Position numbers and translations under genes: made by a program
Assembly (NCBI RefSeq): GCF_014897585.1
Contig: NZ_JABUXW010000010.1
Span: forward strand, 1-64,000
DNA length: 64,000 nt
Origin: Brachybacterium tyrofermentans
GTDB taxonomy: Bacteria; Actinomycetota; Actinomycetes; Actinomycetales; Dermabacteraceae
Direction: 5' to 3'
In this document: positions 1 to 64,000 of the stretch, in pieces
Position numbering within the stretch: the first letter of the stretch is position 1
Layout: each line of letters starts with the position of its first letter
The notes under the pieces: generated by a model
Told to the model about the DNA's origin: nothing
Database searches by the model: none
What the model saw: the letters and a program-made list of their open reading frames with translations, nothing else

Positions 1-12
1 CACCTTCACCCA

Positions 13-585
13 TCACGACCCACCCCTCGGACACCTCAACGATGAAAGCCCGAGGTTAGTGATGAGGTCTGCGGGGTCTGCGGGGTGCAGCTCCAGGGTG
101 TGCAGGTCCAGGGTCCCGTTCGCGCAGTTGAGCTTCCACGGGTCCGTGTCAGTCTCGGGGGCGAACAGCTTTCGTGAGGCGAGGTCGAGCACGCCGGCCG
201 ATCCGTGACTGGACATACTGGCCTTCACGTCGGCCTGTAGCGACTTGTCTGCTAGCGCTTCACCCCAGGAGATGTTGAGCATCATCTCCAGCAGGTCGTG
301 AGTGCGCTTGGCGTGTACGTCTCGTGCCCAGCGGGTGCCGTCCCAGCAGTGCCAGCCGGTGCCGTCTACGTACAGGGCGTGGCCCTCGGCGTAGGTGGCG
401 AACCGCTTGGCGATGCGCTGATGTGAGCGGAGGCCCGTGTCGTTCCATACGGTGGGCGTGGGCGGGTAGGCGATGGCGGGGCCTGTGTCGCCAATCGCTG
501 CGTGCTCGCGGTCGAACTGCGCCTTCTCGTCTGCCAGATACTGGGCGAGGGCATCGTCAGCGGAGCCGTCTGTAGTGATCGTCAA
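13..585 (-). CDS. Truncated D5/P4-type DNA primase/helicase, N-terminal part
   Basis: The 190-residue product resembles the N-terminal half of D5_N/P4-type primase-helicases of phages and satellites: a tryptophan-rich segment near residues 75-85 and, near residues 150-165, the typical asparagine-glycine-threonine-leucine-aspartate-leucine stretch. Full-length members have roughly 450 residues or more with a C-terminal SF3 helicase, which is absent here. After about residue 176 the sequence no longer looks like the family and stops, so the gene is truncated by a frameshift, deletion or rearrangement. It starts with TTG, overlapping the stop of the upstream small gene (TTGA), which suggests translational coupling. 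Replication of the element is the probable original role; the fragment is unlikely to work. Confidence 0.6.
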   Translation of the reverse strand: MTITTDGSADDALAQYLADEKAQFDREHAAIGDTGPAIAYPPTPTVWNDTGLRSHQRIAKRFATYAEGHALYVDGTGWHCWDGTRWARDVHAKRTHDLLEMMLNISWGEALADKSLQADVKASMSSHGSAGVLDLASRKLFAPETDTDPWKLNCANGTLDLHTLELHPADPADLITNLGLSSLRCPRGGS

Positions 586-776
586 GATGCACCACCCCGA
601 CCGGCCTGCTCCATGACGGTGAGCATCACGCGGGCGATGCTGGGAAGGTCTCGGGGATCGATCATGATTCGGGATCGACCGTTAGTGACCGTGACGACAG
701 GCGTCGTGGTCCCGTCCGGTCGATGCCAGCGCGACCTGCTTGCTATCACCTGCATCGGCTTGCTATCGTCTTCCAT
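582..776 (-). CDS. Small hypothetical protein upstream of primase
   Basis: A 64-residue frame with no recognised domain. Its stop codon overlaps the TTG start of the primase fragment, which is typical of a compact phage or satellite operon and is the main reason to accept it. The product is mixed-charge with a short hydrophobic stretch in its second half (around residues 38-56, isoleucine/valine/methionine rich) but no clear membrane segment. Function unknown. Confidence 0.45.
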   Translation of the reverse strand: MEDDSKPMQVIASRSRWHRPDGTTTPVVTVTNGRSRIMIDPRDLPSIARVMLTVMEQAGRGGAS

Positions 777-890
777 GAATGAATGCCTTACTGCCCTTGC
801 CGGGGCGTTTGGTCCGGGGCGGTAACCCCGGTGTATGGAACTTGAATGACCTCACGCGTTTACGTGAGGGTCTAGCTACCGGGTCGGCAC

Positions 891-1124
891 TTACAGGTGT
901 CGGCCCGGTTGTCTTTGTGCGGCCTGATGGGCGACTTCCGCGAAAGTGCGGGCCAACGCTGCCCGCAGGTGGGGCTGTAGTGGCCGCTGCTCGGCTTCCC
1001 AGAGCGCGTTAGTGGCGCGTGCATGGTTGAACCAGGTCGCCTCTCGGTGTGCTCTCACGCGGGCTTCTGCTGCGGCGGTGCCGGGGCCGAGACTGTGCGC
1101 CAGATCGAACGGGGGGCGGTTCAC
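891..1124 (-). CDS. Hypothetical protein translationally coupled to the HTH gene
   Basis: A 77-residue, alanine- and arginine-rich, probably helical protein. Its GTG start overlaps the TGA stop of the upstream helix-turn-helix gene (GTGA), so the two are probably co-translated. No family is recognised. Position between an excisionase-like protein and a primase suggests a role in excision, replication or its control, but nothing in the sequence proves this. Confidence 0.5.
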   Translation of the reverse strand: MNRPPFDLAHSLGPGTAAAEARVRAHREATWFNHARATNALWEAEQRPLQPHLRAALARTFAEVAHQAAQRQPGRHL

Positions 1125-1294
1125 GCGGTGGGGACCGGGACCAGAAGCGCGAGCACGTCGTCATGCTTCACGCGGATGTGCCGGGGGCCGAGGCGGAACG
1201 CGGGGAGGTCGCCAGCTGACACGTAGCGGCGAATGGTGCGGGTGTTGACTGCGAGCATTTCTGCGGCATCGTCAAGGGTGATGAGCGGATTCAT
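1121..1294 (-). CDS. Small helix-turn-helix DNA-binding protein (AlpA/excisionase-like)
   Basis: The 57-residue product fits the MerR-superfamily excisionase pattern: an N-terminal segment with D-D-A-A-E-M-L-A-V, then T-R-T-I-R-R-Y as the recognition helix, a G-D-L-P-A-F-R-L-G turn and a final basic wing. Such proteins bind DNA as recombination directionality factors or activators (AlpA) of integrases. It begins with ATG at 1294 and its stop overlaps the GTG of the next gene. Being next to an integrase-bearing region supports an excisionase or regulator role. No strong ribosome-binding site is seen. Confidence 0.7.
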   Translation of the reverse strand: MNPLITLDDAAEMLAVNTRTIRRYVSAGDLPAFRLGPRHIRVKHDDVLALLVPVPTA

Positions 1295-1372
1295 TACGGG
1301 GTGCCCTTTCTGGCATGGGAAAGCCCCGGTGCGGTGTGCTGCCGGGGCTGAGGTCGTGCGGGGTGGTGCGGG

Positions 1373-1804
1373 TCAGGCGGTCTGCGAGGCGAGTGCTCGT
1401 GCGAGCCAGGCGTTGACTGCTCGTCGTGCTCGTCTTCCGTGGTCCGTGGGGAAGCCGAAGTGCTTGTCAGTGGCGATGCGTGCCAGCTCGTGCGCGAGGG
1501 CACTGCCGCCGACGGTGATCGTCTCGGGGTCGCGTCCGGTCCAGTCGCGGATCGTGTCTGTGAAGGACATGCGCCAGATGGCCTCCAAGTGCGTTCGGGC
1601 GCGGGCGGGGCCGTTGTCCAGTCCGGGGGTGTCCATGATCCGGCGCTTCACGTTGTCTCGTACGTCGTCATACACGCGTGAGGGGCCGTGGCCGGTGATT
1701 GCCCGGAGTGCGTCGAACACTTCGGGGGGCATGCGGCGGGGAACTGCCGGGGTGTTGCGTCCGACGTTTCGTGTCGGAGTGTTTGGTGCGAGAGTTGTCG
1801 TCAT
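1373..1804 (-). CDS. Hypothetical protein of the integrated element
   Basis: A 143-residue protein that I do not recognise. It starts with ATG at 1804 behind an AAGGA-like ribosome-binding site, and third codon positions are GC-rich as expected for real genes here. The N-terminus is proline/threonine rich and probably disordered; the rest is charged, helical and rich in arginine. No membrane segment or catalytic motif is evident. It is the first gene of the minus-strand group that ends in the primase fragment. Confidence 0.55.
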   Translation of the reverse strand: MTTTLAPNTPTRNVGRNTPAVPRRMPPEVFDALRAITGHGPSRVYDDVRDNVKRRIMDTPGLDNGPARARTHLEAIWRMSFTDTIRDWTGRDPETITVGGSALAHELARIATDKHFGFPTDHGRRARRAVNAWLARALASQTA

Positions 1805-2036
1805 GTACGGTGGTCCTTGTCTTCGAAATTGATCGGCCTCCGCATTGCAGTGCGGGGGCGGTGCCCGCGAAAAGTCTGCGGGCGTACGGGATCGCCGGGT
1901 AGCCGTTTGGCTGTCCGGTTACTTCCCGTTTGCGCCGAACCCCTCGGCACATAACTAACACTACAGGCAGTGGTGTCCCAGTGGAGTGACCACAAGATGT
2001 ACTGAGTTACAACCCTGTCATCCACATTCGACTGTT

Positions 2037-2145
2037 GATGGGCTGTGGACGGCTCGGGAAAGGTGGGGACAGTCCATAGCGGTTACGCACGAAACGCGAG
2101 CATGCATGTACCGCGGAATGTGGACGAGGGGTCCGACAGCCCATC
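2037..2145. repeat. Imperfectly spaced inverted repeat in gene-poor stretch
   Basis: The 10-bp arms GATGGGCTGT (2037-2046) and ACAGCCCATC (2136-2145) are perfect inverted copies about 90 bp apart, in the stretch 1805-2150 that otherwise holds no convincing gene except the doubtful tail of the next one. The stretch is less GC-rich than its surroundings and contains near-matches to DnaA boxes. It could be a regulatory or replication region of the element. Confidence 0.25.
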
Positions 2146-2529
2146 GCAGCGGTGGACGACGGGCTGCGGCGAGCGCTGCGGATCACTCCGGAACGTCCTC
2201 CACGTGAGGAGGATCCCGGCGTGTCGCGGCAGTGTCGCGCGCGCTTCGCGGGGGCATGACACCTCCACCTCTGCGTTCAGCGCCACGAAGTAGGCGGCGA
2301 ACCGGGTGAGATGCACGTCGGGGACGGCGCGAGCAACGGCGCTACCCGTAACGATCTGCTCTGCGTTCTCGAAACCGAGGACGTTCTCGCTTCCGGCCTG
2401 ACCTGCGACGTTGTGGCTGGCGACCTGCTGGACCGCATTGTCGGTAGCGGCACCACCATTGGGGCGACCTGCGGAAACGTGGTTCGAGACCTGCTGGCGT
2501 GCGCGGGGCGTCTGGCCCAAATGAGCCAT
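2083..2529 (-). CDS. Possible small gene directly downstream of the integrase
   Basis: This 148-residue frame starts with ATG two bases after the integrase stop codon. Roughly seven in ten third codon positions are G or C in its first 110 codons, which favours coding. The product is rich in asparagine, glutamine, valine and alanine and matches no family I know. Frames on the opposite strand are also open, and the C-terminal part looks arbitrary, so the gene may be shorter or not real. Confidence 0.35.
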   Translation of the reverse strand: MAHLGQTPRARQQVSNHVSAGRPNGGAATDNAVQQVASHNVAGQAGSENVLGFENAEQIVTGSAVARAVPDVHLTRFAAYFVALNAEVEVSCPREARATLPRHAGILLTWRTFRSDPQRSPQPVVHRCDGLSDPSSTFRGTCMLAFRA

Positions 2530-2531
2530 AC

Positions 2532-3632
2532 CTACAGCGACTCCCCCAGCCGATCCGCAATCGCACGGTCACGCTCAGCCGTCGCATGCTGATAGCGCAT
2601 CGCAATCTCCGGGCTGGTATGACCGAGGCGCGCCATAAGTTCCCGCGTCGTCGCGCCCGTAGCAGCTGCCAGAGTCGCACCCGTGTGCCGAAGATCCGCG
2701 GGGCGTACATCCTCTAGGCCGGCTGCTTTCACGGCGAGACGGAATGTGTACGTGTAACCGCCGAAAGATAGAGGTTGACCGGGGAAACGCGGCGAGGGGA
2801 AAAGGTGCCCCTGTTGACCTTCTGCGGCGTGCTCCCGGAGGTGGGCGAGGATCGGCTCATGGAGGACATTCGGGTAATGCACGGCGCGCACCGACCCGGC
2901 AGTCTTCACAGGACCGATAGCCTGCCCGCCATCGTGTCGGGCGCTCACCGTCTCCCTGATGTTCAGCACCCGCTTCCTGGTGTCCACGTCACGGCGGCGT
3001 AGACCTAGAGCCTCACCGGGCCGTAGTGCGCAGTACGCGGCGAGGGTGACTGCGAGGCGGCGCTCCTCTGGCATCTTCGCGGCAAGGGCATGCACCTGCT
3101 CCACAGTGAGCGCGTGGCCGTCGCGTTTCGGCGTGTACGTTGCCGCGCCCTTCACCCTCACCGGGGACTCGTGGAGGATCCCGTCATCTACAGCGGCACG
3201 GAAGATCTGAGCCATAACCCGGTAAGCACCGGCGCGTGCTGCGGGCTTGTCGGCAGGGAGAATCGACATCCACTTGCGGACCATGGCAGGCGTGACGGCA
3301 GACAGTGCCGTGGTGCCGAACGTGGGCCGGATCCAGCGCTGGTACGTCGTCCGGTACTTGACGGTGGAACGCTCACGGACACGATGGGTTGCTAGCCACT
3401 GCTCAGCGAACTCCCCCACCGTCGTCTTGTCATCGCGGCCCCTCCACGTCCCGGTCTCTAGGGCAGCGCGCTGGACGGACAGCCACCCGTCGGCGTCCAT
3501 CTTCGCTGTGAACGTGACGGGCGCGTTGACTCGCTGCCCGTGAGGGTCGAGGTAGGAGGCCTGGTAGCGGCCAGAGGGGAGCTTGCGAATGGCCCCGAAT
3601 GGTCTGCGTGTCCGTCGCTTCTGCGCTGCCAT
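2532..3632 (-). CDS. int: Tyrosine recombinase/phage-type integrase
   Basis: The 366-residue protein catalyses site-specific integration and excision of the left element. It has an N-terminal arm-binding region with an R-Y-Q-A-S-Y beta segment, a SAM-like core-binding domain from about residue 70 to 160, and a C-terminal catalytic domain. Catalytic residues seen are the first Arg in A-L-R-P-G-E, the second Arg in D-L-R-H-T, the H of L-G-H-T and the nucleophile Tyr in M-R-Y-Q-H. The His of the usual H-x-x-R box is replaced by Ala (A-D-L-R). Length is normal. It lies at the chromosome junction, reading away from it, as integrase genes usually do. Confidence 0.92.
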   Translation of the reverse strand: MAAQKRRTRRPFGAIRKLPSGRYQASYLDPHGQRVNAPVTFTAKMDADGWLSVQRAALETGTWRGRDDKTTVGEFAEQWLATHRVRERSTVKYRTTYQRWIRPTFGTTALSAVTPAMVRKWMSILPADKPAARAGAYRVMAQIFRAAVDDGILHESPVRVKGAATYTPKRDGHALTVEQVHALAAKMPEERRLAVTLAAYCALRPGEALGLRRRDVDTRKRVLNIRETVSARHDGGQAIGPVKTAGSVRAVHYPNVLHEPILAHLREHAAEGQQGHLFPSPRFPGQPLSFGGYTYTFRLAVKAAGLEDVRPADLRHTGATLAAATGATTRELMARLGHTSPEIAMRYQHATAERDRAIADRLGESL

Positions 3633-3724
3633 GGCCTGCCCCCACCTGATCGTGCAACTAACGTGCGGTTGCTTCTGTGCGTCCGCGACTACTCGTGTCC
3701 GCTTGCGCCTATTGCACGCTTACG

Positions 3725-4015
3725 CTAGCCTACGAACACTCCCGACCGAAAGACCTGGTCAACCCACCGATCCTGTTTGGTCCCCTTGTAGATCTGGACG
3801 ATCTGGTCCGAGGCGACGGCCCAGAGCGCGACGACGATCCCCGCGGTCATCAGCGTGATGAGAACCCATCCGGGAACATCCCCGCGGTCCGAGCCGAGGC
3901 GTGCCAGGAGGCGCGCCAGAGGTCTCGGTTCGGTGGTGCCGGCGTGCTGCGTGACCCGGGCGGCAGGTCGCACGCGGCGGGTCGGGCGGTGCAGTCGGGT
4001 GCGGTGAACGGTCAT
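3725..4015 (-). CDS. Flp/TadE-type pilin-like protein with altered C-terminus
   Basis: The 96-residue product has a basic N-terminal leader, then G-D-V-P-G-W followed by one hydrophobic segment of about 22 residues (near 47-70), the shape of small Flp-type pilins encoded next to tadB-tadC in Actinobacteria. Such pilins are assembled by the TadABC machine at the cell membrane. A GAGGAG ribosome-binding site precedes the ATG at 4015. The residues after the membrane segment, roughly the last 25, are charged and look unlike a pilin tail; they lie at the edge of the integrated element, so the original 3' end has probably been displaced. TadE/TadF genes expected downstream are missing. Confidence 0.65.
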   Translation of the reverse strand: MTVHRTRLHRPTRRVRPAARVTQHAGTTEPRPLARLLARLGSDRGDVPGWVLITLMTAGIVVALWAVASDQIVQIYKGTKQDRWVDQVFRSGVFVG

Positions 4016-4180
4016 GTCGGGCTCCTCATCGAATGGTGCGGTGGAATCGTCGGATCTGGACGGTGGACGGGCGGATCGTGCGGTCCTTCGGTCTGGTGGA
4101 TCGGGGCGGTGACGCCTGGGGTTGGGCGGAGGACGGGGACTGGAGCGGGGGCGGTGGCTGCTGGAGACGGAGCGGGACGC

Positions 4181-5125
4181 TCAGACGGAGATCTGGAGGA
4201 CGGCGAGCCCTGGGAAGATGGCGAAGACGATCACGAGCGGCATGACGAAGAAGACGACCGGCATGAGCATGTAGATCTCCCGGCGACCAGCGGTCTCCAT
4301 CAGGTCGCGCTTGGACGCCTCGCGAGCGTCCTGCGCCTGTGCACGGAGCACGTCGGCGAGAGGTGTTCCGCGTTCGATGGCGACGGAGACCCCCTCCCCG
4401 AAACGGCTCAGGGACTGCAGTGGAGTGCGCATGCCCAGGGACGCCAGCGCCTGGGCGACGCTGGTCCCGGAGCGGATGTCTGCGACGGTCGCCGCGAACT
4501 CGTCCGGCAGAGCGCCGGTGGAGGTCCGGGCCACGCGCTCCATGGCCGCGATCGGGCTCTCCCCGGCCGCGACGGCGAGGGCGAGCAGATCGGCGACCGT
4601 GGGGAACTCCCTGGCCATCCGCGCAGCGCGACGAGTGATCTCGACGCCGAGCAGGTAGTCCCTCAGGAGCACCCCCAGGATCACGCCGAGAGCGACGATG
4701 AGCAGGCCCAGCACGGGACTCGCTCCACGGGTGCTCATCGCGAGAAGGGCGACGACCATCCCGAGGATCAAGCCGAAGGCGGCGAAGACGACCTGCTCGA
4801 TGCGGAAGGAGTCCGCAGAGGAGCGCCGTCCGGCCAGACGGAGTCGACGCTCGAGCTGGTCCGCTCCCCCGGTGAGCCGTTCGAGCACTCCCAGGACGTG
4901 GTGTGCGACGGGCCCCAGCAGGTTCTCTGCGACCACCCGGGCTCGACTCGTGGCCGCGGACGGGCTGAACAGCGATGAGGACCGCGAACGTCGCAGGTAC
5001 GGATCGATCCGGGCATCGAGGTCCCGCGATCGGAGCCAGGGCAGATGGCCGGCGATCAGCGCGAGACCGAGCCCGAGCACAAGGCCCAGGAGGGCGCCTG
5101 TGAGGGTGGTGCCCGACGCGGTCAT
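4181..5125 (-). CDS. tadC: Type II secretion system F family protein TadC
   Basis: This 314-residue inner-membrane protein is a platform subunit of the Tad pilus apparatus. It shows a hydrophobic N-terminus, a pair of membrane segments around residues 112-155, a cytoplasmic T2SSF domain with the family's F-P-x-x-x-D-L-L-A-L-A-V-x-A-G-E core near residue 175, and two C-terminal membrane segments ending the protein. It overlaps tadB by 4 bp (ATGA), so the genes are coupled. With tadA broken upstream in the operon, it may be poorly transcribed or without a motor. Confidence 0.9.
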   Translation of the reverse strand: MTASGTTLTGALLGLVLGLGLALIAGHLPWLRSRDLDARIDPYLRRSRSSSLFSPSAATSRARVVAENLLGPVAHHVLGVLERLTGGADQLERRLRLAGRRSSADSFRIEQVVFAAFGLILGMVVALLAMSTRGASPVLGLLIVALGVILGVLLRDYLLGVEITRRAARMAREFPTVADLLALAVAAGESPIAAMERVARTSTGALPDEFAATVADIRSGTSVAQALASLGMRTPLQSLSRFGEGVSVAIERGTPLADVLRAQAQDAREASKRDLMETAGRREIYMLMPVVFFVMPLVIVFAIFPGLAVLQISV

Positions 5126-5994
5126 CGCAGGACCCTCTCGTCCTGGGGCAGGCGCGCGATCTGCAGCATGACCCGGTACGCGATCAGAGACACCACAGCC
5201 CCGATCAGGATCATCGCCATTCCCATCGGGGAGTCGTAGGCCTGAGCGGCCTGCGGACGCGTCGACATCAGGGCCAGCACCAGCCAGGGCGCGACAAGGG
5301 CCAGTCGTGCCGCGTTGACCGTCCAGGACTGGCGGGCCTCGAGCTCTGCACGGGTCCTCGCGTCCTCCCGGAGGAAGGCGGCCAACGTGCGCAGGAGCCC
5401 TCCCAGGTCGGTCCCGCCGACGTCCCGGGTGATCCGCAGCGCTTCGACGATCCGATCCCCGACCGGATCGGCGAGCCGGACCTTGAGCCGGTCGAGACTC
5501 ACGGCGAAGTCACCGCTGGCCTGGTAGTCGAGGGAGAACTCGTGGAAGGCGGGGCGGAGGTCCTCCGGCCCCTTCCTGCTGAGCTGGACCAGTGCCTCGG
5601 GAAGCGAGAGCCCGGCGCGGATCGCTGAATTGATGTGATCGACGGCTTCCGGCCAGACCTCGCGCATCGCTGTCGTGCGGCGCCGTGCCGCCGAGCGCAG
5701 GAACACGACCGGAACGACCATCGAGGCGACGCCGATGGTCAGAGATGGGACGACTGCGCTCGAGACGGCCCAGAGAGCAGCGGAGACCACCAGGCCGAGG
5801 CCTGCGCTCAGCGCGGGAACGGCCGCGGGCGGGACAGACGTCAGACCGACGGTGACCAGGTCATCTCGGAGGTGATCCATGATCCGTGCGATCCTTCCGC
5901 GCCGAGTCGATTCTCCCTCCTGCTCCCAGAGAGACCACCAGATCGACAAGATTCCGAGCCCGGTGATCAGTCCGAGGAAGGCGCCGTCGCTCAT
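5122..5994 (-). CDS. tadB: Type II secretion system F family protein TadB
   Basis: A 290-residue membrane protein with an N-terminal membrane segment, a pair of segments around residues 55-100, the cytoplasmic T2SSF domain (W-P-E-A-V-D-H-I-N-S-A-I-R-A-G-L near residue 120) and C-terminal segments. With TadC it forms the membrane platform on which the TadA ATPase acts. It overlaps both neighbours by 4 bp, the arrangement of an intact tad operon, which shows that the disruption of tadA upstream is recent or at least not followed by decay here. Confidence 0.9.
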   Translation of the reverse strand: MSDGAFLGLITGLGILSIWWSLWEQEGESTRRGRIARIMDHLRDDLVTVGLTSVPPAAVPALSAGLGLVVSAALWAVSSAVVPSLTIGVASMVVPVVFLRSAARRRTTAMREVWPEAVDHINSAIRAGLSLPEALVQLSRKGPEDLRPAFHEFSLDYQASGDFAVSLDRLKVRLADPVGDRIVEALRITRDVGGTDLGGLLRTLAAFLREDARTRAELEARQSWTVNAARLALVAPWLVLALMSTRPQAAQAYDSPMGMAMILIGAVVSLIAYRVMLQIARLPQDERVLR

Positions 5995-6272
5995 GCCGCC
6001 TCCGCCCGACCCAGCAGCGCTCCCAGGTCATGGCCCGCACGGGCGAACCGCTCCGCATGGGGCGGGCGTCCGTCTCCCCGCACGAGTCGATCCCCGCGCA
6101 GCGCGAACAGCTCCGAGATCTCGATGACCTCGTCCTCCACGCGTCCGCTGAGCCCGACGATCTCCCGGACCCGGCGCCGACCGTCGGCCAGCATGTCGAG
6201 GTGCACGACGAGGTCGATGGCGCTGGCGACGGTGGGGACGACGAAACGACTGGAGATGTTCTCCCCGGCGAG
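5991..6272 (-). pseudogene. tadA: tadA (CpaF-type ATPase), 3' fragment
   Basis: The frame encodes the last about 93 residues of a TadA/CpaF secretion ATPase. It begins at the repeat as L-A-G-E-N-I-S-S-R-F and includes the family's V-A-S-A-I-D-L-V-V-H stretch, where such ATPases contact the nucleotide-binding face. The N-terminal part is 20 kb away at 26249-27207. An apparent longer frame reaching 6341 is made of island DNA. The fragment still overlaps tadB by 4 bp. It cannot work alone because it lacks the Walker boxes. Confidence 0.92.
6259..6272. repeat. attL: 14-bp core repeat of the 20-kb island
   Basis: TTCTCCCCGGCGAG here is identical to 26249-26262. Bases flanking the two copies differ on both sides. 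On the minus strand the repeat encodes the L-A-G-E junction of tadA, and the tad reading continues perfectly from one side of the island to the other. Large serine integrases recombine at a short shared core of this kind, and one is encoded in the island. Confidence 0.9.
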
Positions 6273-6461
6273 AATGTCGAACAGGGGGTGCATGAACACG
6301 GGGCCCACAGCGACAACCGGACGAGTCTCCTCAAGCACCACGGGCCCGATGACGCCTACCCGTGTATCAGTGCCTAGGATCTTGATAGTGGCGCGCCCTC
6401 CCTGCAGACAGCGCGCGACGTTCGAATACGGTCACGCAGTGAAGATGATGGGCGGCCCCAG

Positions 6462-8240
6462 GTGCGAGAACATAACTACAATCCGGCGGTCGACTGGACT
6501 AGGTTCGATCAACCACTCTTTGATCGTTTTGCCGAATCCCTACTTGCACGCACACACCCTGCCGCAGAGGTAGAGGTGTTCAGCGACAGCGGGGGCGATG
6601 GAGGCCGAGATCTTCTCGTCCGCGAGAACGGCGAGCTGACGATCTATCAGTTTAAGTTCTGGACCGGCAACGTCACGAGCGCGCCAGCCTCGAGGAAGAG
6701 TCAGATCGAGAGATCGTTCATTTCGGCCCTCCAGCACGACCCCGACATATGGGTTCTCGTCGTGCCAGCAAAACTCAATGACACCATGAAAAAGTTTGTC
6801 GGGAACCTCCATGCCCGCAAAAATGTTCAAGACTCTGTTCACGATGCCTCGCGGGTGAAGATTGAACTTCTCGACGTCCTAAAACTTGATCAACTTCTAA
6901 TTAAATACCCGGAGACGATCGCGCTCATCCAGCACGAGGACCCCGCTTACCGACGTATTCTGGATCAGCTCGAAGCGCAGGGCCTAGGGCCGATCACAAA
7001 CTCCAAGTCCCTCAACCAGGCCATTCAAGCAGCCACAGACAGGATTGAAACCGGAAGCGTCAACTGGGATGCCCGCATCGACCACCGAGGCGGAAAGTCC
7101 CGGATACTCCCTGTGGCCCGACACCCTCAAGCACAGGCTCTAGAGCCGATCCGGACAAAGTACCTCTTCCAGTTCCCCACCGGGGACTCGTCAAATGACG
7201 TTTCCGCTCGCTTCGAACAGATGCTGGCTTTCGGTTCGGAATCTGTGGAGGTTTCACGAGATCACATCAGCGCAATTGACTACGAGGGACCGGAGATATT
7301 CAGGGATTCCTTCGCAGGTGACAGCGAAACTACATCATGGCTTTTCACACCGCAGGACATCGGGGTCGAAGCGTTGCCACACCTGCTTCTACTGACATCG
7401 CAGGATGACGATGTCGTCGAGCTACCCGCTACAGCATTGCGAGCAACTCGAGGCATGTACGGGGGCACCTACTCGTTTGACTGCGGTTCAGGATTAACAG
7501 CAACTATTACTGCGGACGCGCGCTCGCGACATAACTGGAGAGCCTCTTTCTCGCTTTCGCCAAAGCGTATTGGCGTAGTGGAATATCTTCTGGCCGTAGA
7601 GAACGCCCTCGCTATACAGCGCGCCACAAAGCTAACACTGATTTCGCCGAGTGGCGAAGAAGGCACATTGTCCCGCAGTGCCCCACCTGAGCAACGCGGC
7701 TCCGCCTCAACCCCCTCCGACCTAGAAATCCTTGAGGCCAGCGCACGCGACCTCGTAGCGATTCAACGAATGCGGCGGCAACCTTTGTCAATGCCGGAAG
7801 AAATGACCGGCCCCAACAGAATGATGCTGCGGACGCTACGCTTGGCTCTCGAGGGTCACCTAACGCCCTATCCTTTCAGGGAGCACCGCTGGATTCTTGA
7901 GGATGGCGCATCGATGGAAGGGCAGCTGGCGGCTAGTGCAGCGGGGCGTGGGGCTGGATTTACCGCACAGACCACCCCGGAAGCAGTGTTTGAAATCGGA
8001 GATAACCGCATTACACTCCCTCCACTAATCTACTTCCACCCAAGTTGCATGTTTTCTTATGTCGACGAAACTGCCAGAAAGGTCCGAGATGTCGCTACGA
8101 ACGGGGAGGCCTTTGTCATGTACTCGCCGCCCCTCCTTTCGGGCACGCCAAAAACGGCCACCCCCTGGGGCCTGCCTGACATCACCGAACCACGTACGCC
8201 GCGCATCGAGTGGGAGGGCTCTAACGAAGATGTGGGCTAA
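6462..8240 (+). CDS. Restriction-endonuclease-like (Mrr/PD-(D/E)xK) N-terminus with uncharacterised C-terminal region
   Basis: The 592-residue protein begins with a segment typical of Mrr-like nucleases: G-G-D-G-G-R-D at about residues 44-50 followed by Y-Q-F-K at 62-65, giving the D...QxK active-site pattern. The remaining about 400 residues match nothing I know, show no P-loop and no membrane segment, and may be a sensor or target-recognition module. The gene stands alone near the left end of the island, starts with GTG at 6462, and uses AT-ending codons (AAA, TTA, AAT) far more than its neighbours, a sign of separate acquisition. A stand-alone DNA-targeting defence nuclease is the likeliest role, but this is inference. 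Confidence 0.6.
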   Translation: MREHNYNPAVDWTRFDQPLFDRFAESLLARTHPAAEVEVFSDSGGDGGRDLLVRENGELTIYQFKFWTGNVTSAPASRKSQIERSFISALQHDPDIWVLVVPAKLNDTMKKFVGNLHARKNVQDSVHDASRVKIELLDVLKLDQLLIKYPETIALIQHEDPAYRRILDQLEAQGLGPITNSKSLNQAIQAATDRIETGSVNWDARIDHRGGKSRILPVARHPQAQALEPIRTKYLFQFPTGDSSNDVSARFEQMLAFGSESVEVSRDHISAIDYEGPEIFRDSFAGDSETTSWLFTPQDIGVEALPHLLLLTSQDDDVVELPATALRATRGMYGGTYSFDCGSGLTATITADARSRHNWRASFSLSPKRIGVVEYLLAVENALAIQRATKLTLISPSGEEGTLSRSAPPEQRGSASTPSDLEILEASARDLVAIQRMRRQPLSMPEEMTGPNRMMLRTLRLALEGHLTPYPFREHRWILEDGASMEGQLAASAAGRGAGFTAQTTPEAVFEIGDNRITLPPLIYFHPSCMFSYVDETARKVRDVATNGEAFVMYSPPLLSGTPKTATPWGLPDITEPRTPRIEWEGSNEDVG

Positions 8241-8458
8241 ACAGATGCTGTCTCGAGACATCCAGACCGATCGTCGGGCACGCCAACCACGAAATAGAGC
8301 GGACGGTCACTTCGCTACAAACTTCTTGAGTCTCCGCGTCCAAGGACAAGCACGGCGGGCGTGGCTGGGCGAACTTCGCAATGGCTCTGATACGGCGCAC
8401 CACCCTGGCCTCACCACACCGGGGCAGGATCGTCTGCCCCCTCCCCCACCATGAGCTC

Positions 8459-8665
8459 ATGAAAATGAAGGACTGGCTCCGCGACCTCGAGCAAGAGATC
8501 GACCGACGCGTCGACGCAGCCATCCGCCGAGGCTCACTCACGAGCGCGGACGAGACCCTGGAGTGCCGCACAGCCCCCAACGGAGAGCGCATGCACTTCT
8601 CGATCCGCGGCATGCTCGAGGACGGTGACGGGTCGCAAGATCCCGGCTGGATGGAACCCGCGTGA
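8459..8665 (+). CDS. Small hypothetical protein, first of a coupled pair
   Basis: A 68-residue acidic, helical protein of unknown function. ATG at 8459 is chosen because it is followed by the M-K-M-K-D-W-L start of a clearly folded-looking sequence; ATG at 8465 is an alternative. Its TGA overlaps the GTG start of the next gene, so both are probably one translational unit. The 218 bases before it (8241-8458) hold no convincing gene and could carry its promoter. Confidence 0.5.
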   Translation: MKMKDWLRDLEQEIDRRVDAAIRRGSLTSADETLECRTAPNGERMHFSIRGMLEDGDGSQDPGWMEPA

Positions 8666-9006
8666 GCGACCTCGATCTGTACTTCGCGCACCAGAAAGCC
8701 GTGCAGGTGACTCATGGCGTGACGATCCGCTATCGCCTTGCGCTGATCGGTCCATCGGTGGTCGTGCTGCACTCCGAGATCGATCCGACGCTGCCTGAGC
8801 GTTCGATCAGGATCACGGCGGGCCATGCCGAGCTGATCATCGACTCAGCGTCCTGGAGCGACCGCCGCGAGGAGCTCCAAGAGCACGTCCTTGCATGGAT
8901 GCTCGAACACATCGACCTGCGCGCAGCGCGACCCCGACCCGGTGCCAGGAGGTATGACGCCGTCTGGATGAGCGCATGGCAGGAGGCCAACCCGGGCAGA
9001 CGGTGA
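8662..9006 (+). CDS. Hypothetical protein upstream of the SRAP gene
   Basis: A 114-residue protein with alternating strands and helices (R-Y-R-L-A-L-I-G-P-S-V-V-V near residue 25) and no known family. It starts with GTG overlapping the previous stop (GTGA) and ends 63 bases before the SRAP gene. Co-location suggests these two small genes and SRAP are expressed together. Nothing in the sequence points to an enzyme. Confidence 0.55.
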   Translation: MSDLDLYFAHQKAVQVTHGVTIRYRLALIGPSVVVLHSEIDPTLPERSIRITAGHAELIIDSASWSDRREELQEHVLAWMLEHIDLRAARPRPGARRYDAVWMSAWQEANPGRR

Positions 9007-9069
9007 GCTCCGGTCCCCCAGTGTCAGTACTGAGTACGATCGAGGGCACAACGCCAAGGGAGGCAGCTC

Positions 9070-9783
9070 ATGTGCGGTCGGTATGTACTCGAGGTCGACG
9101 CTCAGGGACTCCTGCGGTCCTACGCCGCGCAACCGGCGAAGGCGTTCGACTGGGAGCCGGTCTTCAGTGTCGCGCCCCGCACCAAGGCCCCCGTGGTCCG
9201 CGAGCACATCGATGATGACGGCGAGCTGCAGCGCACGCTCGAGTTCGCGCGGTGGGGCTTCAAGCCGGCATGGGCCAAGGAGAAAGGTCCGCGGCCCATC
9301 AACGCCCGCTTCGAGACGGCCCACACCAACGGCATGTTCCGTGCCGGCTTCGCGAGCTCGCGCGCCGTGGTCCCGATGACCGGCTACTACGAGTGGGTCG
9401 AGATGGACGACGGGAAGCAGCCGTACTTCGTCCATGCCAAAGGCGGCGAGCTGCTGCACGCTGCGGGCTTGACCACCGCCGAGCAGAACGCCGACGGCGA
9501 GTGGGACGTGTCCTTCACGATCATCACCCGCGAAGCAAAAGACGCTGCGGGTGATGTCCACGACCGCATGCCGGTGTTCTTGGACCAGGACCTCATGAAC
9601 GAGTGGCTGGCACCGGGGAAGCTCGAGAAGGAGGAGCGCGAGCACCTGCACGGCGTGCTCGGCGACGTCTCCGAGGCGGTCGCTGCGTCGCTGGTGACGC
9701 ACCCCGTCGATCGGGCCGTGAACAACGTCCGGACACTCGACCGCAGCGACTCAGGCCTGATCAAGCCGATCCAGCTCAATTGA
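9070..9783 (+). CDS. SRAP family protein (SOS response-associated peptidase/HMCES-YedK-like), island copy
   Basis: SRAP proteins bind abasic sites in single-stranded DNA and form a covalent thiazolidine link through Cys2, protecting the site. The 237-residue product has the key features: Met-Cys-Gly-Arg at the start, N-A-R-F-E-T near residue 80, G-Y-Y-E-W at about 105-109 with the catalytic Glu, and H-D-R-M-P-V near 160. A good GGGAGG ribosome-binding site precedes ATG at 9070. A second, chromosomal SRAP gene lies at 28551 in this window; the two are clearly different in sequence. On a mobile element it may protect single-stranded transfer intermediates or modulate host SOS; that is inference. 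Confidence 0.92.
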   Translation: MCGRYVLEVDAQGLLRSYAAQPAKAFDWEPVFSVAPRTKAPVVREHIDDDGELQRTLEFARWGFKPAWAKEKGPRPINARFETAHTNGMFRAGFASSRAVVPMTGYYEWVEMDDGKQPYFVHAKGGELLHAAGLTTAEQNADGEWDVSFTIITREAKDAAGDVHDRMPVFLDQDLMNEWLAPGKLEKEEREHLHGVLGDVSEAVAASLVTHPVDRAVNNVRTLDRSDSGLIKPIQLN

Positions 9784-9808
9784 CGGCAGCAGACGAAGGA
9801 GGCGACTT

Positions 9809-9991
9809 ATGGAGCACACCAGGAAGTCCACGTCGACGATGACCGAGCACGAGCGCGAGATGGCCGCGAAGCTCGAGCGGATCATCACGGACCCTGAGGG
9901 CTACTACGCCACAGCCCGCAAGGCCGCCTACCGCGATGAGCTGCGCCGCGCGCTGATGCCCTGGCGGAAGAGCCACCCCCGTTCGGCCTGA
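9809..9991 (+). CDS. Small hypothetical protein downstream of SRAP
   Basis: A 60-residue, highly charged helical protein. It is supported by a perfect AAGGAGG ribosome-binding site at 9796-9802, spaced correctly before ATG at 9809, and by its position 25 bases after the SRAP stop. Function unknown. After it, 9992-10206 has no convincing gene: one plus-strand frame stays open to about 10211 but has no good start. Confidence 0.55.
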   Translation: MEHTRKSTSTMTEHEREMAAKLERIITDPEGYYATARKAAYRDELRRALMPWRKSHPRSA

Positions 9992-10206
9992 GTACGAGTG
10001 CCAACGGGACCGTGCGACTCTGAAACTCAGCGCGCTCACCGACCGTGGACTCGTGAACAAAGTCCATGAGGATTCTCGCCGACATCTGGTTGCCGAGGTG
10101 CTCGACCCGCACCTCCACGAGCGGATCGAACCCCCGCGCTCGGCATCCTCGCGACTCGCCCGGCTCAATGCCGTCGATCCTCGCGCAGCTGCTCACGCTG
10201 GTGGCT

Positions 10207-10320
10207 TCAGGTGAGCAATTCTGCTGCCGCTGCCGCATACGCGCGTTCGATGTATGCCTCGAGCTCGCGCAGATCCACGCGCCACTGCCCTCGGCCACCG
10301 ACGCGGATGGGACTGCCGCA
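10207..10320 (-). pseudogene. 3' fragment of an excisionase-family HTH gene, cut by the IS
   Basis: The 37 residues before the stop at 10207 read I-R-V-G-G-R-G-Q-W-R-V-D followed by L-E-A-Y-I-E-R-A-Y, closely matching the C-terminal half of the complete helix-turn-helix gene at 41133-41372 (I-K-V-G-G-R-G-Q-W-R-V-E and I-E-S-Y-I-E-R-S-Y). The frame is interrupted exactly where the inverted repeat of the insertion sequence begins at 10321. The N-terminal half is not found on the other side of the IS, so this junction is a deletion or recombination product rather than a simple insertion. Confidence 0.75.
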
Positions 10321-10333
10321 CGATCAGGTGTCA
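10321..10333. repeat. Left inverted repeat of the IS3-family element
   Basis: CGATCAGGTGTCA, the exact reverse complement of 11552-11564. It lies 45 bases before the orfA start. Confidence 0.8.
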
Positions 10334-10378
10334 CATGATCTGTGGCGCTGAGGAGCGTCACAGGGAAGGATGTGCACC

Positions 10379-10687
10379 ATGCCCGCTCCCTACCCCCAGG
10401 AGTTCCGTGACGACGTCGTCCGCGTCGCCAGGAACCGCGAACCTGGCCAGAAGCTCTCGATAATCGCGAAGGACTTCGGGATCTCCGAGTCCTGCCTGAC
10501 GAACTGGATGCGTCAAGCCGATGTCGAGGACGGTTCCCGGCCTGGCAAGACCCGTGAGGAGTCCACCGAGCTGCGGGATCTGCGTCGCCGTAACCGGCTG
10601 CTTGAGCAGGAGAACGAGGTCCTCCGCCGCGCGGCCGCCTACCTCTCGCAGGCGAACCTGCCGGGAAAATCTTTTACCCGCTCGTGA
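10379..10687 (+). CDS. IS3-family transposase OrfA (helix-turn-helix)
   Basis: The 102-residue OrfA contains the N-terminal HTH of the IS3 family (Y-P-Q-E-F-R-D-D-V-V near the start, then a helix-turn-helix around residues 25-45) and a leucine-zipper-like coiled coil (L-R-D-L-R-R-R-N-R-L-L-E-Q-E-N-E). It binds the terminal inverted repeats. ATG at 10379 is preceded by GGGAAGGA. OrfB is in the -1 frame; an A4 run at 10666-10669 is the probable slippage site producing the OrfAB fusion transposase. Confidence 0.9.
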   Translation: MPAPYPQEFRDDVVRVARNREPGQKLSIIAKDFGISESCLTNWMRQADVEDGSRPGKTREESTELRDLRRRNRLLEQENEVLRRAAAYLSQANLPGKSFTRS

Positions 10688-11544
10688 GCGAGCTCGCCGG
10701 CGATGGTGTCCCTGTCGCGGTGTCCTTGCGGGTCCTGAGGCTCTCCCGCCAGCCCTACTACCGCTGGCGGAAACAGCAGGTCACCGAGTCAGAGCTGGTC
10801 GAGGCCTACCGTGCCAACGCGCTGTTCGATGCCCACCGGGATGATCCCGAGTTCGGGTATCGCTTCCTCGCCGGCGAAGCGGAGGCAGCTGGCCAGCGCA
10901 TGTGTGAGCGGACCGCGTGGCGGATCTGCCGAGACAACCAGTGGTGGTCCGTGTTCGGGAAGAAGCGTGGGAAGAACGGCAAGCGCCCGGGCCCGCCGGT
11001 CCACGATGACCTCGTGAAGCGGGACTTCTCCGCTGACGACGTCAACGAGCTCTGGCTGACGGATATCACCGAGCACTGGACCGATGAGGGCAAGCTCTAC
11101 CTCTGCGCGATCAAGGACGTGTTCTCCGGCCGGATCGTGGGCTACTCCATCAGCGACCGGATGAAGGCTCGCCTCGCGGTAAACGCCCTGGACAACGCAA
11201 TATCCAGGCGTCCTGACGCTGCCAGTTGCATCGTGCATTCGGACCGCGGATCTCAGTTCAGGTCGCGAAAATTCGTGCACGCTCTGAACCGTCACCACCT
11301 CGTGGGATCGATGGGGAAAGTCGGCGCGGCCGGGGACAACGCAGCGATGGAGTCCTTCTTCGCTCTGCTGCAGAAGAACGTCCTGAACCGACGTCGATGG
11401 CGAACCCGGGAAGAGCTGCGGATCGCAATCGTCACCTGGATCGAGAGGACGTACCACCGTCGCCGTCGACAGGCCCGTCTGGGCCGGTTGACCCCCATCG
11501 AGTACGAGACCATCATGAACCCGACCGTCAGCCTGGCGGCCTAA
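10684..11544 (+). CDS. IS3-family transposase OrfB (DDE integrase)
   Basis: The 286-residue frame carries the rve-type integrase core. The catalytic triad is visible as Asp in W-L-T-D-I-T, Asp in H-S-D-R-G-S-Q and Glu in N-A-A-M-E-S-F-F, with correct spacing. The frame is open upstream of 10684 in the -1 register relative to orfA, reading K-I-F-Y-P-L-V-S-E, so it is normally made as an OrfAB fusion after frameshifting. All motifs are intact, so the element may still be active. Confidence 0.92.
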   Translation: MSELAGDGVPVAVSLRVLRLSRQPYYRWRKQQVTESELVEAYRANALFDAHRDDPEFGYRFLAGEAEAAGQRMCERTAWRICRDNQWWSVFGKKRGKNGKRPGPPVHDDLVKRDFSADDVNELWLTDITEHWTDEGKLYLCAIKDVFSGRIVGYSISDRMKARLAVNALDNAISRRPDAASCIVHSDRGSQFRSRKFVHALNRHHLVGSMGKVGAAGDNAAMESFFALLQKNVLNRRRWRTREELRIAIVTWIERTYHRRRRQARLGRLTPIEYETIMNPTVSLAA

Positions 11545-11551
11545 CCTCAGC

Positions 11552-11564
11552 TGACACCTGATCG
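11552..11564. repeat. Right inverted repeat of the IS3-family element
   Basis: TGACACCTGATCG, the exact reverse complement of 10321-10333, 7 bases after the orfB stop. The relaxase frame opens immediately after it. Confidence 0.8.
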
Positions 11565-11645
11565 CGCATCAGTCCCGGCGAGGTCATCGGACGCGCAGGG
11601 TTCCATGCTCAGCACGCAAAGAAGGTTGGTGAGCGCGGCGCGATC

Positions 11646-12968
11646 GTGCACGAGATGATGCGCGAGCTCGACGAGGACTCCATCGCATATTGGGCCAAGC
11701 GGAACCCCAACATCGTCGTCGCCGACGAGGTGCTCAACGAGGCGATGGTCAACGACGGTGACGGCGGTTTCCGGCGCTGCGTCGACCGTCAGGACGTCTT
11801 GGACTATGGAGCTGATCGTGTCCGCCGCGTGAAGCGGAAGTTCCGTGATGACAAGCTCGACCCTACGACGAGCAAGATGAAGGGTGGGACGGTCACCACC
11901 TCCCTTCTCGTGTCACACCTCCCCAAGTCGATGTGCGTCGAGATCCCGGGCTTCTACCCCGTTCTCGACAGCAGGACCGGCGAAGCCGCGCTCGACGCCG
12001 ATGGCGAGCCGATGATGCGCAGCAGGTGGGTGGCGCGAGATCGGGACGAGGCACGGCGCTACTTCCAGGACGTCATCCAGTACCTGTCGGCTGAAGCGAT
12101 CCCCGGCGGGCCTGACGCTGTCCTTGGGTACGACATCCAGCACAGTGAGTCCACCCCGCACGTGCAGATCATCGCGGACACGTTCGCCCCCGACCCCAAG
12201 GACGAAGAGTCCCTCCGCGTGGAGTCCTCCCAGGCGTGGTTCTCCCACCGCGAGGTGAAGGACAAGCAGGGCCGGCAGAAGAGTGGGAAGACGAAGTTGC
12301 GCGAGTACCACCGGGGCCTCAAACAGCACCTGGTTGACCGCGGCTACGACATCTCTCCTGACTTCGACGAGAAGCGCCATCTAGTCGGGATGGGCAAGGA
12401 GGAGTACGGCCGGACGATGGACGCCAAGCGCTCTGTCGACATACTCCGGGACCGCGCTGTCGAGGACCACGAGAAGCTCAACGGCTGGGACGCCGAGCTC
12501 CTGGACCGCAGGCACGAGCTGGAGGGTGAGGCCGAGCGCCAGCGCGACCACATGGAGAGCCTCGAACGCCGTGAAGCGGACCTGCCGATGCTGCGCCGCC
12601 ACCTTGAAGAAGAAGTTCGCAAGGACGGAGTCAAGGCCGCCGAGGCAGAGATCAAGGAACACGTCCAGCGGGGAGTCGCGACGGCGCTCGCCCCGGCGCA
12701 GGCCCTCCTCGATCGCCAGCGGGAACAGCTGGAGGAGCAGCTCACCCTGGCGGCAAAGGAACGCGACGCATACACGTCCACCGCTGCCCAGTTCGATCAG
12801 ATGATCCGGAACCTGCAGCCGCTGGTCAAGAGGTGGGAACAGGCGAACCCCCACACCGACAAGGGAGCCCGTGCACAGAGGAACGCAGCGCGGCTGCGCC
12901 AGTTCGAACAGCGCGCGTCACAGTTCCGCAGCGAGGCTCCGGAGCATGACCCCCAGCCGGGCGAGTGA
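11646..12968 (+). CDS. MobV/Pre-type relaxase, N-terminally truncated
   Basis: Relaxases of this family nick plasmid or element DNA at oriT for mobilisation. The motif H-S-E-S-T-P-H at about residues 166-172 is the family's HxDExTPH metal-binding signature, and residues 270-400 are a long coiled coil. The reading frame is open back to 11562, right at the IS end, and still encodes relaxase-like residues (G-R-A-G-F-H-A-Q-H), but no start codon exists before GTG 11646. The family's motif I histidine lies in that lost N-terminal part, so the protein made from 11646 is probably inactive. The decapitation coincides with the IS. Confidence 0.75.
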   Translation: MHEMMRELDEDSIAYWAKRNPNIVVADEVLNEAMVNDGDGGFRRCVDRQDVLDYGADRVRRVKRKFRDDKLDPTTSKMKGGTVTTSLLVSHLPKSMCVEIPGFYPVLDSRTGEAALDADGEPMMRSRWVARDRDEARRYFQDVIQYLSAEAIPGGPDAVLGYDIQHSESTPHVQIIADTFAPDPKDEESLRVESSQAWFSHREVKDKQGRQKSGKTKLREYHRGLKQHLVDRGYDISPDFDEKRHLVGMGKEEYGRTMDAKRSVDILRDRAVEDHEKLNGWDAELLDRRHELEGEAERQRDHMESLERREADLPMLRRHLEEEVRKDGVKAAEAEIKEHVQRGVATALAPAQALLDRQREQLEEQLTLAAKERDAYTSTAAQFDQMIRNLQPLVKRWEQANPHTDKGARAQRNAARLRQFEQRASQFRSEAPEHDPQPGE

Positions 12969-13003
12969 GCATGTCCCGCCGCACACAGACGAAGGAGGAT
13001 CCG

Positions 13004-13591
13004 ATGAGGTACGGGTACACCCGCACGTCCACAGCGGACAAGCAGACCGATGATCTTCAGCGCCGTGCGTTGACCGACGCCGGGGTCGCAGAGCGCCAGA
13101 TCTACTCCGACCAGGTCTCCGGCACGAAGAAGACCGCGACAAGAGACGGCTGGACGGCGCTGGAGGCCAGGCTCCGCGGGGGCGACGAGCTGGTCGTGTG
13201 GAGGATCGACCGCATCGGGCGGTCGATGATCGACGTCATCACGACCGTCACCGACCTGACGGAGCGTGGCGTCATCCTTCGATCCCTGACCGATGGCATC
13301 AACCCGTCCACCCGCGAGGGCCGGCTCATGCTCACCCTCATGGCGACCTTCGCCGAGTACGAGCGCGACCTCATCCAGGAACGCGTCCAGGTCGGCGTCG
13401 ACGCGGCGAAGGCCCGCGGGGTGAGGTTCGGTCGCCCGGCACCAGATCCCGAGGAGACGGAACGGAGGGTTCGTACCGTGCGGCACCTCGTCGAGACCGA
13501 GCGCATGACGGTAACAGCAGCCGCACGGATGGTCGGGTGGTCCCGTGCGACCTACTATCGCCACGCCGACAAAGTGTCATCAACCGTCTGA
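13004..13591 (+). CDS. Small serine resolvase/invertase
   Basis: The 195-residue product is a complete resolvase-family recombinase: catalytic Ser9 in Y-T-R-T-S-T, the G-D-E-L-V-V-W-R-I-D-R-I-G-R-S core, E-R-D-L-I-Q-E-R on the long helix and a C-terminal helix-turn-helix ending R-A-T-Y-Y-R. ATG at 13004 is chosen because AAGGAGG stands at 12992-12998; an upstream GTG at 12965 has no such site. On mobilisable elements such enzymes resolve multimers. Its 3' end overlaps the convergent next gene by 12 bases. Confidence 0.92.
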   Translation: MRYGYTRTSTADKQTDDLQRRALTDAGVAERQIYSDQVSGTKKTATRDGWTALEARLRGGDELVVWRIDRIGRSMIDVITTVTDLTERGVILRSLTDGINPSTREGRLMLTLMATFAEYERDLIQERVQVGVDAAKARGVRFGRPAPDPEETERRVRTVRHLVETERMTVTAAARMVGWSRATYYRHADKVSSTV

Positions 13592-13834
13592 GACCCTGGC
13601 TCCCTCGAAGACGATGGCCACGTCCCGCAGCCACTCGTCGACGCAGTCGGCGAACTCGCCGTCGTCGAGCTTGCCGAGGACATGCAGGGACACGAACCCG
13701 AGAAGTTCGGAGAGGATCGGCTCGTCATTCACCGCGAACGAGTGGGCGACATCCAGCACCTGCCGCTGCTGGTCGGCGGTGAGACGTCCTGTGATCTCCG
13801 CGTAGCTGGTGAATCTGTCGGTGTTGTCTTCCAT
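13580..13834 (-). CDS. Small hypothetical protein
   Basis: An 84-residue acidic helical protein with no recognised family. It is convergent with the resolvase and overlaps its end by 12 bases. ATG at 13834 begins M-E-D-N-T-D. Between it and the next gene, 13835-13963, nothing was recognised. Confidence 0.5.
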   Translation of the reverse strand: MEDNTDRFTSYAEITGRLTADQQRQVLDVAHSFAVNDEPILSELLGFVSLHVLGKLDDGEFADCVDEWLRDVAIVFEGARVSDG

Positions 13835-13963
13835 ACCCTTCAGGGTGACTCCTGTGGCTGTCTCAGAAACCCCGGCTGGCGATCTCGGCGTTCATGAGAC
13901 ACCCGCCCGTGCCTAGAACACACGTCGAGACCCCGCCAGCAAGCTGTCTCGTCAAGGTGATGT

Positions 13964-15163
13964 CTACGAGACGACTGATGCTTCGCCCTTGCCCAGACTG
14001 GAATCGTTGGCTACCGCTACGCTGCGACCGAACCGCACCGCCTCGTCGCGCATACCTTCCATGATCGCAAAATTGGCCAACACGATCTCGGGCTCATAGT
14101 CGAACGTCGCCCGGAGCTCGGACATCCGCCGAAGCATCTCCTCATCAGAGAGACTCTCCAACCATGCTGTGATCTGATCCTTCTCAGGCGCGTCTTGCAT
14201 CGCTCCGAGAGTCTCTCCCATATCTGCCCTCACCATGCGAGCGCTCAGGCGCTCGAGGTGTACCTGCGGAGCGGCCTTCGCTGACCCTCCCGCGAGCGAA
14301 CTCCGATCGTCTTCATGACCAACAGCAATTGCATAGCGTGCCGGGAGCGCGGGTACTACGGACGGAGCGCCGGTAATCAGCCGAGGGACCGCGACGGCCC
14401 GGACCCAGTGAGCAAGTTGGTCGAGCTCCTTCATGAGTACCGGCCACCTGGCGGTATCGGGACGGTTGATTCCAACAGTCGGGAAAAGAGTAACCATGAC
14501 CTTCGTCCCGATCGGGTTTTCGGCAATCACCTCCCCGACCTGTAACGGTGCCTCTGGGCGGCGCGGCAGGTCGCTAAGCGAGCTCGGCATTTGATCTTCG
14601 CGATACATCGCAGGAAGCATGACGGCCGTACTAGGAACAGTCCGGTGCTTGTATCTGTTCGTGTGGGCTGCCAGTATCGCTAAGGGGTGGTCAGAAGGGT
14701 CTTGAACTCGGTGGTATGGCTGCAAAGCGTCAATCCGCTCCAGGAGCTCACTGTCAGCTTGCAGCGAAGGTGGACCGTTCTTGCGCTTCGAAGCAATCCA
14801 TTTTTGGAAATTCTCGATTGTCTCATTGGCAGGTATTTCTACCTGCCGCGCCGCCTTGGCATCGAGATCCCCGTCTCGATACTCGACCTCAGCGAAGAGG
14901 GTGTGTTCGAGCGCATTGCGCAACCCGACCATCGCATCAACGACGAGCAACTGTACCTTGCGCGGAATCGGAGCCACACTCGCTACGACCGATTGACTAT
15001 ATTCCCCCACCGGTACTTCGGCGAGCTGGAAGATTCCGTCCTCCTGCGTCTGGAACGCATAGAGGACCTCGGACAAGTTGGCGATCACTTCGTCGGTATG
15101 CGCCAGCGTCGCCGCGACACCGAGGTGGTGGTCGGGGAGCCATGAATATTGGGAGCTCGTCAT
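13964..15163 (-). CDS. Uncharacterised protein with an RxxxxH (HEPN-like) motif
   Basis: I do not recognise this 399-residue protein. The start is uncertain: ATG 15163 is preferred because the sequence becomes protein-like there, but the frame is open to 15274. A helix carrying R-N-A-L-E-H at about residues 82-87 fits the R-N-x-x-x-H pattern of HEPN RNases, and a second cluster, H-T-N-R-Y-K-H, lies near residue 175. Hydrophobic strands alternate with charged helices, without membrane segments. It ends the minus-strand group that also contains a PD-(D/E)xK-like gene and the type I restriction operon, so a defence role is possible but unproven. Confidence 0.55.
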   Translation of the reverse strand: MTSSQYSWLPDHHLGVAATLAHTDEVIANLSEVLYAFQTQEDGIFQLAEVPVGEYSQSVVASVAPIPRKVQLLVVDAMVGLRNALEHTLFAEVEYRDGDLDAKAARQVEIPANETIENFQKWIASKRKNGPPSLQADSELLERIDALQPYHRVQDPSDHPLAILAAHTNRYKHRTVPSTAVMLPAMYREDQMPSSLSDLPRRPEAPLQVGEVIAENPIGTKVMVTLFPTVGINRPDTARWPVLMKELDQLAHWVRAVAVPRLITGAPSVVPALPARYAIAVGHEDDRSSLAGGSAKAAPQVHLERLSARMVRADMGETLGAMQDAPEKDQITAWLESLSDEEMLRRMSELRATFDYEPEIVLANFAIMEGMRDEAVRFGRSVAVANDSSLGKGEASVVS

Positions 15164-15283
15164 GGCGCAAACGTACATCCGAGCACCGACAAACCTCTCG
15201 GTTACGCCCGACACCCTAACGAGCAAGTAGATCGATCCGACGCTTGAGTCCGCCTTCGTGAACCTAGGAAGCACGCACGAAGA

Positions 15284-15961
15284 TCAGCCTTTTGCGAAGG
15301 CGAATATCTGGCTCAGCAGGGGTTCCAGCATGGGAATGGGGTCGTGCTCGTAGTGCGCACGCAGACCTTCAGCGAGCTCGGAGTAGGAGACGGTGGCCCA
15401 ATGATCGTGGCGGTGCGCCGGAACCATCCAGTCGTACATAGGGAAGGCCTCGTCCATGGTACGTTCGGAGGCGTCTAGGAGAACAGGATGGATGGTGGCC
15501 GCTGGATCGAACGGACCGCCCAGCAGACGCGTGTCGCCCGCTACGCGGGCGTCATCGATATCGCACAGCATCTTCTCGGTCTGCCAGAGGACTTCGTCCA
15601 TGCGCCCGAGCCTGGTCAGCTTCTGGTGTCCCGGCTGATTCGAGTTGGAGTCCAAGTGCTTGTTCTCCAGGATCAGCATGTGCGCCGACCCATCGGCGAC
15701 GAAGCCGACCATGAGATCGACCACCGAGCTGGGCCACCAGGCGGAGGTCACCTGGATCTGATTCCAAGACTGCCCGCACAAGATGTTCAGCAGCGGTGCC
15801 GCGCTAGAGCGCTGCAGCACCGCGGCCAGGAGCAGCCCTGAGATCGGGTTCTCCAGAGTCCATTGCCCGTCCACGACATCAATGCCGTGCTCACGACACC
15901 AGGCGAGATGGGTGCGGGCTGGGGCCTCGTGGCGTCTCTTCTGTGCAACGGAAGCTGACAT
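15284..15961 (-). CDS. PD-(D/E)xK nuclease superfamily-like protein
   Basis: The 225-residue product has Asp82 in V-V-D-L-M-V-G-F followed by L-I-L-E-N-K at about residues 96-101, the D...ExK arrangement of PD-(D/E)xK nucleases of the type often found in mobile islands, then a glutamine-containing helix. The start is set at ATG 15961 because AAAGAGG stands at 15974-15968, six bases before it; the ATG at 15967 touches that site and would not be used. It follows the hsd operon on the same strand, so it may be an accessory or a separate defence gene. Confidence 0.6.
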   Translation of the reverse strand: MSASVAQKRRHEAPARTHLAWCREHGIDVVDGQWTLENPISGLLLAAVLQRSSAAPLLNILCGQSWNQIQVTSAWWPSSVVDLMVGFVADGSAHMLILENKHLDSNSNQPGHQKLTRLGRMDEVLWQTEKMLCDIDDARVAGDTRLLGGPFDPAATIHPVLLDASERTMDEAFPMYDWMVPAHRHDHWATVSYSELAEGLRAHYEHDPIPMLEPLLSQIFAFAKG

Positions 15962-15985
15962 AGTCATCCTCTTTCATGAGTCATA

Positions 15986-16129
15986 TCAGGGGTACATAAG
16001 TTCCAGGGCGGCCTGGGTGAAGTCGGCGACGAACACATCGATCTCCCGATTACTTGCCCCGACGCGCCTCTCAGCGGACGCCTGGGGAGCCGCACGGATC
16101 AGATCGGTGGAATTCCTCGATCCCGGCAT
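15986..16129 (-). CDS. Small ORF or gene remnant between hsdR and the nuclease-like gene
   Basis: This 47-residue frame starts with ATG at 16129 and ends 24 bases before the next start. The second half reads R-E-I-D-V-F-V-A-D-F-T-Q-A-A-L-E-L-M-Y-P, which looks like the folded end of a longer protein. Upstream the frame closes quickly, and another short open stretch lies before it (16130-16291). The 300-base gap may therefore hold the remains of a degraded gene. Low confidence. Confidence 0.3.
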   Translation of the reverse strand: MPGSRNSTDLIRAAPQASAERRVGASNREIDVFVADFTQAALELMYP

Positions 16130-16291
16130 CCGAAATCAGTCGGGATGCCTACGCCGATCGTGTAGTCGAGCGAGTCTGTTCCGCCCGTACGGTGAGCCAG
16201 GGATAGCCGCAGTTGTCCTTGCCGAGCACGACACCCAGATGCGAGTCGACCCGTTCTTTGAAGGGGCTGACTGCTCAGGATTTCACTCGAG

Positions 16292-19200
16292 TCACGTCGC
16301 CGCGCCTCCGACGTCGGTAGCGCCCAACTGCGAGGCAACTCGGGCTGCCAATGCTGGGTCATCGTGAATGCGGGCGACGACATCGTCAGCGACCTTGTCC
16401 ACGTCAATAGGCCCGCCAAAACTGACCGCTTGCGCAGGCACGCGTTGGTTCGCTCTCGAGTGGAAGGCGCTTTCGCCGTCGTCGCCGTAAGCGGTGAGAA
16501 CGTGGTCGAAGACGAGCTGCACTTTCGAGCTGAAGATGTCGAGCGTGTAGGACGACTCCGGCAAGCCTTGGTCCAGGATCTGCCGGATGGTGCTGTCGAC
16601 ATCATTCTTCACGTCAACCTTGCGACGCCAATCCTGGACGAGCTTGTCGTGCAGGTGCTCCAGGAGTTTCCTTGCGCTGGCCTTGACAGTCTCGCGCTCG
16701 TCGTCGGTAAGAACGGGATCGGGCTGGGTCAACAGATCAAAGATCGCGAGCTCTTCCTCCGATAGTCCCTCGCGGGCCGAGCGCTCTTCTTCCGCTGTCA
16801 ACGTCTGCGACAGCTCGATAAGGCGTCGCAGGTACTCGTCGATGTTCACGCTGCCGGCGTTGTAGTCGTCGATCAGCTTTTCGATCCGCTCGACCAGTTC
16901 ATACCGGGTTGGGTTCCGAGTGGCTGATGCGATTGCCTTCTGCCGGAGTAGCTGTGCCAGCCGGTCGGTCTCGGCGCGCTTGCGACCAGCGAACTTTGCC
17001 GCCAACCCCTCGAAGTCGATCAAGGACAGGTCGATTAGGGGGTCAGGTTTGGTTCCCTCTGCAGCAGCCCGGATGACGTATTCTTCCGCTCCGACAGACC
17101 GATCAAGCAGCGCGTCGACCGCATCCGTAACGGTCCGGATGTCGGCCTTGGGTGGGCGCGTGACCTCGGTGATCCGTTCGGCGACTACCCGAATGGCCGC
17201 AACATTCCGCTGCTGGGCAGCTGCCCTCGGGTCCGGCAGGAGAGCCTTGAAGAGCTTGCGTGCCTGGCGAGCTCCCTCCTGGAACTCGGTACGGGTTTCC
17301 TCGTCTACGAGGAGGGCCTCGACGGTCGCGTTGCGCTTGGCGATATGAGCGAATCCCTCGGCGTCGCGCATCGCAGCAAGGTCGACCCCGATGCTGGAGC
17401 AGAATTCGAAGACCTTGACCACGGCTGCATCCAGCTCTGCAGCGAGGGCATCGATGATCTCGATGGGTGACTCACCGACGCCCGCGGCTCCGTAGATCGC
17501 CAGCGCCTTCTCCAAGTTCCTGAAGACTCCCACGTAGTCGACAATCAGTCCGTTGTCCTTCTCGGGGAAGACGCGGTTTGCTCGAGCGATCGTTTGCATC
17601 AGCGTGTGGTTCCGCATCGGCCGATCGAGGTAGATCGTTGAGACACTGGGCGCGTCGAAGCCGGTCATCCACATCGCGCAAACGAAGACCAATCGCAGGG
17701 GGTCCTTAGAGTCCTTGAACTTCTCGGCCAAGTCTTCTCTGTTCATCCGATCACGATGGGGCCGAATGTCGAGCCCAAGGTCGTCGAGCATCTTCAGCTC
17801 GTTCTGGCTCTGCGAGACCACCACCGCCATGTCGGTGGTTTCCATCAGCTCGATCCGCGATGCCAGCCACGGCCGCTCAAGCTCGGGCAGTTTGTCGTGC
17901 TTAGTTCTCAGCTCTTCCAGATGCACAGTCCAGGCTTCCCTGACCAGGTTGTACATCCGCACGGCCGCCGCCTTGTCTAGGCCGACGTACATTGCCTTGC
18001 CTGTGAAGCCACGCCCAACGAAGTGGGAGACGAGGTCCTTCGCGATGGTCTTGAGGCGGTCGGGCCGTGTCAGCAGCGTGTACTGCGTACCGAATGCCCG
18101 TGCGAGCTGCCCCTCCGCGTCCTCGTCGACCTCGGCCTCCTCTAGGAGGGCGTTGAGGTCCTCGGAGAAATTCTCGTTGACCAACTGAAGCTCAGGTATA
18201 CGGTTCTCGTAGTACAGCGGCACTGTCGCGCCATCCTCGATGGCGTCACGGAAGTTGTAGACGCTGACGTAGTCACCGAACTGCTCGCGCGTAGCCTGTT
18301 CCTTGCCGGCGATCAAAGGAGTGCCGGTGAAGCCCATCATCGAGGCATTGGGCAACGCGGTGCGCATGCTGAGTGCGAGGGTGTCGTACTGGCTGCGGTG
18401 CGCCTCGTCGGTGATAACGATGACGTCGGATCGAGTGGAGAGCACAGGCATCTGCCGCTCCCCCAGCGCCTTGGAAGGCTGGAACTTCTGGATCAGCGTG
18501 AACACGTATCTGTGGTCAGCCGCCAGCAGCTCACGCAGATGCGCGACAGAACGAGCATGGACATTTGCCTTCGGCGAGATCGCGCCGGCGTCGGCGAACT
18601 CCCCATGAAGCTGGGTGTCGAGCTCGGTGCGGTCAGTGACCATGACGAAGGTCCACTTGCCCGCCAGCCGCCGCAGCACCTTCTGCGTAAACCAGAGCAT
18701 GGACAGCGACTTGCCCGACCCCTGTGTGTGCCAGAAGACGCCGAGACGCTTGTCTTGCTCGGCACGCGCTCGATGCAGGTTCTCGATCGCCGCGTTCACA
18801 CCGAGGTACTGGTGCGAACGGGCAAGCACCTTGATCAGGCCGCCTGGGCGCTCCATGTACGCAACGAAGTTCTCGAGCAGGTCCAGCAGAACCGCTGGGT
18901 CACAGGTGCCTCGAAGTGCAGTCTCCAGGGCGACCTCGCCGCGGGTGCCGTGTGCGTCAATGACCTTCCAGTCGTTGAAAAACTCCCGCGGCGAGTAAGT
19001 CGATCCGACCTTGGCCTCGTTGCCGTTGGACAGCAGCACGAAGCAGTTCGGTATGAACAGCTGAGGGATCGTGTCGCGATAGTCGGTCAGGTTGTTGTCG
19101 TAGGCCGCCTTGACCGACTCACCCGGCTCCTTGAACTCCATCAGCACGAGTGGGACACCGTTGACGAACAGAGCCAGATCGAGTCGACGGCTGTGTAGTT

Positions 19201-19624
19201 CGCCCTTAATCCACATCTGCTGTACGGCCAACAGGTCATTGTTCGAAGGATTCCTCAGATCGAGGTATCGGAGTATCTCGGTCTGCTTGTCACCGCGACC
19301 GTCGGCCCACTCAGCGCGGTAACCGTCGCGGAGCAGGTCATGCACCTCACGGTTAGCCCGCACCCGGTCCATGGCTGATCGGTCCTTGGTGAGCACCTCG
19401 ATGGCTTCGTCGATTGCGGTGTCCGGCACGCGCTCGGGGTTGAGCTGGCGCATCGCGACGCGCAGACGGTGCGTGAGCACAACATCGCGTCGGGAGTCGC
19501 GACCCAGGGTGCCCTGGGCTCCCAGAGTTTCCTGGAAGGCATCCACAGCGGTCCAGCCAAGTTGCTCAAGGAGTTCGATGCTCGGCTTCTCGACGTACCA
19601 ATACTCCGGACCGGTAGGAGTCAT
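16292..19624 (-). CDS. hsdR: Type I restriction enzyme, HsdR subunit
   Basis: HsdR is the ATP-dependent translocase and nuclease of the type I complex. The 1110-residue protein has the N-terminal nuclease site with Asp150 and E-F-K at about 164-166, Walker A T-Q-G-S-G-K-S at about 301-307, the D-E-A-H box near 407 and further SF2 motifs, then a C-terminal helical region. Size and domains are complete. ATG at 19624 overlaps the hsdS stop (TGATG); GTG at 19627 is an alternative. It is the last gene of hsdM-hsdS-hsdR. Confidence 0.96.
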   Translation of the reverse strand: MTPTGPEYWYVEKPSIELLEQLGWTAVDAFQETLGAQGTLGRDSRRDVVLTHRLRVAMRQLNPERVPDTAIDEAIEVLTKDRSAMDRVRANREVHDLLRDGYRAEWADGRGDKQTEILRYLDLRNPSNNDLLAVQQMWIKGELHSRRLDLALFVNGVPLVLMEFKEPGESVKAAYDNNLTDYRDTIPQLFIPNCFVLLSNGNEAKVGSTYSPREFFNDWKVIDAHGTRGEVALETALRGTCDPAVLLDLLENFVAYMERPGGLIKVLARSHQYLGVNAAIENLHRARAEQDKRLGVFWHTQGSGKSLSMLWFTQKVLRRLAGKWTFVMVTDRTELDTQLHGEFADAGAISPKANVHARSVAHLRELLAADHRYVFTLIQKFQPSKALGERQMPVLSTRSDVIVITDEAHRSQYDTLALSMRTALPNASMMGFTGTPLIAGKEQATREQFGDYVSVYNFRDAIEDGATVPLYYENRIPELQLVNENFSEDLNALLEEAEVDEDAEGQLARAFGTQYTLLTRPDRLKTIAKDLVSHFVGRGFTGKAMYVGLDKAAAVRMYNLVREAWTVHLEELRTKHDKLPELERPWLASRIELMETTDMAVVVSQSQNELKMLDDLGLDIRPHRDRMNREDLAEKFKDSKDPLRLVFVCAMWMTGFDAPSVSTIYLDRPMRNHTLMQTIARANRVFPEKDNGLIVDYVGVFRNLEKALAIYGAAGVGESPIEIIDALAAELDAAVVKVFEFCSSIGVDLAAMRDAEGFAHIAKRNATVEALLVDEETRTEFQEGARQARKLFKALLPDPRAAAQQRNVAAIRVVAERITEVTRPPKADIRTVTDAVDALLDRSVGAEEYVIRAAAEGTKPDPLIDLSLIDFEGLAAKFAGRKRAETDRLAQLLRQKAIASATRNPTRYELVERIEKLIDDYNAGSVNIDEYLRRLIELSQTLTAEEERSAREGLSEEELAIFDLLTQPDPVLTDDERETVKASARKLLEHLHDKLVQDWRRKVDVKNDVDSTIRQILDQGLPESSYTLDIFSSKVQLVFDHVLTAYGDDGESAFHSRANQRVPAQAVSFGGPIDVDKVADDVVARIHDDPALAARVASQLGATDVGGAAT

Positions 19625-20841
19625 CACGCCACCGCGCTCTCGCCGGTTGAGACTGTAGAAACCACCGCGTCCAAGTCGAGAGTCGAAACATCGATCTGCC
19701 CCGCTACCAGCTTCGGAAGGAGCAGATCACGCACACTGACCAGCGAAGTTGACTGTCGTTGAAGAACTACGCCCTCCTCGAACATCGGCAGTACTACTTC
19801 GTCCCATTGCGCAATGAGGTCGGCTGGTGGGCAAACCGCGGGCATCGCATGTACGACCCTTCGATCAAGCGTGGGCACCGCCGCACCAGAGGCCGACCGC
19901 CGAAGGTCGAGGTCGTCGAGCAAGAAGTACGCAAACCTCGGAGTCGCGAGTCGGAACTCCTTCACCCACAGGGACGTGTTCAACGGCCAGAAGTCCTCCG
20001 GAACGTAGTGGACAACACCGACGGTGCCGCTTCGTCCAGTTGTCACACCGGGGCCGACGGCCTTCGCCACATCATGGGTGCCTTGAACGCCCGATGCACC
20101 CATGACGTTTACCAGGCCAGGAGCGCGATCCTTCGTCGGTAGGTCGAACCCACGCTGCAAGAAGACATGTGAGTCAACACTCTCTACGGCCCACCCCTCA
20201 GGAATCGGGCCAAGGGCAGACTCGACCATGGGCGCGTCTTCATGGCCGGGATAGCGGAACTTCACGAACCACTCGCGGTAAATGGCCCGCGCCATCTCCT
20301 CCAGCACCTCAATCCGCCGCCGGCTGTTCTCAATCAGGTCGTCGATCGCCCTGAGGACAGCACCGATCATGGCCTGAGTGGCCCGGTCAGGGATCCGCAC
20401 CGGAACCCTCACGAGCGTTGACTGCGTTAGGTACGGCAACGCGGTGCCTGTCGCTGTGGCCGCGAAGTCAACGGTGTTCATGAGGTAGTGGAAAAGTTCC
20501 GGCTCCACCAGCTCCCTGGCAGGGACTGCCCCCATCATGTTGTTGTCGATGACCGTGTCGCGGATAAGCATTCGCACGCGATTTTGCTTCAGCGCTTCTC
20601 CAATCTTCGCGAATACCGTCGTCCCCGTAGAGAAGGGCTTCAACTTCAGTCGTTCCGCCTGCTCCGATGTGACCCAGTTGTTCGCCTCTTGGACTAGCAC
20701 TCGATTACCAGACAGGTTCATGTCGCTGACCTTGATAAACGGCATATCACCTTCGGAGCGGCCTTGCTCAGCGGCCTTAAACGCGTTCCCTGCACGGAGC
20801 GTGCAAATGTCTCCGAGGGCGAACTCCTGCCAGAGGCTCAT
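19624..20841 (-). CDS. hsdS: Type I restriction-modification specificity subunit HsdS
   Basis: The 405-residue protein has the two target-recognition domains and two helical spacers typical of HsdS: the first helical segment around residues 165-195 (A-I-D-D-L-I-E-N-S-R-R-R-I-E-V-L-E-E-M) and the second at the C-terminus (L-V-S-V-R-D-L-L-L-P-K-L-V-A-G-Q-I-D-V). It sets the DNA sequence recognised by the methylase and nuclease. It overlaps hsdM (ATGA) and hsdR, so all three are made together. The recognition sequence cannot be read from the protein. Confidence 0.95.
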   Translation of the reverse strand: MSLWQEFALGDICTLRAGNAFKAAEQGRSEGDMPFIKVSDMNLSGNRVLVQEANNWVTSEQAERLKLKPFSTGTTVFAKIGEALKQNRVRMLIRDTVIDNNMMGAVPARELVEPELFHYLMNTVDFAATATGTALPYLTQSTLVRVPVRIPDRATQAMIGAVLRAIDDLIENSRRRIEVLEEMARAIYREWFVKFRYPGHEDAPMVESALGPIPEGWAVESVDSHVFLQRGFDLPTKDRAPGLVNVMGASGVQGTHDVAKAVGPGVTTGRSGTVGVVHYVPEDFWPLNTSLWVKEFRLATPRFAYFLLDDLDLRRSASGAAVPTLDRRVVHAMPAVCPPADLIAQWDEVVLPMFEEGVVLQRQSTSLVSVRDLLLPKLVAGQIDVSTLDLDAVVSTVSTGESAVA

Positions 20842-22388
20842 GCTCTGATAATCCCTTGAACGGCCGAATCGACCTTTGCGCGCAGCACATCGGCCTCGTC
20901 ACCCAGCATCGTGAACACCTCGTACAGCGCTTCGAGATCTCCGATGAAGTCCACGTCGCTCTCGTCGACTGCGGCGCTGCCGGCGTAGCGGCCCGGGTTG
21001 AGACTCCAGCCCTGAGCTTCGATTTCGGCGCGGGTGGCAACCTTGCACAGACCTCCAACGTCGACGTACTTCCCGTCGGGAAAGTTTTCCGACACCAGTG
21101 CTTCGCTGCCTTCGTTGGTCTCTACGTGCTCCCCGCGGTAGAGACGGACGATGTTGGCCAAGAACTCGATCTGCTCAGGCAAGAAGTCGCGATGGGCGCG
21201 GTCGATCTGGCGAAAGATCTGCCGGGCGTCTAGGAAAAGCACAGTGTCCTCGCGTGGACTCCCGACCTTGGCTTTGTCGAGGAACCACAGGGTCACCGGG
21301 AGGGTCACGGTGTAGAAGAAGTTGGAGCTGATCGCGACCATGACGTCGACAGTCCCGGACTCGACGAGTTGCTTGCGGATCTCCTTTTCGGAGTGGCCCG
21401 CGTCGCCGGCGGAGTTGGCCATGACGAAGCCGGCGCGGCCCTTCGGGGAGAGCGCTGCGTAAAACTCCTGAATCCACAGGAAGTTGCCGTTGTCGGCCCT
21501 CGGTAGCCCAAAGGGGAACCGCTTGTCACCGGCCAGTTGGTCCTTCTTGATCTTGTCGACGTTGAAGGGCGGGTTCGCCATCACGTAGTCGAAGGCACCC
21601 ACGGCGCTGTGGGGGTCCTCGTAGTAGCTGTTGGCCTGGCGAATGTCGCCGGAAAGTCCGTGCAGTGCCAGGTTCATCTTGGCCAGTGGAACGGTGTCCT
21701 CGGTCTTCTCAGCACCGAAGACCGAGAGCTTGCGACTAGCAGAATCGTGGTGGCGCTCGACGAATTTTGCGCACTGGACGAACATGCCACCCGAACCACA
21801 CGCCGGGTCGAACACGCGGCCTTCGAACGGTTGCAGGATCTCGACGATGAGTCGGACGATGGAGTACGGGGTGAAGTACTCGCCACCGCCCTTGCCTTCC
21901 TGGGCAGCGAAGTTGGAGAGGAAGTCTTCGTAGATGAATCCGAAGGCATCACCCTCGAGCTGGGTTGGCAGCGGCGCGAAGAGCCGCAGCAAATCGATCA
22001 GTGTCGAGCGCTCTAGCTTCTGGTAGCCCCTCGGCAGGATGTCTTTCAGCTCCGGGTTGGCGGTCTCGATGGCCTTGACCGCCTCGTCGGTAGCCTTGCC
22101 GACATCGTCGCCCTCGGGCAGAGCCACCAGACTCGACAGCCGCGACTCGTCCGGGACGAACAGAACAGACTTCGCCTTGTAGTCCGCGATGGTCGAGGGG
22201 TTGCGGGCACTAGCCGTCGCTTCGACCTCACCACGCACAGAATCGAATCGGTTTTCGGCGTACGCGAGAAACACCAGGCCCAGCACGGGGTCGCGGTACT
22301 GGACGGGGGTGAGCTTCGAGTTAGCGCGCAGTTCATCAGCAGCGGCCCAGAGCGTCGCTCGCACCTTAGCGAGGTCAGTAGTCTTCAT
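20838..22388 (-). CDS. hsdM: Type I restriction-modification DNA methyltransferase HsdM
   Basis: The protein of about 516 residues is an N6-adenine methyltransferase. It has the N-terminal HsdM helical domain, the SAM-binding motif D-P-A-C-G-S-G near residue 195 and catalytic N-P-P-F near residue 273, followed by the N6-MTase core. ATG 22388 is used; GTG 22394 two codons upstream is possible. It is the promoter-proximal gene of the operon and would protect the host. All motifs are intact, so a functional type I system is likely. Confidence 0.96.
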   Translation of the reverse strand: MKTTDLAKVRATLWAAADELRANSKLTPVQYRDPVLGLVFLAYAENRFDSVRGEVEATASARNPSTIADYKAKSVLFVPDESRLSSLVALPEGDDVGKATDEAVKAIETANPELKDILPRGYQKLERSTLIDLLRLFAPLPTQLEGDAFGFIYEDFLSNFAAQEGKGGGEYFTPYSIVRLIVEILQPFEGRVFDPACGSGGMFVQCAKFVERHHDSASRKLSVFGAEKTEDTVPLAKMNLALHGLSGDIRQANSYYEDPHSAVGAFDYVMANPPFNVDKIKKDQLAGDKRFPFGLPRADNGNFLWIQEFYAALSPKGRAGFVMANSAGDAGHSEKEIRKQLVESGTVDVMVAISSNFFYTVTLPVTLWFLDKAKVGSPREDTVLFLDARQIFRQIDRAHRDFLPEQIEFLANIVRLYRGEHVETNEGSEALVSENFPDGKYVDVGGLCKVATRAEIEAQGWSLNPGRYAGSAAVDESDVDFIGDLEALYEVFTMLGDEADVLRAKVDSAVQGIIRA

Positions 22389-22409
22389 TGCCACAGGATA
22401 TCTGCGACA

Positions 22410-22434
22410 GCTGACAGATTGGCCAGTAGTCAGC
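22410..22434. promoter_or_regulatory. Inverted repeat upstream of hsdM
   Basis: GCTGAC (22410-22415) and GTCAGC (22429-22434) are perfect 6-bp inverted arms separated by 13 bases, in the 134-base divergent gap between hsdM and the small plus-strand gene at 22529. It could be an operator or leader hairpin for the hsd operon. No clear -10/-35 boxes were identified. Confidence 0.25.
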
Positions 22435-22528
22435 TTCTCGATACAAGCGGGACTGAGGAGTGAGTCCGCAGCTGCCAGCGGGCTAGCCTCCCTACTAGCT
22501 TCGTGACGAGTCGACCGAGGAGGATCCG

Positions 22529-22687
22529 TTGCCTGACATCACCGAGACGCCCGAGTTCGAGGAATGGCTCGACCGCATGATTGACCGGTTCCCGGCCCCT
22601 AGTCCCGAGGTCGCACGGCGGCTTGTAGACCTCCTCGGCCCCGAACACGGCGACGGCCCCGCATCTGACGAGTCGACCGGCAACTAA
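22529..22687 (+). CDS. Small acidic protein convergent with the serine integrase
   Basis: The 52-residue frame starts with TTG at 22529, six bases after GAGGAGGA (22517-22524), a strong ribosome-binding site that supports it. The product is acidic and helical (T-P-E-F-E-E-W-L-D-R-M-I near its start). It ends inside the integrase stop region, overlapping by 4 bases. Small proteins of this shape occur beside integrases in other actinobacterial elements as far as I recall. A recombination directionality role is possible but untested. Confidence 0.5.
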   Translation: MPDITETPEFEEWLDRMIDRFPAPSPEVARRLVDLLGPEHGDGPASDESTGN

Positions 22688-24339
22688 GCCTTCCCGGCGT
22701 CCGGACCGTCTTGCGCCGGCTCGCCCTCCTCGACGTCCGCCCCGGCCTGTCGATCCCAAGAATCGAGCAGGAAGTCGCCGGGGAGCACGTCGACTCGCCA
22801 GACGTCAAAGGCCCGGCCGCGCTTGGTCGCCTTGTGGATCTGCACATCGAGCAGCAGCCGGATCACGTCGCGACGGTCCATGAGGTCTGCCTCGCCCCAA
22901 CCGGCAGCCACAGATCCGGCACTCAGCATCCGTCGCAAGGCCGGCGAGGTGACCGGGGCGACCTCCTGGCTCCGCAGCTGATCGAGTTCTTGTTCGATGC
23001 GCAGGTCCTCGGCAGCGTAGGCACGCAGAGAGATGTCCCCTGCGCCCCTCAGCTCTTCGAGGTCATCCCGCTCGCTCTCCTTCGCCGTTATCAGAGCGTG
23101 GAGATCCGGACCCGAATCTTTCGCCTGCGGCCGCTGCCGGAAGGCCTCGGTGAGGAAGCGGCGAAACCCATCGGTCTCGAAGAGTCGAAGTACGAGCGTC
23201 TCGACCATCTTGTCGACCTTGGGGGCCGTAATGGTGACCTTCCTGCACCCCTCGTGGTCGCAGGTATAGGCCCGTGGCATGCGGGACATATTCGTCCGTG
23301 CCTTCATTCGGGCCCCGCATTCGCCACAACGAGCGATGTGGGACAGCAAGTGGCGTGGAGCAGGCCCTCTAGGAACTGGTGTCGACCGCCGGGATGGGTT
23401 GCTGAGAACAGCGTTCACCTTCAGCCAGGTCCCGTACTCGATGATCGGTGCCCACGTTGCTTCCCCGATGTCCTGTCCCTGGTGGATCCGCCTACCAGCG
23501 ATGGTCGGGTTGACCAGACGCTGTCGGAGCGAAGCGGGATGCCATGCCTCGACAACGCCCCGTGGGTTCTCTTCAAGGGTCTTGGTGCTCGGCCTCCGCG
23601 GGCTCGGCACGCCTCTCTGGTTCAGGTCCATGGTGACCTTGCGCAGCGATACCCCGTCGAGGATCTGCGTGGCGGCCGCGACGAGCACCTGGGCTTCCGG
23701 TGAGAGCACCTTCGGCTCGTCGGAGTCAGGAAGCACCGGCATTAACGCTCCCTGATCGTCCTCCACTGGCGATCCAGTGCCGTCGTCAAGGACGTACGGA
23801 GACTGGTCCAGCAACGAGCCCGTCGTAGCGTCGTAGACACGCCTGTAGCCATATGGAAGGCGACCGTGGGGGCGCTTGAGCTCTGCGTTACGACGAACTG
23901 TACGGACGTTTCGGTCCCGAATATCCGAGGCGTCGCGCTCGGCGATAAGAGCATCGAGGCTCGCGTTGAACGAGTCGTTGGAGTGCGAGAGGTCGTAGCG
24001 TCGCCCCTTGGAGACGAGGTCGACGCCCGCCCCCAGGCACGCGGCACGCAGGGGCAAGAACGCTTCCAGGTCTCGCGCTGCACGTGAGGCTTCCCAGACG
24101 ATGAGGACGTCGACTGAACCGGCTGCGATCAGTGTCAGCACCTCGATGAAGCCCTGGCGCTCCCGCTTCGCTGATGCGCTTGCTGAGCGGTTGTCATCCC
24201 GGATGATGTGATCGCTCAGCACGGTCACACCGTTCAGGTCCGCCCACGCCTGGCACTCGCGGATCTGGTCGTCGACGCTGGTTCCGCGGTGCTTGGGATC
24301 CCGCGATGCACGACCGTAGATCAACCCTCGCTCTGCCAC
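22684..24339 (-). CDS. int: Large serine recombinase/integrase
   Basis: The 551-residue enzyme is the likely integrase of the 20-kb island. It has a resolvase domain with catalytic Ser12 in Y-G-R-A-S-R-D, a recombinase domain from about residue 155 to 300 (H-G-R-L-P-Y-G-Y-R-R at its start), a zinc ribbon with Cys338, Cys341, Cys360 and Cys365, and a coiled-coil C-terminus. This class joins attP and attB at a short core without host factors and usually needs a separate directionality factor for excision. It starts with GTG. It lies 1.9 kb from attR, with two genes between. Confidence 0.95.
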   Translation of the reverse strand: MAERGLIYGRASRDPKHRGTSVDDQIRECQAWADLNGVTVLSDHIIRDDNRSASASAKRERQGFIEVLTLIAAGSVDVLIVWEASRAARDLEAFLPLRAACLGAGVDLVSKGRRYDLSHSNDSFNASLDALIAERDASDIRDRNVRTVRRNAELKRPHGRLPYGYRRVYDATTGSLLDQSPYVLDDGTGSPVEDDQGALMPVLPDSDEPKVLSPEAQVLVAAATQILDGVSLRKVTMDLNQRGVPSPRRPSTKTLEENPRGVVEAWHPASLRQRLVNPTIAGRRIHQGQDIGEATWAPIIEYGTWLKVNAVLSNPSRRSTPVPRGPAPRHLLSHIARCGECGARMKARTNMSRMPRAYTCDHEGCRKVTITAPKVDKMVETLVLRLFETDGFRRFLTEAFRQRPQAKDSGPDLHALITAKESERDDLEELRGAGDISLRAYAAEDLRIEQELDQLRSQEVAPVTSPALRRMLSAGSVAAGWGEADLMDRRDVIRLLLDVQIHKATKRGRAFDVWRVDVLPGDFLLDSWDRQAGADVEEGEPAQDGPDAGKA

Positions 24340-24372
24340 ATCGATCAGGCTAGCCGGTGCGCTCCCCCGCGA

Positions 24373-25575
24373 CTACGTTCTCCACAGGTCGAAGAGGCCC
24401 GGTGCGGGCTTGCTGCGCATCCGAGACTCTTCTCCGTGAGTCAGGTCAGGAATCTCGCCCTCCGGAGGTTCGAACCCCTCGACCGGGTCGAGCTGCTCGA
24501 TGTACTCCCCCGCCCAGGAGATGAAGTCTGCGCTCTCTGGCCCCGACCCAGACTTCAACTCATGCAGATAGGCACGCATCTGCTTCGTGCGCTCCCAGGA
24601 TTCAACGCCCTCGAGCAGCTTCTTCTCCCACTGGGCATAGTGCTCGCGGCGTTGCGCGAGCAGCTGAGCTGCCTTCTGGCGCTCCTCTTCGCGCCGGCGA
24701 TGCTGCCGATGAGATGCCTCGAGCTGGATTTCCTTCTCGGTCGCGAGCTGCACCAGATGAACAACGCGCGGGATGAACTCATGAAGCGGCTTCCACACGG
24801 TCTCGACCAGCCGCGTCGGCGTTCCGAGTCGGGTGTAGAGACGCAGGCAGATCAGGCCCGTAGGCACGTAGTCCCACCGACGGGACCATGAGTATCCCGA
24901 ACGGCGCTCACGCTTGAGTTCCTCCTCGGTCTTCACGTGCTCGACCTGGCGGTCGTACTCTCCGATCCTCACGACCACTTCTGCGCTGCCAGCGTTCAAG
25001 GTCACCAGCGGGTCCCCCGTGTACGGAGAGCCGGATGTGCGCTTCTTCGGCTGTTCGTGTGCCGTGACGGTGAAACCTGCTTCGATAGCTGCGGCGACCA
25101 GAAGATCAGCAGCAAGGAGCCCGCGCTGCCGACCAGCTACGTCCGCCGGTAGAGCCACCGGCCGATCCCTTAGCGCCTTCACCACAGGATGGGGTCGTAG
25201 GAATCGTCTGCTCGCCAGCTCGGGACTCAACACCGGCGGTGTGACCACCATCGGCTTGGGCTGGACCGAAGCCTTCGCAGTACGGGCCTCCTTGGATGCG
25301 TGGGAGCCGGCGGCTGAATGTGCCTTCCGACCTGCCTGGCGCGTCTGTCGCCCTCCCGCACTGTCCACCGGGTACTCGCCATGCTGGTGCATATGCCGCC
25401 CGACGTCCGTGACCGCGACCGAGTACTTGCCGCCGGCGCGGGAGATCGAGACGAGCTCGCGCCCCTGAAGTGCCCGAGCTGCATGCTTCCAGGAGTCCGT
25501 TGGCGGCGCACTCTCCGGAGATGTGCACAGCCAATCAAGGATTGTCTTTTGCGCGGAATTTAGCTTCCAGTCCAT
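24373..25575 (-). CDS. Hypothetical coiled-coil protein of the island
   Basis: The 400-residue protein from ATG 25575 (M-D-W-K-L-N-S-A-Q-K) is not recognised. Residues 10-60 look like a winged-helix (T-I-L-D-W-L then a variable loop and S-V-A-V-T-D-V-G). A proline/alanine-rich linker follows, then a conserved-looking mixed domain, and a long Arg/Glu/Gln-rich coiled coil (about 275-340). A TTG at 25635 would add 20 residues but has no ribosome-binding site. It lies 33 bases before the integrase on the same strand, so the two may be co-transcribed. Confidence 0.6.
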   Translation of the reverse strand: MDWKLNSAQKTILDWLCTSPESAPPTDSWKHAARALQGRELVSISRAGGKYSVAVTDVGRHMHQHGEYPVDSAGGRQTRQAGRKAHSAAGSHASKEARTAKASVQPKPMVVTPPVLSPELASRRFLRPHPVVKALRDRPVALPADVAGRQRGLLAADLLVAAAIEAGFTVTAHEQPKKRTSGSPYTGDPLVTLNAGSAEVVVRIGEYDRQVEHVKTEEELKRERRSGYSWSRRWDYVPTGLICLRLYTRLGTPTRLVETVWKPLHEFIPRVVHLVQLATEKEIQLEASHRQHRRREEERQKAAQLLAQRREHYAQWEKKLLEGVESWERTKQMRAYLHELKSGSGPESADFISWAGEYIEQLDPVEGFEPPEGEIPDLTHGEESRMRSKPAPGLFDLWRT

Positions 25576-25700
25576 GGGATCAGTCTCGCCGATCCGTCGC
25601 TTACTGGAGGGGGCTTGGAGAGCCGTTCTGGACAAACTCGAATCGACGCCAGATTCGACGCAGAACCTGCAAGTGCGCCGTCGAAGCTAGTGACAAAAAT

Positions 25701-25735
25701 GAAGAAGGCCCCGGCGCGCGCCTGGGACCTTCTTC
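25701..25735 (-). terminator. Intrinsic terminator of the small gene at 25747
   Basis: On the minus strand GAAGAAGG...CCTTCTTC arms with a GC-rich inner stem form a long hairpin (one mismatch, one bulge), followed by a T-rich tract (ATTTTTG, complement of 25693-25699). This is a classical rho-independent terminator reading leftward. Confidence 0.75.
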
Positions 25736-25746
25736 TGTTCGCAACC

Positions 25747-25989
25747 TCAAGGAAGGGGGCGTGCCGCCAATACACCAGCGCCGTAAGCCCACATGGATTC
25801 CATTACGTACTGCCAGAACTTCCGCCCTGACCACTTCGACCGCCAAGCGGTCACTTTGCTGTAGAACTTCTTCGACATGTCTGCTCTCATGATGAACCTC
25901 CCGTACTTATTGTCGTTGTCACATTCGCTTTTGGTCTTGGACCATTCACTCAGTAGACGCACGACGCCAAGAATCAGCAGTGCCACCAC
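25747..25989 (-). CDS. Small hypothetical membrane protein near attR
   Basis: The 80-residue frame from GTG 25989 begins with a hydrophobic stretch (V-A-L-L-I-L-G-V-V-R-L-L) that continues in frame upstream (W-G-V-L-E-V-V), so the true start may be earlier. The rest is basic and aromatic. An intrinsic terminator 12 bases after its stop supports expression. Function unknown. Confidence 0.45.
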   Translation of the reverse strand: MVALLILGVVRLLSEWSKTKSECDNDNKYGRFIMRADMSKKFYSKVTAWRSKWSGRKFWQYVMESMWAYGAGVLAARPLP

Positions 25990-26003
25990 GACCTCTAGGA
26001 CGC

Positions 26004-26020
26004 CCCAGATTTGAACTGGG
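26004..26020 (-). other. tRNA T-arm-like stem-loop
   Basis: On the minus strand the sequence is CCCAG-TTCAAAT-CTGGG, a perfect 5-bp stem with a consensus T-loop. No complete cloverleaf could be folded around it: acceptor and anticodon arms do not match. It may be a relic of a tRNA 3' end carried by an ancestral attachment site, or chance. Confidence 0.3.
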
Positions 26021-26248
26021 TCCGCCCCCAGCTTTCAGGCTACGAACTCTCTAAACCTATCAGACCGGCGGGACCCGCGGAAGTGCGCTTGATAGGCCCT
26101 TCGCGTGCCCACAACTGCGAACGGGACTCCTCGTTGCCGGGTCGGTCGGAAGGCGAGCAAGCATCGGCAGGGACTCGCCCCCTGTTGTTCAGACCACTGC
26201 TGACTGAACTCGTGTCGGCACCAAAACTTGCACACCCTGTATTCTCTT

Positions 26249-26262
26249 TTCTCCCCGGCGAG
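26249..26262. repeat. attR: 14-bp core repeat of the 20-kb island
   Basis: TTCTCCCCGGCGAG, identical to 6259-6272. Left of it is island DNA; right of it is the intact 5' part of tadA on the minus strand. Confidence 0.9.
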
Positions 26263-27207
26263 GAGAGGAAGGGTGCAGAGCTTGGTGACGGCGTCGCGCG
26301 CGGAGTTCGCATGGATCGAGGCCATGCCGGGCAACCCGCTGTTCAGGGCGATCAGCATGTCCAGCGATTCCGCTTCCCGGACCTCTCCGACGATGACTCG
26401 GCTGGGCCGCATACGCAGTGCTTCCTTCACCAGGCGACGCATCGAGATCTCACCGGTTCCCTCGAGGTTCGCCTGCCTGGTCTGCATGGCGACCACGTCC
26501 CTCAGGCCCAGGTCCAGCTCGAAGACCTCCTCGATCGTGACGACGCGTTCCCGGGCGCCGACGGATTGGGAGAGGCACCGCAGGAAGGTCGTCTTCCCGG
26601 CGCCGGTCGCCCCGCTCACCATCACATTGAGACCCGAGGCGATCGCCGCATCGAGGAAGTCCGCCGCCTGAGTCGTGAGCGACCCGAGGGAGACGAGCCC
26701 TCCGAGGTCATAGGCCTTCGCGACGAACTTGCGGATGTTGATCGCCCAGTGAGCCCGGGTGACGCTGGGGATGACCACGTGCAGGCGCGATCCGTCGGGA
26801 AGGAGGGAATCCACGAAGGGCGTGCTCATATCCAGTCGGCGCCCGGAGCTCACCAGCATCCGCTCGACGATCCCGCGCACCTCGGTGTCCGACAGGACGA
26901 TCGTGGTCAGCTCGCTGCGTCCGTTGCGGGCGCAGAACACCTGGCTCGGCGAGTTCAACCAGATCTCCTCGACCGATGGATCATCCAGCATCTCCTGGAG
27001 CGCCCCGTAGCCGCCGATGCGGGCTGCGACCTCGGCCACCGTCGAATCGTCGTCGTGCAGGACCGGCACCTCACCGGAGGAGGAGCGACGGTCGTAGTCG
27101 GCCACCACTTCCCTGATCAACGGCTCGAGCTGGTCCGCCTGCGCGTCGAGGCCTCGGCGGCGGATCAACTCCCGCGATTCGGCCTCGATGATGGCGGCGG
27201 TGTCCAT
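26249..27207 (-). pseudogene. tadA: tadA (CpaF-type secretion ATPase), 5' fragment
   Basis: This part encodes about 319 residues of the Tad pilus motor ATPase: N-terminal domain, Walker A G-A-T-G-A-G-K-T near residue 200, the Asp box with T-I-E-E, Walker B and the His box (A-S-I-H-A-N-S). The host sequence ends at L-A-G-E; a frame continuing to 26035 encodes island-derived residues only. Joined with 5991-6258 it gives 409 codons including stop. As it stands the product lacks its C-terminal about 90 residues. ATG at 27207 is the start. Confidence 0.93.
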
Positions 27208-27403
27208 CCAGTCCCCTCTCGAGCCGACCGACCGGTCCCTTCCGATCGTGGAATACGCTTCACACGCACGCCGGTCACTGTAGGACGAACCGAGGGCCTT
27301 CGCTGGCAGATGTCAGGAATTGTGGATAACTCTCCCAGCGTCGGCCCATGGCAGGATGACAGCACCTGTCCTCGAGATCCTCCACACCTCAGGAGCCCTC
27401 CTC

Positions 27404-28549
27404 ATGGCCGACTCCCCCGATTCGTCCTCCTCGTCACTCAGCCTCCCCACCGTGAAGTACATGGCCAAGCGCGTGCTCTCGGAGTTCTCGCGCGACGGCG
27501 GCACCGACCAGGCCGCGAAGCTCACCTACTTCATGGTGCTCTCGATCGCGCCGACGCTGCTGGCCCTGTTCTCCCTGGCCACACTGCTGCTGGCCCCCAT
27601 CAAGGACCAGATCGCGGAGCTCATCACGGAGGGCATCTCGTCCGCAGCCAGCGGGTCCGAGCTCGGCGCCGGCGAGGCCGTCAGCTCGACGATCACCTCC
27701 CTCATGGGATCGGCGACCGGCGGCACGATCGCGCTGATCATCGGTATCGCCACCGCCCTGTGGTCCGCCTCCGGCTACATCAAGGCCTTCGGCAGGGTCA
27801 CGAACCAGGTCTACGAGGTGCCGGAGGGTCGCGGACCGATCCGCCTGACCCTCTCGATGCTCGGTCTGACCATCGCGATGATCCTCGGCATCCTCCTGGT
27901 GATGGTCTCGGTCCTCCTGAACCAGTCGCTCGTGGAGGGCGTGCTGGGGCCGATCGCCTCGACGATCGGCGCCGAGGGGGTGCTCGCCTTCCTCACCGAG
28001 TCGTTCCTGCCGATCTGGGCCTGGGTCAAGTGGCCCGTGATCCTGCTCCTCGCCTTCGTGCTCGTCTCCCTGCTGTACTGGGGCGCTCCAAACATCGCCA
28101 AGCCGTTCCGGCTGATCTCCCCCGGCGGCGTGTTCGCGATCGTCGGCGTCGCCGTCGCCGCCGTCGCCCTGTCGATCTACATGGGCACCGTGGCCGGATA
28201 CTCGAGCTACGGCGCCATCGGCGGCATCATGGCCGTGCTGTTCGCGCTGTGGATCATCAACATCGTGATCATCCTCGGTGCGGAGGTCGACGCCGAGTTC
28301 GAGCGGGCCCGCGAGCTCGAGTCGGGCAAGCCGGCGGAAGACACCCTCGACCTGCCCATGCGGGAGTCCAAGGGCGCGGAGAAGGCCGAGTCCAAGCGGG
28401 AGGACCTCATCGACCAGGGCCGCGATATCCGGCTGAAGAACCTGCATCGCGATGCCGAGGCCTACACGGGCGAGGACGCCCGGCTCACCCCTCGCCATGG
28501 CGTGCCGACCGTGCCGTCCGACGACAGCCCCTCCGCCAAGGACTCCTGA
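27404..28549 (+). CDS. YihY/virulence factor BrkB family membrane protein
   Basis: The 381-residue protein has six membrane segments between about residues 45 and 310, the family core with D-Q-A-A-K-L-T-Y-F and W-S-A-S-G-Y-I-K-A-F, and a charged, disordered C-terminal tail of about 80 residues. The biochemical role of this family is not established (older annotation as ribonuclease BN is wrong). ATG 27404 is preferred over upstream starts because it follows an AGGAG site. It ends 1 base before the SRAP gene, so they are co-transcribed. Confidence 0.88.
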   Translation: MADSPDSSSSSLSLPTVKYMAKRVLSEFSRDGGTDQAAKLTYFMVLSIAPTLLALFSLATLLLAPIKDQIAELITEGISSAASGSELGAGEAVSSTITSLMGSATGGTIALIIGIATALWSASGYIKAFGRVTNQVYEVPEGRGPIRLTLSMLGLTIAMILGILLVMVSVLLNQSLVEGVLGPIASTIGAEGVLAFLTESFLPIWAWVKWPVILLLAFVLVSLLYWGAPNIAKPFRLISPGGVFAIVGVAVAAVALSIYMGTVAGYSSYGAIGGIMAVLFALWIINIVIILGAEVDAEFERARELESGKPAEDTLDLPMRESKGAEKAESKREDLIDQGRDIRLKNLHRDAEAYTGEDARLTPRHGVPTVPSDDSPSAKDS

Positions 28550-28550
28550 C

Positions 28551-29297
28551 ATGTGCGGGCGCTTCGCCTTCTTCCAGGAGATCGACCCGCTGGTCGACGA
28601 CCTGGGCGCTGTCGACCTCACCGATCCGCATCTGCGCAGCCGCTGGAACATCCCTCCGACGGCGCCGATCCACGTGGTCACGGAATCGGTGGACAAGGAG
28701 ACCGGTGAGGTGGTCCGTGCCCTCCGGGTCGCCCGCTGGGGCCTGCTGCCCCCGTTCGCGAAGGAGGCCTCGTTCTCCTCGCGCACCTTCAACGCCCGGA
28801 GGGAGACGCTCGGGGAGAAGCCGAGCTTCCGCGGGAGCCTCGGGCGGTATCGGGCGATCGTCCCGATGGACGGGTACTACGAGTGGGTGCGGGACGACAA
28901 GGGCAAGCGCAAGCAGCCGTACTTCATCAGCCCAGCCGACGGATCTCCGCTGTACATGGCGGCTCTGGTCTCCTGGTGGAAGGGGCCCGGGCAGCATGAA
29001 GGGCCCGCCGCCACGGAGGACGGCACCTTCCTGCTCAGCGCCACGATCATCACCCGGGAGGCCACCGGTGACCTCGCCGAGCTCCACGACCGCACCCCGG
29101 TGATGCTGCGCCGCGGCGAGATCGATGCCTGGCTGGACACCGCCATGGACGATCGCCACGCGGCGCAGGAATGGATCCTGGACGACGCACATCTGCTCGA
29201 CGACACGACGCTCGAGGTGCGCGAGGTGGATCCGGCTGTCGGCACAGTGGGCAACGACGGCCCGGAGCTGCTCGAGCCGCCGCAGACCCTGCTCTGA
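28551..29297 (+). CDS. SRAP family protein (HMCES/YedK-like), chromosomal copy
   Basis: The 248-residue protein starts Met-Cys-Gly-Arg, with Cys2 the residue that links to abasic sites in single-stranded DNA. It has N-A-R-R-E near residue 83, G-Y-Y-E-W at about 108-112 and L-H-D-R-T-P-V. It is one base downstream of the YihY gene. It differs from the island copy at 9070, so the host carries two independent SRAP proteins. Confidence 0.93.
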   Translation: MCGRFAFFQEIDPLVDDLGAVDLTDPHLRSRWNIPPTAPIHVVTESVDKETGEVVRALRVARWGLLPPFAKEASFSSRTFNARRETLGEKPSFRGSLGRYRAIVPMDGYYEWVRDDKGKRKQPYFISPADGSPLYMAALVSWWKGPGQHEGPAATEDGTFLLSATIITREATGDLAELHDRTPVMLRRGEIDAWLDTAMDDRHAAQEWILDDAHLLDDTTLEVREVDPAVGTVGNDGPELLEPPQTLL

Positions 29298-29373
29298 CCC
29301 GATCCGACCCGTGACGGACAGTCCGACTGCGGTCTGACGCGCGACGCGTGCTGATCCCCGTACGCTCGATCCC

Positions 29374-30780
29374 ATGACGAACGGATCCGATGCGCGGCCC
29401 GACGTGCCGGACGGGCGCGTCCGCCGCTCCGACCCCTTCCGCTGGATCATCGAGAACCCCGGCACCGTCGACCTGATCGTCTTCGGTGCCGCCGCCGTCC
29501 TGGTTCTCCTCTCGGGCTTCTGGACAGGGTCGTTCGGCTGGTGGACGGTGTTCTCCGTACCGATGATCCTGACCGGCGCCGTGTGCCGGACACGTCCTGC
29601 CCTCGGGGTCCTGGTCATCGGCGGCCTGGCCCTGCTCCATGTCCTCGTCGGCATCCCGGTCGTGATGGGCGATGCTCTCACGTTCTACGCGATGTTCTGC
29701 GCGGTCGCCTACGGCTCGCGCCTCGTGCACGGTCTCGGCGTCGGCGCCGGATTCCTCGGCGTCCTGGTCCAGGCGACCTCGTGGACCGTGGGCGCCGTGC
29801 GCGACGAGTACGGCGGTCCGCTCCAGGCGGCGATCATGTTCAGCACCTTGATCCTCGTCGGCAGCATCACCATCGTCGCGATCTGGGCCCTGGCGAGCCT
29901 CCAGCGCGCCCGGGTGCGGCAGCTCGCGCTCACCCGTGACCGGGCGGAGCAGGCCATCCGGGAGAGGGAGCAGCGCACCGCGCTGGCCGTCGCCGACGAG
30001 CGTGCGCGCATCGCCCGCGAGATGCACGATGTGGTCGCCCACTCGCTGTCCGTGATCATCGCGCAGGCGGACGGCGGCCGCTTCGTCGCCGCCCAGAAGC
30101 CGGAGAAGGCCGCCGAGGTGCTCTCCACCATCGGGGAGACCGGGCGGGCCGCGCTCGCCGACATGCGCTCCCTGCTGGGAGTTCTGCGCCAGGAGGATGA
30201 GACCAGCTTCGGCCCGCAGCCCGGGCCGGAGATGCTCGAGGACCTGATCGCGCGGGTCCGGGCCACGGGCCTCGACGTGTCCCTCGACCTCGAGGGCCGG
30301 ATCCAGGACCTCCCTCAAGCCCTGGGGATGTCCGTGTTCCGGCTCATCCAGGAATCCCTGACCAATGTGCTCAAGCACGCCGGGCTCGGAGCCTCCGCGA
30401 GGGTCCGGATCCACCGCACACCGCAGAGGCTGGAGATCGATGTCTTCGACGACGGCCAGGGCACCGACCCGGAGTCCGACGGCGAGGGCCATGGGATCAC
30501 CGGGATGCGCGAGAGGATGGCCGTGTTCGGCGGGGTGCTCCGGGCCGGGCCGCTCCTGGAACGCGGCTATCGGGTGCAGGCGATCATCCCGCTGGACGGA
30601 TGCGTTCTCGCGGCGTCGCAGACCGCCGACCGACCCCGGCACCAGCTCTCCCAGCCCGAACCGTCCGTCGACCCCATCCGGCCGGCGGCGACCCCGACGC
30701 ATACAGTCACCCACACGGCACCGCGCGCCGCACCGCAGCGCACCAAGCCACCCCACCACCCCGGAGGAGCTCCCCGATGA
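29374..30780 (+). CDS. Two-component sensor histidine kinase, NarL/HisKA_3 type
   Basis: The 468-residue membrane kinase has about four to six N-terminal membrane segments (residues 30-190), a short coiled coil, the HisKA_3 dimerisation motif with phospho-acceptor in E-M-H-D-V-V-A-H-S-L near residue 220 and an HATPase domain (Q-E-S-L-T-N-V-L-K-H and G-H-G-I-T-G-M-R-E-R). A proline-rich disordered tail of about 60 residues follows. It overlaps the response regulator by 4 bases (ATGA). The signal is unknown. Confidence 0.93.
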   Translation: MTNGSDARPDVPDGRVRRSDPFRWIIENPGTVDLIVFGAAAVLVLLSGFWTGSFGWWTVFSVPMILTGAVCRTRPALGVLVIGGLALLHVLVGIPVVMGDALTFYAMFCAVAYGSRLVHGLGVGAGFLGVLVQATSWTVGAVRDEYGGPLQAAIMFSTLILVGSITIVAIWALASLQRARVRQLALTRDRAEQAIREREQRTALAVADERARIAREMHDVVAHSLSVIIAQADGGRFVAAQKPEKAAEVLSTIGETGRAALADMRSLLGVLRQEDETSFGPQPGPEMLEDLIARVRATGLDVSLDLEGRIQDLPQALGMSVFRLIQESLTNVLKHAGLGASARVRIHRTPQRLEIDVFDDGQGTDPESDGEGHGITGMRERMAVFGGVLRAGPLLERGYRVQAIIPLDGCVLAASQTADRPRHQLSQPEPSVDPIRPAATPTHTVTHTAPRAAPQRTKPPHHPGGAPR

Positions 30781-31466
30781 CCTCACCACTGGACCGCCCG
30801 CTGCGCATCGCCCTGGTCGACGACCAGCCTCTCGTGCGGGCCGGCTTCGCGATGGTGATCGATTCCCAGGACGACCTCGAGGTCGTCGCCCAGGCCTCCG
30901 ACGGCGCGGCGGCGGTCGAGGAGCTGCGCGCACGCACCGTCGACGTAGTGCTGATGGACGTCCGCATGCCCCGGATGGACGGCATCGAGGCGACCTCTCG
31001 GATCCTGGCCCAGTCCCCCGAGGGCCGTGCCCCGAAGATCATCGTGCTGACCACGTTCGACCTCGACGAGTACGTGGTCTCCGCGATCCGCGCCGGCGCC
31101 AGCGGCTTCCTGCTCAAGGATGCGCAGCCCGAGGACCTGCTCGGCGCGATCCGCACGGTGCACAGCGGCGACGCGGTGATCGCCCCGTCGGCCACCCGCC
31201 GCCTGCTCGCCCGCGTGATCGCCGCGCCTGAGCCCCAGGAGAAGGACACCTCGGTGCTCGACGTGCTCACCGAGCGCGAGCGCGAGGTCCTCGCGCTCAT
31301 GGGCCGTGGCTACTCCAACCAGGAGATCGGCGCGGAGCTGTTCGTCGCCGAGGCGACCGTCAAGACGCATGTGGGCCGTGTCCTCGCGAAGCTCGGCGCC
31401 CGGGACCGGGTGCAGGCCGTGATCGTCTCCTTCGAGACCGGCCTGGTGAGCCCCGGCGCCGGCTGA
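30777..31466 (+). CDS. LuxR/NarL family response regulator
   Basis: A 229-residue regulator with receiver domain (D15/D16, phospho-acceptor Asp61 in V-L-M-D-V-R-M-P, T-T-F, and Lys in F-L-L-K-D) and a C-terminal LuxR helix-turn-helix (L-T-E-R-E-R-E-V-L-A-L then T-V-K-T-H-V-G-R-V). It is the partner of the kinase just upstream. The ABC transporter 225 bases downstream on the same strand is a plausible target, as such pairs often control efflux-type MacB/FtsX transporters. Confidence 0.95.
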   Translation: MTSPLDRPLRIALVDDQPLVRAGFAMVIDSQDDLEVVAQASDGAAAVEELRARTVDVVLMDVRMPRMDGIEATSRILAQSPEGRAPKIIVLTTFDLDEYVVSAIRAGASGFLLKDAQPEDLLGAIRTVHSGDAVIAPSATRRLLARVIAAPEPQEKDTSVLDVLTEREREVLALMGRGYSNQEIGAELFVAEATVKTHVGRVLAKLGARDRVQAVIVSFETGLVSPGAG

Positions 31467-31690
31467 GGCGACGGACAGGCGTGGGCCGACGGCCACATGC
31501 TTCAGAGCGGGCGACCCCGTCTGCCGCCATGCAGCATCGGGATCTGCCTCGCGCGTCATTCCCGGGTATGACATGACAGCATCCTGAGGTCGGACAACGC
31601 TGCCCTGCACGGGACCACGGACTGACGACGCGGAGCAGATCGGGGCAGGAGCATGGTCGATGACCGCCTACCTCTTCGTGAAGGATCCCG

Positions 31691-32443
31691 ATGACTGCCC
31701 AGTCCCTCGCCGCACAGCCCTCCCCCGGCGACCCCACCGGCGCGACGTCCACCGCCCCCGCCATCGTCGCCCGCGGGGTCACCCGCACCTACGGCACCGG
31801 TGCCGGCGTCGTCACCGCCCTGGATGCGGTCGATCTCGACGTCGCCCGCGGCGCGTTCACCGCGATCATGGGCCCCTCCGGCTCGGGCAAGTCGACGCTC
31901 CTGCACACGCTGGCGGGGCTCGACGTCGTCGATGGCGGCTCCATCAGCATCGACGGCACCGAGATCACCACACTGGGCGACGACGCCCTCACGAAGCTCC
32001 GCCGCGAACGGATCGGCTTCGTGTTCCAGTCCTTCAACCTGCTGCCGATGCTCAGCGCCGAACAGAACATCCTGCTGCCCCTCGAACTCGCCGGCAAACG
32101 GGTGGACCGTGCCTGGCTGGACACCATCACCTCGGCCTTCGGGATCGGCGACCGCCTCACCCATCTCCCCTCGCAGCTCTCCGGCGGCCAGGTGCAGCGC
32201 GTCGCCATCGCCCGCGCGCTGGTCACGTCCCCCGCCGTGGTCTTCGCCGACGAGCCCACCGGCAACCTCGACTCGCGCACCACCGAGGAAGTCCTGGAGT
32301 TCCTGCGGCTCTCGGTCGACGAGTTCGGCCAGAGCGTCGTGATGGTCACCCATGAGCGGGATGCCGCCGAGCGTGCGGACAGGATCGTCACCCTCGCCGA
32401 CGGTCGGATCGCCAGCGATGAGGACCTGCGGGGGCAGCGCTGA
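31691..32443 (+). CDS. ABC transporter ATP-binding protein (MacB/LolD type)
   Basis: The 250-residue ATPase has Walker A G-P-S-G-S-G-K-S-T at about 61-69, a Q-loop, signature L-S-G-G-Q-V-Q-R near 165 and Walker B V-V-F-A-D-E-P-T. It powers the FtsX-like permease encoded immediately after it (one-base overlap, TGATG). Such pairs act in antimicrobial-peptide export, lipoprotein handling or envelope stress. The 224 bases before it contain no gene and probably hold its promoter. Confidence 0.95.
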   Translation: MTAQSLAAQPSPGDPTGATSTAPAIVARGVTRTYGTGAGVVTALDAVDLDVARGAFTAIMGPSGSGKSTLLHTLAGLDVVDGGSISIDGTEITTLGDDALTKLRRERIGFVFQSFNLLPMLSAEQNILLPLELAGKRVDRAWLDTITSAFGIGDRLTHLPSQLSGGQVQRVAIARALVTSPAVVFADEPTGNLDSRTTEEVLEFLRLSVDEFGQSVVMVTHERDAAERADRIVTLADGRIASDEDLRGQR

Positions 32444-34956
32444 TGGCCCGCCGCGTCCCCGTCAAGCTCACCCCGCTGCGCCGGCATCTCGCAGCCGTCG
32501 TCACCATCGCCCTGTCCTGCGCCTTCGTCGCCGTGATGGTGCTGGCCGGGAACCTCATGCAGGCGTCCCTGCGATCCCAGGCGTCTCAGCAGTACGAGGG
32601 CGCCGATCTCGCGATCGAGCGTCCCATGACCGACGAGCAGTGGTCCTCGCAGACCCCGCCTGCTCCGCCCGAGATCGAGGGGGCCGACGCCGTCTGGCCC
32701 CAGCTGATGGACTACATCCAGCTCGACTCCGCGACCGGTTCCAGTGCCGTCCTCTCGGCCTCGATGCGTCCGCCGGGCGCGTCGGGCCAGGACGGCCTCT
32801 CCGAGGGGACGGCCGCCTCGTCCGCCTCCGAGGTGGTGCTCGACGAGAACGCCGCCGAGGCGCTCGAGGTCGCAGTCGGCGACGCCGTCGTGCTGCCCGC
32901 CGATCATTCGGCCAGCGGCGCGGAGCACCGCTTCACGGTCGTCGGCATCGCCCCGGCCCCCACGGGCGCCGTCTTCGGGGGAACCCCGCAGATCCTGGTC
33001 TCCGAGGCGAACGCCGAGGCGCTGCTCGGGCCGACGGCCGGGGCGATCACCGACCGCTGGCTCGCCAGCGTTCCCGCGGGAACCGATCCTGCGACCGTCG
33101 CGGCACAGGCCGCGGGCGACGGGACCACCGTGCGCACCGTCGACGAGGCCGAGGAGGAGTCCGCCTCGCAGATCATGCGCGGCTTCGGGGCCCTCGCGAT
33201 GATGCTCGCCGTCTTCGTGGTGATCGCCCTGTTCACCAGCGCCGTCGTCATCGCGAACACCTTCGCGGTGACCGTCGCCCAGCGCACCCGCAGCCTCGCG
33301 CTGCTGCGCACCCTCGGCGCGACCCGGTCACAGGTGCGCGGCGTGGTGCTGCGCGAGTCCCTGACCGTCGGAGTGATCGGTGCGGTGCTCGGCATGCTCG
33401 GAGGGCACCTCCTCACGCAGGCCGCGCTCGCCGCCGCCGCGGGGCTCGGATGGCTGGATGGCGTCCTGCTGGTCCCCCTCGGCCTCTGGTCCGTGGCGCT
33501 CCCGGTGCTCGCCGGCGTGGCGATCACGCTCGCGGCGAGCCTCGCCCCGATGCGCTCCGCCACCCGGGTGGCACCGCTGCAGGCGCTGCGCCCGGCTCCG
33601 CCGGTCCTGCGTCGTGGACTCGGGATCCGGGGCATGCTGGGCCTGATCGGTGTCGCGGCAGGCATCGCCATCATGGTGGCGGGCACCGTCCTCGCCGTGA
33701 ACCAGGTCGCCTCGCTCGGGATCCTCCTCGCGCTGGCCGGAGGCGTCATCAGCTTCTCGGGCGTCCTGCTCACGCTGGTCATCATTACCCGCCCGCTGTC
33801 GGCCATCGTCGGCCGGATCATCAGTCGCGTCGGCGGCCTCCCGGCGAGGATCGCGAGCGCGAACGTGGCCCGCAACCCCCGACGCAGCGCCGCCACCATC
33901 GCAGCGCTCCTGATCGGCACCACCTTGATGACCATGATGGCCGTCGGGGCCCGGACCGCCGAGGAGACCCTCACCTCGGAGCTCGACTCCCGCCGCCCGA
34001 TCGACATGGTGGTCTCCGCAGCCGACATGCCGCAGGACGCCGCCGCGCAGATCATGGCGATCCGGGGCATGGACACCGCCATCGCCTCCGCCCGCGGCGA
34101 CATCGAGGTCGGGTCCACGGAGCCGATGACCCTCTACAGCGCCACCCCCGAGACGGTGCGGGAGGTCTCGCATCGACCGGAGATGGCCGACGAGCTCGTG
34201 GACGGTGTGGTGCTCCTGGGGCAGGAACGTGCCGAGAGCTTCGGCGTCACCGACGGCCAGGTGCTGTCGGTCGACGGAGCCGACGGCTCCCCGTACGAGC
34301 TGCGGGTGCAGATCGATGCGAACCTGCAGATGTCCCTCGTGACGCCCTCCACCCTGGAGCAGCTGCACGGGGACGAGACCTCACCGGTGGTGCTCGCCGA
34401 CTTCGCGGACCCGGGCACGCCGGCCCGTGAGGGCGTGGCCGCACTGGACCTCGTCGACGCCGTGAACGAGCAGATCAACGGCAACGGGTACTCGGAGGCA
34501 TCCGCAGATTTCGGAGGCATGGAACGGGAGTCCTACGGGCAGATCCTCACGATCCTGCTCGGCATCACCGTCGGCCTGCTCGCCGTCGCGGTGCTGGTCG
34601 CCCTGGTGGGCGTCGCCAACACGCTGAGCCTCGGGGTCATCGAACGCACCGGGGAGAACGCCCTGCTGCGGGCACTGGGCACCACCCGCGGTCAGATGCG
34701 GGCGATGCTCGGCTGGGAGGGCATGCTGCTCGCGCTGGTCGGAGCGGTGCTCGGCATCGTCCTCGGCAGCGCCTACGGGGTGCTCGGCATCGAGGCGCTG
34801 CTGGGCTCGGCCTATCCGGTCTCGATCACGATCCCGTGGGCGCAGGTGGGCCTGGTGCTGGTGCTGGCCGTCCTCGCGGGAGGACTGGCCTCGGTGCTGC
34901 CGGGACGCACCGCGGCCCGGACGGCTCCCGCCGCTGCACTGGCGGCGAACGAATGA
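32443..34956 (+). CDS. ABC transporter permease, FtsX/MacB family, tandem FtsX domains
   Basis: The 837-residue permease has an N-terminal membrane segment (about 20-40), a large extracytoplasmic domain, an FtsX core with three segments around 245-385, then a second cluster with another extracytoplasmic domain and a C-terminal FtsX core (about 700-835, with L-R-A-L-G-T-T-R-G-Q-M-R). The first core has the same motif (L-R-T-L-G-A-T-R-S-Q-V-R). This double-FtsX layout is usual in actinobacterial peptide-resistance transporters. Partner ATPase upstream. Confidence 0.93.
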   Translation: MARRVPVKLTPLRRHLAAVVTIALSCAFVAVMVLAGNLMQASLRSQASQQYEGADLAIERPMTDEQWSSQTPPAPPEIEGADAVWPQLMDYIQLDSATGSSAVLSASMRPPGASGQDGLSEGTAASSASEVVLDENAAEALEVAVGDAVVLPADHSASGAEHRFTVVGIAPAPTGAVFGGTPQILVSEANAEALLGPTAGAITDRWLASVPAGTDPATVAAQAAGDGTTVRTVDEAEEESASQIMRGFGALAMMLAVFVVIALFTSAVVIANTFAVTVAQRTRSLALLRTLGATRSQVRGVVLRESLTVGVIGAVLGMLGGHLLTQAALAAAAGLGWLDGVLLVPLGLWSVALPVLAGVAITLAASLAPMRSATRVAPLQALRPAPPVLRRGLGIRGMLGLIGVAAGIAIMVAGTVLAVNQVASLGILLALAGGVISFSGVLLTLVIITRPLSAIVGRIISRVGGLPARIASANVARNPRRSAATIAALLIGTTLMTMMAVGARTAEETLTSELDSRRPIDMVVSAADMPQDAAAQIMAIRGMDTAIASARGDIEVGSTEPMTLYSATPETVREVSHRPEMADELVDGVVLLGQERAESFGVTDGQVLSVDGADGSPYELRVQIDANLQMSLVTPSTLEQLHGDETSPVVLADFADPGTPAREGVAALDLVDAVNEQINGNGYSEASADFGGMERESYGQILTILLGITVGLLAVAVLVALVGVANTLSLGVIERTGENALLRALGTTRGQMRAMLGWEGMLLALVGAVLGIVLGSAYGVLGIEALLGSAYPVSITIPWAQVGLVLVLAVLAGGLASVLPGRTAARTAPAAALAANE

Positions 34957-34995
34957 GGGCCTGAACCCGCCCGCCCCACGCGGTGGTGCGCCGGA

Positions 34996-35034
34996 CGGGG
35001 CCTGGGACCCGCACTCTGCTGGCCCCAGGCCCCG
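34996..35034. terminator. Hairpin between convergent genes (permease and membrane protein)
   Basis: Perfect 11-bp stem CGGGGCCTGGG (34996-35006) and CCCAGGCCCCG (35024-35034) with a 17-base loop, 40 bases after the permease stop. No T-tract, as is common in high-GC actinobacteria. It may act in both directions. Confidence 0.6.
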
Positions 35035-35070
35035 GAACGCGGAACGCCGTCATCGACACCGGTACCGGAC

Positions 35071-35095
35071 CTGGCCCTGGCCCTGGCCCTGGCCC
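35071..35095. repeat. Hexanucleotide tandem repeat (CTGGCC)n
   Basis: Four copies of CTGGCC followed by one extra C, in the gap between the convergent permease and membrane-protein genes. Short repeats of this kind can vary in number. Confidence 0.7.
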
Positions 35096-35106
35096 AGGCT
35101 GGAGGG

Positions 35107-35562
35107 TCAGCTCCGGCGCACGCTCTCGGGCAGGGGCGTGGAACGCACCAGGCGCAGGAGGAGGAGGAACAGCACGACGGCGAGGACCAGGGCGAGCGCG
35201 CCCTGCCAGTACAGCGTTCCGCGGAGCATGTTCACGCCCACGAGTGCCTGGAACAGCTGCCAGGTGATGCCATAGCCCAGACCGAAACGGCCTCTCACCA
35301 GGATCGACCGCGCCGCCAAGGCAGCTCCCAGGGCGAAGACGAGCAGGAAGATCCCCAGACCGGTCAGGAGCTTGGAGGGGATCTCCCCCGCCGGGACCAG
35401 CAGGAAGCAGTAGGTGGCGGCGGCAGCCAGCATGAGGGCTTCGACGCCGAGCAGCGCGGCGACCGTCGGACGGGTGCGCGGGCCGGGATCGTCGGCATCC
35501 GCCGGTCGCTCACCGGCGCGTCGGGACGCGCCGGATCCAGGAGTCTGGGAATCGATGGGCAT
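35107..35562 (-). CDS. Small integral membrane protein
   Basis: The 151-residue protein has a disordered, proline/acid-rich first 35 residues and four hydrophobic segments (about 40-60, 65-92, 100-122, 126-145). ATG 35562 is used because the stretch further upstream, open to 35745, has an arginine-rich composition like non-coding frame. It resembles small actinobacterial membrane proteins of unknown role. It is divergent from whiB1. Confidence 0.7.
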   Translation of the reverse strand: MPIDSQTPGSGASRRAGERPADADDPGPRTRPTVAALLGVEALMLAAAATYCFLLVPAGEIPSKLLTGLGIFLLVFALGAALAARSILVRGRFGLGYGITWQLFQALVGVNMLRGTLYWQGALALVLAVVLFLLLLRLVRSTPLPESVRRS

Positions 35563-35955
35563 GGAGGAACTGTATCCGGGCAGACCGTCGGGACCCGCCC
35601 TCGGCGCAGGCCCGACGACGACCCGAAGCCAGCCCGACGCCAGCCTGACGCCGAGCTGGAGCACACCCCAAGCACTCCGCGAGCGCTTTCGCAACGCCTG
35701 AGTGCGGGGCATCACGCCCCTGCGGACCCGTGTGGGAAGTGCCACCCAGGTCGGGCACGCAAGCCCTTGTCGAGGCCGCGACCGGCCCAGAGAATGGAAG
35801 TCGGCTCGTCCACGACGCCGCGCTCCGCAGCAGCATCAGCCGCCCTCGGAGCCGCGCCCCAGAGCCGGAGACCCGAGAACGCCCCACCCGGAGCGACCCT
35901 CGCCGCGTCGCGCCCCGAGGGGTGAGGCGTGGCGTTCTGGAAAGAGAGAGTGACG
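35563..35955. promoter_or_regulatory. Divergent intergenic region before whiB1
   Basis: This 393-base stretch between the membrane-protein gene and whiB1 contains no frame that looks coding. whiB genes usually have long regulated upstream regions, so promoters for both directions are expected here. I did not find clear boxes. Confidence 0.4.
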
Positions 35956-36204
35956 ATGGACTGGCGCCACCGTGCCGAGTGCCTCAACCATGATCCCGAG
36001 CTGTTCTTCCCGATTGGGAACACCGGCCCGGCGATCACCCAGATTCAGGAGGCGAAGGCGGTGTGCCAGCGGTGCGACGTCATGACCGCCTGTCTCAAGT
36101 TCGCTCTCGAGTCCGGTCAGGACTCCGGTGTCTGGGGAGGCCTGTCCGAGGACGAGCGCCGCTCCCTCAAGCGCCGCAACGCCCGCGCCCGCCGCGCGAG
36201 CTGA
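35956..36204 (+). CDS. whiB1: WhiB1-type iron-sulfur transcription factor
   Basis: The 82-residue protein carries the four cluster-binding cysteines (Cys9, Cys37, Cys40, Cys46), the G-V-W-G-G turn and a basic tail, and starts M-D-W-R-H as WhiB1 proteins do. WhiB1 holds a nitric-oxide-sensitive [4Fe-4S] cluster and binds the primary sigma factor; it is essential in mycobacteria. The neighbour across a terminator is a PdtaS-like kinase, the same adjacency as whiB1-pdtaS in Mycobacterium tuberculosis, which supports the assignment. Confidence 0.94.
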   Translation: MDWRHRAECLNHDPELFFPIGNTGPAITQIQEAKAVCQRCDVMTACLKFALESGQDSGVWGGLSEDERRSLKRRNARARRAS

Positions 36205-36211
36205 CCGCTTC

Positions 36212-36246
36212 GTCCTGCGGCGCGACCTTGCTCGGCGCCGCAGGAC
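36212..36246. terminator. Hairpin between whiB1 and pdtaS
   Basis: Perfect 12-bp stem GTCCTGCGGCGC (36212-36223) and GCGCCGCAGGAC (36235-36246) with an 11-base loop, 7 bases after the whiB1 stop. Convergent genes on both sides make it a likely bidirectional terminator. Confidence 0.8.
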
Positions 36247-36328
36247 ACTCCAGCGCCGCGGGACACCCCCGCGCCGAAGCACACCCCGGTGGAGACTCCG
36301 ACGCGAGTCCTGCCTGCAGCTGACCCGA

Positions 36329-37819
36329 TCAGAGGCTGAGCGGGTCCAGGTAGACGTCGACGACAGCGCACGTACCGCCCCCCGGGCGGACCTGCCAGGT
36401 CAGCGTCCCGCCCAGCTGACCCTGCACGAGGGTGATCGCGATGTTCGTGCCCAGCCCCGTGGGCTTGGCCGCTCCCATCCCGTCGCCATCGTCCTCGATG
36501 TTGATCACGAGATGGGACCCCACGCGCTCGCTGCGCACCGTGAGCGTTCCGCCGGTCTCCGAGAGCCCGTGCTCGACCGCGTTCGTGGCGAGCTCCGTGA
36601 CCACCAGGGCCAATGGTGTCGCCTCCTCCGCACGGATCGAGCCGACCCGACCGATCTTCTCGGTGTGCACCTCGACCTGGGTCTCGGTGAGACGCGGCGC
36701 CCCCGCCCTGTGCACCGTGGCACTGGCGGCATCGACGGCGAGCCGCAGGCAGCGATCGATCACCTCATCGAAGTGGACCGCCTCCTCCGATCCCTGCAGC
36801 AGGGACTCGTGGACCAGGGCGATGGTCGAGACCCGGCGCATCGCCTCGCTGAGCGCCTCACGCGCTTCATCGGACTTCATCCGACGCGACTGCATGCGCA
36901 GCAGCGCGGCGACCGTCTGCAGGTTGTTCTTCACCCGGTGGTGGACCTCGCGGATGGTCGCGTCCTTGGTGATCAGCTCCCGTTCGCGGCGGCGCAGCTC
37001 GGTCACATCGCGCACCAGGATCACGGCACCGGTGCGCACGCCGCGCTCTGTGAAGGGGACGGCGCGCAAGGACAGCGTCCCTCCCCGTGCCTGCATGTCC
37101 GAGCGCCAGGCCGCGCGACCCATCAGCACCAGGGGCAGGGACTCGTCCACGGGCGATCGGGACTGCAGCACGTCCGTGGACAGCTCGGCCAGGGTGATTC
37201 CCTCCATCGCGCCGTCGATGCCGAATCGGTGGAAAGCGGAGAGCGCATTGGGAGAGGCCCAGCGGACCACGCCGTTGGCGTCGAGCTGCACGACGCCGTC
37301 GCCGACGCGCGGCGCACCGCGTCGCGGCGGGATCGGGGCCCCCTCGATGGGGAACGCCCCGGATTCGAGCATCCGCAGCAGGCGGCGCCCGAGCTCGTGC
37401 TGGTGCACCTCGTTCGCCGAGCGGGAACCGTCGCTGAGGGGACTCTCCGCGGCGAGCACCGCCAGCGTTCGCCCGTCCTTGCGCACAGGGACCAGCAGGC
37501 CGGTGGCCTCGCGGCCCTCGCGCTCGATGGGCTCGGGCTCCCTGGTGGGCTCGGCGCCGGCGAGAAGGGACGGGATCGAGGATTCCTGCTCGTCCGTGAT
37601 CACGATCCCTACGGGGTCCTCGTAGTAGACGGTCGAACCGGTCGCTGGCCGGCAGTGGGCGACGGCGTGAGCACCCTCCACCCCCTGGATCCAGAGCACG
37701 AGGTCGGCGCGGAGGAGGTCGGAGACGAGGTTCCAGTCCCCGACGAGATGCTGCAACCAGTCGGCCTCCTTCTCGGAGAGTCCACGGTTGTCGGAGAGGA
37801 ACTTGGACAGGCTCGGCAT
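36329..37819 (-). CDS. pdtaS: PdtaS-type sensor histidine kinase
   Basis: The 496-residue soluble kinase has an N-terminal GAF domain (about 1-150), a PAS domain (about 175-285), the HisKA_2 dimerisation domain with phospho-acceptor in H-H-R-V-K-N-N-L-Q near residue 305 and an HATPase domain (E-L-A-T-N-A-V-E-H-G). PdtaS phosphorylates PdtaR, an ANTAR antiterminator that acts on RNA; no pdtaR is in the window. ATG 37819 is chosen; the frame upstream is not protein-like. It faces whiB1 as in mycobacteria. Confidence 0.93.
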   Translation of the reverse strand: MPSLSKFLSDNRGLSEKEADWLQHLVGDWNLVSDLLRADLVLWIQGVEGAHAVAHCRPATGSTVYYEDPVGIVITDEQESSIPSLLAGAEPTREPEPIEREGREATGLLVPVRKDGRTLAVLAAESPLSDGSRSANEVHQHELGRRLLRMLESGAFPIEGAPIPPRRGAPRVGDGVVQLDANGVVRWASPNALSAFHRFGIDGAMEGITLAELSTDVLQSRSPVDESLPLVLMGRAAWRSDMQARGGTLSLRAVPFTERGVRTGAVILVRDVTELRRRERELITKDATIREVHHRVKNNLQTVAALLRMQSRRMKSDEAREALSEAMRRVSTIALVHESLLQGSEEAVHFDEVIDRCLRLAVDAASATVHRAGAPRLTETQVEVHTEKIGRVGSIRAEEATPLALVVTELATNAVEHGLSETGGTLTVRSERVGSHLVINIEDDGDGMGAAKPTGLGTNIAITLVQGQLGGTLTWQVRPGGGTCAVVDVYLDPLSL

Positions 37820-37918
37820 GGGATCAGGATAGTGGCCAGGACGAGGGACGAGCACGTCGTGCCCACGGGCGCTCCTGACATAGGCTGAGACCGACCGATC
37901 CACCGGGGAGGACGAGGA

Positions 37919-38425
37919 ATGAAGCTTCGCGAGACGTTGAACCTGCCGCTGTCCGCGCGCACCGCTGCCACGATGTACGCCGACGAGGAGTACACCGCGA
38001 TCCGCAAGGAGACGCTCGGAGCCAAGAGCGCCGCCGCGACGGTCGAAGGGGATCCGATCGGAGCCTTCACCGTGCGCACCGAGCTCGCGATGCCCACGGA
38101 CAAGGTTCCGGACATCGTGCGCCCGTTCGTCGGATCCTCGGTGACGATCCGCGAGGAGCAGTCCTGGTCCGCGCCGGAACCGGACGGCAGCCGCACAGGC
38201 ACCATGACGCTCGAGGTGGTCGGCACCCCCGCAGGGATGAAGGCCTCGCTGCGGCTCGCCCCCACGGGCGAGCTGACCAGCAGCGTCGACATCGACGGCG
38301 ATCTGGTGGCCAAGATCCCGCTGCTCGGCTCCAAGCTCGAGAAGGCGGCTCTCCCCTACGTCTCGAAGGTGCTGCGCGCCGAGGAGAAGTCCGCCAAGAA
38401 GTACCAGGATCGCGCCAGCAGCTGA
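37919..38425 (+). CDS. DUF2505 family protein
   Basis: The 168-residue protein resembles the actinobacterial DUF2505 family, related in fold to START/SRPBCC lipid-binding proteins: a small helical start, long alternating beta strands (R-T-G-T-M-T-L-E-V-V) and a C-terminal helix with K-I-P-L-L-G-S-K-L-E. It has no signal peptide. Function unknown. It starts at ATG 37919 after a G-A-G-G-A-like site. Confidence 0.8.
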   Translation: MKLRETLNLPLSARTAATMYADEEYTAIRKETLGAKSAAATVEGDPIGAFTVRTELAMPTDKVPDIVRPFVGSSVTIREEQSWSAPEPDGSRTGTMTLEVVGTPAGMKASLRLAPTGELTSSVDIDGDLVAKIPLLGSKLEKAALPYVSKVLRAEEKSAKKYQDRASS

Positions 38426-38439
38426 TCCGCGCTCGCACT

Positions 38440-38466
38440 CCGACGGGCGTCACGGGCGCCCGTCGG
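38440..38466. terminator. Hairpin between convergent genes (DUF2505 and DUF6912-like)
   Basis: Perfect 10-bp stem CCGACGGGCG (38440-38449) and CGCCCGTCGG (38457-38466), 7-base loop, 15 bases after the DUF2505 stop. Confidence 0.7.
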
Positions 38467-38530
38467 GACCTGCCTGGCCTGCGGTCTCTCGCCGGAGATG
38501 CCCGCGTCCAGGCCGGAGATTCCTGCGGGT

Positions 38531-39013
38531 TCAGGCCAGGGGGGCGTTCGGGATAGGCGGGACCGCCCCGCTCCCGGCGGAGCCCTCGAGATATGCGAGC
38601 GCGTCAGCTCCCTCGGAGGCGTCGAACCAGAGCAGGGCAGGGTCGGTGTCGTCCTGCTCTGCGGCGGCAGCGTCCAGCTCGGTCACGTGGAAGCTGGCGA
38701 TGCGTGCCCGCGTCGTCCCACGGATCTCGACACCGAACGCACCGCCGTTCTCCTCGGCGGCCGCGACGTCCCCATCGGGGGCATCGGCGGCGATCACGAG
38801 AGCGCGGGCCGTTGCGTCGGCGGAGAGCAGAGCGACGTGCACGGCGTCCTGCATGGCCTCGTACTCGAGATCCTCCTCGTCCTGATCTGGGTTGCCGGTG
38901 CGCGCAGGCCCCGTGACGCCCCAGGCTGCTCGCCCCGCGATCAGCTCGAGCCCCGAGGAGGAGTTCTCCAGGGTGGTCCGGTCCTCGGCGCTCAGCGGCA
39001 GGTAGATCCTCAT
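38531..39013 (-). CDS. Conserved hypothetical protein (DUF6912-like)
   Basis: The 160-residue protein begins M-R-I-Y-L-P-L-S, a start shared by a conserved actinobacterial family, and is acidic with D-A-V-H-V-A-L-L-S-A-D near residue 60. ATG 39013 is used; ATG 39022 three codons upstream is possible. It lies 43 bases before the TadZ-like gene end, on the same strand. Function unknown. Confidence 0.75.
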   Translation of the reverse strand: MRIYLPLSAEDRTTLENSSSGLELIAGRAAWGVTGPARTGNPDQDEEDLEYEAMQDAVHVALLSADATARALVIAADAPDGDVAAAEENGGAFGVEIRGTTRARIASFHVTELDAAAAEQDDTDPALLWFDASEGADALAYLEGSAGSGAVPPIPNAPLA

Positions 39014-39056
39014 GGCCACCATCTTCTCACCCTTGCACCCATCTCCCTCGGCAGCC

Positions 39057-40280
39057 TCACGATTCGGATGTCGCGTCCACGACCACCGGATCGGTCTCCT
39101 TCGCCCCGAGGATCGCCTCGGAGGCTGCGATATCGCGCAGCGCTCTGCGGAGAGCCGAACGGGGCGCGGACTCCGAGAGCAGGGCGCCATCCCATGCCGC
39201 GGTCCGGCAGGCGATGGGATCGTCCGGGAGCAGGTGCACCGAGGCGACCTGCATCCGGGACGTGATCAGGTCCCGCACCCGATCGCCGGGGATCGGCGAG
39301 CCGACCCTGTTGACGATGACATGGAGTTCGTGGACCCCGAGCTCCTCGAGCCGGGAGTGGTCCCGCAGCAGACGGGTGATGCTGACGGGGTCGGCGGCGA
39401 CCACGGCGATCACGACATCGGCGCTCTCCAGGGCGCTGATCGTCGCGGCATTCCGCTGCGGCGCAGCGGTGTCGTAGCTGAGCTCCTCGTCCTCCTCGAG
39501 CACCGGTCCGACATCGGCGACGACGAGGTCGCCACGACGTGCCAGCGCCTGCCAGAGGCCATCCATCGAGGTGCGACGCACCTCGGACCAGCGAGCGGGG
39601 ACCCCGATCCCGCTCAGCAGTCGGAGCCCCGGCTGAGCGCTGGGGAGCAGCGCCTCGAGCGATTCCGCGTCGAGCGTGTCCCGGTCGTGCGCTCGGCAGG
39701 CCGCCACCAGTCCCGGAGTCTCGTCCAGCACCCCGAGCATCTGGCTCTGCGCCGGACCATAGGTATCGGCGTCCACCAGGACGGTCTGCTCTCCGGCCAG
39801 CACAGCCTCTGCTGCCAGGTTCACCGCGATCGTCGACCGCCCGGGAGCACCTCCGGGGCCCCAGACGACGACGAGGCGGCCCGCCTCGTCAGGGCCATCG
39901 ATCGCCGGCTCCTGCACCCAGGCTTCCTCGCGCTCCGTCGGCGCGACGGCGGCGTCGAGCACGGCGAGGATCTCGGCGATGGGCGCGGAGGACGGGAGCA
40001 GGTGACGCAGGCCCAGCGACGTCTGGTCCGGCGCCTCCTCGGAACGCAGCCCCACCACGGCTGCTCCACGCATCAGCGTCGCCAAAGGATCTCGCCCCAG
40101 ACCACGGACCGAGACATCGATCAGGACGACGTCCCCGACGCCGGCGGCGACCACGGCCATCGTCTCGGCGAGATCCGCGCATCGACGCACCACTCTGGCC
40201 GTGCCGCTCTTCTCCTGGGCCAGGTCATGCACGATGCGCACCTCGTCACTCCCGGAGGCGCACAGGACGACATCGATCAC
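39057..40280 (-). CDS. TadZ/CpaE/Ssd-like P-loop ATPase
   Basis: The 407-residue protein has a receiver-like N-terminal domain (about 1-115, lacking a clear phosphorylation site) and a ParA/MinD-type ATPase domain with a deviant Walker A G-P-G-G-A-P-G-R-S-T at about 141-150 and the D-A-D and D-V-G-P motifs. TadZ/CpaE proteins place Tad pili at the cell pole; related Ssd proteins affect septum placement. It overlaps the SAF-domain gene by 4 bases. Other tad genes lie at 4-6 kb and 26-27 kb, so the pilus genes are split into two clusters. Confidence 0.85.
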   Translation of the reverse strand: MIDVVLCASGSDEVRIVHDLAQEKSGTARVVRRCADLAETMAVVAAGVGDVVLIDVSVRGLGRDPLATLMRGAAVVGLRSEEAPDQTSLGLRHLLPSSAPIAEILAVLDAAVAPTEREEAWVQEPAIDGPDEAGRLVVVWGPGGAPGRSTIAVNLAAEAVLAGEQTVLVDADTYGPAQSQMLGVLDETPGLVAACRAHDRDTLDAESLEALLPSAQPGLRLLSGIGVPARWSEVRRTSMDGLWQALARRGDLVVADVGPVLEEDEELSYDTAAPQRNAATISALESADVVIAVVAADPVSITRLLRDHSRLEELGVHELHVIVNRVGSPIPGDRVRDLITSRMQVASVHLLPDDPIACRTAAWDGALLSESAPRSALRRALRDIAASEAILGAKETDPVVVDATSES

Positions 40281-40897
40281 GGGGCGACCCCATGCGCTCC
40301 GGGCACGCCGATCACGTCCAGGCGCTCATCACGGGAGAGGACCTTCAGCACCGCAGGAAGATCCGCCTGGGGAACCAGCACCTCGACGGCCATGGACCGC
40401 ATTCCCAGCGAACTTCCCTCGTCGATGTTCCGGACGATGCCCGCGGACACCAGCAGCTCGGCGTCGGCGCTGGTGCCGTCGTCAGCCTCAGGACTGGTGT
40501 GCCACAGCTCGACCGTCGCGCCGGGAGCCACGGATTCGGCGACGGTCGCGTCCACCGGGATCACGATCGGCCGCAGCGGGACGTCGGAGGCCTGACCGAC
40601 GGCAGAGAGCGGGATCAGCTCCCCCGCCTGGACGGTTCGAGTGGCCACCGCTCCGGACGGGACGGCGTCGAGGCTTCCGACGTAGAGGCCGTCCTGCTCG
40701 CCCAGTCGCATCTCGACCGTGGCAAGATTCTCGGGCCCGATGACGTCCCCCGGGACGATCGGTGAGCGCGCCACCAGGACCGGCGTGGTCTCTGCCAGGC
40801 GGGAGACCAGCAGCGCCCCCATCAGGACGCTGGCGACGACGAGCACGATGCCCACGATCAGCCGAGGATCCTTCCACCGTGGTCGGCGCAGTCTCAT
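40277..40897 (-). CDS. SAF-domain protein (CpaB/RcpC-like)
   Basis: The 206-residue protein has one membrane anchor (about 13-33) followed by an SAF domain (V-L-V-A-R-S-P-I-V-P-G-D-V-I and T-V-Q-A-G-E-L-I-P-L-S). CpaB/RcpC proteins of this type lie in the envelope part of Tad pilus systems. ATG 40897 gives the typical L-R-R-P-R-W-K-D-P-R-L start. It overlaps the TadZ-like gene (ATGA). The 235-base gap to the divergent HTH gene holds the promoter. Confidence 0.82.
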   Translation of the reverse strand: MRLRRPRWKDPRLIVGIVLVVASVLMGALLVSRLAETTPVLVARSPIVPGDVIGPENLATVEMRLGEQDGLYVGSLDAVPSGAVATRTVQAGELIPLSAVGQASDVPLRPIVIPVDATVAESVAPGATVELWHTSPEADDGTSADAELLVSAGIVRNIDEGSSLGMRSMAVEVLVPQADLPAVLKVLSRDERLDVIGVPGAHGVAP

Positions 40898-41132
40898 CAC
40901 CGGTGCAGCACCCGCCACGTCGTCCTCCAGCTCCCTGCCCGATCCCCGTGACCGAGTTCTGCCAGAGGCTACGGGACGGGGGACTGCGGGGAGGCCCACT
41001 CCGACAATTGTGGAAAACTTCGTCGAAGGAGGCGGCGAGGCTGTTCCTCCACATCGCGCCCCCAGCTGGGCACGGGAGGGTATGAGAGCATCCGTGTCAC
41101 AAGGTTTCTTCCCTGACCGGAAAGGTACGTCG

Positions 41133-41372
41133 ATGGCGCCGCGATTCGTCCCGTTGTCCGATGTCGCCGAGATGCTCTCCATCTCCGCATCGCAGGCATA
41201 CGCCCTGGTCCGTTCCGGGGAACTGCGGGCCATCAAGGTCGGCGGGCGAGGGCAGTGGCGGGTCGAGGTCACGGAGATCGAGTCCTACATCGAGCGCAGC
41301 TATGCCGCAACCGCGTCGATCCTGGCCCACGAGCGTGAGCTCGACCGTCAGAAGCACGACCAGAAGCACTGA
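41133..41372 (+). CDS. Helix-turn-helix protein, excisionase/AlpA-like family
   Basis: The 79-residue protein has the MerR-like HTH pattern L-S-D-V-A-E-M-L-S-I-S, A-Y-A-L-V-R-S-G-E-L and wing I-K-V-G-G-R-G-Q-W-R-V. It is a chromosomal member of a family widespread in Micrococcales, probably a transcription regulator rather than a phage factor. ATG 41133 follows GGAAAGG. A fragment of a close relative lies at 10207-10320 on the island, beside the IS. Confidence 0.88.
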   Translation: MAPRFVPLSDVAEMLSISASQAYALVRSGELRAIKVGGRGQWRVEVTEIESYIERSYAATASILAHERELDRQKHDQKH

Positions 41373-41433
41373 CCCAGCGGCCCGACACCCAGCGGCACGA
41401 CGGCTCGGGTCCGATCAGACCCCCGGGGACCGA

Positions 41434-41979
41434 TCAGCGTGCAGTGATCGCCAGCAATGATGCGGTGGCCACGGTGACGCGCGACGACCCGGGCACCGTC
41501 CCTCGTTCACCGGTGGGCAAGGACTGCACGTCCAGCGCATCCGCGCCGACCGCTGCGATCCGGCCGGTGATCCCGCCCGCCGTGGTCTCCAGACGCACCA
41601 CGCTGCGATCCCTGGCGATCTCGCGGAGCACGGATCCCAGACCGAGAGGTGACCTCAGGGTCTCCTCGGCCGGTCGCGCCCGAGTGGGCAGCCCCTGGAC
41701 GAGGGCTATCGCCGGCAGGGGCACCACGGCTCGCTGACGGGCACCTGCCTCGCGCATCGAGAGCCAGCCCTCCCCCACTTCCTCGACGGTCCCCTCGAGG
41801 CGCAGTGCGGCACCCAGGTGGAGCGTGAGCGAGTGGGCTCCTGCGCCTCGGAGGCGGTCCGCGAGCGAGAGCTGTGCCCGCTCGGCGCGCGCCAGGTCTT
41901 CGGAGACTGCACGCATCTCCTCCCGTTCCTGATGGGCGAAACGACCCTCGAGGTCGTCGAAGATCCGCTCGAATCGCAT
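41434..41979 (-). CDS. Conserved hypothetical protein
   Basis: The 181-residue protein begins with a charged helix (E-R-I-F-D-D-L-E-G-R-F) and continues with short SH3-like or Sm-like beta repeats (V-E-E-V-G-E-G-W-L-S and G-R-I-A-A-V-G-A-D-A-L-D-V). It is convergent with the HTH gene. Similar actinobacterial proteins are sometimes labelled Fis-family regulators without support. No DNA-binding motif is visible. The 299 bases after its start (41980-42278) hold no convincing gene. Confidence 0.7.
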   Translation of the reverse strand: MRFERIFDDLEGRFAHQEREEMRAVSEDLARAERAQLSLADRLRGAGAHSLTLHLGAALRLEGTVEEVGEGWLSMREAGARQRAVVPLPAIALVQGLPTRARPAEETLRSPLGLGSVLREIARDRSVVRLETTAGGITGRIAAVGADALDVQSLPTGERGTVPGSSRVTVATASLLAITAR

Positions 41980-42278
41980 GCCGACACCCTATTCCGCCCC
42001 GCACGGGTGATGGCGGCTCATGGAGAACTCCGACAGAAGCGCGCGGGCGGCCAAGCAACCGGACGACCAGGAGTCCGCGTTCCGGGGCACGGGCGAGTGC
42101 CGGCCGGAGCGGATGTCCCGGACCATTCCTCCCCAGTGCCGCGCCATCCACACGGTGACCAGCAAGCCTTGCACTGTGCCCCATGACACACTAACTTGGC
42201 GTCACGACACACGAAGCACATCAAACTGCATCAAACGACATGGTCTGCAGTGCGAAGAGTGCCCACCGGGAGGAACCC

Positions 42279-43280
42279 ATGGACGACGACGCACCTGAAC
42301 CGGCACAGCCGGCGACAGCTCTGGCGGGTGCGCTGCTCTCCGGGGCGGCCGCCCTGGCGATGGCGGGCGCGGCGCACACGCTGCGCCCTCCGGTGTCACA
42401 TGTGCTCGGCGAAGATGTCCTGATCGCCTGGGTCCTCGTCGCCTGCGCGGCTATCGGCGTGCTGTTCTGCGTGTACCTGACGGTGATCTGGGGGCTCGCC
42501 GCCGCGGTCATGGCCGCAGGGCCCGCCAGCCGTCTCGGAGCCGCACTGTTCATCGCGCTGCGTGTCCTCGCGCCTCGGGTCGCGCGGCGCGTGGTCGTCA
42601 GCACCGCACTTGCCGCGACAGCGACCGGACTCGCCCTGGCTCCCGCCACAGCGGCGGATCGCTCGCTCGGCGCCGACGCCGTGTCCCCGATCCCTGCTGC
42701 CGTGTCCTCCGAACTCACCCCGTCGGACAGCTCCGAGCCCGGCACCGGTGCCGAGGCCGAAACCGATACCGATACCGAAGCAGGCACCGGGGCCGACGAC
42801 CCCTCCTCGACCGCTGCGTCTGATGGCCAGGGGACGGAGCCGGGCCCACTGCCCGCGCTGGGATGGGGCGGCGAGGACCAGGGTGAGGTGCCCTCCGAGC
42901 CGGAGGGCGACGGCGCAGAGGATTCGGGAGCCGCAGCCCCCGAGAGCTCAGAGAACGAGGCCGGCGAGTCCGCACCGTCGTCCACGACCGACGCCGACCC
43001 TCGTCTGCCTGTCCAGCCTTCCCCTCCCGGACATGACTCTTCCCCTGCGCCTGCGCAGTCCGCGCCGGCCCCGAGCACCGTGGTGGTGCAGTCCGGCGAC
43101 ACCCTGTGGAGCATCACGGACGACCTCCTCGGTCCGGTCCCGGACTCGCCGTCCGAGATCGCTGCGGTGTGGCCCCTCCTCCATGAGTCCAATCTCGACG
43201 TGATCGGCACAGACCCAGATCTTCTCGAACCCGGGCAGGAGCTTCTCGTGCCCGCACCCCTTTCCTCCCAGGAGCAGTGA
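42279..43280 (+). CDS. LysM domain membrane protein
   Basis: The 333-residue protein has membrane segments at about 18-36, 50-75 and a hydrophobic stretch near 110-125, then a long acidic Pro/Ser/Thr/Glu linker (about 140-265), and a C-terminal LysM domain (V-V-V-Q-S-G-D-T-L-W-S-I then W-P-L-L-H-E-S-N) that binds peptidoglycan outside the membrane. ATG 42279 follows GGGAGG and is chosen over 42240. It overlaps the next gene by one base (TGATG). Confidence 0.88.
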   Translation: MDDDAPEPAQPATALAGALLSGAAALAMAGAAHTLRPPVSHVLGEDVLIAWVLVACAAIGVLFCVYLTVIWGLAAAVMAAGPASRLGAALFIALRVLAPRVARRVVVSTALAATATGLALAPATAADRSLGADAVSPIPAAVSSELTPSDSSEPGTGAEAETDTDTEAGTGADDPSSTAASDGQGTEPGPLPALGWGGEDQGEVPSEPEGDGAEDSGAAAPESSENEAGESAPSSTTDADPRLPVQPSPPGHDSSPAPAQSAPAPSTVVVQSGDTLWSITDDLLGPVPDSPSEIAAVWPLLHESNLDVIGTDPDLLEPGQELLVPAPLSSQEQ

Positions 43281-43681
43281 TGACGACGACCGACCAGCAC
43301 CCGAATGCCACACCCGATACGTCTGAACGCCTCGAACTCAGCGATCCCCGAGTGGTCGAGCGGATGGTCGAGCCTGTCGCTCGTCGAGCCGTGGAGATCG
43401 TGCGCGACATGCGCCCGGAGAACGCCCTGACCCGGATAGTGACTCCGGAGGTGGAGAAGCTGCTGTCCCGACGGGCCGCGCTGACGCGTCGGCTTCGGGC
43501 TGCCACCGGCTACGCCCCGCCAACGCGCCTGGAGGTCAGCGGAGTGCGCACGTGCATCGTGAACGAGCACACCGTCGAAGCGAGCTGCGTGCTACGCGAA
43601 CCGGAGCGGGCGCGGTTCCTCGCGATGCGGTGGGAGCTGCGGCACTCGGGATGGCGGGTCACCGTCCTCGAGATGGGCTGA
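43280..43681 (+). CDS. Rv3235 family protein
   Basis: The 133-residue protein matches the Rv3235-type family found close to secA in Actinobacteria: a helical region around residues 25-75 and a C-terminal beta unit (E-A-S-C-V-L, R-A-R-F-L-A-M-R-W-E, W-R-V-T-V-L-E). Function unknown, possibly linked to secretion through its position. ATG 43280 shares one base with the LysM stop. Confidence 0.8.
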   Translation: MTTTDQHPNATPDTSERLELSDPRVVERMVEPVARRAVEIVRDMRPENALTRIVTPEVEKLLSRRAALTRRLRAATGYAPPTRLEVSGVRTCIVNEHTVEASCVLREPERARFLAMRWELRHSGWRVTVLEMG

Positions 43682-43823
43682 CGTACGGCGCGGCCGGGCT
43701 ATCCGGCGCGGGTCGCTACCGCTCTGGGGCGCTGCCGCTCCGGGTCACTAAAGCTCCGGCGAGGTCCCGCCCGCACGTCGGTACAGCGCGTCCATCAGCG
43801 CTGCTCGCCGCTCCCCCGAGGAC

Positions 43824-43886
43824 GACGAAGGGCCGGGACGGTTTCTGTCCGCGATGAGCGGACGGGAGCCGTCCCTGCCCTTCGTC
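43824..43886. terminator. Long bidirectional hairpin between Rv3235-like gene and secA
   Basis: Arms 43824-43841 (GACGAAGGGCCGGGACGG) and 43869-43886 are 18 bases with one mismatch. The 27-base loop holds a second small hairpin (GTCCGC/GCGGAC). It lies 43 bases beyond the secA stop and 142 beyond the other gene, a strong terminator candidate for both. Confidence 0.85.
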
Positions 43887-43928
43887 ATCAGGGTCTCAGC
43901 GGTTCAGCCGCCTCGCCCCGACATCGCC

Positions 43929-46955
<3,027 letters not shown>

Positions 46956-47093
46956 TCGTGCTCCCGAAGTTCTGTGGATTCGTCCTTGCGGACAGTTGAT
47001 GCCTGACCCATCGTAAGGGTCACCGCCTGGAGAGGTGACTCCCCGCGCATTTCTTCACGTCCCCGACGGGGTCCGAGCGGCGCGGGGACGCGG

Positions 47094-48437
47094 TCAGACG
47101 CCGACTCCTCGCGTCGCGCACACAGCGGCCAGCTCCGTGGAGAGAGCCCCGGTCCCTGGCCCGGTGCGCACCTCGATCCGGTCCAGGCCCTGCCAGATCA
47201 CGGCACGTTCCAGCTCTCCGAGCAGCGCCTCGACCACCGCGCCGTCCGCGGGGCGCTGCCGGGACGGCAGGTGGGGCAGCTCCTCGCGGAAGGTGCCGCG
47301 CACCTCGAGCACCCCGCGCGCACGATCGGCCTTGAGGTCGACCCGGGCGGGGAAGACGTCGCCGAGCAGGAACAGCAGGGCGTAGTAGCCGGTGGCGCGC
47401 TGGGCGGCCGGCGTATAGATGCCGATGCGGTACTCGACGTCGAAGAGGCGCGAGAGACGGGGGCGATGGAACACGATCGGGTCGAAAGGGCTGACCAGCG
47501 CGGCGGTTCGCAGCGGGGACGGCGAGGGCGCGTCCCGATGCAGCATCATCTCCCGCGGCCCAGCCGGGTGGTCCACGAGGACCGGCGTGATGACGTCCTC
47601 CGCCAGGAGCTGGTCGACGGCGGTGCGGGCATCCCGGACGCTGATGCGGAAGTAGTCGGCGAGCGAGCTGACCTCCGCGATGCCCAAGGATTTCGCGGCC
47701 AGTCCCATCAGGGCGAGGATCGAGGCGTCTCGGTCGTGCGACTCGGCGTCGACCGTGCCGGCCCGACCGTCCTGCGACTCGAGCGCACCGCCTTCCGGTC
47801 CGACGCCTCTGTCGACCAGCCAGGAGCCGGGATCCTCCGCCGGGACGTAGAGCCGTTCGAACTGGGAGCTGCGGCCCACGCAGTCCAGGCCGCCCGCGCG
47901 GAACAGGTACTCGACCGCCCACTGGCTGGAGGTGCGCCGCCATCCCCAGCCCTCGCCCCGCTCGGTGTCTCCCAGGTGCCGGGAGACGGCGGAGGCGCTT
48001 GACGGGCCGAGCTCCTCGAGTGCTCCGTAGATGCGGGAGAACAGCTGCGGTGTGGAGGCCGCTGCCTCCCGGACCTCTCCCCAGTCCTTCGTGGCGGCGG
48101 CGCGGCGGCGGAAGTCGAGCAGGGAGTGCACCTCGTGGCTGGCGAAGGTGGCTTCATGGGCCAGTGCCTCTCGCACCAGTCGGGATGGGCCCGGCCGTGA
48201 GTGCCGGTCCAGCACCGCGGTGTCCCAGCTGCCCGATCGGGTGAAGACGGGCAGGTGGTGGGCGCGCTCGAAGATGTTCACCGAGTCGATCTGGAGCAGA
48301 TGGGTGCGTTCCACCGTGGCCTGGAGCGACCGCCTGCTGACCGCACGCGACGGGATCTCGGTGCGGCGTGAGCGCCCCATCCCCTGTGCACGCAGCGCGA
48401 TGCGTCGTGCCGTGGTCCAGCTCAGTGCGGTGCTCAT
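47094..48437 (-). CDS. YcaQ-like DNA glycosylase/winged-helix family protein
   Basis: The 447-residue protein belongs to the HTH_42 (YcaQ/AlkX) family of winged-helix DNA glycosylases that unhook interstrand crosslinks. Family stretches seen are L-Q-I-D-S-V-N-I-F-E-R-A-H near residue 48, H-E-A-T-F-A-S-H-E near 93, L-V-S-P-F-D-P-I-V-F-H-R-P-R and Y-R-I-G-I-Y-T-P-A. The family Q-x-Q/Q-x-D catalytic segment corresponds to L-L-Q-I-D. ATG 48437 follows GAGAG. It lies between secA and hpf, both on the same strand. Confidence 0.85.
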   Translation of the reverse strand: MSTALSWTTARRIALRAQGMGRSRRTEIPSRAVSRRSLQATVERTHLLQIDSVNIFERAHHLPVFTRSGSWDTAVLDRHSRPGPSRLVREALAHEATFASHEVHSLLDFRRRAAATKDWGEVREAAASTPQLFSRIYGALEELGPSSASAVSRHLGDTERGEGWGWRRTSSQWAVEYLFRAGGLDCVGRSSQFERLYVPAEDPGSWLVDRGVGPEGGALESQDGRAGTVDAESHDRDASILALMGLAAKSLGIAEVSSLADYFRISVRDARTAVDQLLAEDVITPVLVDHPAGPREMMLHRDAPSPSPLRTAALVSPFDPIVFHRPRLSRLFDVEYRIGIYTPAAQRATGYYALLFLLGDVFPARVDLKADRARGVLEVRGTFREELPHLPSRQRPADGAVVEALLGELERAVIWQGLDRIEVRTGPGTGALSTELAAVCATRGVGV

Positions 48438-48475
48438 CAGAAGTTCTCTCCAGCATGGGGTCGGGCGACAGACGT

Positions 48476-48517
48476 GATCCGGGTGGGTGAACGCCTCGGC
48501 GTGCACCCACCCGGATC
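48476..48517 (-). terminator. Hairpin terminator downstream of hpf
   Basis: Perfect 14-bp arms GATCCGGGTGGGTG (48476-48489) and CACCCACCCGGATC (48504-48517), 14-base loop. It lies 11 bases past the hpf stop in the minus-strand direction and separates it from the YcaQ-like gene. Confidence 0.85.
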
Positions 48518-48528
48518 CGTCGAACCTG

Positions 48529-49221
48529 TCAGGACGTCGGAAGCTCGGCGTCGAGCTCGATCACGCCGTAGTTCCATCCCTTGCGGCGGTAGACCACCTT
48601 GGGGTGTCCGGACTCGGCGTCGACGAAGAGGAAGAAGTCATGCCCGACGAGCTCCATCTGATAGAGAGCGTCGTCGATGGACATGGGCTTCGCGGAGTGC
48701 TTCTTCTCGCGGATCACGACGGGGCTGCCGGCCTGAGCGAGATCCTGCTCGGTCACCACCGGCTCCTCGGCCGTCTCCGCGGCTCGAGAGTTCTGGGAGG
48801 TCTGCGCATCGTCGGGCTCCGACGGGGTCTCCGGGAGCGTGGCGGGCAGATCCTGGTCGGCGGGCAAGGTGCGCACGCTGTCACCGGATGCCTGATGGGA
48901 ACGGCCACGACCGCGATGGCGGTCCTTGCGGCGGTCCCGTGCGCGGCGCAGACGCTCGAGCAGCTTCCCGTAGGCGATGTCCAGGGCACCGTAGAGGTCA
49001 TCCGCACGAGCTTCCGAGCGGACGATGGACCCGTTGTCGTGCACGGTGAGCTCCACGCGATCGCTGAGCTCCGCCTGCCTGGGGTTCTTCTCCTGCGAGA
49101 TCTCCACATCCACCCTCAGCGCCGCCGGCGCGAGCTGGGTGACCTTGTCGAGCTTGTCCTCGAGGTGACGACGGAATCGGTCCGGGACGTCCATATGACG
49201 TCCGACGACATTGATCTCCAT
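48529..49221 (-). CDS. hpf: Long-form ribosome hibernation promoting factor
   Basis: The 230-residue protein binds 30S subunits and makes 100S dimers in resting cells. The N-terminal S30AE domain (M-E-I-N-V-V-G-R-H to about residue 105), a disordered charged linker and the C-terminal dimerisation domain (D-D-A-L-Y-Q-M-E-L-V-G-H-D-F-F-L-F) are all present, typical of the long form. ATG 49221 follows GGAGGAG. The 164 bases before it contain the promoter region. Confidence 0.96.
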   Translation of the reverse strand: MEINVVGRHMDVPDRFRRHLEDKLDKVTQLAPAALRVDVEISQEKNPRQAELSDRVELTVHDNGSIVRSEARADDLYGALDIAYGKLLERLRRARDRRKDRHRGRGRSHQASGDSVRTLPADQDLPATLPETPSEPDDAQTSQNSRAAETAEEPVVTEQDLAQAGSPVVIREKKHSAKPMSIDDALYQMELVGHDFFLFVDAESGHPKVVYRRKGWNYGVIELDAELPTS

Positions 49222-49385
49222 GAGGTGTTCTCCTCCTATCCGGGTGCGGCCGCTCTGAGCCCGGCCGCAGTGGCTCGTCGACTGGGGTGCGCACCTCCTG
49301 ATCAGAGGAAGACTCGGCGGAGTGTGCCGAGTCACATCAGCATGCCATGTTTTGCTCAACGTTTCCTGGCCGTTCGTCTCTCAGG

Positions 49386-50261
49386 TCAGAAGATTTCTCC
49401 CTGCTCCCGCACCGGGAGTCGGGCCGAGGCGACGACCGCGGCGCCCAGCACGGTCATCCCCGCCCCGGTGAGCGCCTCATGCATCCCCCGCAGAGTCGAT
49501 CCTGTGGTGACGACGTCATCGACGATGATCACCGCGCTCCGCTCCTGGCCGGCTCGCCGTGCGGCGTGGCCCGCCAGGCGAATCTGCCGGGTCCGACGCT
49601 GCCTGGACCCCTGCCCCTCCTGCGCGGTGGTCGGCGTGGAGCGCAGCAGCAGCGGGCGTCCGGCACCGGTGCGCGCGAGCTCTCTTACCAGCTCGGCTGT
49701 GTGGTCCTCCCCTCTGCGGAGCCGGGCGCCGAGTCGGGAGGGCACCGGGACCAGCGCTGGGCAGGTCTGCTCCGCATCGGCGGCGAGGCGCGCAATCACG
49801 GGCGCGAGAGCTCGTGCCAGGGGAGCTCCGAGGTGCAGCATGCCGCCGTTCTTCCACGCGAGCACGAGACGCTGCAGGGGTCCGGAGTATTCCCCCAGCG
49901 CCAGCACCGGGAGGATGGGCGTGTGGTCCACCCCGGCGGGGAGGAGCACTCCGCCGTGCTGCTCCGCATGCACCCGGGCCGCGGTGAGGTGCTGCAGCGC
50001 ATCGCAGCAGGACTCGACTCGGATCGCGGGCGCGGCGAGCAGCCCGGCGCAGCGGCGGCAGAGCCACGTGCCCTCCTCCCCGCAGGGACAATGGCGCGGG
50101 GTCACCAGCGAGCAGGTCTGTGCGGCGATCTCCCGGATCAGGGGCAGCGGGTTCCAGGTGGTGCTGCTCGAACCGCCCTCGGTGCCCGCGCCTGCAGGGT
50201 CAGCCCCGCCAGTGACGCCGATCGTGCCGTCAGGGGCCGTCGTGGTGATCGCATGGTCCAT
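49386..50261 (-). CDS. comF: ComF family phosphoribosyltransferase-like protein
   Basis: The 291-residue protein has an N-terminal zinc-binding segment (C-P-C-G-E-E-G then C-R-R-C near residues 58-72) and a type I PRTase domain with the PRPP loop V-I-I-V-D-D-V-V-T-T-G-S-T. ComF helps DNA uptake in competent bacteria; its role in actinobacteria is uncertain. Gene order with hpf and lpqB matches mycobacteria. Confidence 0.93.
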   Translation of the reverse strand: MDHAITTTAPDGTIGVTGGADPAGAGTEGGSSSTTWNPLPLIREIAAQTCSLVTPRHCPCGEEGTWLCRRCAGLLAAPAIRVESCCDALQHLTAARVHAEQHGGVLLPAGVDHTPILPVLALGEYSGPLQRLVLAWKNGGMLHLGAPLARALAPVIARLAADAEQTCPALVPVPSRLGARLRRGEDHTAELVRELARTGAGRPLLLRSTPTTAQEGQGSRQRRTRQIRLAGHAARRAGQERSAVIIVDDVVTTGSTLRGMHEALTGAGMTVLGAAVVASARLPVREQGEIF

Positions 50262-50292
50262 GGGGTGATTCCAGCACCGTCACGCGCCCTCG

Positions 50293-50312
50293 GCGGGGCC
50301 GAGCGGCCCCGC
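50293..50312 (-). terminator. Hairpin downstream of lpqB
   Basis: GCGGGGCC (50293-50300) and GGCCCCGC (50305-50312) form a perfect 8-bp GC stem with a 4-base loop, in the 107-base gap between lpqB and comF. Confidence 0.55.
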
Positions 50313-50368
50313 TGTGGACCGAGGGATGGTGTGGAGGAACGGTCCAGGACGGACCGGCCCAGGACGCC

Positions 50369-52072
50369 TCAGTAGAACCAGGGGTCGTGCGCGTCGAGAT
50401 CGACGGTGACCCAGCCGCTGCCATCGCTGCGCTGGAGTGATCCATCGGCGGCCCCGATCCAGATCGTCTCGCCGATGACCGTCCCGGCGATGCGATCCGT
50501 GTCCGCACGCAGCGCCGGCAGCGGCTCCCGCCCGGCCTCGAAGTCGACCAGCTGGCCGCGGAGCTCGTCGGTCCCCGGGTCCGAGCCGAGCATGATCACC
50601 GCCGTCTCGTCGTACCAGCTGGCCTGGGTCTCCTCCGACAGGAAGGTCCGTACCTGGACCGGTTCGGTGAGCGAGGTCGGAGCACCATGCTCGTCACGCA
50701 CCACCGCGCACAGGTCGAGCCGAGTCCCGGCGGCATCGGCGGACAGCACGAGCATGCGGGTCGCATCGGCCGCGATGTCCAGCGCCCGCACCTCCCGGCC
50801 GACGAGCCAGGGGGCATCGACCTTGGCGTCGTCCGCCGGCCCCCGCCCCGCGAGAGCGAGCAGCACGCCGGCACTGCGTACGGTCGAGGTCCAGACGTAA
50901 CCGGCATCGTCGATCCGGGGCGGGACGAAGAGCCCTCCCGTGGCGGCCTCACGCAGCGGCACGGACCCGTCCGTCGAGGCGATCAGCACCTTCGAGGCGC
51001 CGTCGACGAGCGCAGCGGCCAGCACCCCGTCCTGGGCGATCACCGGGGAGGTGAGCGGGAGGTCCGCGAGGTCCGGGACCAGCTGGTCGGCCGGCGCGTC
51101 CGTCGTGGGATCGGCGAGCAGGATCACGCCGGTCGGGCCGGCGGCGATGGCACGATGCCCCGGCAGCGCCCGTTCGATCGCGTCCTCGTCCTCCGGGGCG
51201 TACTCCTGGCCGTCCCGCACCAGGCGGATGCCCGAGAGGGTCCGCATGGACCGCAGGGAGGACTCCAGCTGGGCGAGAGCCGCCGCCCGAGGCTGTGCAG
51301 CGAGGTCGAGGATCGCTTCGGGCACCGTGACCTCCGGCGTCCCGTCCGCCCCGCTGGTGACCTCTGCGTCCAGCACGCCCAGGACGTCGGGCACCTCGTT
51401 GTGGACTGCTCGTCGGAGAAAGGCCGCCGGCCCGTCGGCGAGCGCCTCGAGCACAGCCGAGGCGCCGCGCTGCAGGGAGAACCAGCGATGGTCCGGGACG
51501 AGGTGCCGGGTGCGTGCGTCGAGGAAGTAGAGCCGTGCCGGTGAGTAGAGCGTCTCGAACGCGGCCTCGGACAGGAAGATTCCGTCGGGCACCGCGCTGA
51601 TGCGCCATTGCCCATCCACCTGCGCCATCGTGAGCTCGACGTCCCGTGCGACCGGACCCGACAGCAGGCTGCGCGTGCCGCCCCCGTCGACGAGTGCGAG
51701 CACCTGGAGGACGAGGACCATCTCCGACGTGCCGGCGTCCTTCACCTGCAGCTCCTGGCTGCTCGAATAGATCGTGATGCCGGCGGTCGGGTTCCAGGCT
51801 CCGCTCAGCTCCTCCGTGAGATAGGAGCGGGCCACGCCGAAATTCTCCTCGGACCCGACCCCGGCCTGCACGAACCCGGAGACGACCTGCTCCGCGGTGG
51901 CATCCTCCGGAGGCGGGAGCGCCTGCACATAGGGCGCGCCGGGCTGTGCGCGGCCTGCCAGCGGGCGGCTGTCGATGGGGGACGTGGTGGGGATGCGCGC
52001 GCACGCGGCACCGAGTCCGAGCACGGTGGCCGCTCCGGCGGCGCGCAGCACGGTTCGACGGTCGGGACTCAT
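50369..52072 (-). CDS. lpqB: Lipoprotein LpqB
   Basis: LpqB is an extracytoplasmic lipoprotein that interacts with the MtrB sensor. The 567-residue protein has a signal peptide with R-R-T-V-L and lipobox ending at Cys24, a GerMN domain (about 130-230) and a C-terminal beta-propeller-like half. It overlaps mtrB by 4 bases (ATGA). The mtrA-mtrB-lpqB order is conserved through Actinobacteria. Confidence 0.95.
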   Translation of the reverse strand: MSPDRRTVLRAAGAATVLGLGAACARIPTTSPIDSRPLAGRAQPGAPYVQALPPPEDATAEQVVSGFVQAGVGSEENFGVARSYLTEELSGAWNPTAGITIYSSSQELQVKDAGTSEMVLVLQVLALVDGGGTRSLLSGPVARDVELTMAQVDGQWRISAVPDGIFLSEAAFETLYSPARLYFLDARTRHLVPDHRWFSLQRGASAVLEALADGPAAFLRRAVHNEVPDVLGVLDAEVTSGADGTPEVTVPEAILDLAAQPRAAALAQLESSLRSMRTLSGIRLVRDGQEYAPEDEDAIERALPGHRAIAAGPTGVILLADPTTDAPADQLVPDLADLPLTSPVIAQDGVLAAALVDGASKVLIASTDGSVPLREAATGGLFVPPRIDDAGYVWTSTVRSAGVLLALAGRGPADDAKVDAPWLVGREVRALDIAADATRMLVLSADAAGTRLDLCAVVRDEHGAPTSLTEPVQVRTFLSEETQASWYDETAVIMLGSDPGTDELRGQLVDFEAGREPLPALRADTDRIAGTVIGETIWIGAADGSLQRSDGSGWVTVDLDAHDPWFY

Positions 52073-53853
52073 CGGCTGCCTCCGATCATCGGCGGTTCCT
52101 GGTCGCGGGTGGAGCTCGGATCTGAACCCTGGCCGGAACCGGCATCGGCCTCCGCCTCCGGATCGGCCGACGTGCCCGAGAGATCCGGGAGCAGGCCCGG
52201 CGCGATCGGGATCTCGCCGGTGGGCGTCACCGAATACTCCCCGACGGCGTCACGGTCGAAGCTCCGTTCCAGGCGCAGCGGCGAGCGCAGAAAAGTCCCG
52301 CCGGGGCGGCGCGGCACGGTCAGCCGGAACACCGCGCCCCGGCCTTCCTGCCCCCAGGCCTGCAGCCATCCGCCGTGCAGCCTCGCATCCTCGGCGGAGA
52401 TCGACAGCCCCAGTCCGGTGCCTCCGAGGGTGCGGGCGCGCGAGGGGTCCGCGCGCCAGAAGCGGTCGAAGACGCGCAGAGCCGCCTCCGGGGAGATCCC
52501 ATGGCCGTAGTCCTGCACCACCACGGCGAGCGCGTCCTCGTGCGAGGCGGTCTGCACCAGCACCGGCCCGTCGGCACCGTGCTCGATCGCATTGGTCAGG
52601 AGGTTCCGCAGGATCCGATCGATGCGGCGTGCATCGACCACGGCGTGCATACCGCGTCCCGACAGGTGCACGTCCAGCAGGCAGCCGCGCGCCCCGGCCA
52701 GCGGGCGCACGTCGTCGATGGCCCGCACCACGAGCGCGTCGAGATCCTCGCGGTGCGCCTCGAGCTCGACGGCGCCGGCGTCGTACCGGGAGATCTCCAG
52801 CAGGTCCGTCAGCAGGACCTCGAAGCGCTGCACCTGGGTGGAGAGCAGCTCGGAGGTCCGCTGCAGCTCCCCGGGCAGCTCGTCGCGCCGTCCGTCGAGC
52901 ACGGAGGATGCCATCCGGATGGTCGTCAGCGGTGTGCGGAGCTCATGGGACACATCGGAGACGAAGCGCTGCTGGACCCGCGAGAGCTCCGTGAGGTCGT
53001 CGACCTTCTGGGCGAGGCTGCGTGCCATGTCGTTGAAGGATTCCCCGACCCGTGCGAGCTCGTCCGCACCGGAGACTTCCACACGGCTGTCGAGGTCGCC
53101 GCCGGCGATGCGCTCCGCGGCGTGCGCGGCATGCTTGAGCGGCGTCGTGACCAGCCGGGCGACCACGATCGCGATGCCGACGATCAAGGCCAGGAGCACG
53201 CCACCTCCGCCGAGGATCACCTGCTGCACGAAGGCGAGGGTCTGCTGCTCCTCCTGGAGCGAGTAGACGAGGTAGAGGTTGTAGGACCCGACGCCGGGCA
53301 CCATCACCCGGGTGCCGACGAGGAGCGCGGGCACCGTGTTCCCTTCGAGATCCTCACGGCCGATCGATCGCCAGGAGACCGAGTCCGGGCTCGCCGCCAC
53401 GGCGGCCGCGAGCTCGTCGTCGACCTCCTCGAGCAGCGTGCGATCCGAGGAGGCCACCGGGAACACCGTCCCGGAGGTCTCCACCGGCACCAGGGCCACC
53501 TCCCGCCGGTCGCCGCCGCCCTGGCCACCTGCGGACTGCACGAAGGCGTTGACGGCATCCTGGCGCTGGGTCGTGGTCGCGCCGGACAGCTGGGTCAGGT
53601 TATCCGTGAGATCACGGCGCACCTCCACGGTCTCCTCGAGCACACGGTCCCGCCGCTGCTCGTAGAGACCGTCCGCGATCACCGAGGACAGGTAGGCGCC
53701 CACGGCGAGCATCGCGACGATCGACAGCAGGGTCGTGACCAGCACGACCCTCAGAGCGAGGGGCCAGGTGCGCGGGTCGACCGTCCGTGATCTCAGCGCC
53801 GAACCGGTCTCCTGCGTCGGCCCTCCCGCCGCATTGCTCGCCGGGCTGCTCAT
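52069..53853 (-). CDS. mtrB: MtrB sensor histidine kinase
   Basis: The 594-residue kinase has two membrane segments (about 33-53 and 211-232) around an extracytoplasmic sensor domain, a HAMP domain, HisKA with His303 in S-H-E-L-R-T-P and an HATPase domain (N-A-I-E-H-G, G-G-T-G-L-G-L-S-I). A disordered tail of about 70 residues follows. With MtrA it controls cell-wall hydrolases and osmotic and division genes. It lies 16 bases after mtrA. Confidence 0.96.
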   Translation of the reverse strand: MSSPASNAAGGPTQETGSALRSRTVDPRTWPLALRVVLVTTLLSIVAMLAVGAYLSSVIADGLYEQRRDRVLEETVEVRRDLTDNLTQLSGATTTQRQDAVNAFVQSAGGQGGGDRREVALVPVETSGTVFPVASSDRTLLEEVDDELAAAVAASPDSVSWRSIGREDLEGNTVPALLVGTRVMVPGVGSYNLYLVYSLQEEQQTLAFVQQVILGGGGVLLALIVGIAIVVARLVTTPLKHAAHAAERIAGGDLDSRVEVSGADELARVGESFNDMARSLAQKVDDLTELSRVQQRFVSDVSHELRTPLTTIRMASSVLDGRRDELPGELQRTSELLSTQVQRFEVLLTDLLEISRYDAGAVELEAHREDLDALVVRAIDDVRPLAGARGCLLDVHLSGRGMHAVVDARRIDRILRNLLTNAIEHGADGPVLVQTASHEDALAVVVQDYGHGISPEAALRVFDRFWRADPSRARTLGGTGLGLSISAEDARLHGGWLQAWGQEGRGAVFRLTVPRRPGGTFLRSPLRLERSFDRDAVGEYSVTPTGEIPIAPGLLPDLSGTSADPEAEADAGSGQGSDPSSTRDQEPPMIGGSR

Positions 53854-53869
53854 GGCCGGTCCGACCTTC

Positions 53870-54565
53870 TCAGGACGCGCCCCCGGCGCGATAGCCGACG
53901 CCCCGGACCGTCACCACGATGCTGGGGTTCTCGGGATCGTGCTCGATCTTCGAACGCAGCCGCTGGACATGGACGTTGACCAGGCGGGTATCGGCGCTGT
54001 GGCGGTACCCCCAGACATCGCGCAGCAGCACATCGCGGGTGAAGACCTGCCAGGGCTTGCGGGCGAGCTGGGTGAGCAGATCGAACTCGAGCGGGGTCAG
54101 GGAGATCAGCTCGCCGCCGCGGCTCACCTCGTGGCCGTCGACGTCGATGACCAGGTCTCCGATCGCCAGCTGCTCGGTGGTGGGGGGATCGACACGGCGC
54201 ACGCGGGCCTTGATCCGGGCCACCAGCTCCTCGGGTTCGAAGGGCTTGGTGAGGTAGTCGTCGGCCCCGGCCTCGAGCCCCTCCACCACATCGGCGGTGT
54301 CGGTGCGGGCCGTGAGCATGATGATGGGCACGCCGGACTCCCGGCGCAGTCGACGGCATACTTCGATGCCGTCCATGCCGGGGAGCATGAGGTCGAGGAG
54401 CACCAGGTCCGGTCGCAGTCGAGGGAACGTCTCCAGAGCGGAGGCGCCGTCGGGCGAGGTGGCGACCTCATAGCCCTTGCCGCGCAGGACTATCCCGACC
54501 ATCTCGGCGATCGCCTGGTCGTCATCAACCACGAGTATCCGTGAAGGCGTCGTCATGGTGGCCAT
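53870..54565 (-). CDS. mtrA: MtrA response regulator
   Basis: The 231-residue OmpR-type regulator has the receiver domain (V-V-D-D-D, phospho-acceptor Asp58 in L-L-D-L-M-L-P, L-T-A-R, L-T-K-P-F) and a winged helix ending L-R-S-K-I-E then V-R-G-V-G-Y-R-A. ATG 54565 (M-A-T-M-T-T) is chosen; ATG 54556 is also possible. It heads the mtrA-mtrB-lpqB unit and is divergent from the membrane-protein operon at 54762. Confidence 0.97.
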   Translation of the reverse strand: MATMTTPSRILVVDDDQAIAEMVGIVLRGKGYEVATSPDGASALETFPRLRPDLVLLDLMLPGMDGIEVCRRLRRESGVPIIMLTARTDTADVVEGLEAGADDYLTKPFEPEELVARIKARVRRVDPPTTEQLAIGDLVIDVDGHEVSRGGELISLTPLEFDLLTQLARKPWQVFTRDVLLRDVWGYRHSADTRLVNVHVQRLRSKIEHDPENPSIVVTVRGVGYRAGGAS

Positions 54566-54761
54566 TGTGCCACCGCAGGGGTCTCCTTCCTCGCATCCGC
54601 TCCTTGCGGGGGTGTCCGGAAGATGCGAGGTCATCGACGTTCGTCGGATCGGTGAAACCCCTCCGGGTCCGTAAGTTGTCCTCCAGGACTTCGAAATGCC
54701 CCGCCGGCCTCCGTCGGGCCGAGGGCGGCACGACGCGGCAGGACGACTTGCAGGAGGACCG

Positions 54762-55898
54762 ATGAGCACCGGCTGGATCGCACCCGGATCGACAGAGAGC
54801 ACCGACCTGCCCTCCACCGGCCGCGCCGACGGACCCCCGGACGGCGGCCCGTCGGGGAACGATGGGCGCTCCGCCCCTGCCGGGCCACGGCGCGAGCTGG
54901 TGCAGAACATGCCGCTGTTCCCGCTGCGTCCGCTGGGGCTCGGGGAGGTGCTCGGTGCGGCGGTGCGCATCTACCGCCTGCGGGCACGGACGGTGCTGGG
55001 TCTGGCGGCGATCGTCTACGGCATCGCCTTCGCGATCATGATGTTCACGACTGGGGCGGGGATGATCCCCTTCGTCGGCGACATGCAGGCGATGATGGAC
55101 GACCCCACCGCGTCGTCGTCCGCCTCGGTCTTCTCCGGCTCGGACCTCCTGCTGACGATCGGCTCCTCCGCGATCACCGGGGTCATCACGATGATCGCCG
55201 CATCGCTGGTGACCGTCGCCCTGACGGCGGTCTCGATCGGTGAGGCCACCGGACGCAGCCTAACCGGCGCCGAGATGTGGGCCCGGACCCGGAAGCTGGC
55301 GGTGTCCGCGATCTGCGTGAGCATCGTGATCGGGCTGCTCAGCCTCCTCCTGCTCGCGCTCCCCACGGCGCTCGGCATCCTGCCCATCGTCCTCGTCCAG
55401 GAGCCGAACGCGCTCACCATCGGGGCGATCGTCGTCGGCCTGGTGATCGGTGTGGTCGCCGCACTATGGATCTGGGCGCGCACGCTGCTCGCGATCCCCG
55501 CCCTCGTGGTCGAGGGCACCGGGATCCTCGGTGCGCTCCGGCGCTCCTTCCAGATGACCCGCGGCCGCAAGCTGTGGCGGGTGCTCGGTGTGGGCGTCCT
55601 CCTGTACGCGCTCTACTCCATCGCGCTCCAGGTGGTCGCCGGGGTGTTCAGCACCGTCGCCGTCGTGGTGTACCTGGCCATCATGCTGGCCACGTCCGGA
55701 CAGGCCGTGGTCGTGGGCATGATCGTGCTGACCGTCCTCACCCTGCTCGGCAGCTACGTCGCGTACGTGATGCTGTCCCCCTTCCTCTGCGCCGGGTTCG
55801 CCGCCGTCTACGCGGACAACCGCATGCGCCATGAGGCCTGGGACATCGAGCTGACGCGCCGGGCCCGGGAGAACTGGTCCACAGGCGGCGTGCGATGA
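54762..55898 (+). CDS. Integral membrane protein (glycerophosphoryl diester phosphodiesterase membrane-domain-like)
   Basis: The 378-residue protein has a disordered N-terminal about 45 residues, then P-L-R-P-L-G-L-G-E-V-L-G-A-A-V-R-I-Y-R, a signature of a widespread actinobacterial membrane family, followed by six hydrophobic segments. ATG 54762 follows CAGGAGG. It overlaps the next gene by 4 bases and so starts a five-gene operon with DUF4129, DUF4350, MoxR and DUF58 proteins. Confidence 0.82.
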   Translation: MSTGWIAPGSTESTDLPSTGRADGPPDGGPSGNDGRSAPAGPRRELVQNMPLFPLRPLGLGEVLGAAVRIYRLRARTVLGLAAIVYGIAFAIMMFTTGAGMIPFVGDMQAMMDDPTASSSASVFSGSDLLLTIGSSAITGVITMIAASLVTVALTAVSIGEATGRSLTGAEMWARTRKLAVSAICVSIVIGLLSLLLLALPTALGILPIVLVQEPNALTIGAIVVGLVIGVVAALWIWARTLLAIPALVVEGTGILGALRRSFQMTRGRKLWRVLGVGVLLYALYSIALQVVAGVFSTVAVVVYLAIMLATSGQAVVVGMIVLTVLTLLGSYVAYVMLSPFLCAGFAAVYADNRMRHEAWDIELTRRARENWSTGGVR

Positions 55899-56611
55899 TC
55901 CCCGCCGGCCCTCCTCCGCTGGATCCCGACGAGGCGCGCTCGCGCATCCTCGAGGAGCTGGCCAAGGCGGAGTACGACAACTCCCCCGGCTTCGTGGACT
56001 GGCTGCTCGGACAGATCGAGCAGTGGTACACGAACCTCGTGGCGGGGATCGACGGCTCCTCGGCCGCCCAGGCCGGAATCGCCGTGCTCCTCCTCCTCGC
56101 CCTGCTGGTGGTCGCGTTCCTGGTGCTGCGCCGCACCGGCATGATCCGCCGCAGCCATTCCCTCGCCGTCGCCCCCGAGCTCGATGCCGATCCCGTGCTG
56201 ACCGCCGCCGAGCTGCGCGAGGCGTCGCGCAGCGCCATCACCTCGGGACGGTTCGACGACGGCGCGGTGCTCGCCCTGCGCTCCCTCGTGCGCGACCTCG
56301 ACCAACGCACCCTGCTGGATGTCTCCGCCGGCCTGACCGCCCACGAGGCCGCCGAACGGGCAGCCCTCTCCTACCCGGACCTGCGGGGCCGCATTCAGCG
56401 CGGGGCCACGGCCTTCGACACCGCCGCCTACTCCCCCCGGCACGCCACGGAGAAGCAAGCTGATGACCTGCTGCGTCTCGCGGAGTACATCGCCGACTCC
56501 GCCCCGGATCTCACCGCCGTCGACGCCGCCGAGCCCACGAGCGAGACCGGTTCCGCGAACGGCCCCGGGACCTCGAGCGCATCCGAATCCCGGACAGGCG
56601 TCCGCTCATGA
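55895..56611 (+). CDS. DUF4129 domain membrane protein
   Basis: The 238-residue protein has an N-terminal helix, one membrane segment (about 62-82), the DUF4129 domain (L-R-E-A-S-R-S-A-I then A-L-R-S-L-V-R-D-L-D-Q-R and a T-A-H-E-A motif), and a disordered tail. DUF4129 usually accompanies MoxR/DUF58 proteins, as here. 4-base overlaps on both sides show tight coupling. Confidence 0.88.
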   Translation: MIPAGPPPLDPDEARSRILEELAKAEYDNSPGFVDWLLGQIEQWYTNLVAGIDGSSAAQAGIAVLLLLALLVVAFLVLRRTGMIRRSHSLAVAPELDADPVLTAAELREASRSAITSGRFDDGAVLALRSLVRDLDQRTLLDVSAGLTAHEAAERAALSYPDLRGRIQRGATAFDTAAYSPRHATEKQADDLLRLAEYIADSAPDLTAVDAAEPTSETGSANGPGTSSASESRTGVRS

Positions 56612-57830
56612 GCGCCCCGACCGTCTCGCGCCGCTCGCCGACGCCACCGTCGACCCCGCCCGTCGGAGCGCTCGATTCCGGCCGGTCTTCTGCAACCCCC
56701 GAGACCACACGACGGCGACCCTGGTTGACCATCCTCGTCGCGATCGCCGTGCTCGCCGCCGTGCTCGCCTCGGTCGCCCGCGGTGTCTACCGCGACGGCC
56801 CCCTCGAGCCCGATGCCCCTACCGAGCAGGGCTCCAAGGCGACGGTTCAGGTGCTCAGGGACCTCGGGGTGGACGTGCAGACGGACCGTCACACCGACGA
56901 CGCCGTCGAAGCGCTGGACGCCGGCCGGACCGTGCTGGTAACAGCCCCGAGCGACCTCTCGGGCCAGCAGCTCACCGCACTCGCCGAGGCCCAGGAGGAC
57001 GACGGCGGGCAGCTCGTGCTCGTCCAGCCCGACTTCGTCACGCTGTCGTACTTCACCTCCGCGATCAGCCCCACCGGCTCCCTCCGCACCGAGGCGGACC
57101 TGACCGCGGGCCCCGGATGCGGGGACCTCGCCCACGGGGCACGGCAGGTCCACGTGCCCGGTGCGGAGGGCCTGCGCGGATCCTCCTCCGTGTACCGCAC
57201 CGCGGACGGCGCCGAGGGCTGCTTCGACTCCGGAGACGGCTCGCTGGTGGCCGCGGAGGACGGGATCATCGTCCTGGGCAGCGCCGATCTGCTGACCAAC
57301 GCGGGGATCTCCGAGGCCGAGAACTCCGCGCTCGTGCTGAACGTGCTCGGCGAGTCCGGCGAGCTGACCTGGTACGTCCCTTCTGCCGGGGACCCGATGG
57401 GCTCGAGCGGCCAGTCCCTCGTGGGGTACCTCCCGGACTGGGCCGGCCCGGTCGCGCTGTGGATCCTCGCCGTGGGCGTGATCGCCATGGTGGCGCTGGG
57501 CCGACGGTTCGGGCCGGTGGTCGTGGAGCCGCTGCCCGTCACCGTGCGACCCCAGGAGCTCGTGCTGGGACGGGCCCGCCTGCTCCAGCGGTCCGATGCC
57601 CGGGACGCGGCGGCGACCTCCCTGCGCTCCGCCACGTCGACGCGGCTGGCAGATCGCCTCGGGCTGCGCCATGAATCCGCCCTCGACGGTCTGCTGGCGG
57701 CTCTCGCCCCGCACACCGACCGTTCGCCCGAGCAGCTGCGCACGCTGCTCGGCCCCACCCCCGTCACCACCGACGAGGACCTCGTGCGACTCGCACAGGA
57801 CCTCGACCGTCTTGAGAAGGAGATCGACCG

Positions 57831-57834
<4 letters not shown>
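56608..57834 (+). CDS. DUF4350 domain membrane protein
   Basis: The 408-residue protein has a disordered N-terminus, a membrane segment at about 37-57, the extracytoplasmic DUF4350 domain (Q-G-S-K-A-T-V-Q-V-L-R-D-L-G-V near residue 75) and a second membrane segment near 282-300, then a cytoplasmic helical region. It overlaps the moxR gene by 4 bases. Confidence 0.87.
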
Positions 57835-58880
<1,046 letters not shown>

Positions 58881-58891
58881 GGCGCCATCCC

Positions 58892-60190
58892 ATGAGGATC
58901 TCCCTGACCCCGCGCGCGGCCCTCGCCGCGCTGATCCCCCTGCCCGTGGTCGTGCTGTGGCCGAGCTGGTGGATGCTGCTGACCCTGTTCGTGCTGTGGG
59001 CGCTGGTGATCCTCGCCGACGCCTTCGCGGCCCCCGCCCCGACCGCGATCCGGGTGCGCCGCGAGGCACCGATCCAGGTGCGGCTCGGCAACGAGGTCAC
59101 CGGTCGGCTGCTGCTGACCAACACCACCGCCCGCGCCGCGCACCTCGAGGTGCGCGACGCCTGGAACCCCACCGCGGGCCTCGCCGCACAGCGGACGACG
59201 ATCCGGGTCCCGGCTCACGAGCGTCGGGCGATCTCCCAGCACTTCACCCCCACGCGACGCGGCGAGCACAGCTCCCGCGCGCTCCTGGTCGCCTCCTGCG
59301 GCCCGTTGGGGCTGGCCCGGCGCACGACCAGGGCCGACGCCCCCGGCCGCCTGCTCGCCCTGCACCCCTTCGGTGCACGACGCCATCTCCCCTCGCGGGT
59401 GCAGCGGCTGCGGGAGATCGAGGGCCTGGCGGCGATCCACCAGCGCGGCCAGGGCACCGAGTTCGACTCGCTGCGTGACTTCGTGGACGGCGACGACGTG
59501 CGCTCGATCGACTGGCGTGCCACCGCCCGCCGCCGCAGCGTCGTGGTGCGCACCTGGCGGCCTGAGCGGGATCGGCACGTGCTGATCGTCGTGGACACCT
59601 CACGCACCTCGGCGAGCCGCCTCGGCGACGCGACCCGCCTGGACTCCGCCTTCGACGCCGCGCTGCTGCTGACAGCGCTCGCGGGGCAGGCCGGGGACCG
59701 CGTGGATCTGCTGTGCATCGACCGCATCCCGCACGTCTCCGTGCTCGGCTCGACTCGGACGAAAGTGCTCCACGACATGGTCACCGCGACCGCCGCGGTG
59801 CACCCTGCGCTCGTGGAGACCGACTGGGATCGCGCAGCGGGGGTCATCGCCGACCGTGCCCGGCGCGGCTCCCTCGTGGTGCTCGTGACCCCGGTGGATG
59901 CGTCGGTCGTGCATACGGGATTGCTGCCGGTCGCCGCACGCCTGGCCAAGGACCGTCCGCTCGTGGTCGCCTCGGTCGCGGATCCTGCCCTCGAGGAGCT
60001 CGCCGCAGATCGCAGCGACGTCGAGGACGTCTACCGTGCGGCCGCCGCTGAGAAGGCGCGCGCCGAGCGGGCCGGGGTCTCCCGGACCCTCGAGCGGGTG
60101 GGCGCCCACGTCGTCGATGCCCCGCCCGACAGCGCCCCGCAGGCTCTCGCAGATGCCTACCTCGCCCTGAAGGCCGCCGGCAGGCTCTGA
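58892..60190 (+). CDS. DUF58 domain membrane protein
   Basis: The 432-residue protein has two hydrophobic segments at the N-terminus (about 8-48), a beta-sandwich region and the DUF58 core with E-F-D-S-L-R-D-F-V-D-G-D-D and S-I-D-W-R-A-T-A-R, followed by a von Willebrand A-like fold (V-V-D-T-S-R-T-S). It is the probable partner of the MoxR ATPase. ATG 58892 is 11 bases after moxR. Its end overlaps the convergent methyltransferase by 34 bases. Confidence 0.92.
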   Translation: MRISLTPRAALAALIPLPVVVLWPSWWMLLTLFVLWALVILADAFAAPAPTAIRVRREAPIQVRLGNEVTGRLLLTNTTARAAHLEVRDAWNPTAGLAAQRTTIRVPAHERRAISQHFTPTRRGEHSSRALLVASCGPLGLARRTTRADAPGRLLALHPFGARRHLPSRVQRLREIEGLAAIHQRGQGTEFDSLRDFVDGDDVRSIDWRATARRRSVVVRTWRPERDRHVLIVVDTSRTSASRLGDATRLDSAFDAALLLTALAGQAGDRVDLLCIDRIPHVSVLGSTRTKVLHDMVTATAAVHPALVETDWDRAAGVIADRARRGSLVVLVTPVDASVVHTGLLPVAARLAKDRPLVVASVADPALEELAADRSDVEDVYRAAAAEKARAERAGVSRTLERVGAHVVDAPPDSAPQALADAYLALKAAGRL

Positions 60191-60819
60191 GCTCTGCGTC
60201 GGACGCCGCGCGAGGACCTGCATCGCGCGAGGACCTGATAGGTGTGCCAATGCTTCGGGCCCTGGAACGAGGCTCCGTCACGCTCCCGCTCGTCCAGGGA
60301 GAGCACGTCGAAGCCCGCGAGCCGGGCCTCCACCTCAGCGCGGGTCAGGAACGTGCCATCGGTGCCGGCCCCGTCATCGCGGTCCCCGAAGAAGTCCACG
60401 GCGAGGACACCTCCCGGTCGCAGTGCCTCCAGCATCGTCTGCCACAGTCCGTCGAAGTGATTCCGCGGGACGAAGGGCAGGGTGGCACAGGACAGGATCA
60501 GATCCGCCGCTGGGAGGGCGGTGATCGAGGCCAGATCCAGCGTCTCGTGCTGCACGGGACGCTCTGCAGCCAGCTCGGCCATCGCAGGCGCCACACTGGG
60601 GTCGACGTCATAGGCGTGCACTGTGTACCCGCTCTCTGCGAGATGACGGGCCTCGATACCTCGGCCGCACCCGAGGTCGATGGCCACCCGCCTCGTTCCC
60701 ATCGCATCGCCCGTCGGCCGGGCCGCGGCGACGGCGGCGCGTGCCAGAGGGCGGACGTCCCTGCCCTCCTGCGCGGCGTTGTACGGGGCGAAGTCCCGGT
60801 CGGCGCCGCTGCTCTGCAT
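60157..60819 (-). CDS. SAM-dependent methyltransferase
   Basis: The 220-residue protein is a class I methyltransferase: motif I A-I-D-L-G-C-G-R-G near residue 48, motif II with Y-D-V-D-P-S, motif IV D-L-I-L-S-C-A-T-L-P-F and L-R-P-G-G-V-L-A-V-D. Its start reads F-A-P-Y-N-A-A-Q-E-G-R, as in TehB-like or class I small-molecule methylases. The substrate is unknown. ATG 60819 is chosen. Confidence 0.85.
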   Translation of the reverse strand: MQSSGADRDFAPYNAAQEGRDVRPLARAAVAAARPTGDAMGTRRVAIDLGCGRGIEARHLAESGYTVHAYDVDPSVAPAMAELAAERPVQHETLDLASITALPAADLILSCATLPFVPRNHFDGLWQTMLEALRPGGVLAVDFFGDRDDGAGTDGTFLTRAEVEARLAGFDVLSLDERERDGASFQGPKHWHTYQVLARCRSSRGVRRRAQSLPAAFRAR

Positions 60820-60860
60820 CCGGGAAGGGTACCGTTCGGACCGCTGTTGCGAGGCGCTGT

Positions 60861-61856
60861 TCAGCCTGCGGTGGCGACGCGATCGCCCACGAGGTCGTCG
60901 GAGAGGTCGCCGGTGATCCCGAGGCGATGCACCTGGCGCCCGCGCACGAGGAAGAAGACCATGAACGCCGCCCAGGCGAGGGCGCCGAGGCCGACCCGCA
61001 CCGCCGGAGGAAGCCCGCTCGGAGTCACGAAGGCCTCGAGGAAGCCCGAGATCAGGAGCACGGGCACGAGCCCGATCGCCACCGTGATCAGGGAACGGGC
61101 CGCCCGGGACAGGGCCCACAGCCGAGGGAGCGGACCGGGCCGCACCCAGGCCCAGAAGGTGCGCAGCCCGGCACCGGCGCCGACCAGCACGGCGGTGATC
61201 TCCAGCAGACCATGGGGCAGCAGGTAGACGAAGAAGGTGTCCAGCCCGTCGTACGCGCCCATGACACCTCCGGAGAGCCCGACGTTCAACCCGTTCTGCA
61301 CGAGCATGATCAGCGGCCAGATCCCGGTGACGCCGAAGACGACTGCCTGCACCGTGATCCACGCGTTGTTCGTCCAGACCTGAGCGGCGAAGCCCGTGGC
61401 CTCGCCCTCGAAGTAGTACGAGACGAAGTCGCGCTGCGCGAGGGAGCGCTGGGCCGCCTCGGGGAGCACCAGGCCGCGGGCCACCGGATCCGTCCCGAAG
61501 TACACCCCCGTGACGATGGCCGAGACCAGGAAGATCGCGGCCGAGAGCGCCACCGCCCAGCGCGCCTCGTACAGGGCGGCGGGAAGGTCCTCCCACAGGA
61601 AGGTGCGCGCGTTCTTCCACAGCGGGATCCGTGCCCCGGTGATCCGCAGGCGCGCCCGATGCACGAGCAGGGAGAGCCGTGCCGTGAGCGCCGGGTCCGG
61701 GTTGGTGGAGCGCACGGTCGACAGGTGCGTGGACGTCTGCTGATAGAGAGCCAGCAGCTCGTCGATGCCCTGCGCATCGAGAGTGCGCGAACGGGTCAGT
61801 TCCGCGAGCCGCTCCCACTGGGGGCGGTGCACGGCGATGAATGCGTCGGTGTCCAC
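60861..61856 (-). CDS. Stage II sporulation protein M-like membrane protein
   Basis: The 331-residue protein begins V-D-T-D-A-F-I-A-V-H-R-P-Q-W (GTG 61856), a hallmark of actinobacterial SpoIIM-family proteins, and has five or six membrane segments from about residue 103. Motifs include F-G-V-T-G-I-W-P and L-P-H-G-L-L-E-I. This organism shows no sporulation genes here; the family often sits beside RDD and MoxR/DUF58 genes in Actinobacteria, as it does in this window. Confidence 0.9.
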   Translation of the reverse strand: MDTDAFIAVHRPQWERLAELTRSRTLDAQGIDELLALYQQTSTHLSTVRSTNPDPALTARLSLLVHRARLRITGARIPLWKNARTFLWEDLPAALYEARWAVALSAAIFLVSAIVTGVYFGTDPVARGLVLPEAAQRSLAQRDFVSYYFEGEATGFAAQVWTNNAWITVQAVVFGVTGIWPLIMLVQNGLNVGLSGGVMGAYDGLDTFFVYLLPHGLLEITAVLVGAGAGLRTFWAWVRPGPLPRLWALSRAARSLITVAIGLVPVLLISGFLEAFVTPSGLPPAVRVGLGALAWAAFMVFFLVRGRQVHRLGITGDLSDDLVGDRVATAG

Positions 61857-61972
61857 GATCCCAGCGTAGGGTCCCGACCGTCCTCGCACCGCCGACGAAA
61901 GTCGGAGCCCTCGGCGCCGGAAGCCGACGCTCGGCGCTGACCGAGGGCACCGCAGGCTGACAGGATGGGGGC

Positions 61973-62824
61973 ATGGCAACGATGGGCTCCGCTGCGCCGG
62001 TCACGGCGCGCACCGACCGTGACGCGCTGATCACCGGGGATGCTGTCCTCCTGGATCTGCGTCCGGCCTCCTTCGCGGCCCGCATGCTCTCCGCCGCGAT
62101 CGACGGCGCGCTGCAGCTGGGCATCCTCATCGTCTGCACCGTCGCGGTGGCATGGACGGCGGCGCGCGCGGATCTCGACGAGGGGTTGATCGCCGCCGCG
62201 ATCGTGGCCGTGTCCGTGGCCGCCTACGTCGGATACCCCGTGCTCTGCGAGATGCTGCTGCAGGGTCGTTCGGTGGGGCGAATCGCGATGGGCACGCGGG
62301 TGGTGCGGGACGACGGCGGTCCCGTCCACGGGCGCCAGAGCCTGCTCCGTGCCGTGATGGCGATGCTGGAGATCTGGTCCACCGCCGGATCCATCGCGCT
62401 GACCTGCGCGGTGATCGATCGCAAGTCTCGGCGACTGGGCGATCTGCTGGCCGGGACCCTCGTGATCCAGGAGCGCATGGCGGCACTCGAGCCGAGGCGC
62501 ACCGAGGTGCCCGCGCGCCTGCAGGAGTGGGTGGCCGCCGCCGACGTGGGCCGGCTCCCGCTCACCCTCATGCAGGACATCCGCTCGTTCCTGCCGCGGG
62601 CTGACCGGATCAATCCGGAGTCGCGCCGTCAGCTCTCCCGGGATCTGCTGCGTCGTACGCTGCCCCACGTCGCGCCAGCTCCGCCGCCCGGAACGGTGCC
62701 CGAGGAGTTTCTGGCCGCGGTGATCGCGGAGCGGTCGCGCCGTGACGAGGAGCGGCTGCGTCGAGCGCAGGGGCGCCAGGAGGAGCTCGCCGCGGAGGTA
62801 CGCGCAGTCCGCTTCTCCGCCTGA
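61973..62824 (+). CDS. RDD family membrane protein
   Basis: The 283-residue protein has the RDD domain: A-A-R-M-L-S-A-A-I-D-G-A near residue 40, three membrane segments (about 45-65, 68-90 and 125-145), and D-R-K-S-R-R-L-G-D-L-L-A-G-T. A charged cytoplasmic tail of about 100 residues follows. It is divergent from the SpoIIM gene. Function unknown. Confidence 0.9.
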   Translation: MATMGSAAPVTARTDRDALITGDAVLLDLRPASFAARMLSAAIDGALQLGILIVCTVAVAWTAARADLDEGLIAAAIVAVSVAAYVGYPVLCEMLLQGRSVGRIAMGTRVVRDDGGPVHGRQSLLRAVMAMLEIWSTAGSIALTCAVIDRKSRRLGDLLAGTLVIQERMAALEPRRTEVPARLQEWVAAADVGRLPLTLMQDIRSFLPRADRINPESRRQLSRDLLRRTLPHVAPAPPPGTVPEEFLAAVIAERSRRDEERLRRAQGRQEELAAEVRAVRFSA

Positions 62825-62898
62825 GGCGCTCTCCAGCAGAGCATTCCCGGTCGCTCTCCGGCAGAGCGTTCCCGGTCGCTCTCCGGCAGAGCATTCCC
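62825..62898. repeat. Three tandem 24-25 bp repeats, each with a small hairpin
   Basis: Copies lie at 62825-62848, 62849-62873 and 62874-62898. Each contains GCTCT-(CCGGC or CCAGC)-AGAGC, a perfect 5-bp stem with a 5-base loop, followed by ATTCCC or GTTCCC. They start right after the RDD stop and face the convergent phosphomannomutase gene. Differences between copies fall outside the stems. Confidence 0.85.
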
Positions 62899-63025
62899 TC
62901 ACCGCAGGCGCACGTGCGTCACCCGCAGCAGAGACTGTGGCCCTCAGCGGGAGCGGGGATTGGAGCTGGGCCCGGACCTGCGCCGGAGCCGGGGACTCTC
63001 CGTCTCCGGGTGTCCGTGCGTCGTC

Positions 63026-64000
63026 TCAGGCTGTCGGCACGTCGTGGCGCCCGGCGATCAGCACCGGGATCCCGCCCTCGACCGGGTGCCGACGGGCGCA
63101 GTCCGTGCACTGAAGAGCCGCCTCGACGTCCCGCAGCTCTCCGCCGCAGTCGGGACAGCGCAGGCGCGAGCGCACCCAGCTGGGAACATCGGCACCGCTG
63201 GCTCCGGCAGGAAGCTCGACGGCTTCTGCGCCCGGCCCCGCCTGATCGGCGTCGTCATCGTCCCGTGCGATGGCGAGGATCTCGTCCCGGATGCGGGCCA
63301 TGGTGGTCCTCTCTCCTGCTTCGACGTTCAGCCGCAGCAGCGGCTCGGTGTTCGAGGAGCGCAACGAGAACCACCAGCGGTCCTCGGGGTCGAGATCCTC
63401 GTCCCAGTGCACGACGGTCAGCCCGTCCAGCTCGTCGATCTGCGCGGCTCTCAGCGACGTCGACTGCTCGCGGACCCGGTCCAGAGCCGCCCCGGAGTCA
63501 CGCACCAGGGAGTTGATCTCCCCGCTGGAGGGATACGGATCATGCTCCGCGACCAGCGCGGAGAGCGGCCCGTCGGTCTCGGCGAGAGCTGCCAGCATAT
63601 GGAGCGCCGCGAGCATCCCGGAGTCCGCGGAGAAGAAGTCCCGGAAATAGTAGTGCGCAGAGTGCTCGCCGCCGAAGACGGCGTCGTGCTCGGCCATGAT
63701 CGCCTTGATCAGCGAGTGGCCCACGGGAGCGCGCACCACGTCTCCCCCGGCCTCGAGCACCGTCTCGGTGACGTGGCGGGAGGAGACCAGGTTCGCGACC
63801 ACCGCTGGCCGCTCCTCGCCGGCGGCACGAGCCCGGGCGACCTCGCGGCGCGCGATGAGCGCGGTCACCGCCGAGGGCGGGACCGGGGTGCCGGTCTCGT
63901 CGACCACCACGCAGCGGTCGGCGTCGCCGTCGAAGGCGAGCCCGAGATCGGCCCCCTCCCGGACGACTGCCGCCTGCAGATCGCGAAGCGTCTCGCGGTC
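63026..64000 (-). CDS. manB: Phosphomannomutase/phosphoglucomutase fused to a Trm112-like zinc ribbon (5' end outside window)
   Basis: The visible 324 residues include the metal loop F-D-G-D-A-D-R, the third domain with G-G-E-H-S-A-H-Y and the C-terminal phosphate-binding S-L-R-S-S-N-T-E-P. Together these identify an alpha-D-phosphohexomutase that interconverts mannose-6-phosphate and mannose-1-phosphate (or the glucose pair). The catalytic serine lies beyond the window. After about 40 linker residues the protein continues with R-C-P-D-C-G-G and C-T-D-C-A-R-R, a Trm112-type zinc ribbon ending G-G-I-P-V-L-I. In many actinobacteria such a protein is encoded by a separate gene beside the mutase. 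Confidence 0.92.
   Translation of the reverse strand, partial: DRETLRDLQAAVVREGADLGLAFDGDADRCVVVDETGTPVPPSAVTALIARREVARARAAGEERPAVVANLVSSRHVTETVLEAGGDVVRAPVGHSLIKAIMAEHDAVFGGEHSAHYYFRDFFSADSGMLAALHMLAALAETDGPLSALVAEHDPYPSSGEINSLVRDSGAALDRVREQSTSLRAAQIDELDGLTVVHWDEDLDPEDRWWFSLRSSNTEPLLRLNVEAGERTTMARIRDEILAIARDDDDADQAGPGAEAVELPAGASGADVPSWVRSRLRCPDCGGELRDVEAALQCTDCARRHPVEGGIPVLIAGRHDVPTA

Follow-up and report, generated by a model that had tools for sequence, protein, structure and literature searches.

A serine integrase island inside the pilus motor gene tadA of Brachybacterium tyrofermentans and the insertion of different elements into Tad pilus genes

What could a mobile element gain from interrupting a pilus motor gene? 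The question is raised by the window studied here, the whole analysed stretch of 64,000 nucleotides of the B. tyrofermentans contig NZ_JABUXW010000010.1, in which an island splits tadA. According to Angelov et al. (2015, PMC4322843), the tad-1 and tad-2 clusters of M. luteus are both required for transformation. Mobile elements of other bacteria disrupt comYC, comFA, comK and comM, as described by Croucher et al. (2016, PMC4774983).

Results

Insertion site in tadA

The island is flanked by the 14-bp direct repeat TTCTCCCCGGCGAG, with copies on the forward strand at 6259..6272 (left end) and 26249..26262 (right end). We scanned both strands of the 4,609,434-base genome and found exactly two copies of this core, with no third exact copy on either strand. 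With one core included the island measures 19,990 bases. The 5' piece of tadA, which encodes the motor ATPase of the tad-1 operon, lies at 26249..27207 on the reverse strand (codons 1 to ~319; Pfam T2SSE), and the 3' piece at 5991..6272 on the same strand (codons ~315 to the stop). Without joining them at any point, we aligned each piece (27207 to 26249 and 6272 to 5991) on its own to 29 uninterrupted tadA loci from the genus Brachybacterium. In all 29 loci they adjoin with an overlap of exactly 14 bp. On the coding strand the cores of 14 empty loci differed from that of the window by 0 of 14 bases in six cases, by 1 in six and by 3 in two.

The 5' piece is 92% identical to an intact relative over codons 1-324 and the 3' piece 90%; the TadA of the intact relative matches CpaF among solved structures. 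The preliminary description had placed the island precisely within a TadA/CpaF-type gene, between two copies of the repeat, and had proposed a search for relatives with an uninterrupted tadA and a single core; the genome count and the 29 empty loci bear this out. Its figure of 409 codons after joining also agrees with the 408 aa, plus stop, that we obtained by translating four intact genes. The insertion into this pilus motor gene is precise. Both halves are open with zero internal stops, and the loss of the C-terminal codons would be expected to inactivate tadA. Reversal is plausible, given the serine integrase and the absence of stops in either half. We saw no excised form in the material at hand, which comprised one assembly and one genome per species. 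There were no promoters or terminators at 5900-6600 and no Rfam matches in window positions 1-30000. A tRNA gene as the target was rejected, as the window holds no tRNA.

Downstream of tadA the tad-1 operon continues on the reverse strand with tadB (5122..5994; PF00482; 90% to the relative), tadC (4181..5125; PF00482; 84%) and a small pilin-like gene, for which we coined the label flp1 (3785..4015; codons 1-78 only). This last gene is cut by a second element, and its remaining part lies on contig C21 of the same genome. A tyrosine integrase of the second element is encoded at 2532..3632 on the reverse strand (NCBIfam tyrosine recombinase matches with E-values down to 1e-12, below the cut-offs), and a 16-bp core at 3790..3805 is shared with the other half of flp1 on C21. 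The reference L154 and the majority of the 37 surveyed genomes keep the order tadA-tadB-tadC-pilin-tadE/F-tadG intact.

Gene content of the island

The integrase (22684..24339, reverse strand) has 551 aa. Its Resolvase domain PF00239 spans residues 7-152, the Recombinase domain PF07508 and the zinc ribbon PF13408 also score above the cut-off, and the motifs YGRAS and CxxC occur at residues 8 and 338. By its serine catalytic domain, Recombinase domain and zinc ribbon, the predicted protein belongs to the large serine integrases (LSRs). The distance from the gene to the right end of the island is 1,910 bp, whereas 11 of the 13 integrases found in tad genes of the genus lie within 72 bp of a tad fragment. 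Between it and the right core we found a 420-aa protein (24373..25635, reverse strand) without a match in Pfam, PADLOC, NCBIfam or PHROGs.

A type I restriction-modification system is encoded on the reverse strand by HsdM (20838..22394), the specificity subunit HsdS (19624..20841) and the restriction subunit HsdR (16292..19627), each detected by both Pfam and PADLOC. The remaining annotated genes lie on the forward strand. A small serine resolvase of 208 aa (12965..13591) matches PF00239 alone, with a sub-threshold HTH and without the Recombinase domain of the integrases. A 440-aa protein (11646..12968) had no match in Pfam, PADLOC, NCBIfam or PHROGs and nothing meaningful in the PDB; judged by eye only, from a motif, it may be a Pre/Mob-like relaxase. 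They are accompanied by a transposase pair with HTH_Tnp_1 and rve domains (10370..11544), presumably of IS3 type, an SRAP-domain protein (9070..9783; PF02586) and a 592-aa protein (6462..8240) without a Pfam match, whose N-terminus matches the candidate defence model PDC-M58A (E 6e-9). No phage structural genes were detected in the island when 15 frames were compared with Pfam and 3 with PHROGs.

Large serine integrases in tad genes of the genus

Of 38 Brachybacterium genomes, 13 carry a large serine integrase in a tad pilus gene. The targets were tadA at five sites in 5 genomes, tadC in 1 genome, the small pilin gene of tad-1 in 2 genomes (one of them only probable) and the Flp pilin of tad-2 at a single site in 5 genomes. 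Counted by domain, 13 of 38 PF07508 matches are located in tad genes, a total in which G022 contributes two genes; the remaining 25 had no tad gene in the stretches examined around them. For an assumed target of 9.7 kb in 3.7 Mb, and with kinship ignored, the binomial probability of at least 12 of 38 in tad genes is 2.7e-22. We saw no insertions in cpaE2, tadA2, tadBC2, tadE2 or tadG2 where these were present in the stretches examined. G028 (several frame breaks, one contig), G027 (contig ends) and G010 (codons 1-89 only, deletion thereafter) were left out of the insertion counts.

In a tree of 45 LSR sequences the integrases that target tad genes are distantly related and occupy deep, scattered branches, and the sister of the window integrase is an integrase near ilvC, outside tad. 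The five integrases in the Flp pilin of tad-2 form one clade at one site, so these five cases are not independent choices. The tree omits G022c (a 175-aa fragment), the second PF07508 gene of G022 and a frame-broken integrase at the Arthrobacter L329 site, and retains the partial frames G029b and G144. No close relatives of the window integrase were confirmed in bacterial genome contigs or viral contigs. Identities reached 33-34% for phage relatives among the 15 of 391 matches listed and at most 31.5% for plasmid relatives among the 10 of 23 listed.

The inserted elements differ as well. Besides the type I restriction-modification island of the window we encountered a 9-kb element with phage capsid and primase genes, a 7-kb element with a D5-like primase and TIR, a 10-kb Prim-Pol element and elements of ~40.6 kb and ~48.6 kb. 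Within the stretches examined, some genes of the window island recur in other tad-inserted elements: the SRAP protein in G012 (62%), an HsdR in G011 (32%) and resolvase-type genes in G009, G011, G026, G178 and an Arthrobacter. Different elements converge on the same Tad pilus machinery.

In the ten gene halves pN/pS ranged from 0.16 to 0.30 (median 0.20), compared to 0.05 to 0.34 (median 0.12) in 18 intact genes. The higher median may reflect a mild relaxation after insertion, though the range of the halves falls inside that of the intact genes.

Split tadA genes across the order

At least eight tadA genes in other families of the order are also split by an LSR. We count five distinct tadA sites in the genus and, over the whole order, about ten; their positions were read from the alignment ends with a precision of a few codons. 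We examined 20 of 248 genomes at this level, picked for a weak best E-value, and the eight with an LSR at the tadA split are hence a lower bound and give no rate. Five others (G160, G255, G133, G193, G254) carried a tadA 5' stub only, with no LSR in the stretch examined, and seven (G063, G079, G072, G067, G224, G169, G104) had the gene complete or almost complete, or distant paralogues only.

Discussion

The arrangement suggests a mechanism in several steps. The large serine integrase would have put the island, as an integrative element, at the 14-bp core inside tadA by recombination; the 551-aa protein itself probably made the insertion and can presumably excise the island. The island would then be one of many elements, in this genus and across the order, that carry integrases directed at genes of the two Tad/Flp islands. 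Cutting a motor or pilin gene would shut off the pilus. If this is a DNA-uptake pilus in Actinobacteria, as shown for M. luteus, transformation of the host with element-free DNA would be blocked and the element would be protected against replacement, until excision restored the gene exactly. The transformation role was demonstrated in M. luteus; by analogy the Tad pilus of Brachybacterium may take up DNA, and blocking that uptake would be the benefit under selection. We give a probability of roughly 0.5 to the reading that the island disables the Tad pilus and so prevents its own replacement through transformation.

The prophages in comK, comFA and comYC likewise sit in the middle of genes, and different integrases use different sites within one gene (comFA), as described in PMC4774983. 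There comYC is the pilin of a competence pilus; in the genomes studied here the elements strike the actinobacterial Tad/Flp pilus, and tadA is cut at some ten sites. The text of that paper makes no mention of Flp, a tad gene, Micrococcus or Actinobacteria. A literature search that left most subscription journals outside its reach found, among the papers listed, no account of tad genes as integration targets. In term searches of integration-site papers, tadA and pilus were absent from PMC12884075 and PMC10111431, and tad, pilus and Flp from PMC12424338.

Regulated gene integrity, reportedly described by Mageeney et al. in 2020, is said to be the case in which a gene inactivated by an integrated element can be restored by excision. 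The window island resembles it in its precise insertion, with the empty gene intact in the 29 loci of relatives, and is known here from one assembly. The preliminary description had gone further and proposed a switch of the comK kind. The comparison with comK is apt, but the wider pattern, in which different elements, many sites and two tad islands are involved, looks more like sabotage of the pilus by mobile elements than like a developmental switch that serves the host. An element that, like those in sigK or comK, excises on cue and so activates the pilus would agree with a restorable gene whose halves lack stops. Sites differ between genomes, however, as do most of the elements, which suggests repeated invasions rather than a maintained switch; with no excision seen, we regard such a switch as very unlikely.

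A broken Tad pilus could instead shield the host, and hence the element, from superinfecting phages. All 38 genomes of the genus have comEC, and 37 of the 38 have dprA. There was a single comEC match per genome; its domain is whole or nearly whole in 37 genomes, and in the error-prone G028 it breaks off at 221 of 270. Neither gene was split in any genus genome (dprA in 0 of 37 main copies), so among the genes searched the pilus genes were hit and these two competence genes outside the pilus, the only ones covered, were spared. The targeting may accordingly concern the pilus itself and not DNA uptake, and phage-receptor loss stays a serious rival. Some tad-inserted elements carry phage-type genes, and Caulobacter Tad pili act in phage adsorption according to PMC11067988. 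Against this, our literature search found no phage that uses the Tad pilus of these hosts and the window island has no phage structural gene among the frames compared, and we consider the explanation improbable. We hold a third account, that integrases drift to conserved, dispensable genes and that breaks in tad are tolerated and bring no benefit, to be equally improbable. The tad islands are nearly genus-wide (tadA whole or partial in 37 of 38 genomes, tad-2 in 36 of 37 loci examined), insertions in essential genes would be lost, and related integrases do have common sites, as in the clade at the tad-2 pilin. Yet many distant integrases are enriched in ~10 kb of the genome. Among the non-tad LSRs, 12 had neighbours that could be named by eye (seven at a histidine phosphatase next to rsfS, two at inositol monophosphatase, two at exonuclease III and one at ilvC), and these 12 are adjacent or close to whole or nearly whole genes. 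The tadA sites also do not exceed random 40-bp windows of tadA in conservation: 10,683 of 20,000 random draws were at least as conserved as the five genus sites and 13,178 of 20,000 as ten sites, which gives no support to conservation as the reason for their choice.

The best reading, by analogy with the prophages in comYC, comFA and comK, is that mobile elements may break a transformation pilus repeatedly and reversibly. We offer its fullest form tentatively, at somewhat less than even odds: across the order, prophages, satellites and restriction islands would each have arrived independently at integrases directed at the two Tad/Flp islands, with cuts in tadA (at no fewer than ten sites), in tadC and in two pilin genes, blocking transformation and curing and freeing the pilus on leaving. 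If true, mobile elements would be in conflict with transformation in the high-GC Gram-positives as well, and over a Tad-type uptake pilus such as that of M. luteus. The genomes surveyed, 13 of 38 of which have a tad gene occupied by an LSR, also provide natural broken and whole alleles for probing transformability in Brachybacterium, Arthrobacter and their kin, and the survey also yields integrases with mapped target sites.

Insertion site and content of the island

The preliminary description had placed a 20-kb serine-integrase element precisely inside tadA, bounded by a 14-bp direct repeat. This repeat was present at both positions (6259-6272 and 26249-26262) and had no other exact copy in the 4.6-Mb genome. 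The description had also called for uninterrupted tadA genes in related strains: we found 29 such loci in the genus, all matching the junction. The two tadA pieces, aligned separately, adjoined with exactly 14 bp overlap in 29/29 of these loci, to which their nucleotide identity was 72.6-86.2%.

The intact TadA comprises 408 aa (four genes translated), and the protein of an intact relative matched solved CpaF structures. The insertion lies in LLAGEN (codons 315-320); Walker A (codons 199-206), IIVGEVR (codons 271-277) and GLPGLASIHANS (codons 291-302) all precede it. The island thus severs the last ~90 codons and parts tadA from tadB and tadC.

Besides the large serine integrase (LSR; 22684-24339), the island encodes a complete type I restriction-modification system. 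It also has a SRAP-domain protein (9070-9783), a transposase pair and a small resolvase, along with several proteins of unknown kind. A second SRAP-like frame was seen by eye in the right flank (28452-29297). We compared the cargo with loci retrieved from other genomes; for some elements these covered the ends only. Matches in tad-inserted elements were a SRAP protein in genome G012 (62%), HsdR in G011 (32%) and resolvase-type genes in G009, G011, G026, G178 and one Arthrobacter locus.

A second element (2532-4015; contig C21 of the same genome, locus L163:1991-2044), with a tyrosine integrase, splits the small pilin gene of the tad-1 operon, one of two Tad/Flp pilus islands. A 16-bp core flanks the break, one copy on each side. 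The window is the start of contig C5, so the remainder of this element lies elsewhere.

Insertions across the genus and beyond

In the intact reference locus L154 the tad-1 order is yihY, tadA-tadB-tadC-flp1-tadE-tadF-tadG, prfB; we named the genes ourselves from their sequence and position and from the gene order in M. luteus. We found a whole tadA in 29 of 38 genomes and a tadA split with an LSR in five, at approximately codon 318 (G000), 87 (G002), 262 (G014), 202, in Walker A (G015), and 150 (G022). In the other four the gene was absent (G005), a stub (G010), cut by contig ends (G027) or had frame breaks (G028). LSRs also occurred in tadC of G024 near codon 290 and in flp1, a small pilin-like gene, of G012 near codon 52-59, the flp1 halves there lying ~48.6 kb apart. 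In G005 the sole remnant of flp1 was its 3' end. An LSR whose sister is the G012 integrase lay 4.1 kb away from this remnant, and we counted the case as a probable insertion in flp1. Much of tad-1 is gone around the former break in G010 (L060; tadA codons 1-89 only) and G005 (L124; flp1 end only), as if an insertion had been followed by a deletion. The tadG-prfB gap of G002 (L130) holds ~5.2 kb of DNA versus ~1.2 kb in L154. In G022, the element that interrupts tadA (7.4 kb) carries a TIR-domain protein (L058:6343-7236), possibly defence cargo.

For tad-2 we obtained loci from 37 genomes (G032 left out) and recovered the island in 36 (all except G031). Its Flp pilin gene was split at codon ~33 in 5/36 (G008, G009, G011, G026, G029), and the LSRs at this site form one clade. 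In G026 the fetched stretch covered the near half of the gene. The joints were displayed for four of the five. No insertion was seen in other tad-2 genes within the stretches covering them.

Among nine genomes from the rest of the family, one with distant matches only, none had a split tadA. At the order level 248 genomes were searched and 20 followed up, of which at least eight had a tadA split with an LSR (G231, G262, G178, G163, G094, G078, G087, G144; codons near 126, 300, 302, 148, 156, 78, 200, 202). The LSR lay at the joint, in G144 ~0.3 kb off. Among 80 loci kept from a search of named genomes, LSR sequence followed a tadA cut at codon ~335 in Arthrobacter H-02-3 and, with broken frames, at codon ~293 in Arthrobacter H16F315; in MYb227 and ov407 tadA was cut near codons 330-334, and the adjoining 3 kb contained no LSR.

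Enrichment and kinship of the integrases

The Recombinase domain PF07508, used for counting LSRs, gave 38 matches spread over 19 of the 38 genomes, and tad islands held 13 of them. Eleven of these lay at most 72 bp from a tad fragment, that of the window 1.9 kb and that of G005 4.1 kb away. For the remaining 25, neither tad reference set matched in the fetched stretches; the neighbouring gene was named by eye for 12. The binomial probability of at least 12 of 38 in tad is 2.7e-22, where the target length is our estimate and loci are taken as independent, which not all are. Seven LSRs of a separate clade (L098, L103, L104, L107, L108, L117, L118) adjoin a nearly whole histidine-phosphatase gene next to rsfS, both genes being named by eye. 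G022 has tandem LSR genes (L105:6419-7792 and ~8460-9000), the upstream one interrupted by a stop.

In a 45-sequence tree, with low support on several inner branches, tad-targeting LSRs were scattered over deep branches. Integrases sharing a site were not always sisters, and codon ~202 was used by three distant ones. The LSR of the window is sister to G009a (support 1.00), which lies near ilvC.

DNA uptake, phage adsorption and the state of the broken genes

Transformation and surface Flp pili of M. luteus require both tad clusters (PMC4322843), and mobile elements disrupting competence genes are considered to avoid removal through transformation (PMC4774983); Flp, tad genes, Micrococcus and Actinobacteria do not occur in the text of the latter. 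We found comEC in 38/38 and dprA in 37/38 genomes. Their presence supports a complete uptake system; neither is split, which weakens the case for uptake itself being targeted. In addition to the main dprA, further copies of ~350 aa occurred in G007, G009, G011 (one ~3 kb from an LSR) and G014 and may ride on mobile elements. The main rival to blocked DNA uptake is loss of a phage receptor through pilus breakage, because Tad pili of Caulobacter also serve in phage adsorption (PMC11067988).

Five tadA genes of the genus are split, and none of the resulting ten halves contained an internal stop. Measured against the closest intact gene, pN/pS of the halves was 0.16-0.30, inside the 0.05-0.34 of 18 intact genes, and gross decay is thus absent. 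The median was higher in the halves (0.20 versus 0.12), and mild relaxation after insertion is possible. Judged from these sequences, the tadA insertions would be either recent or often reversed, and pN/pS fits both alike.
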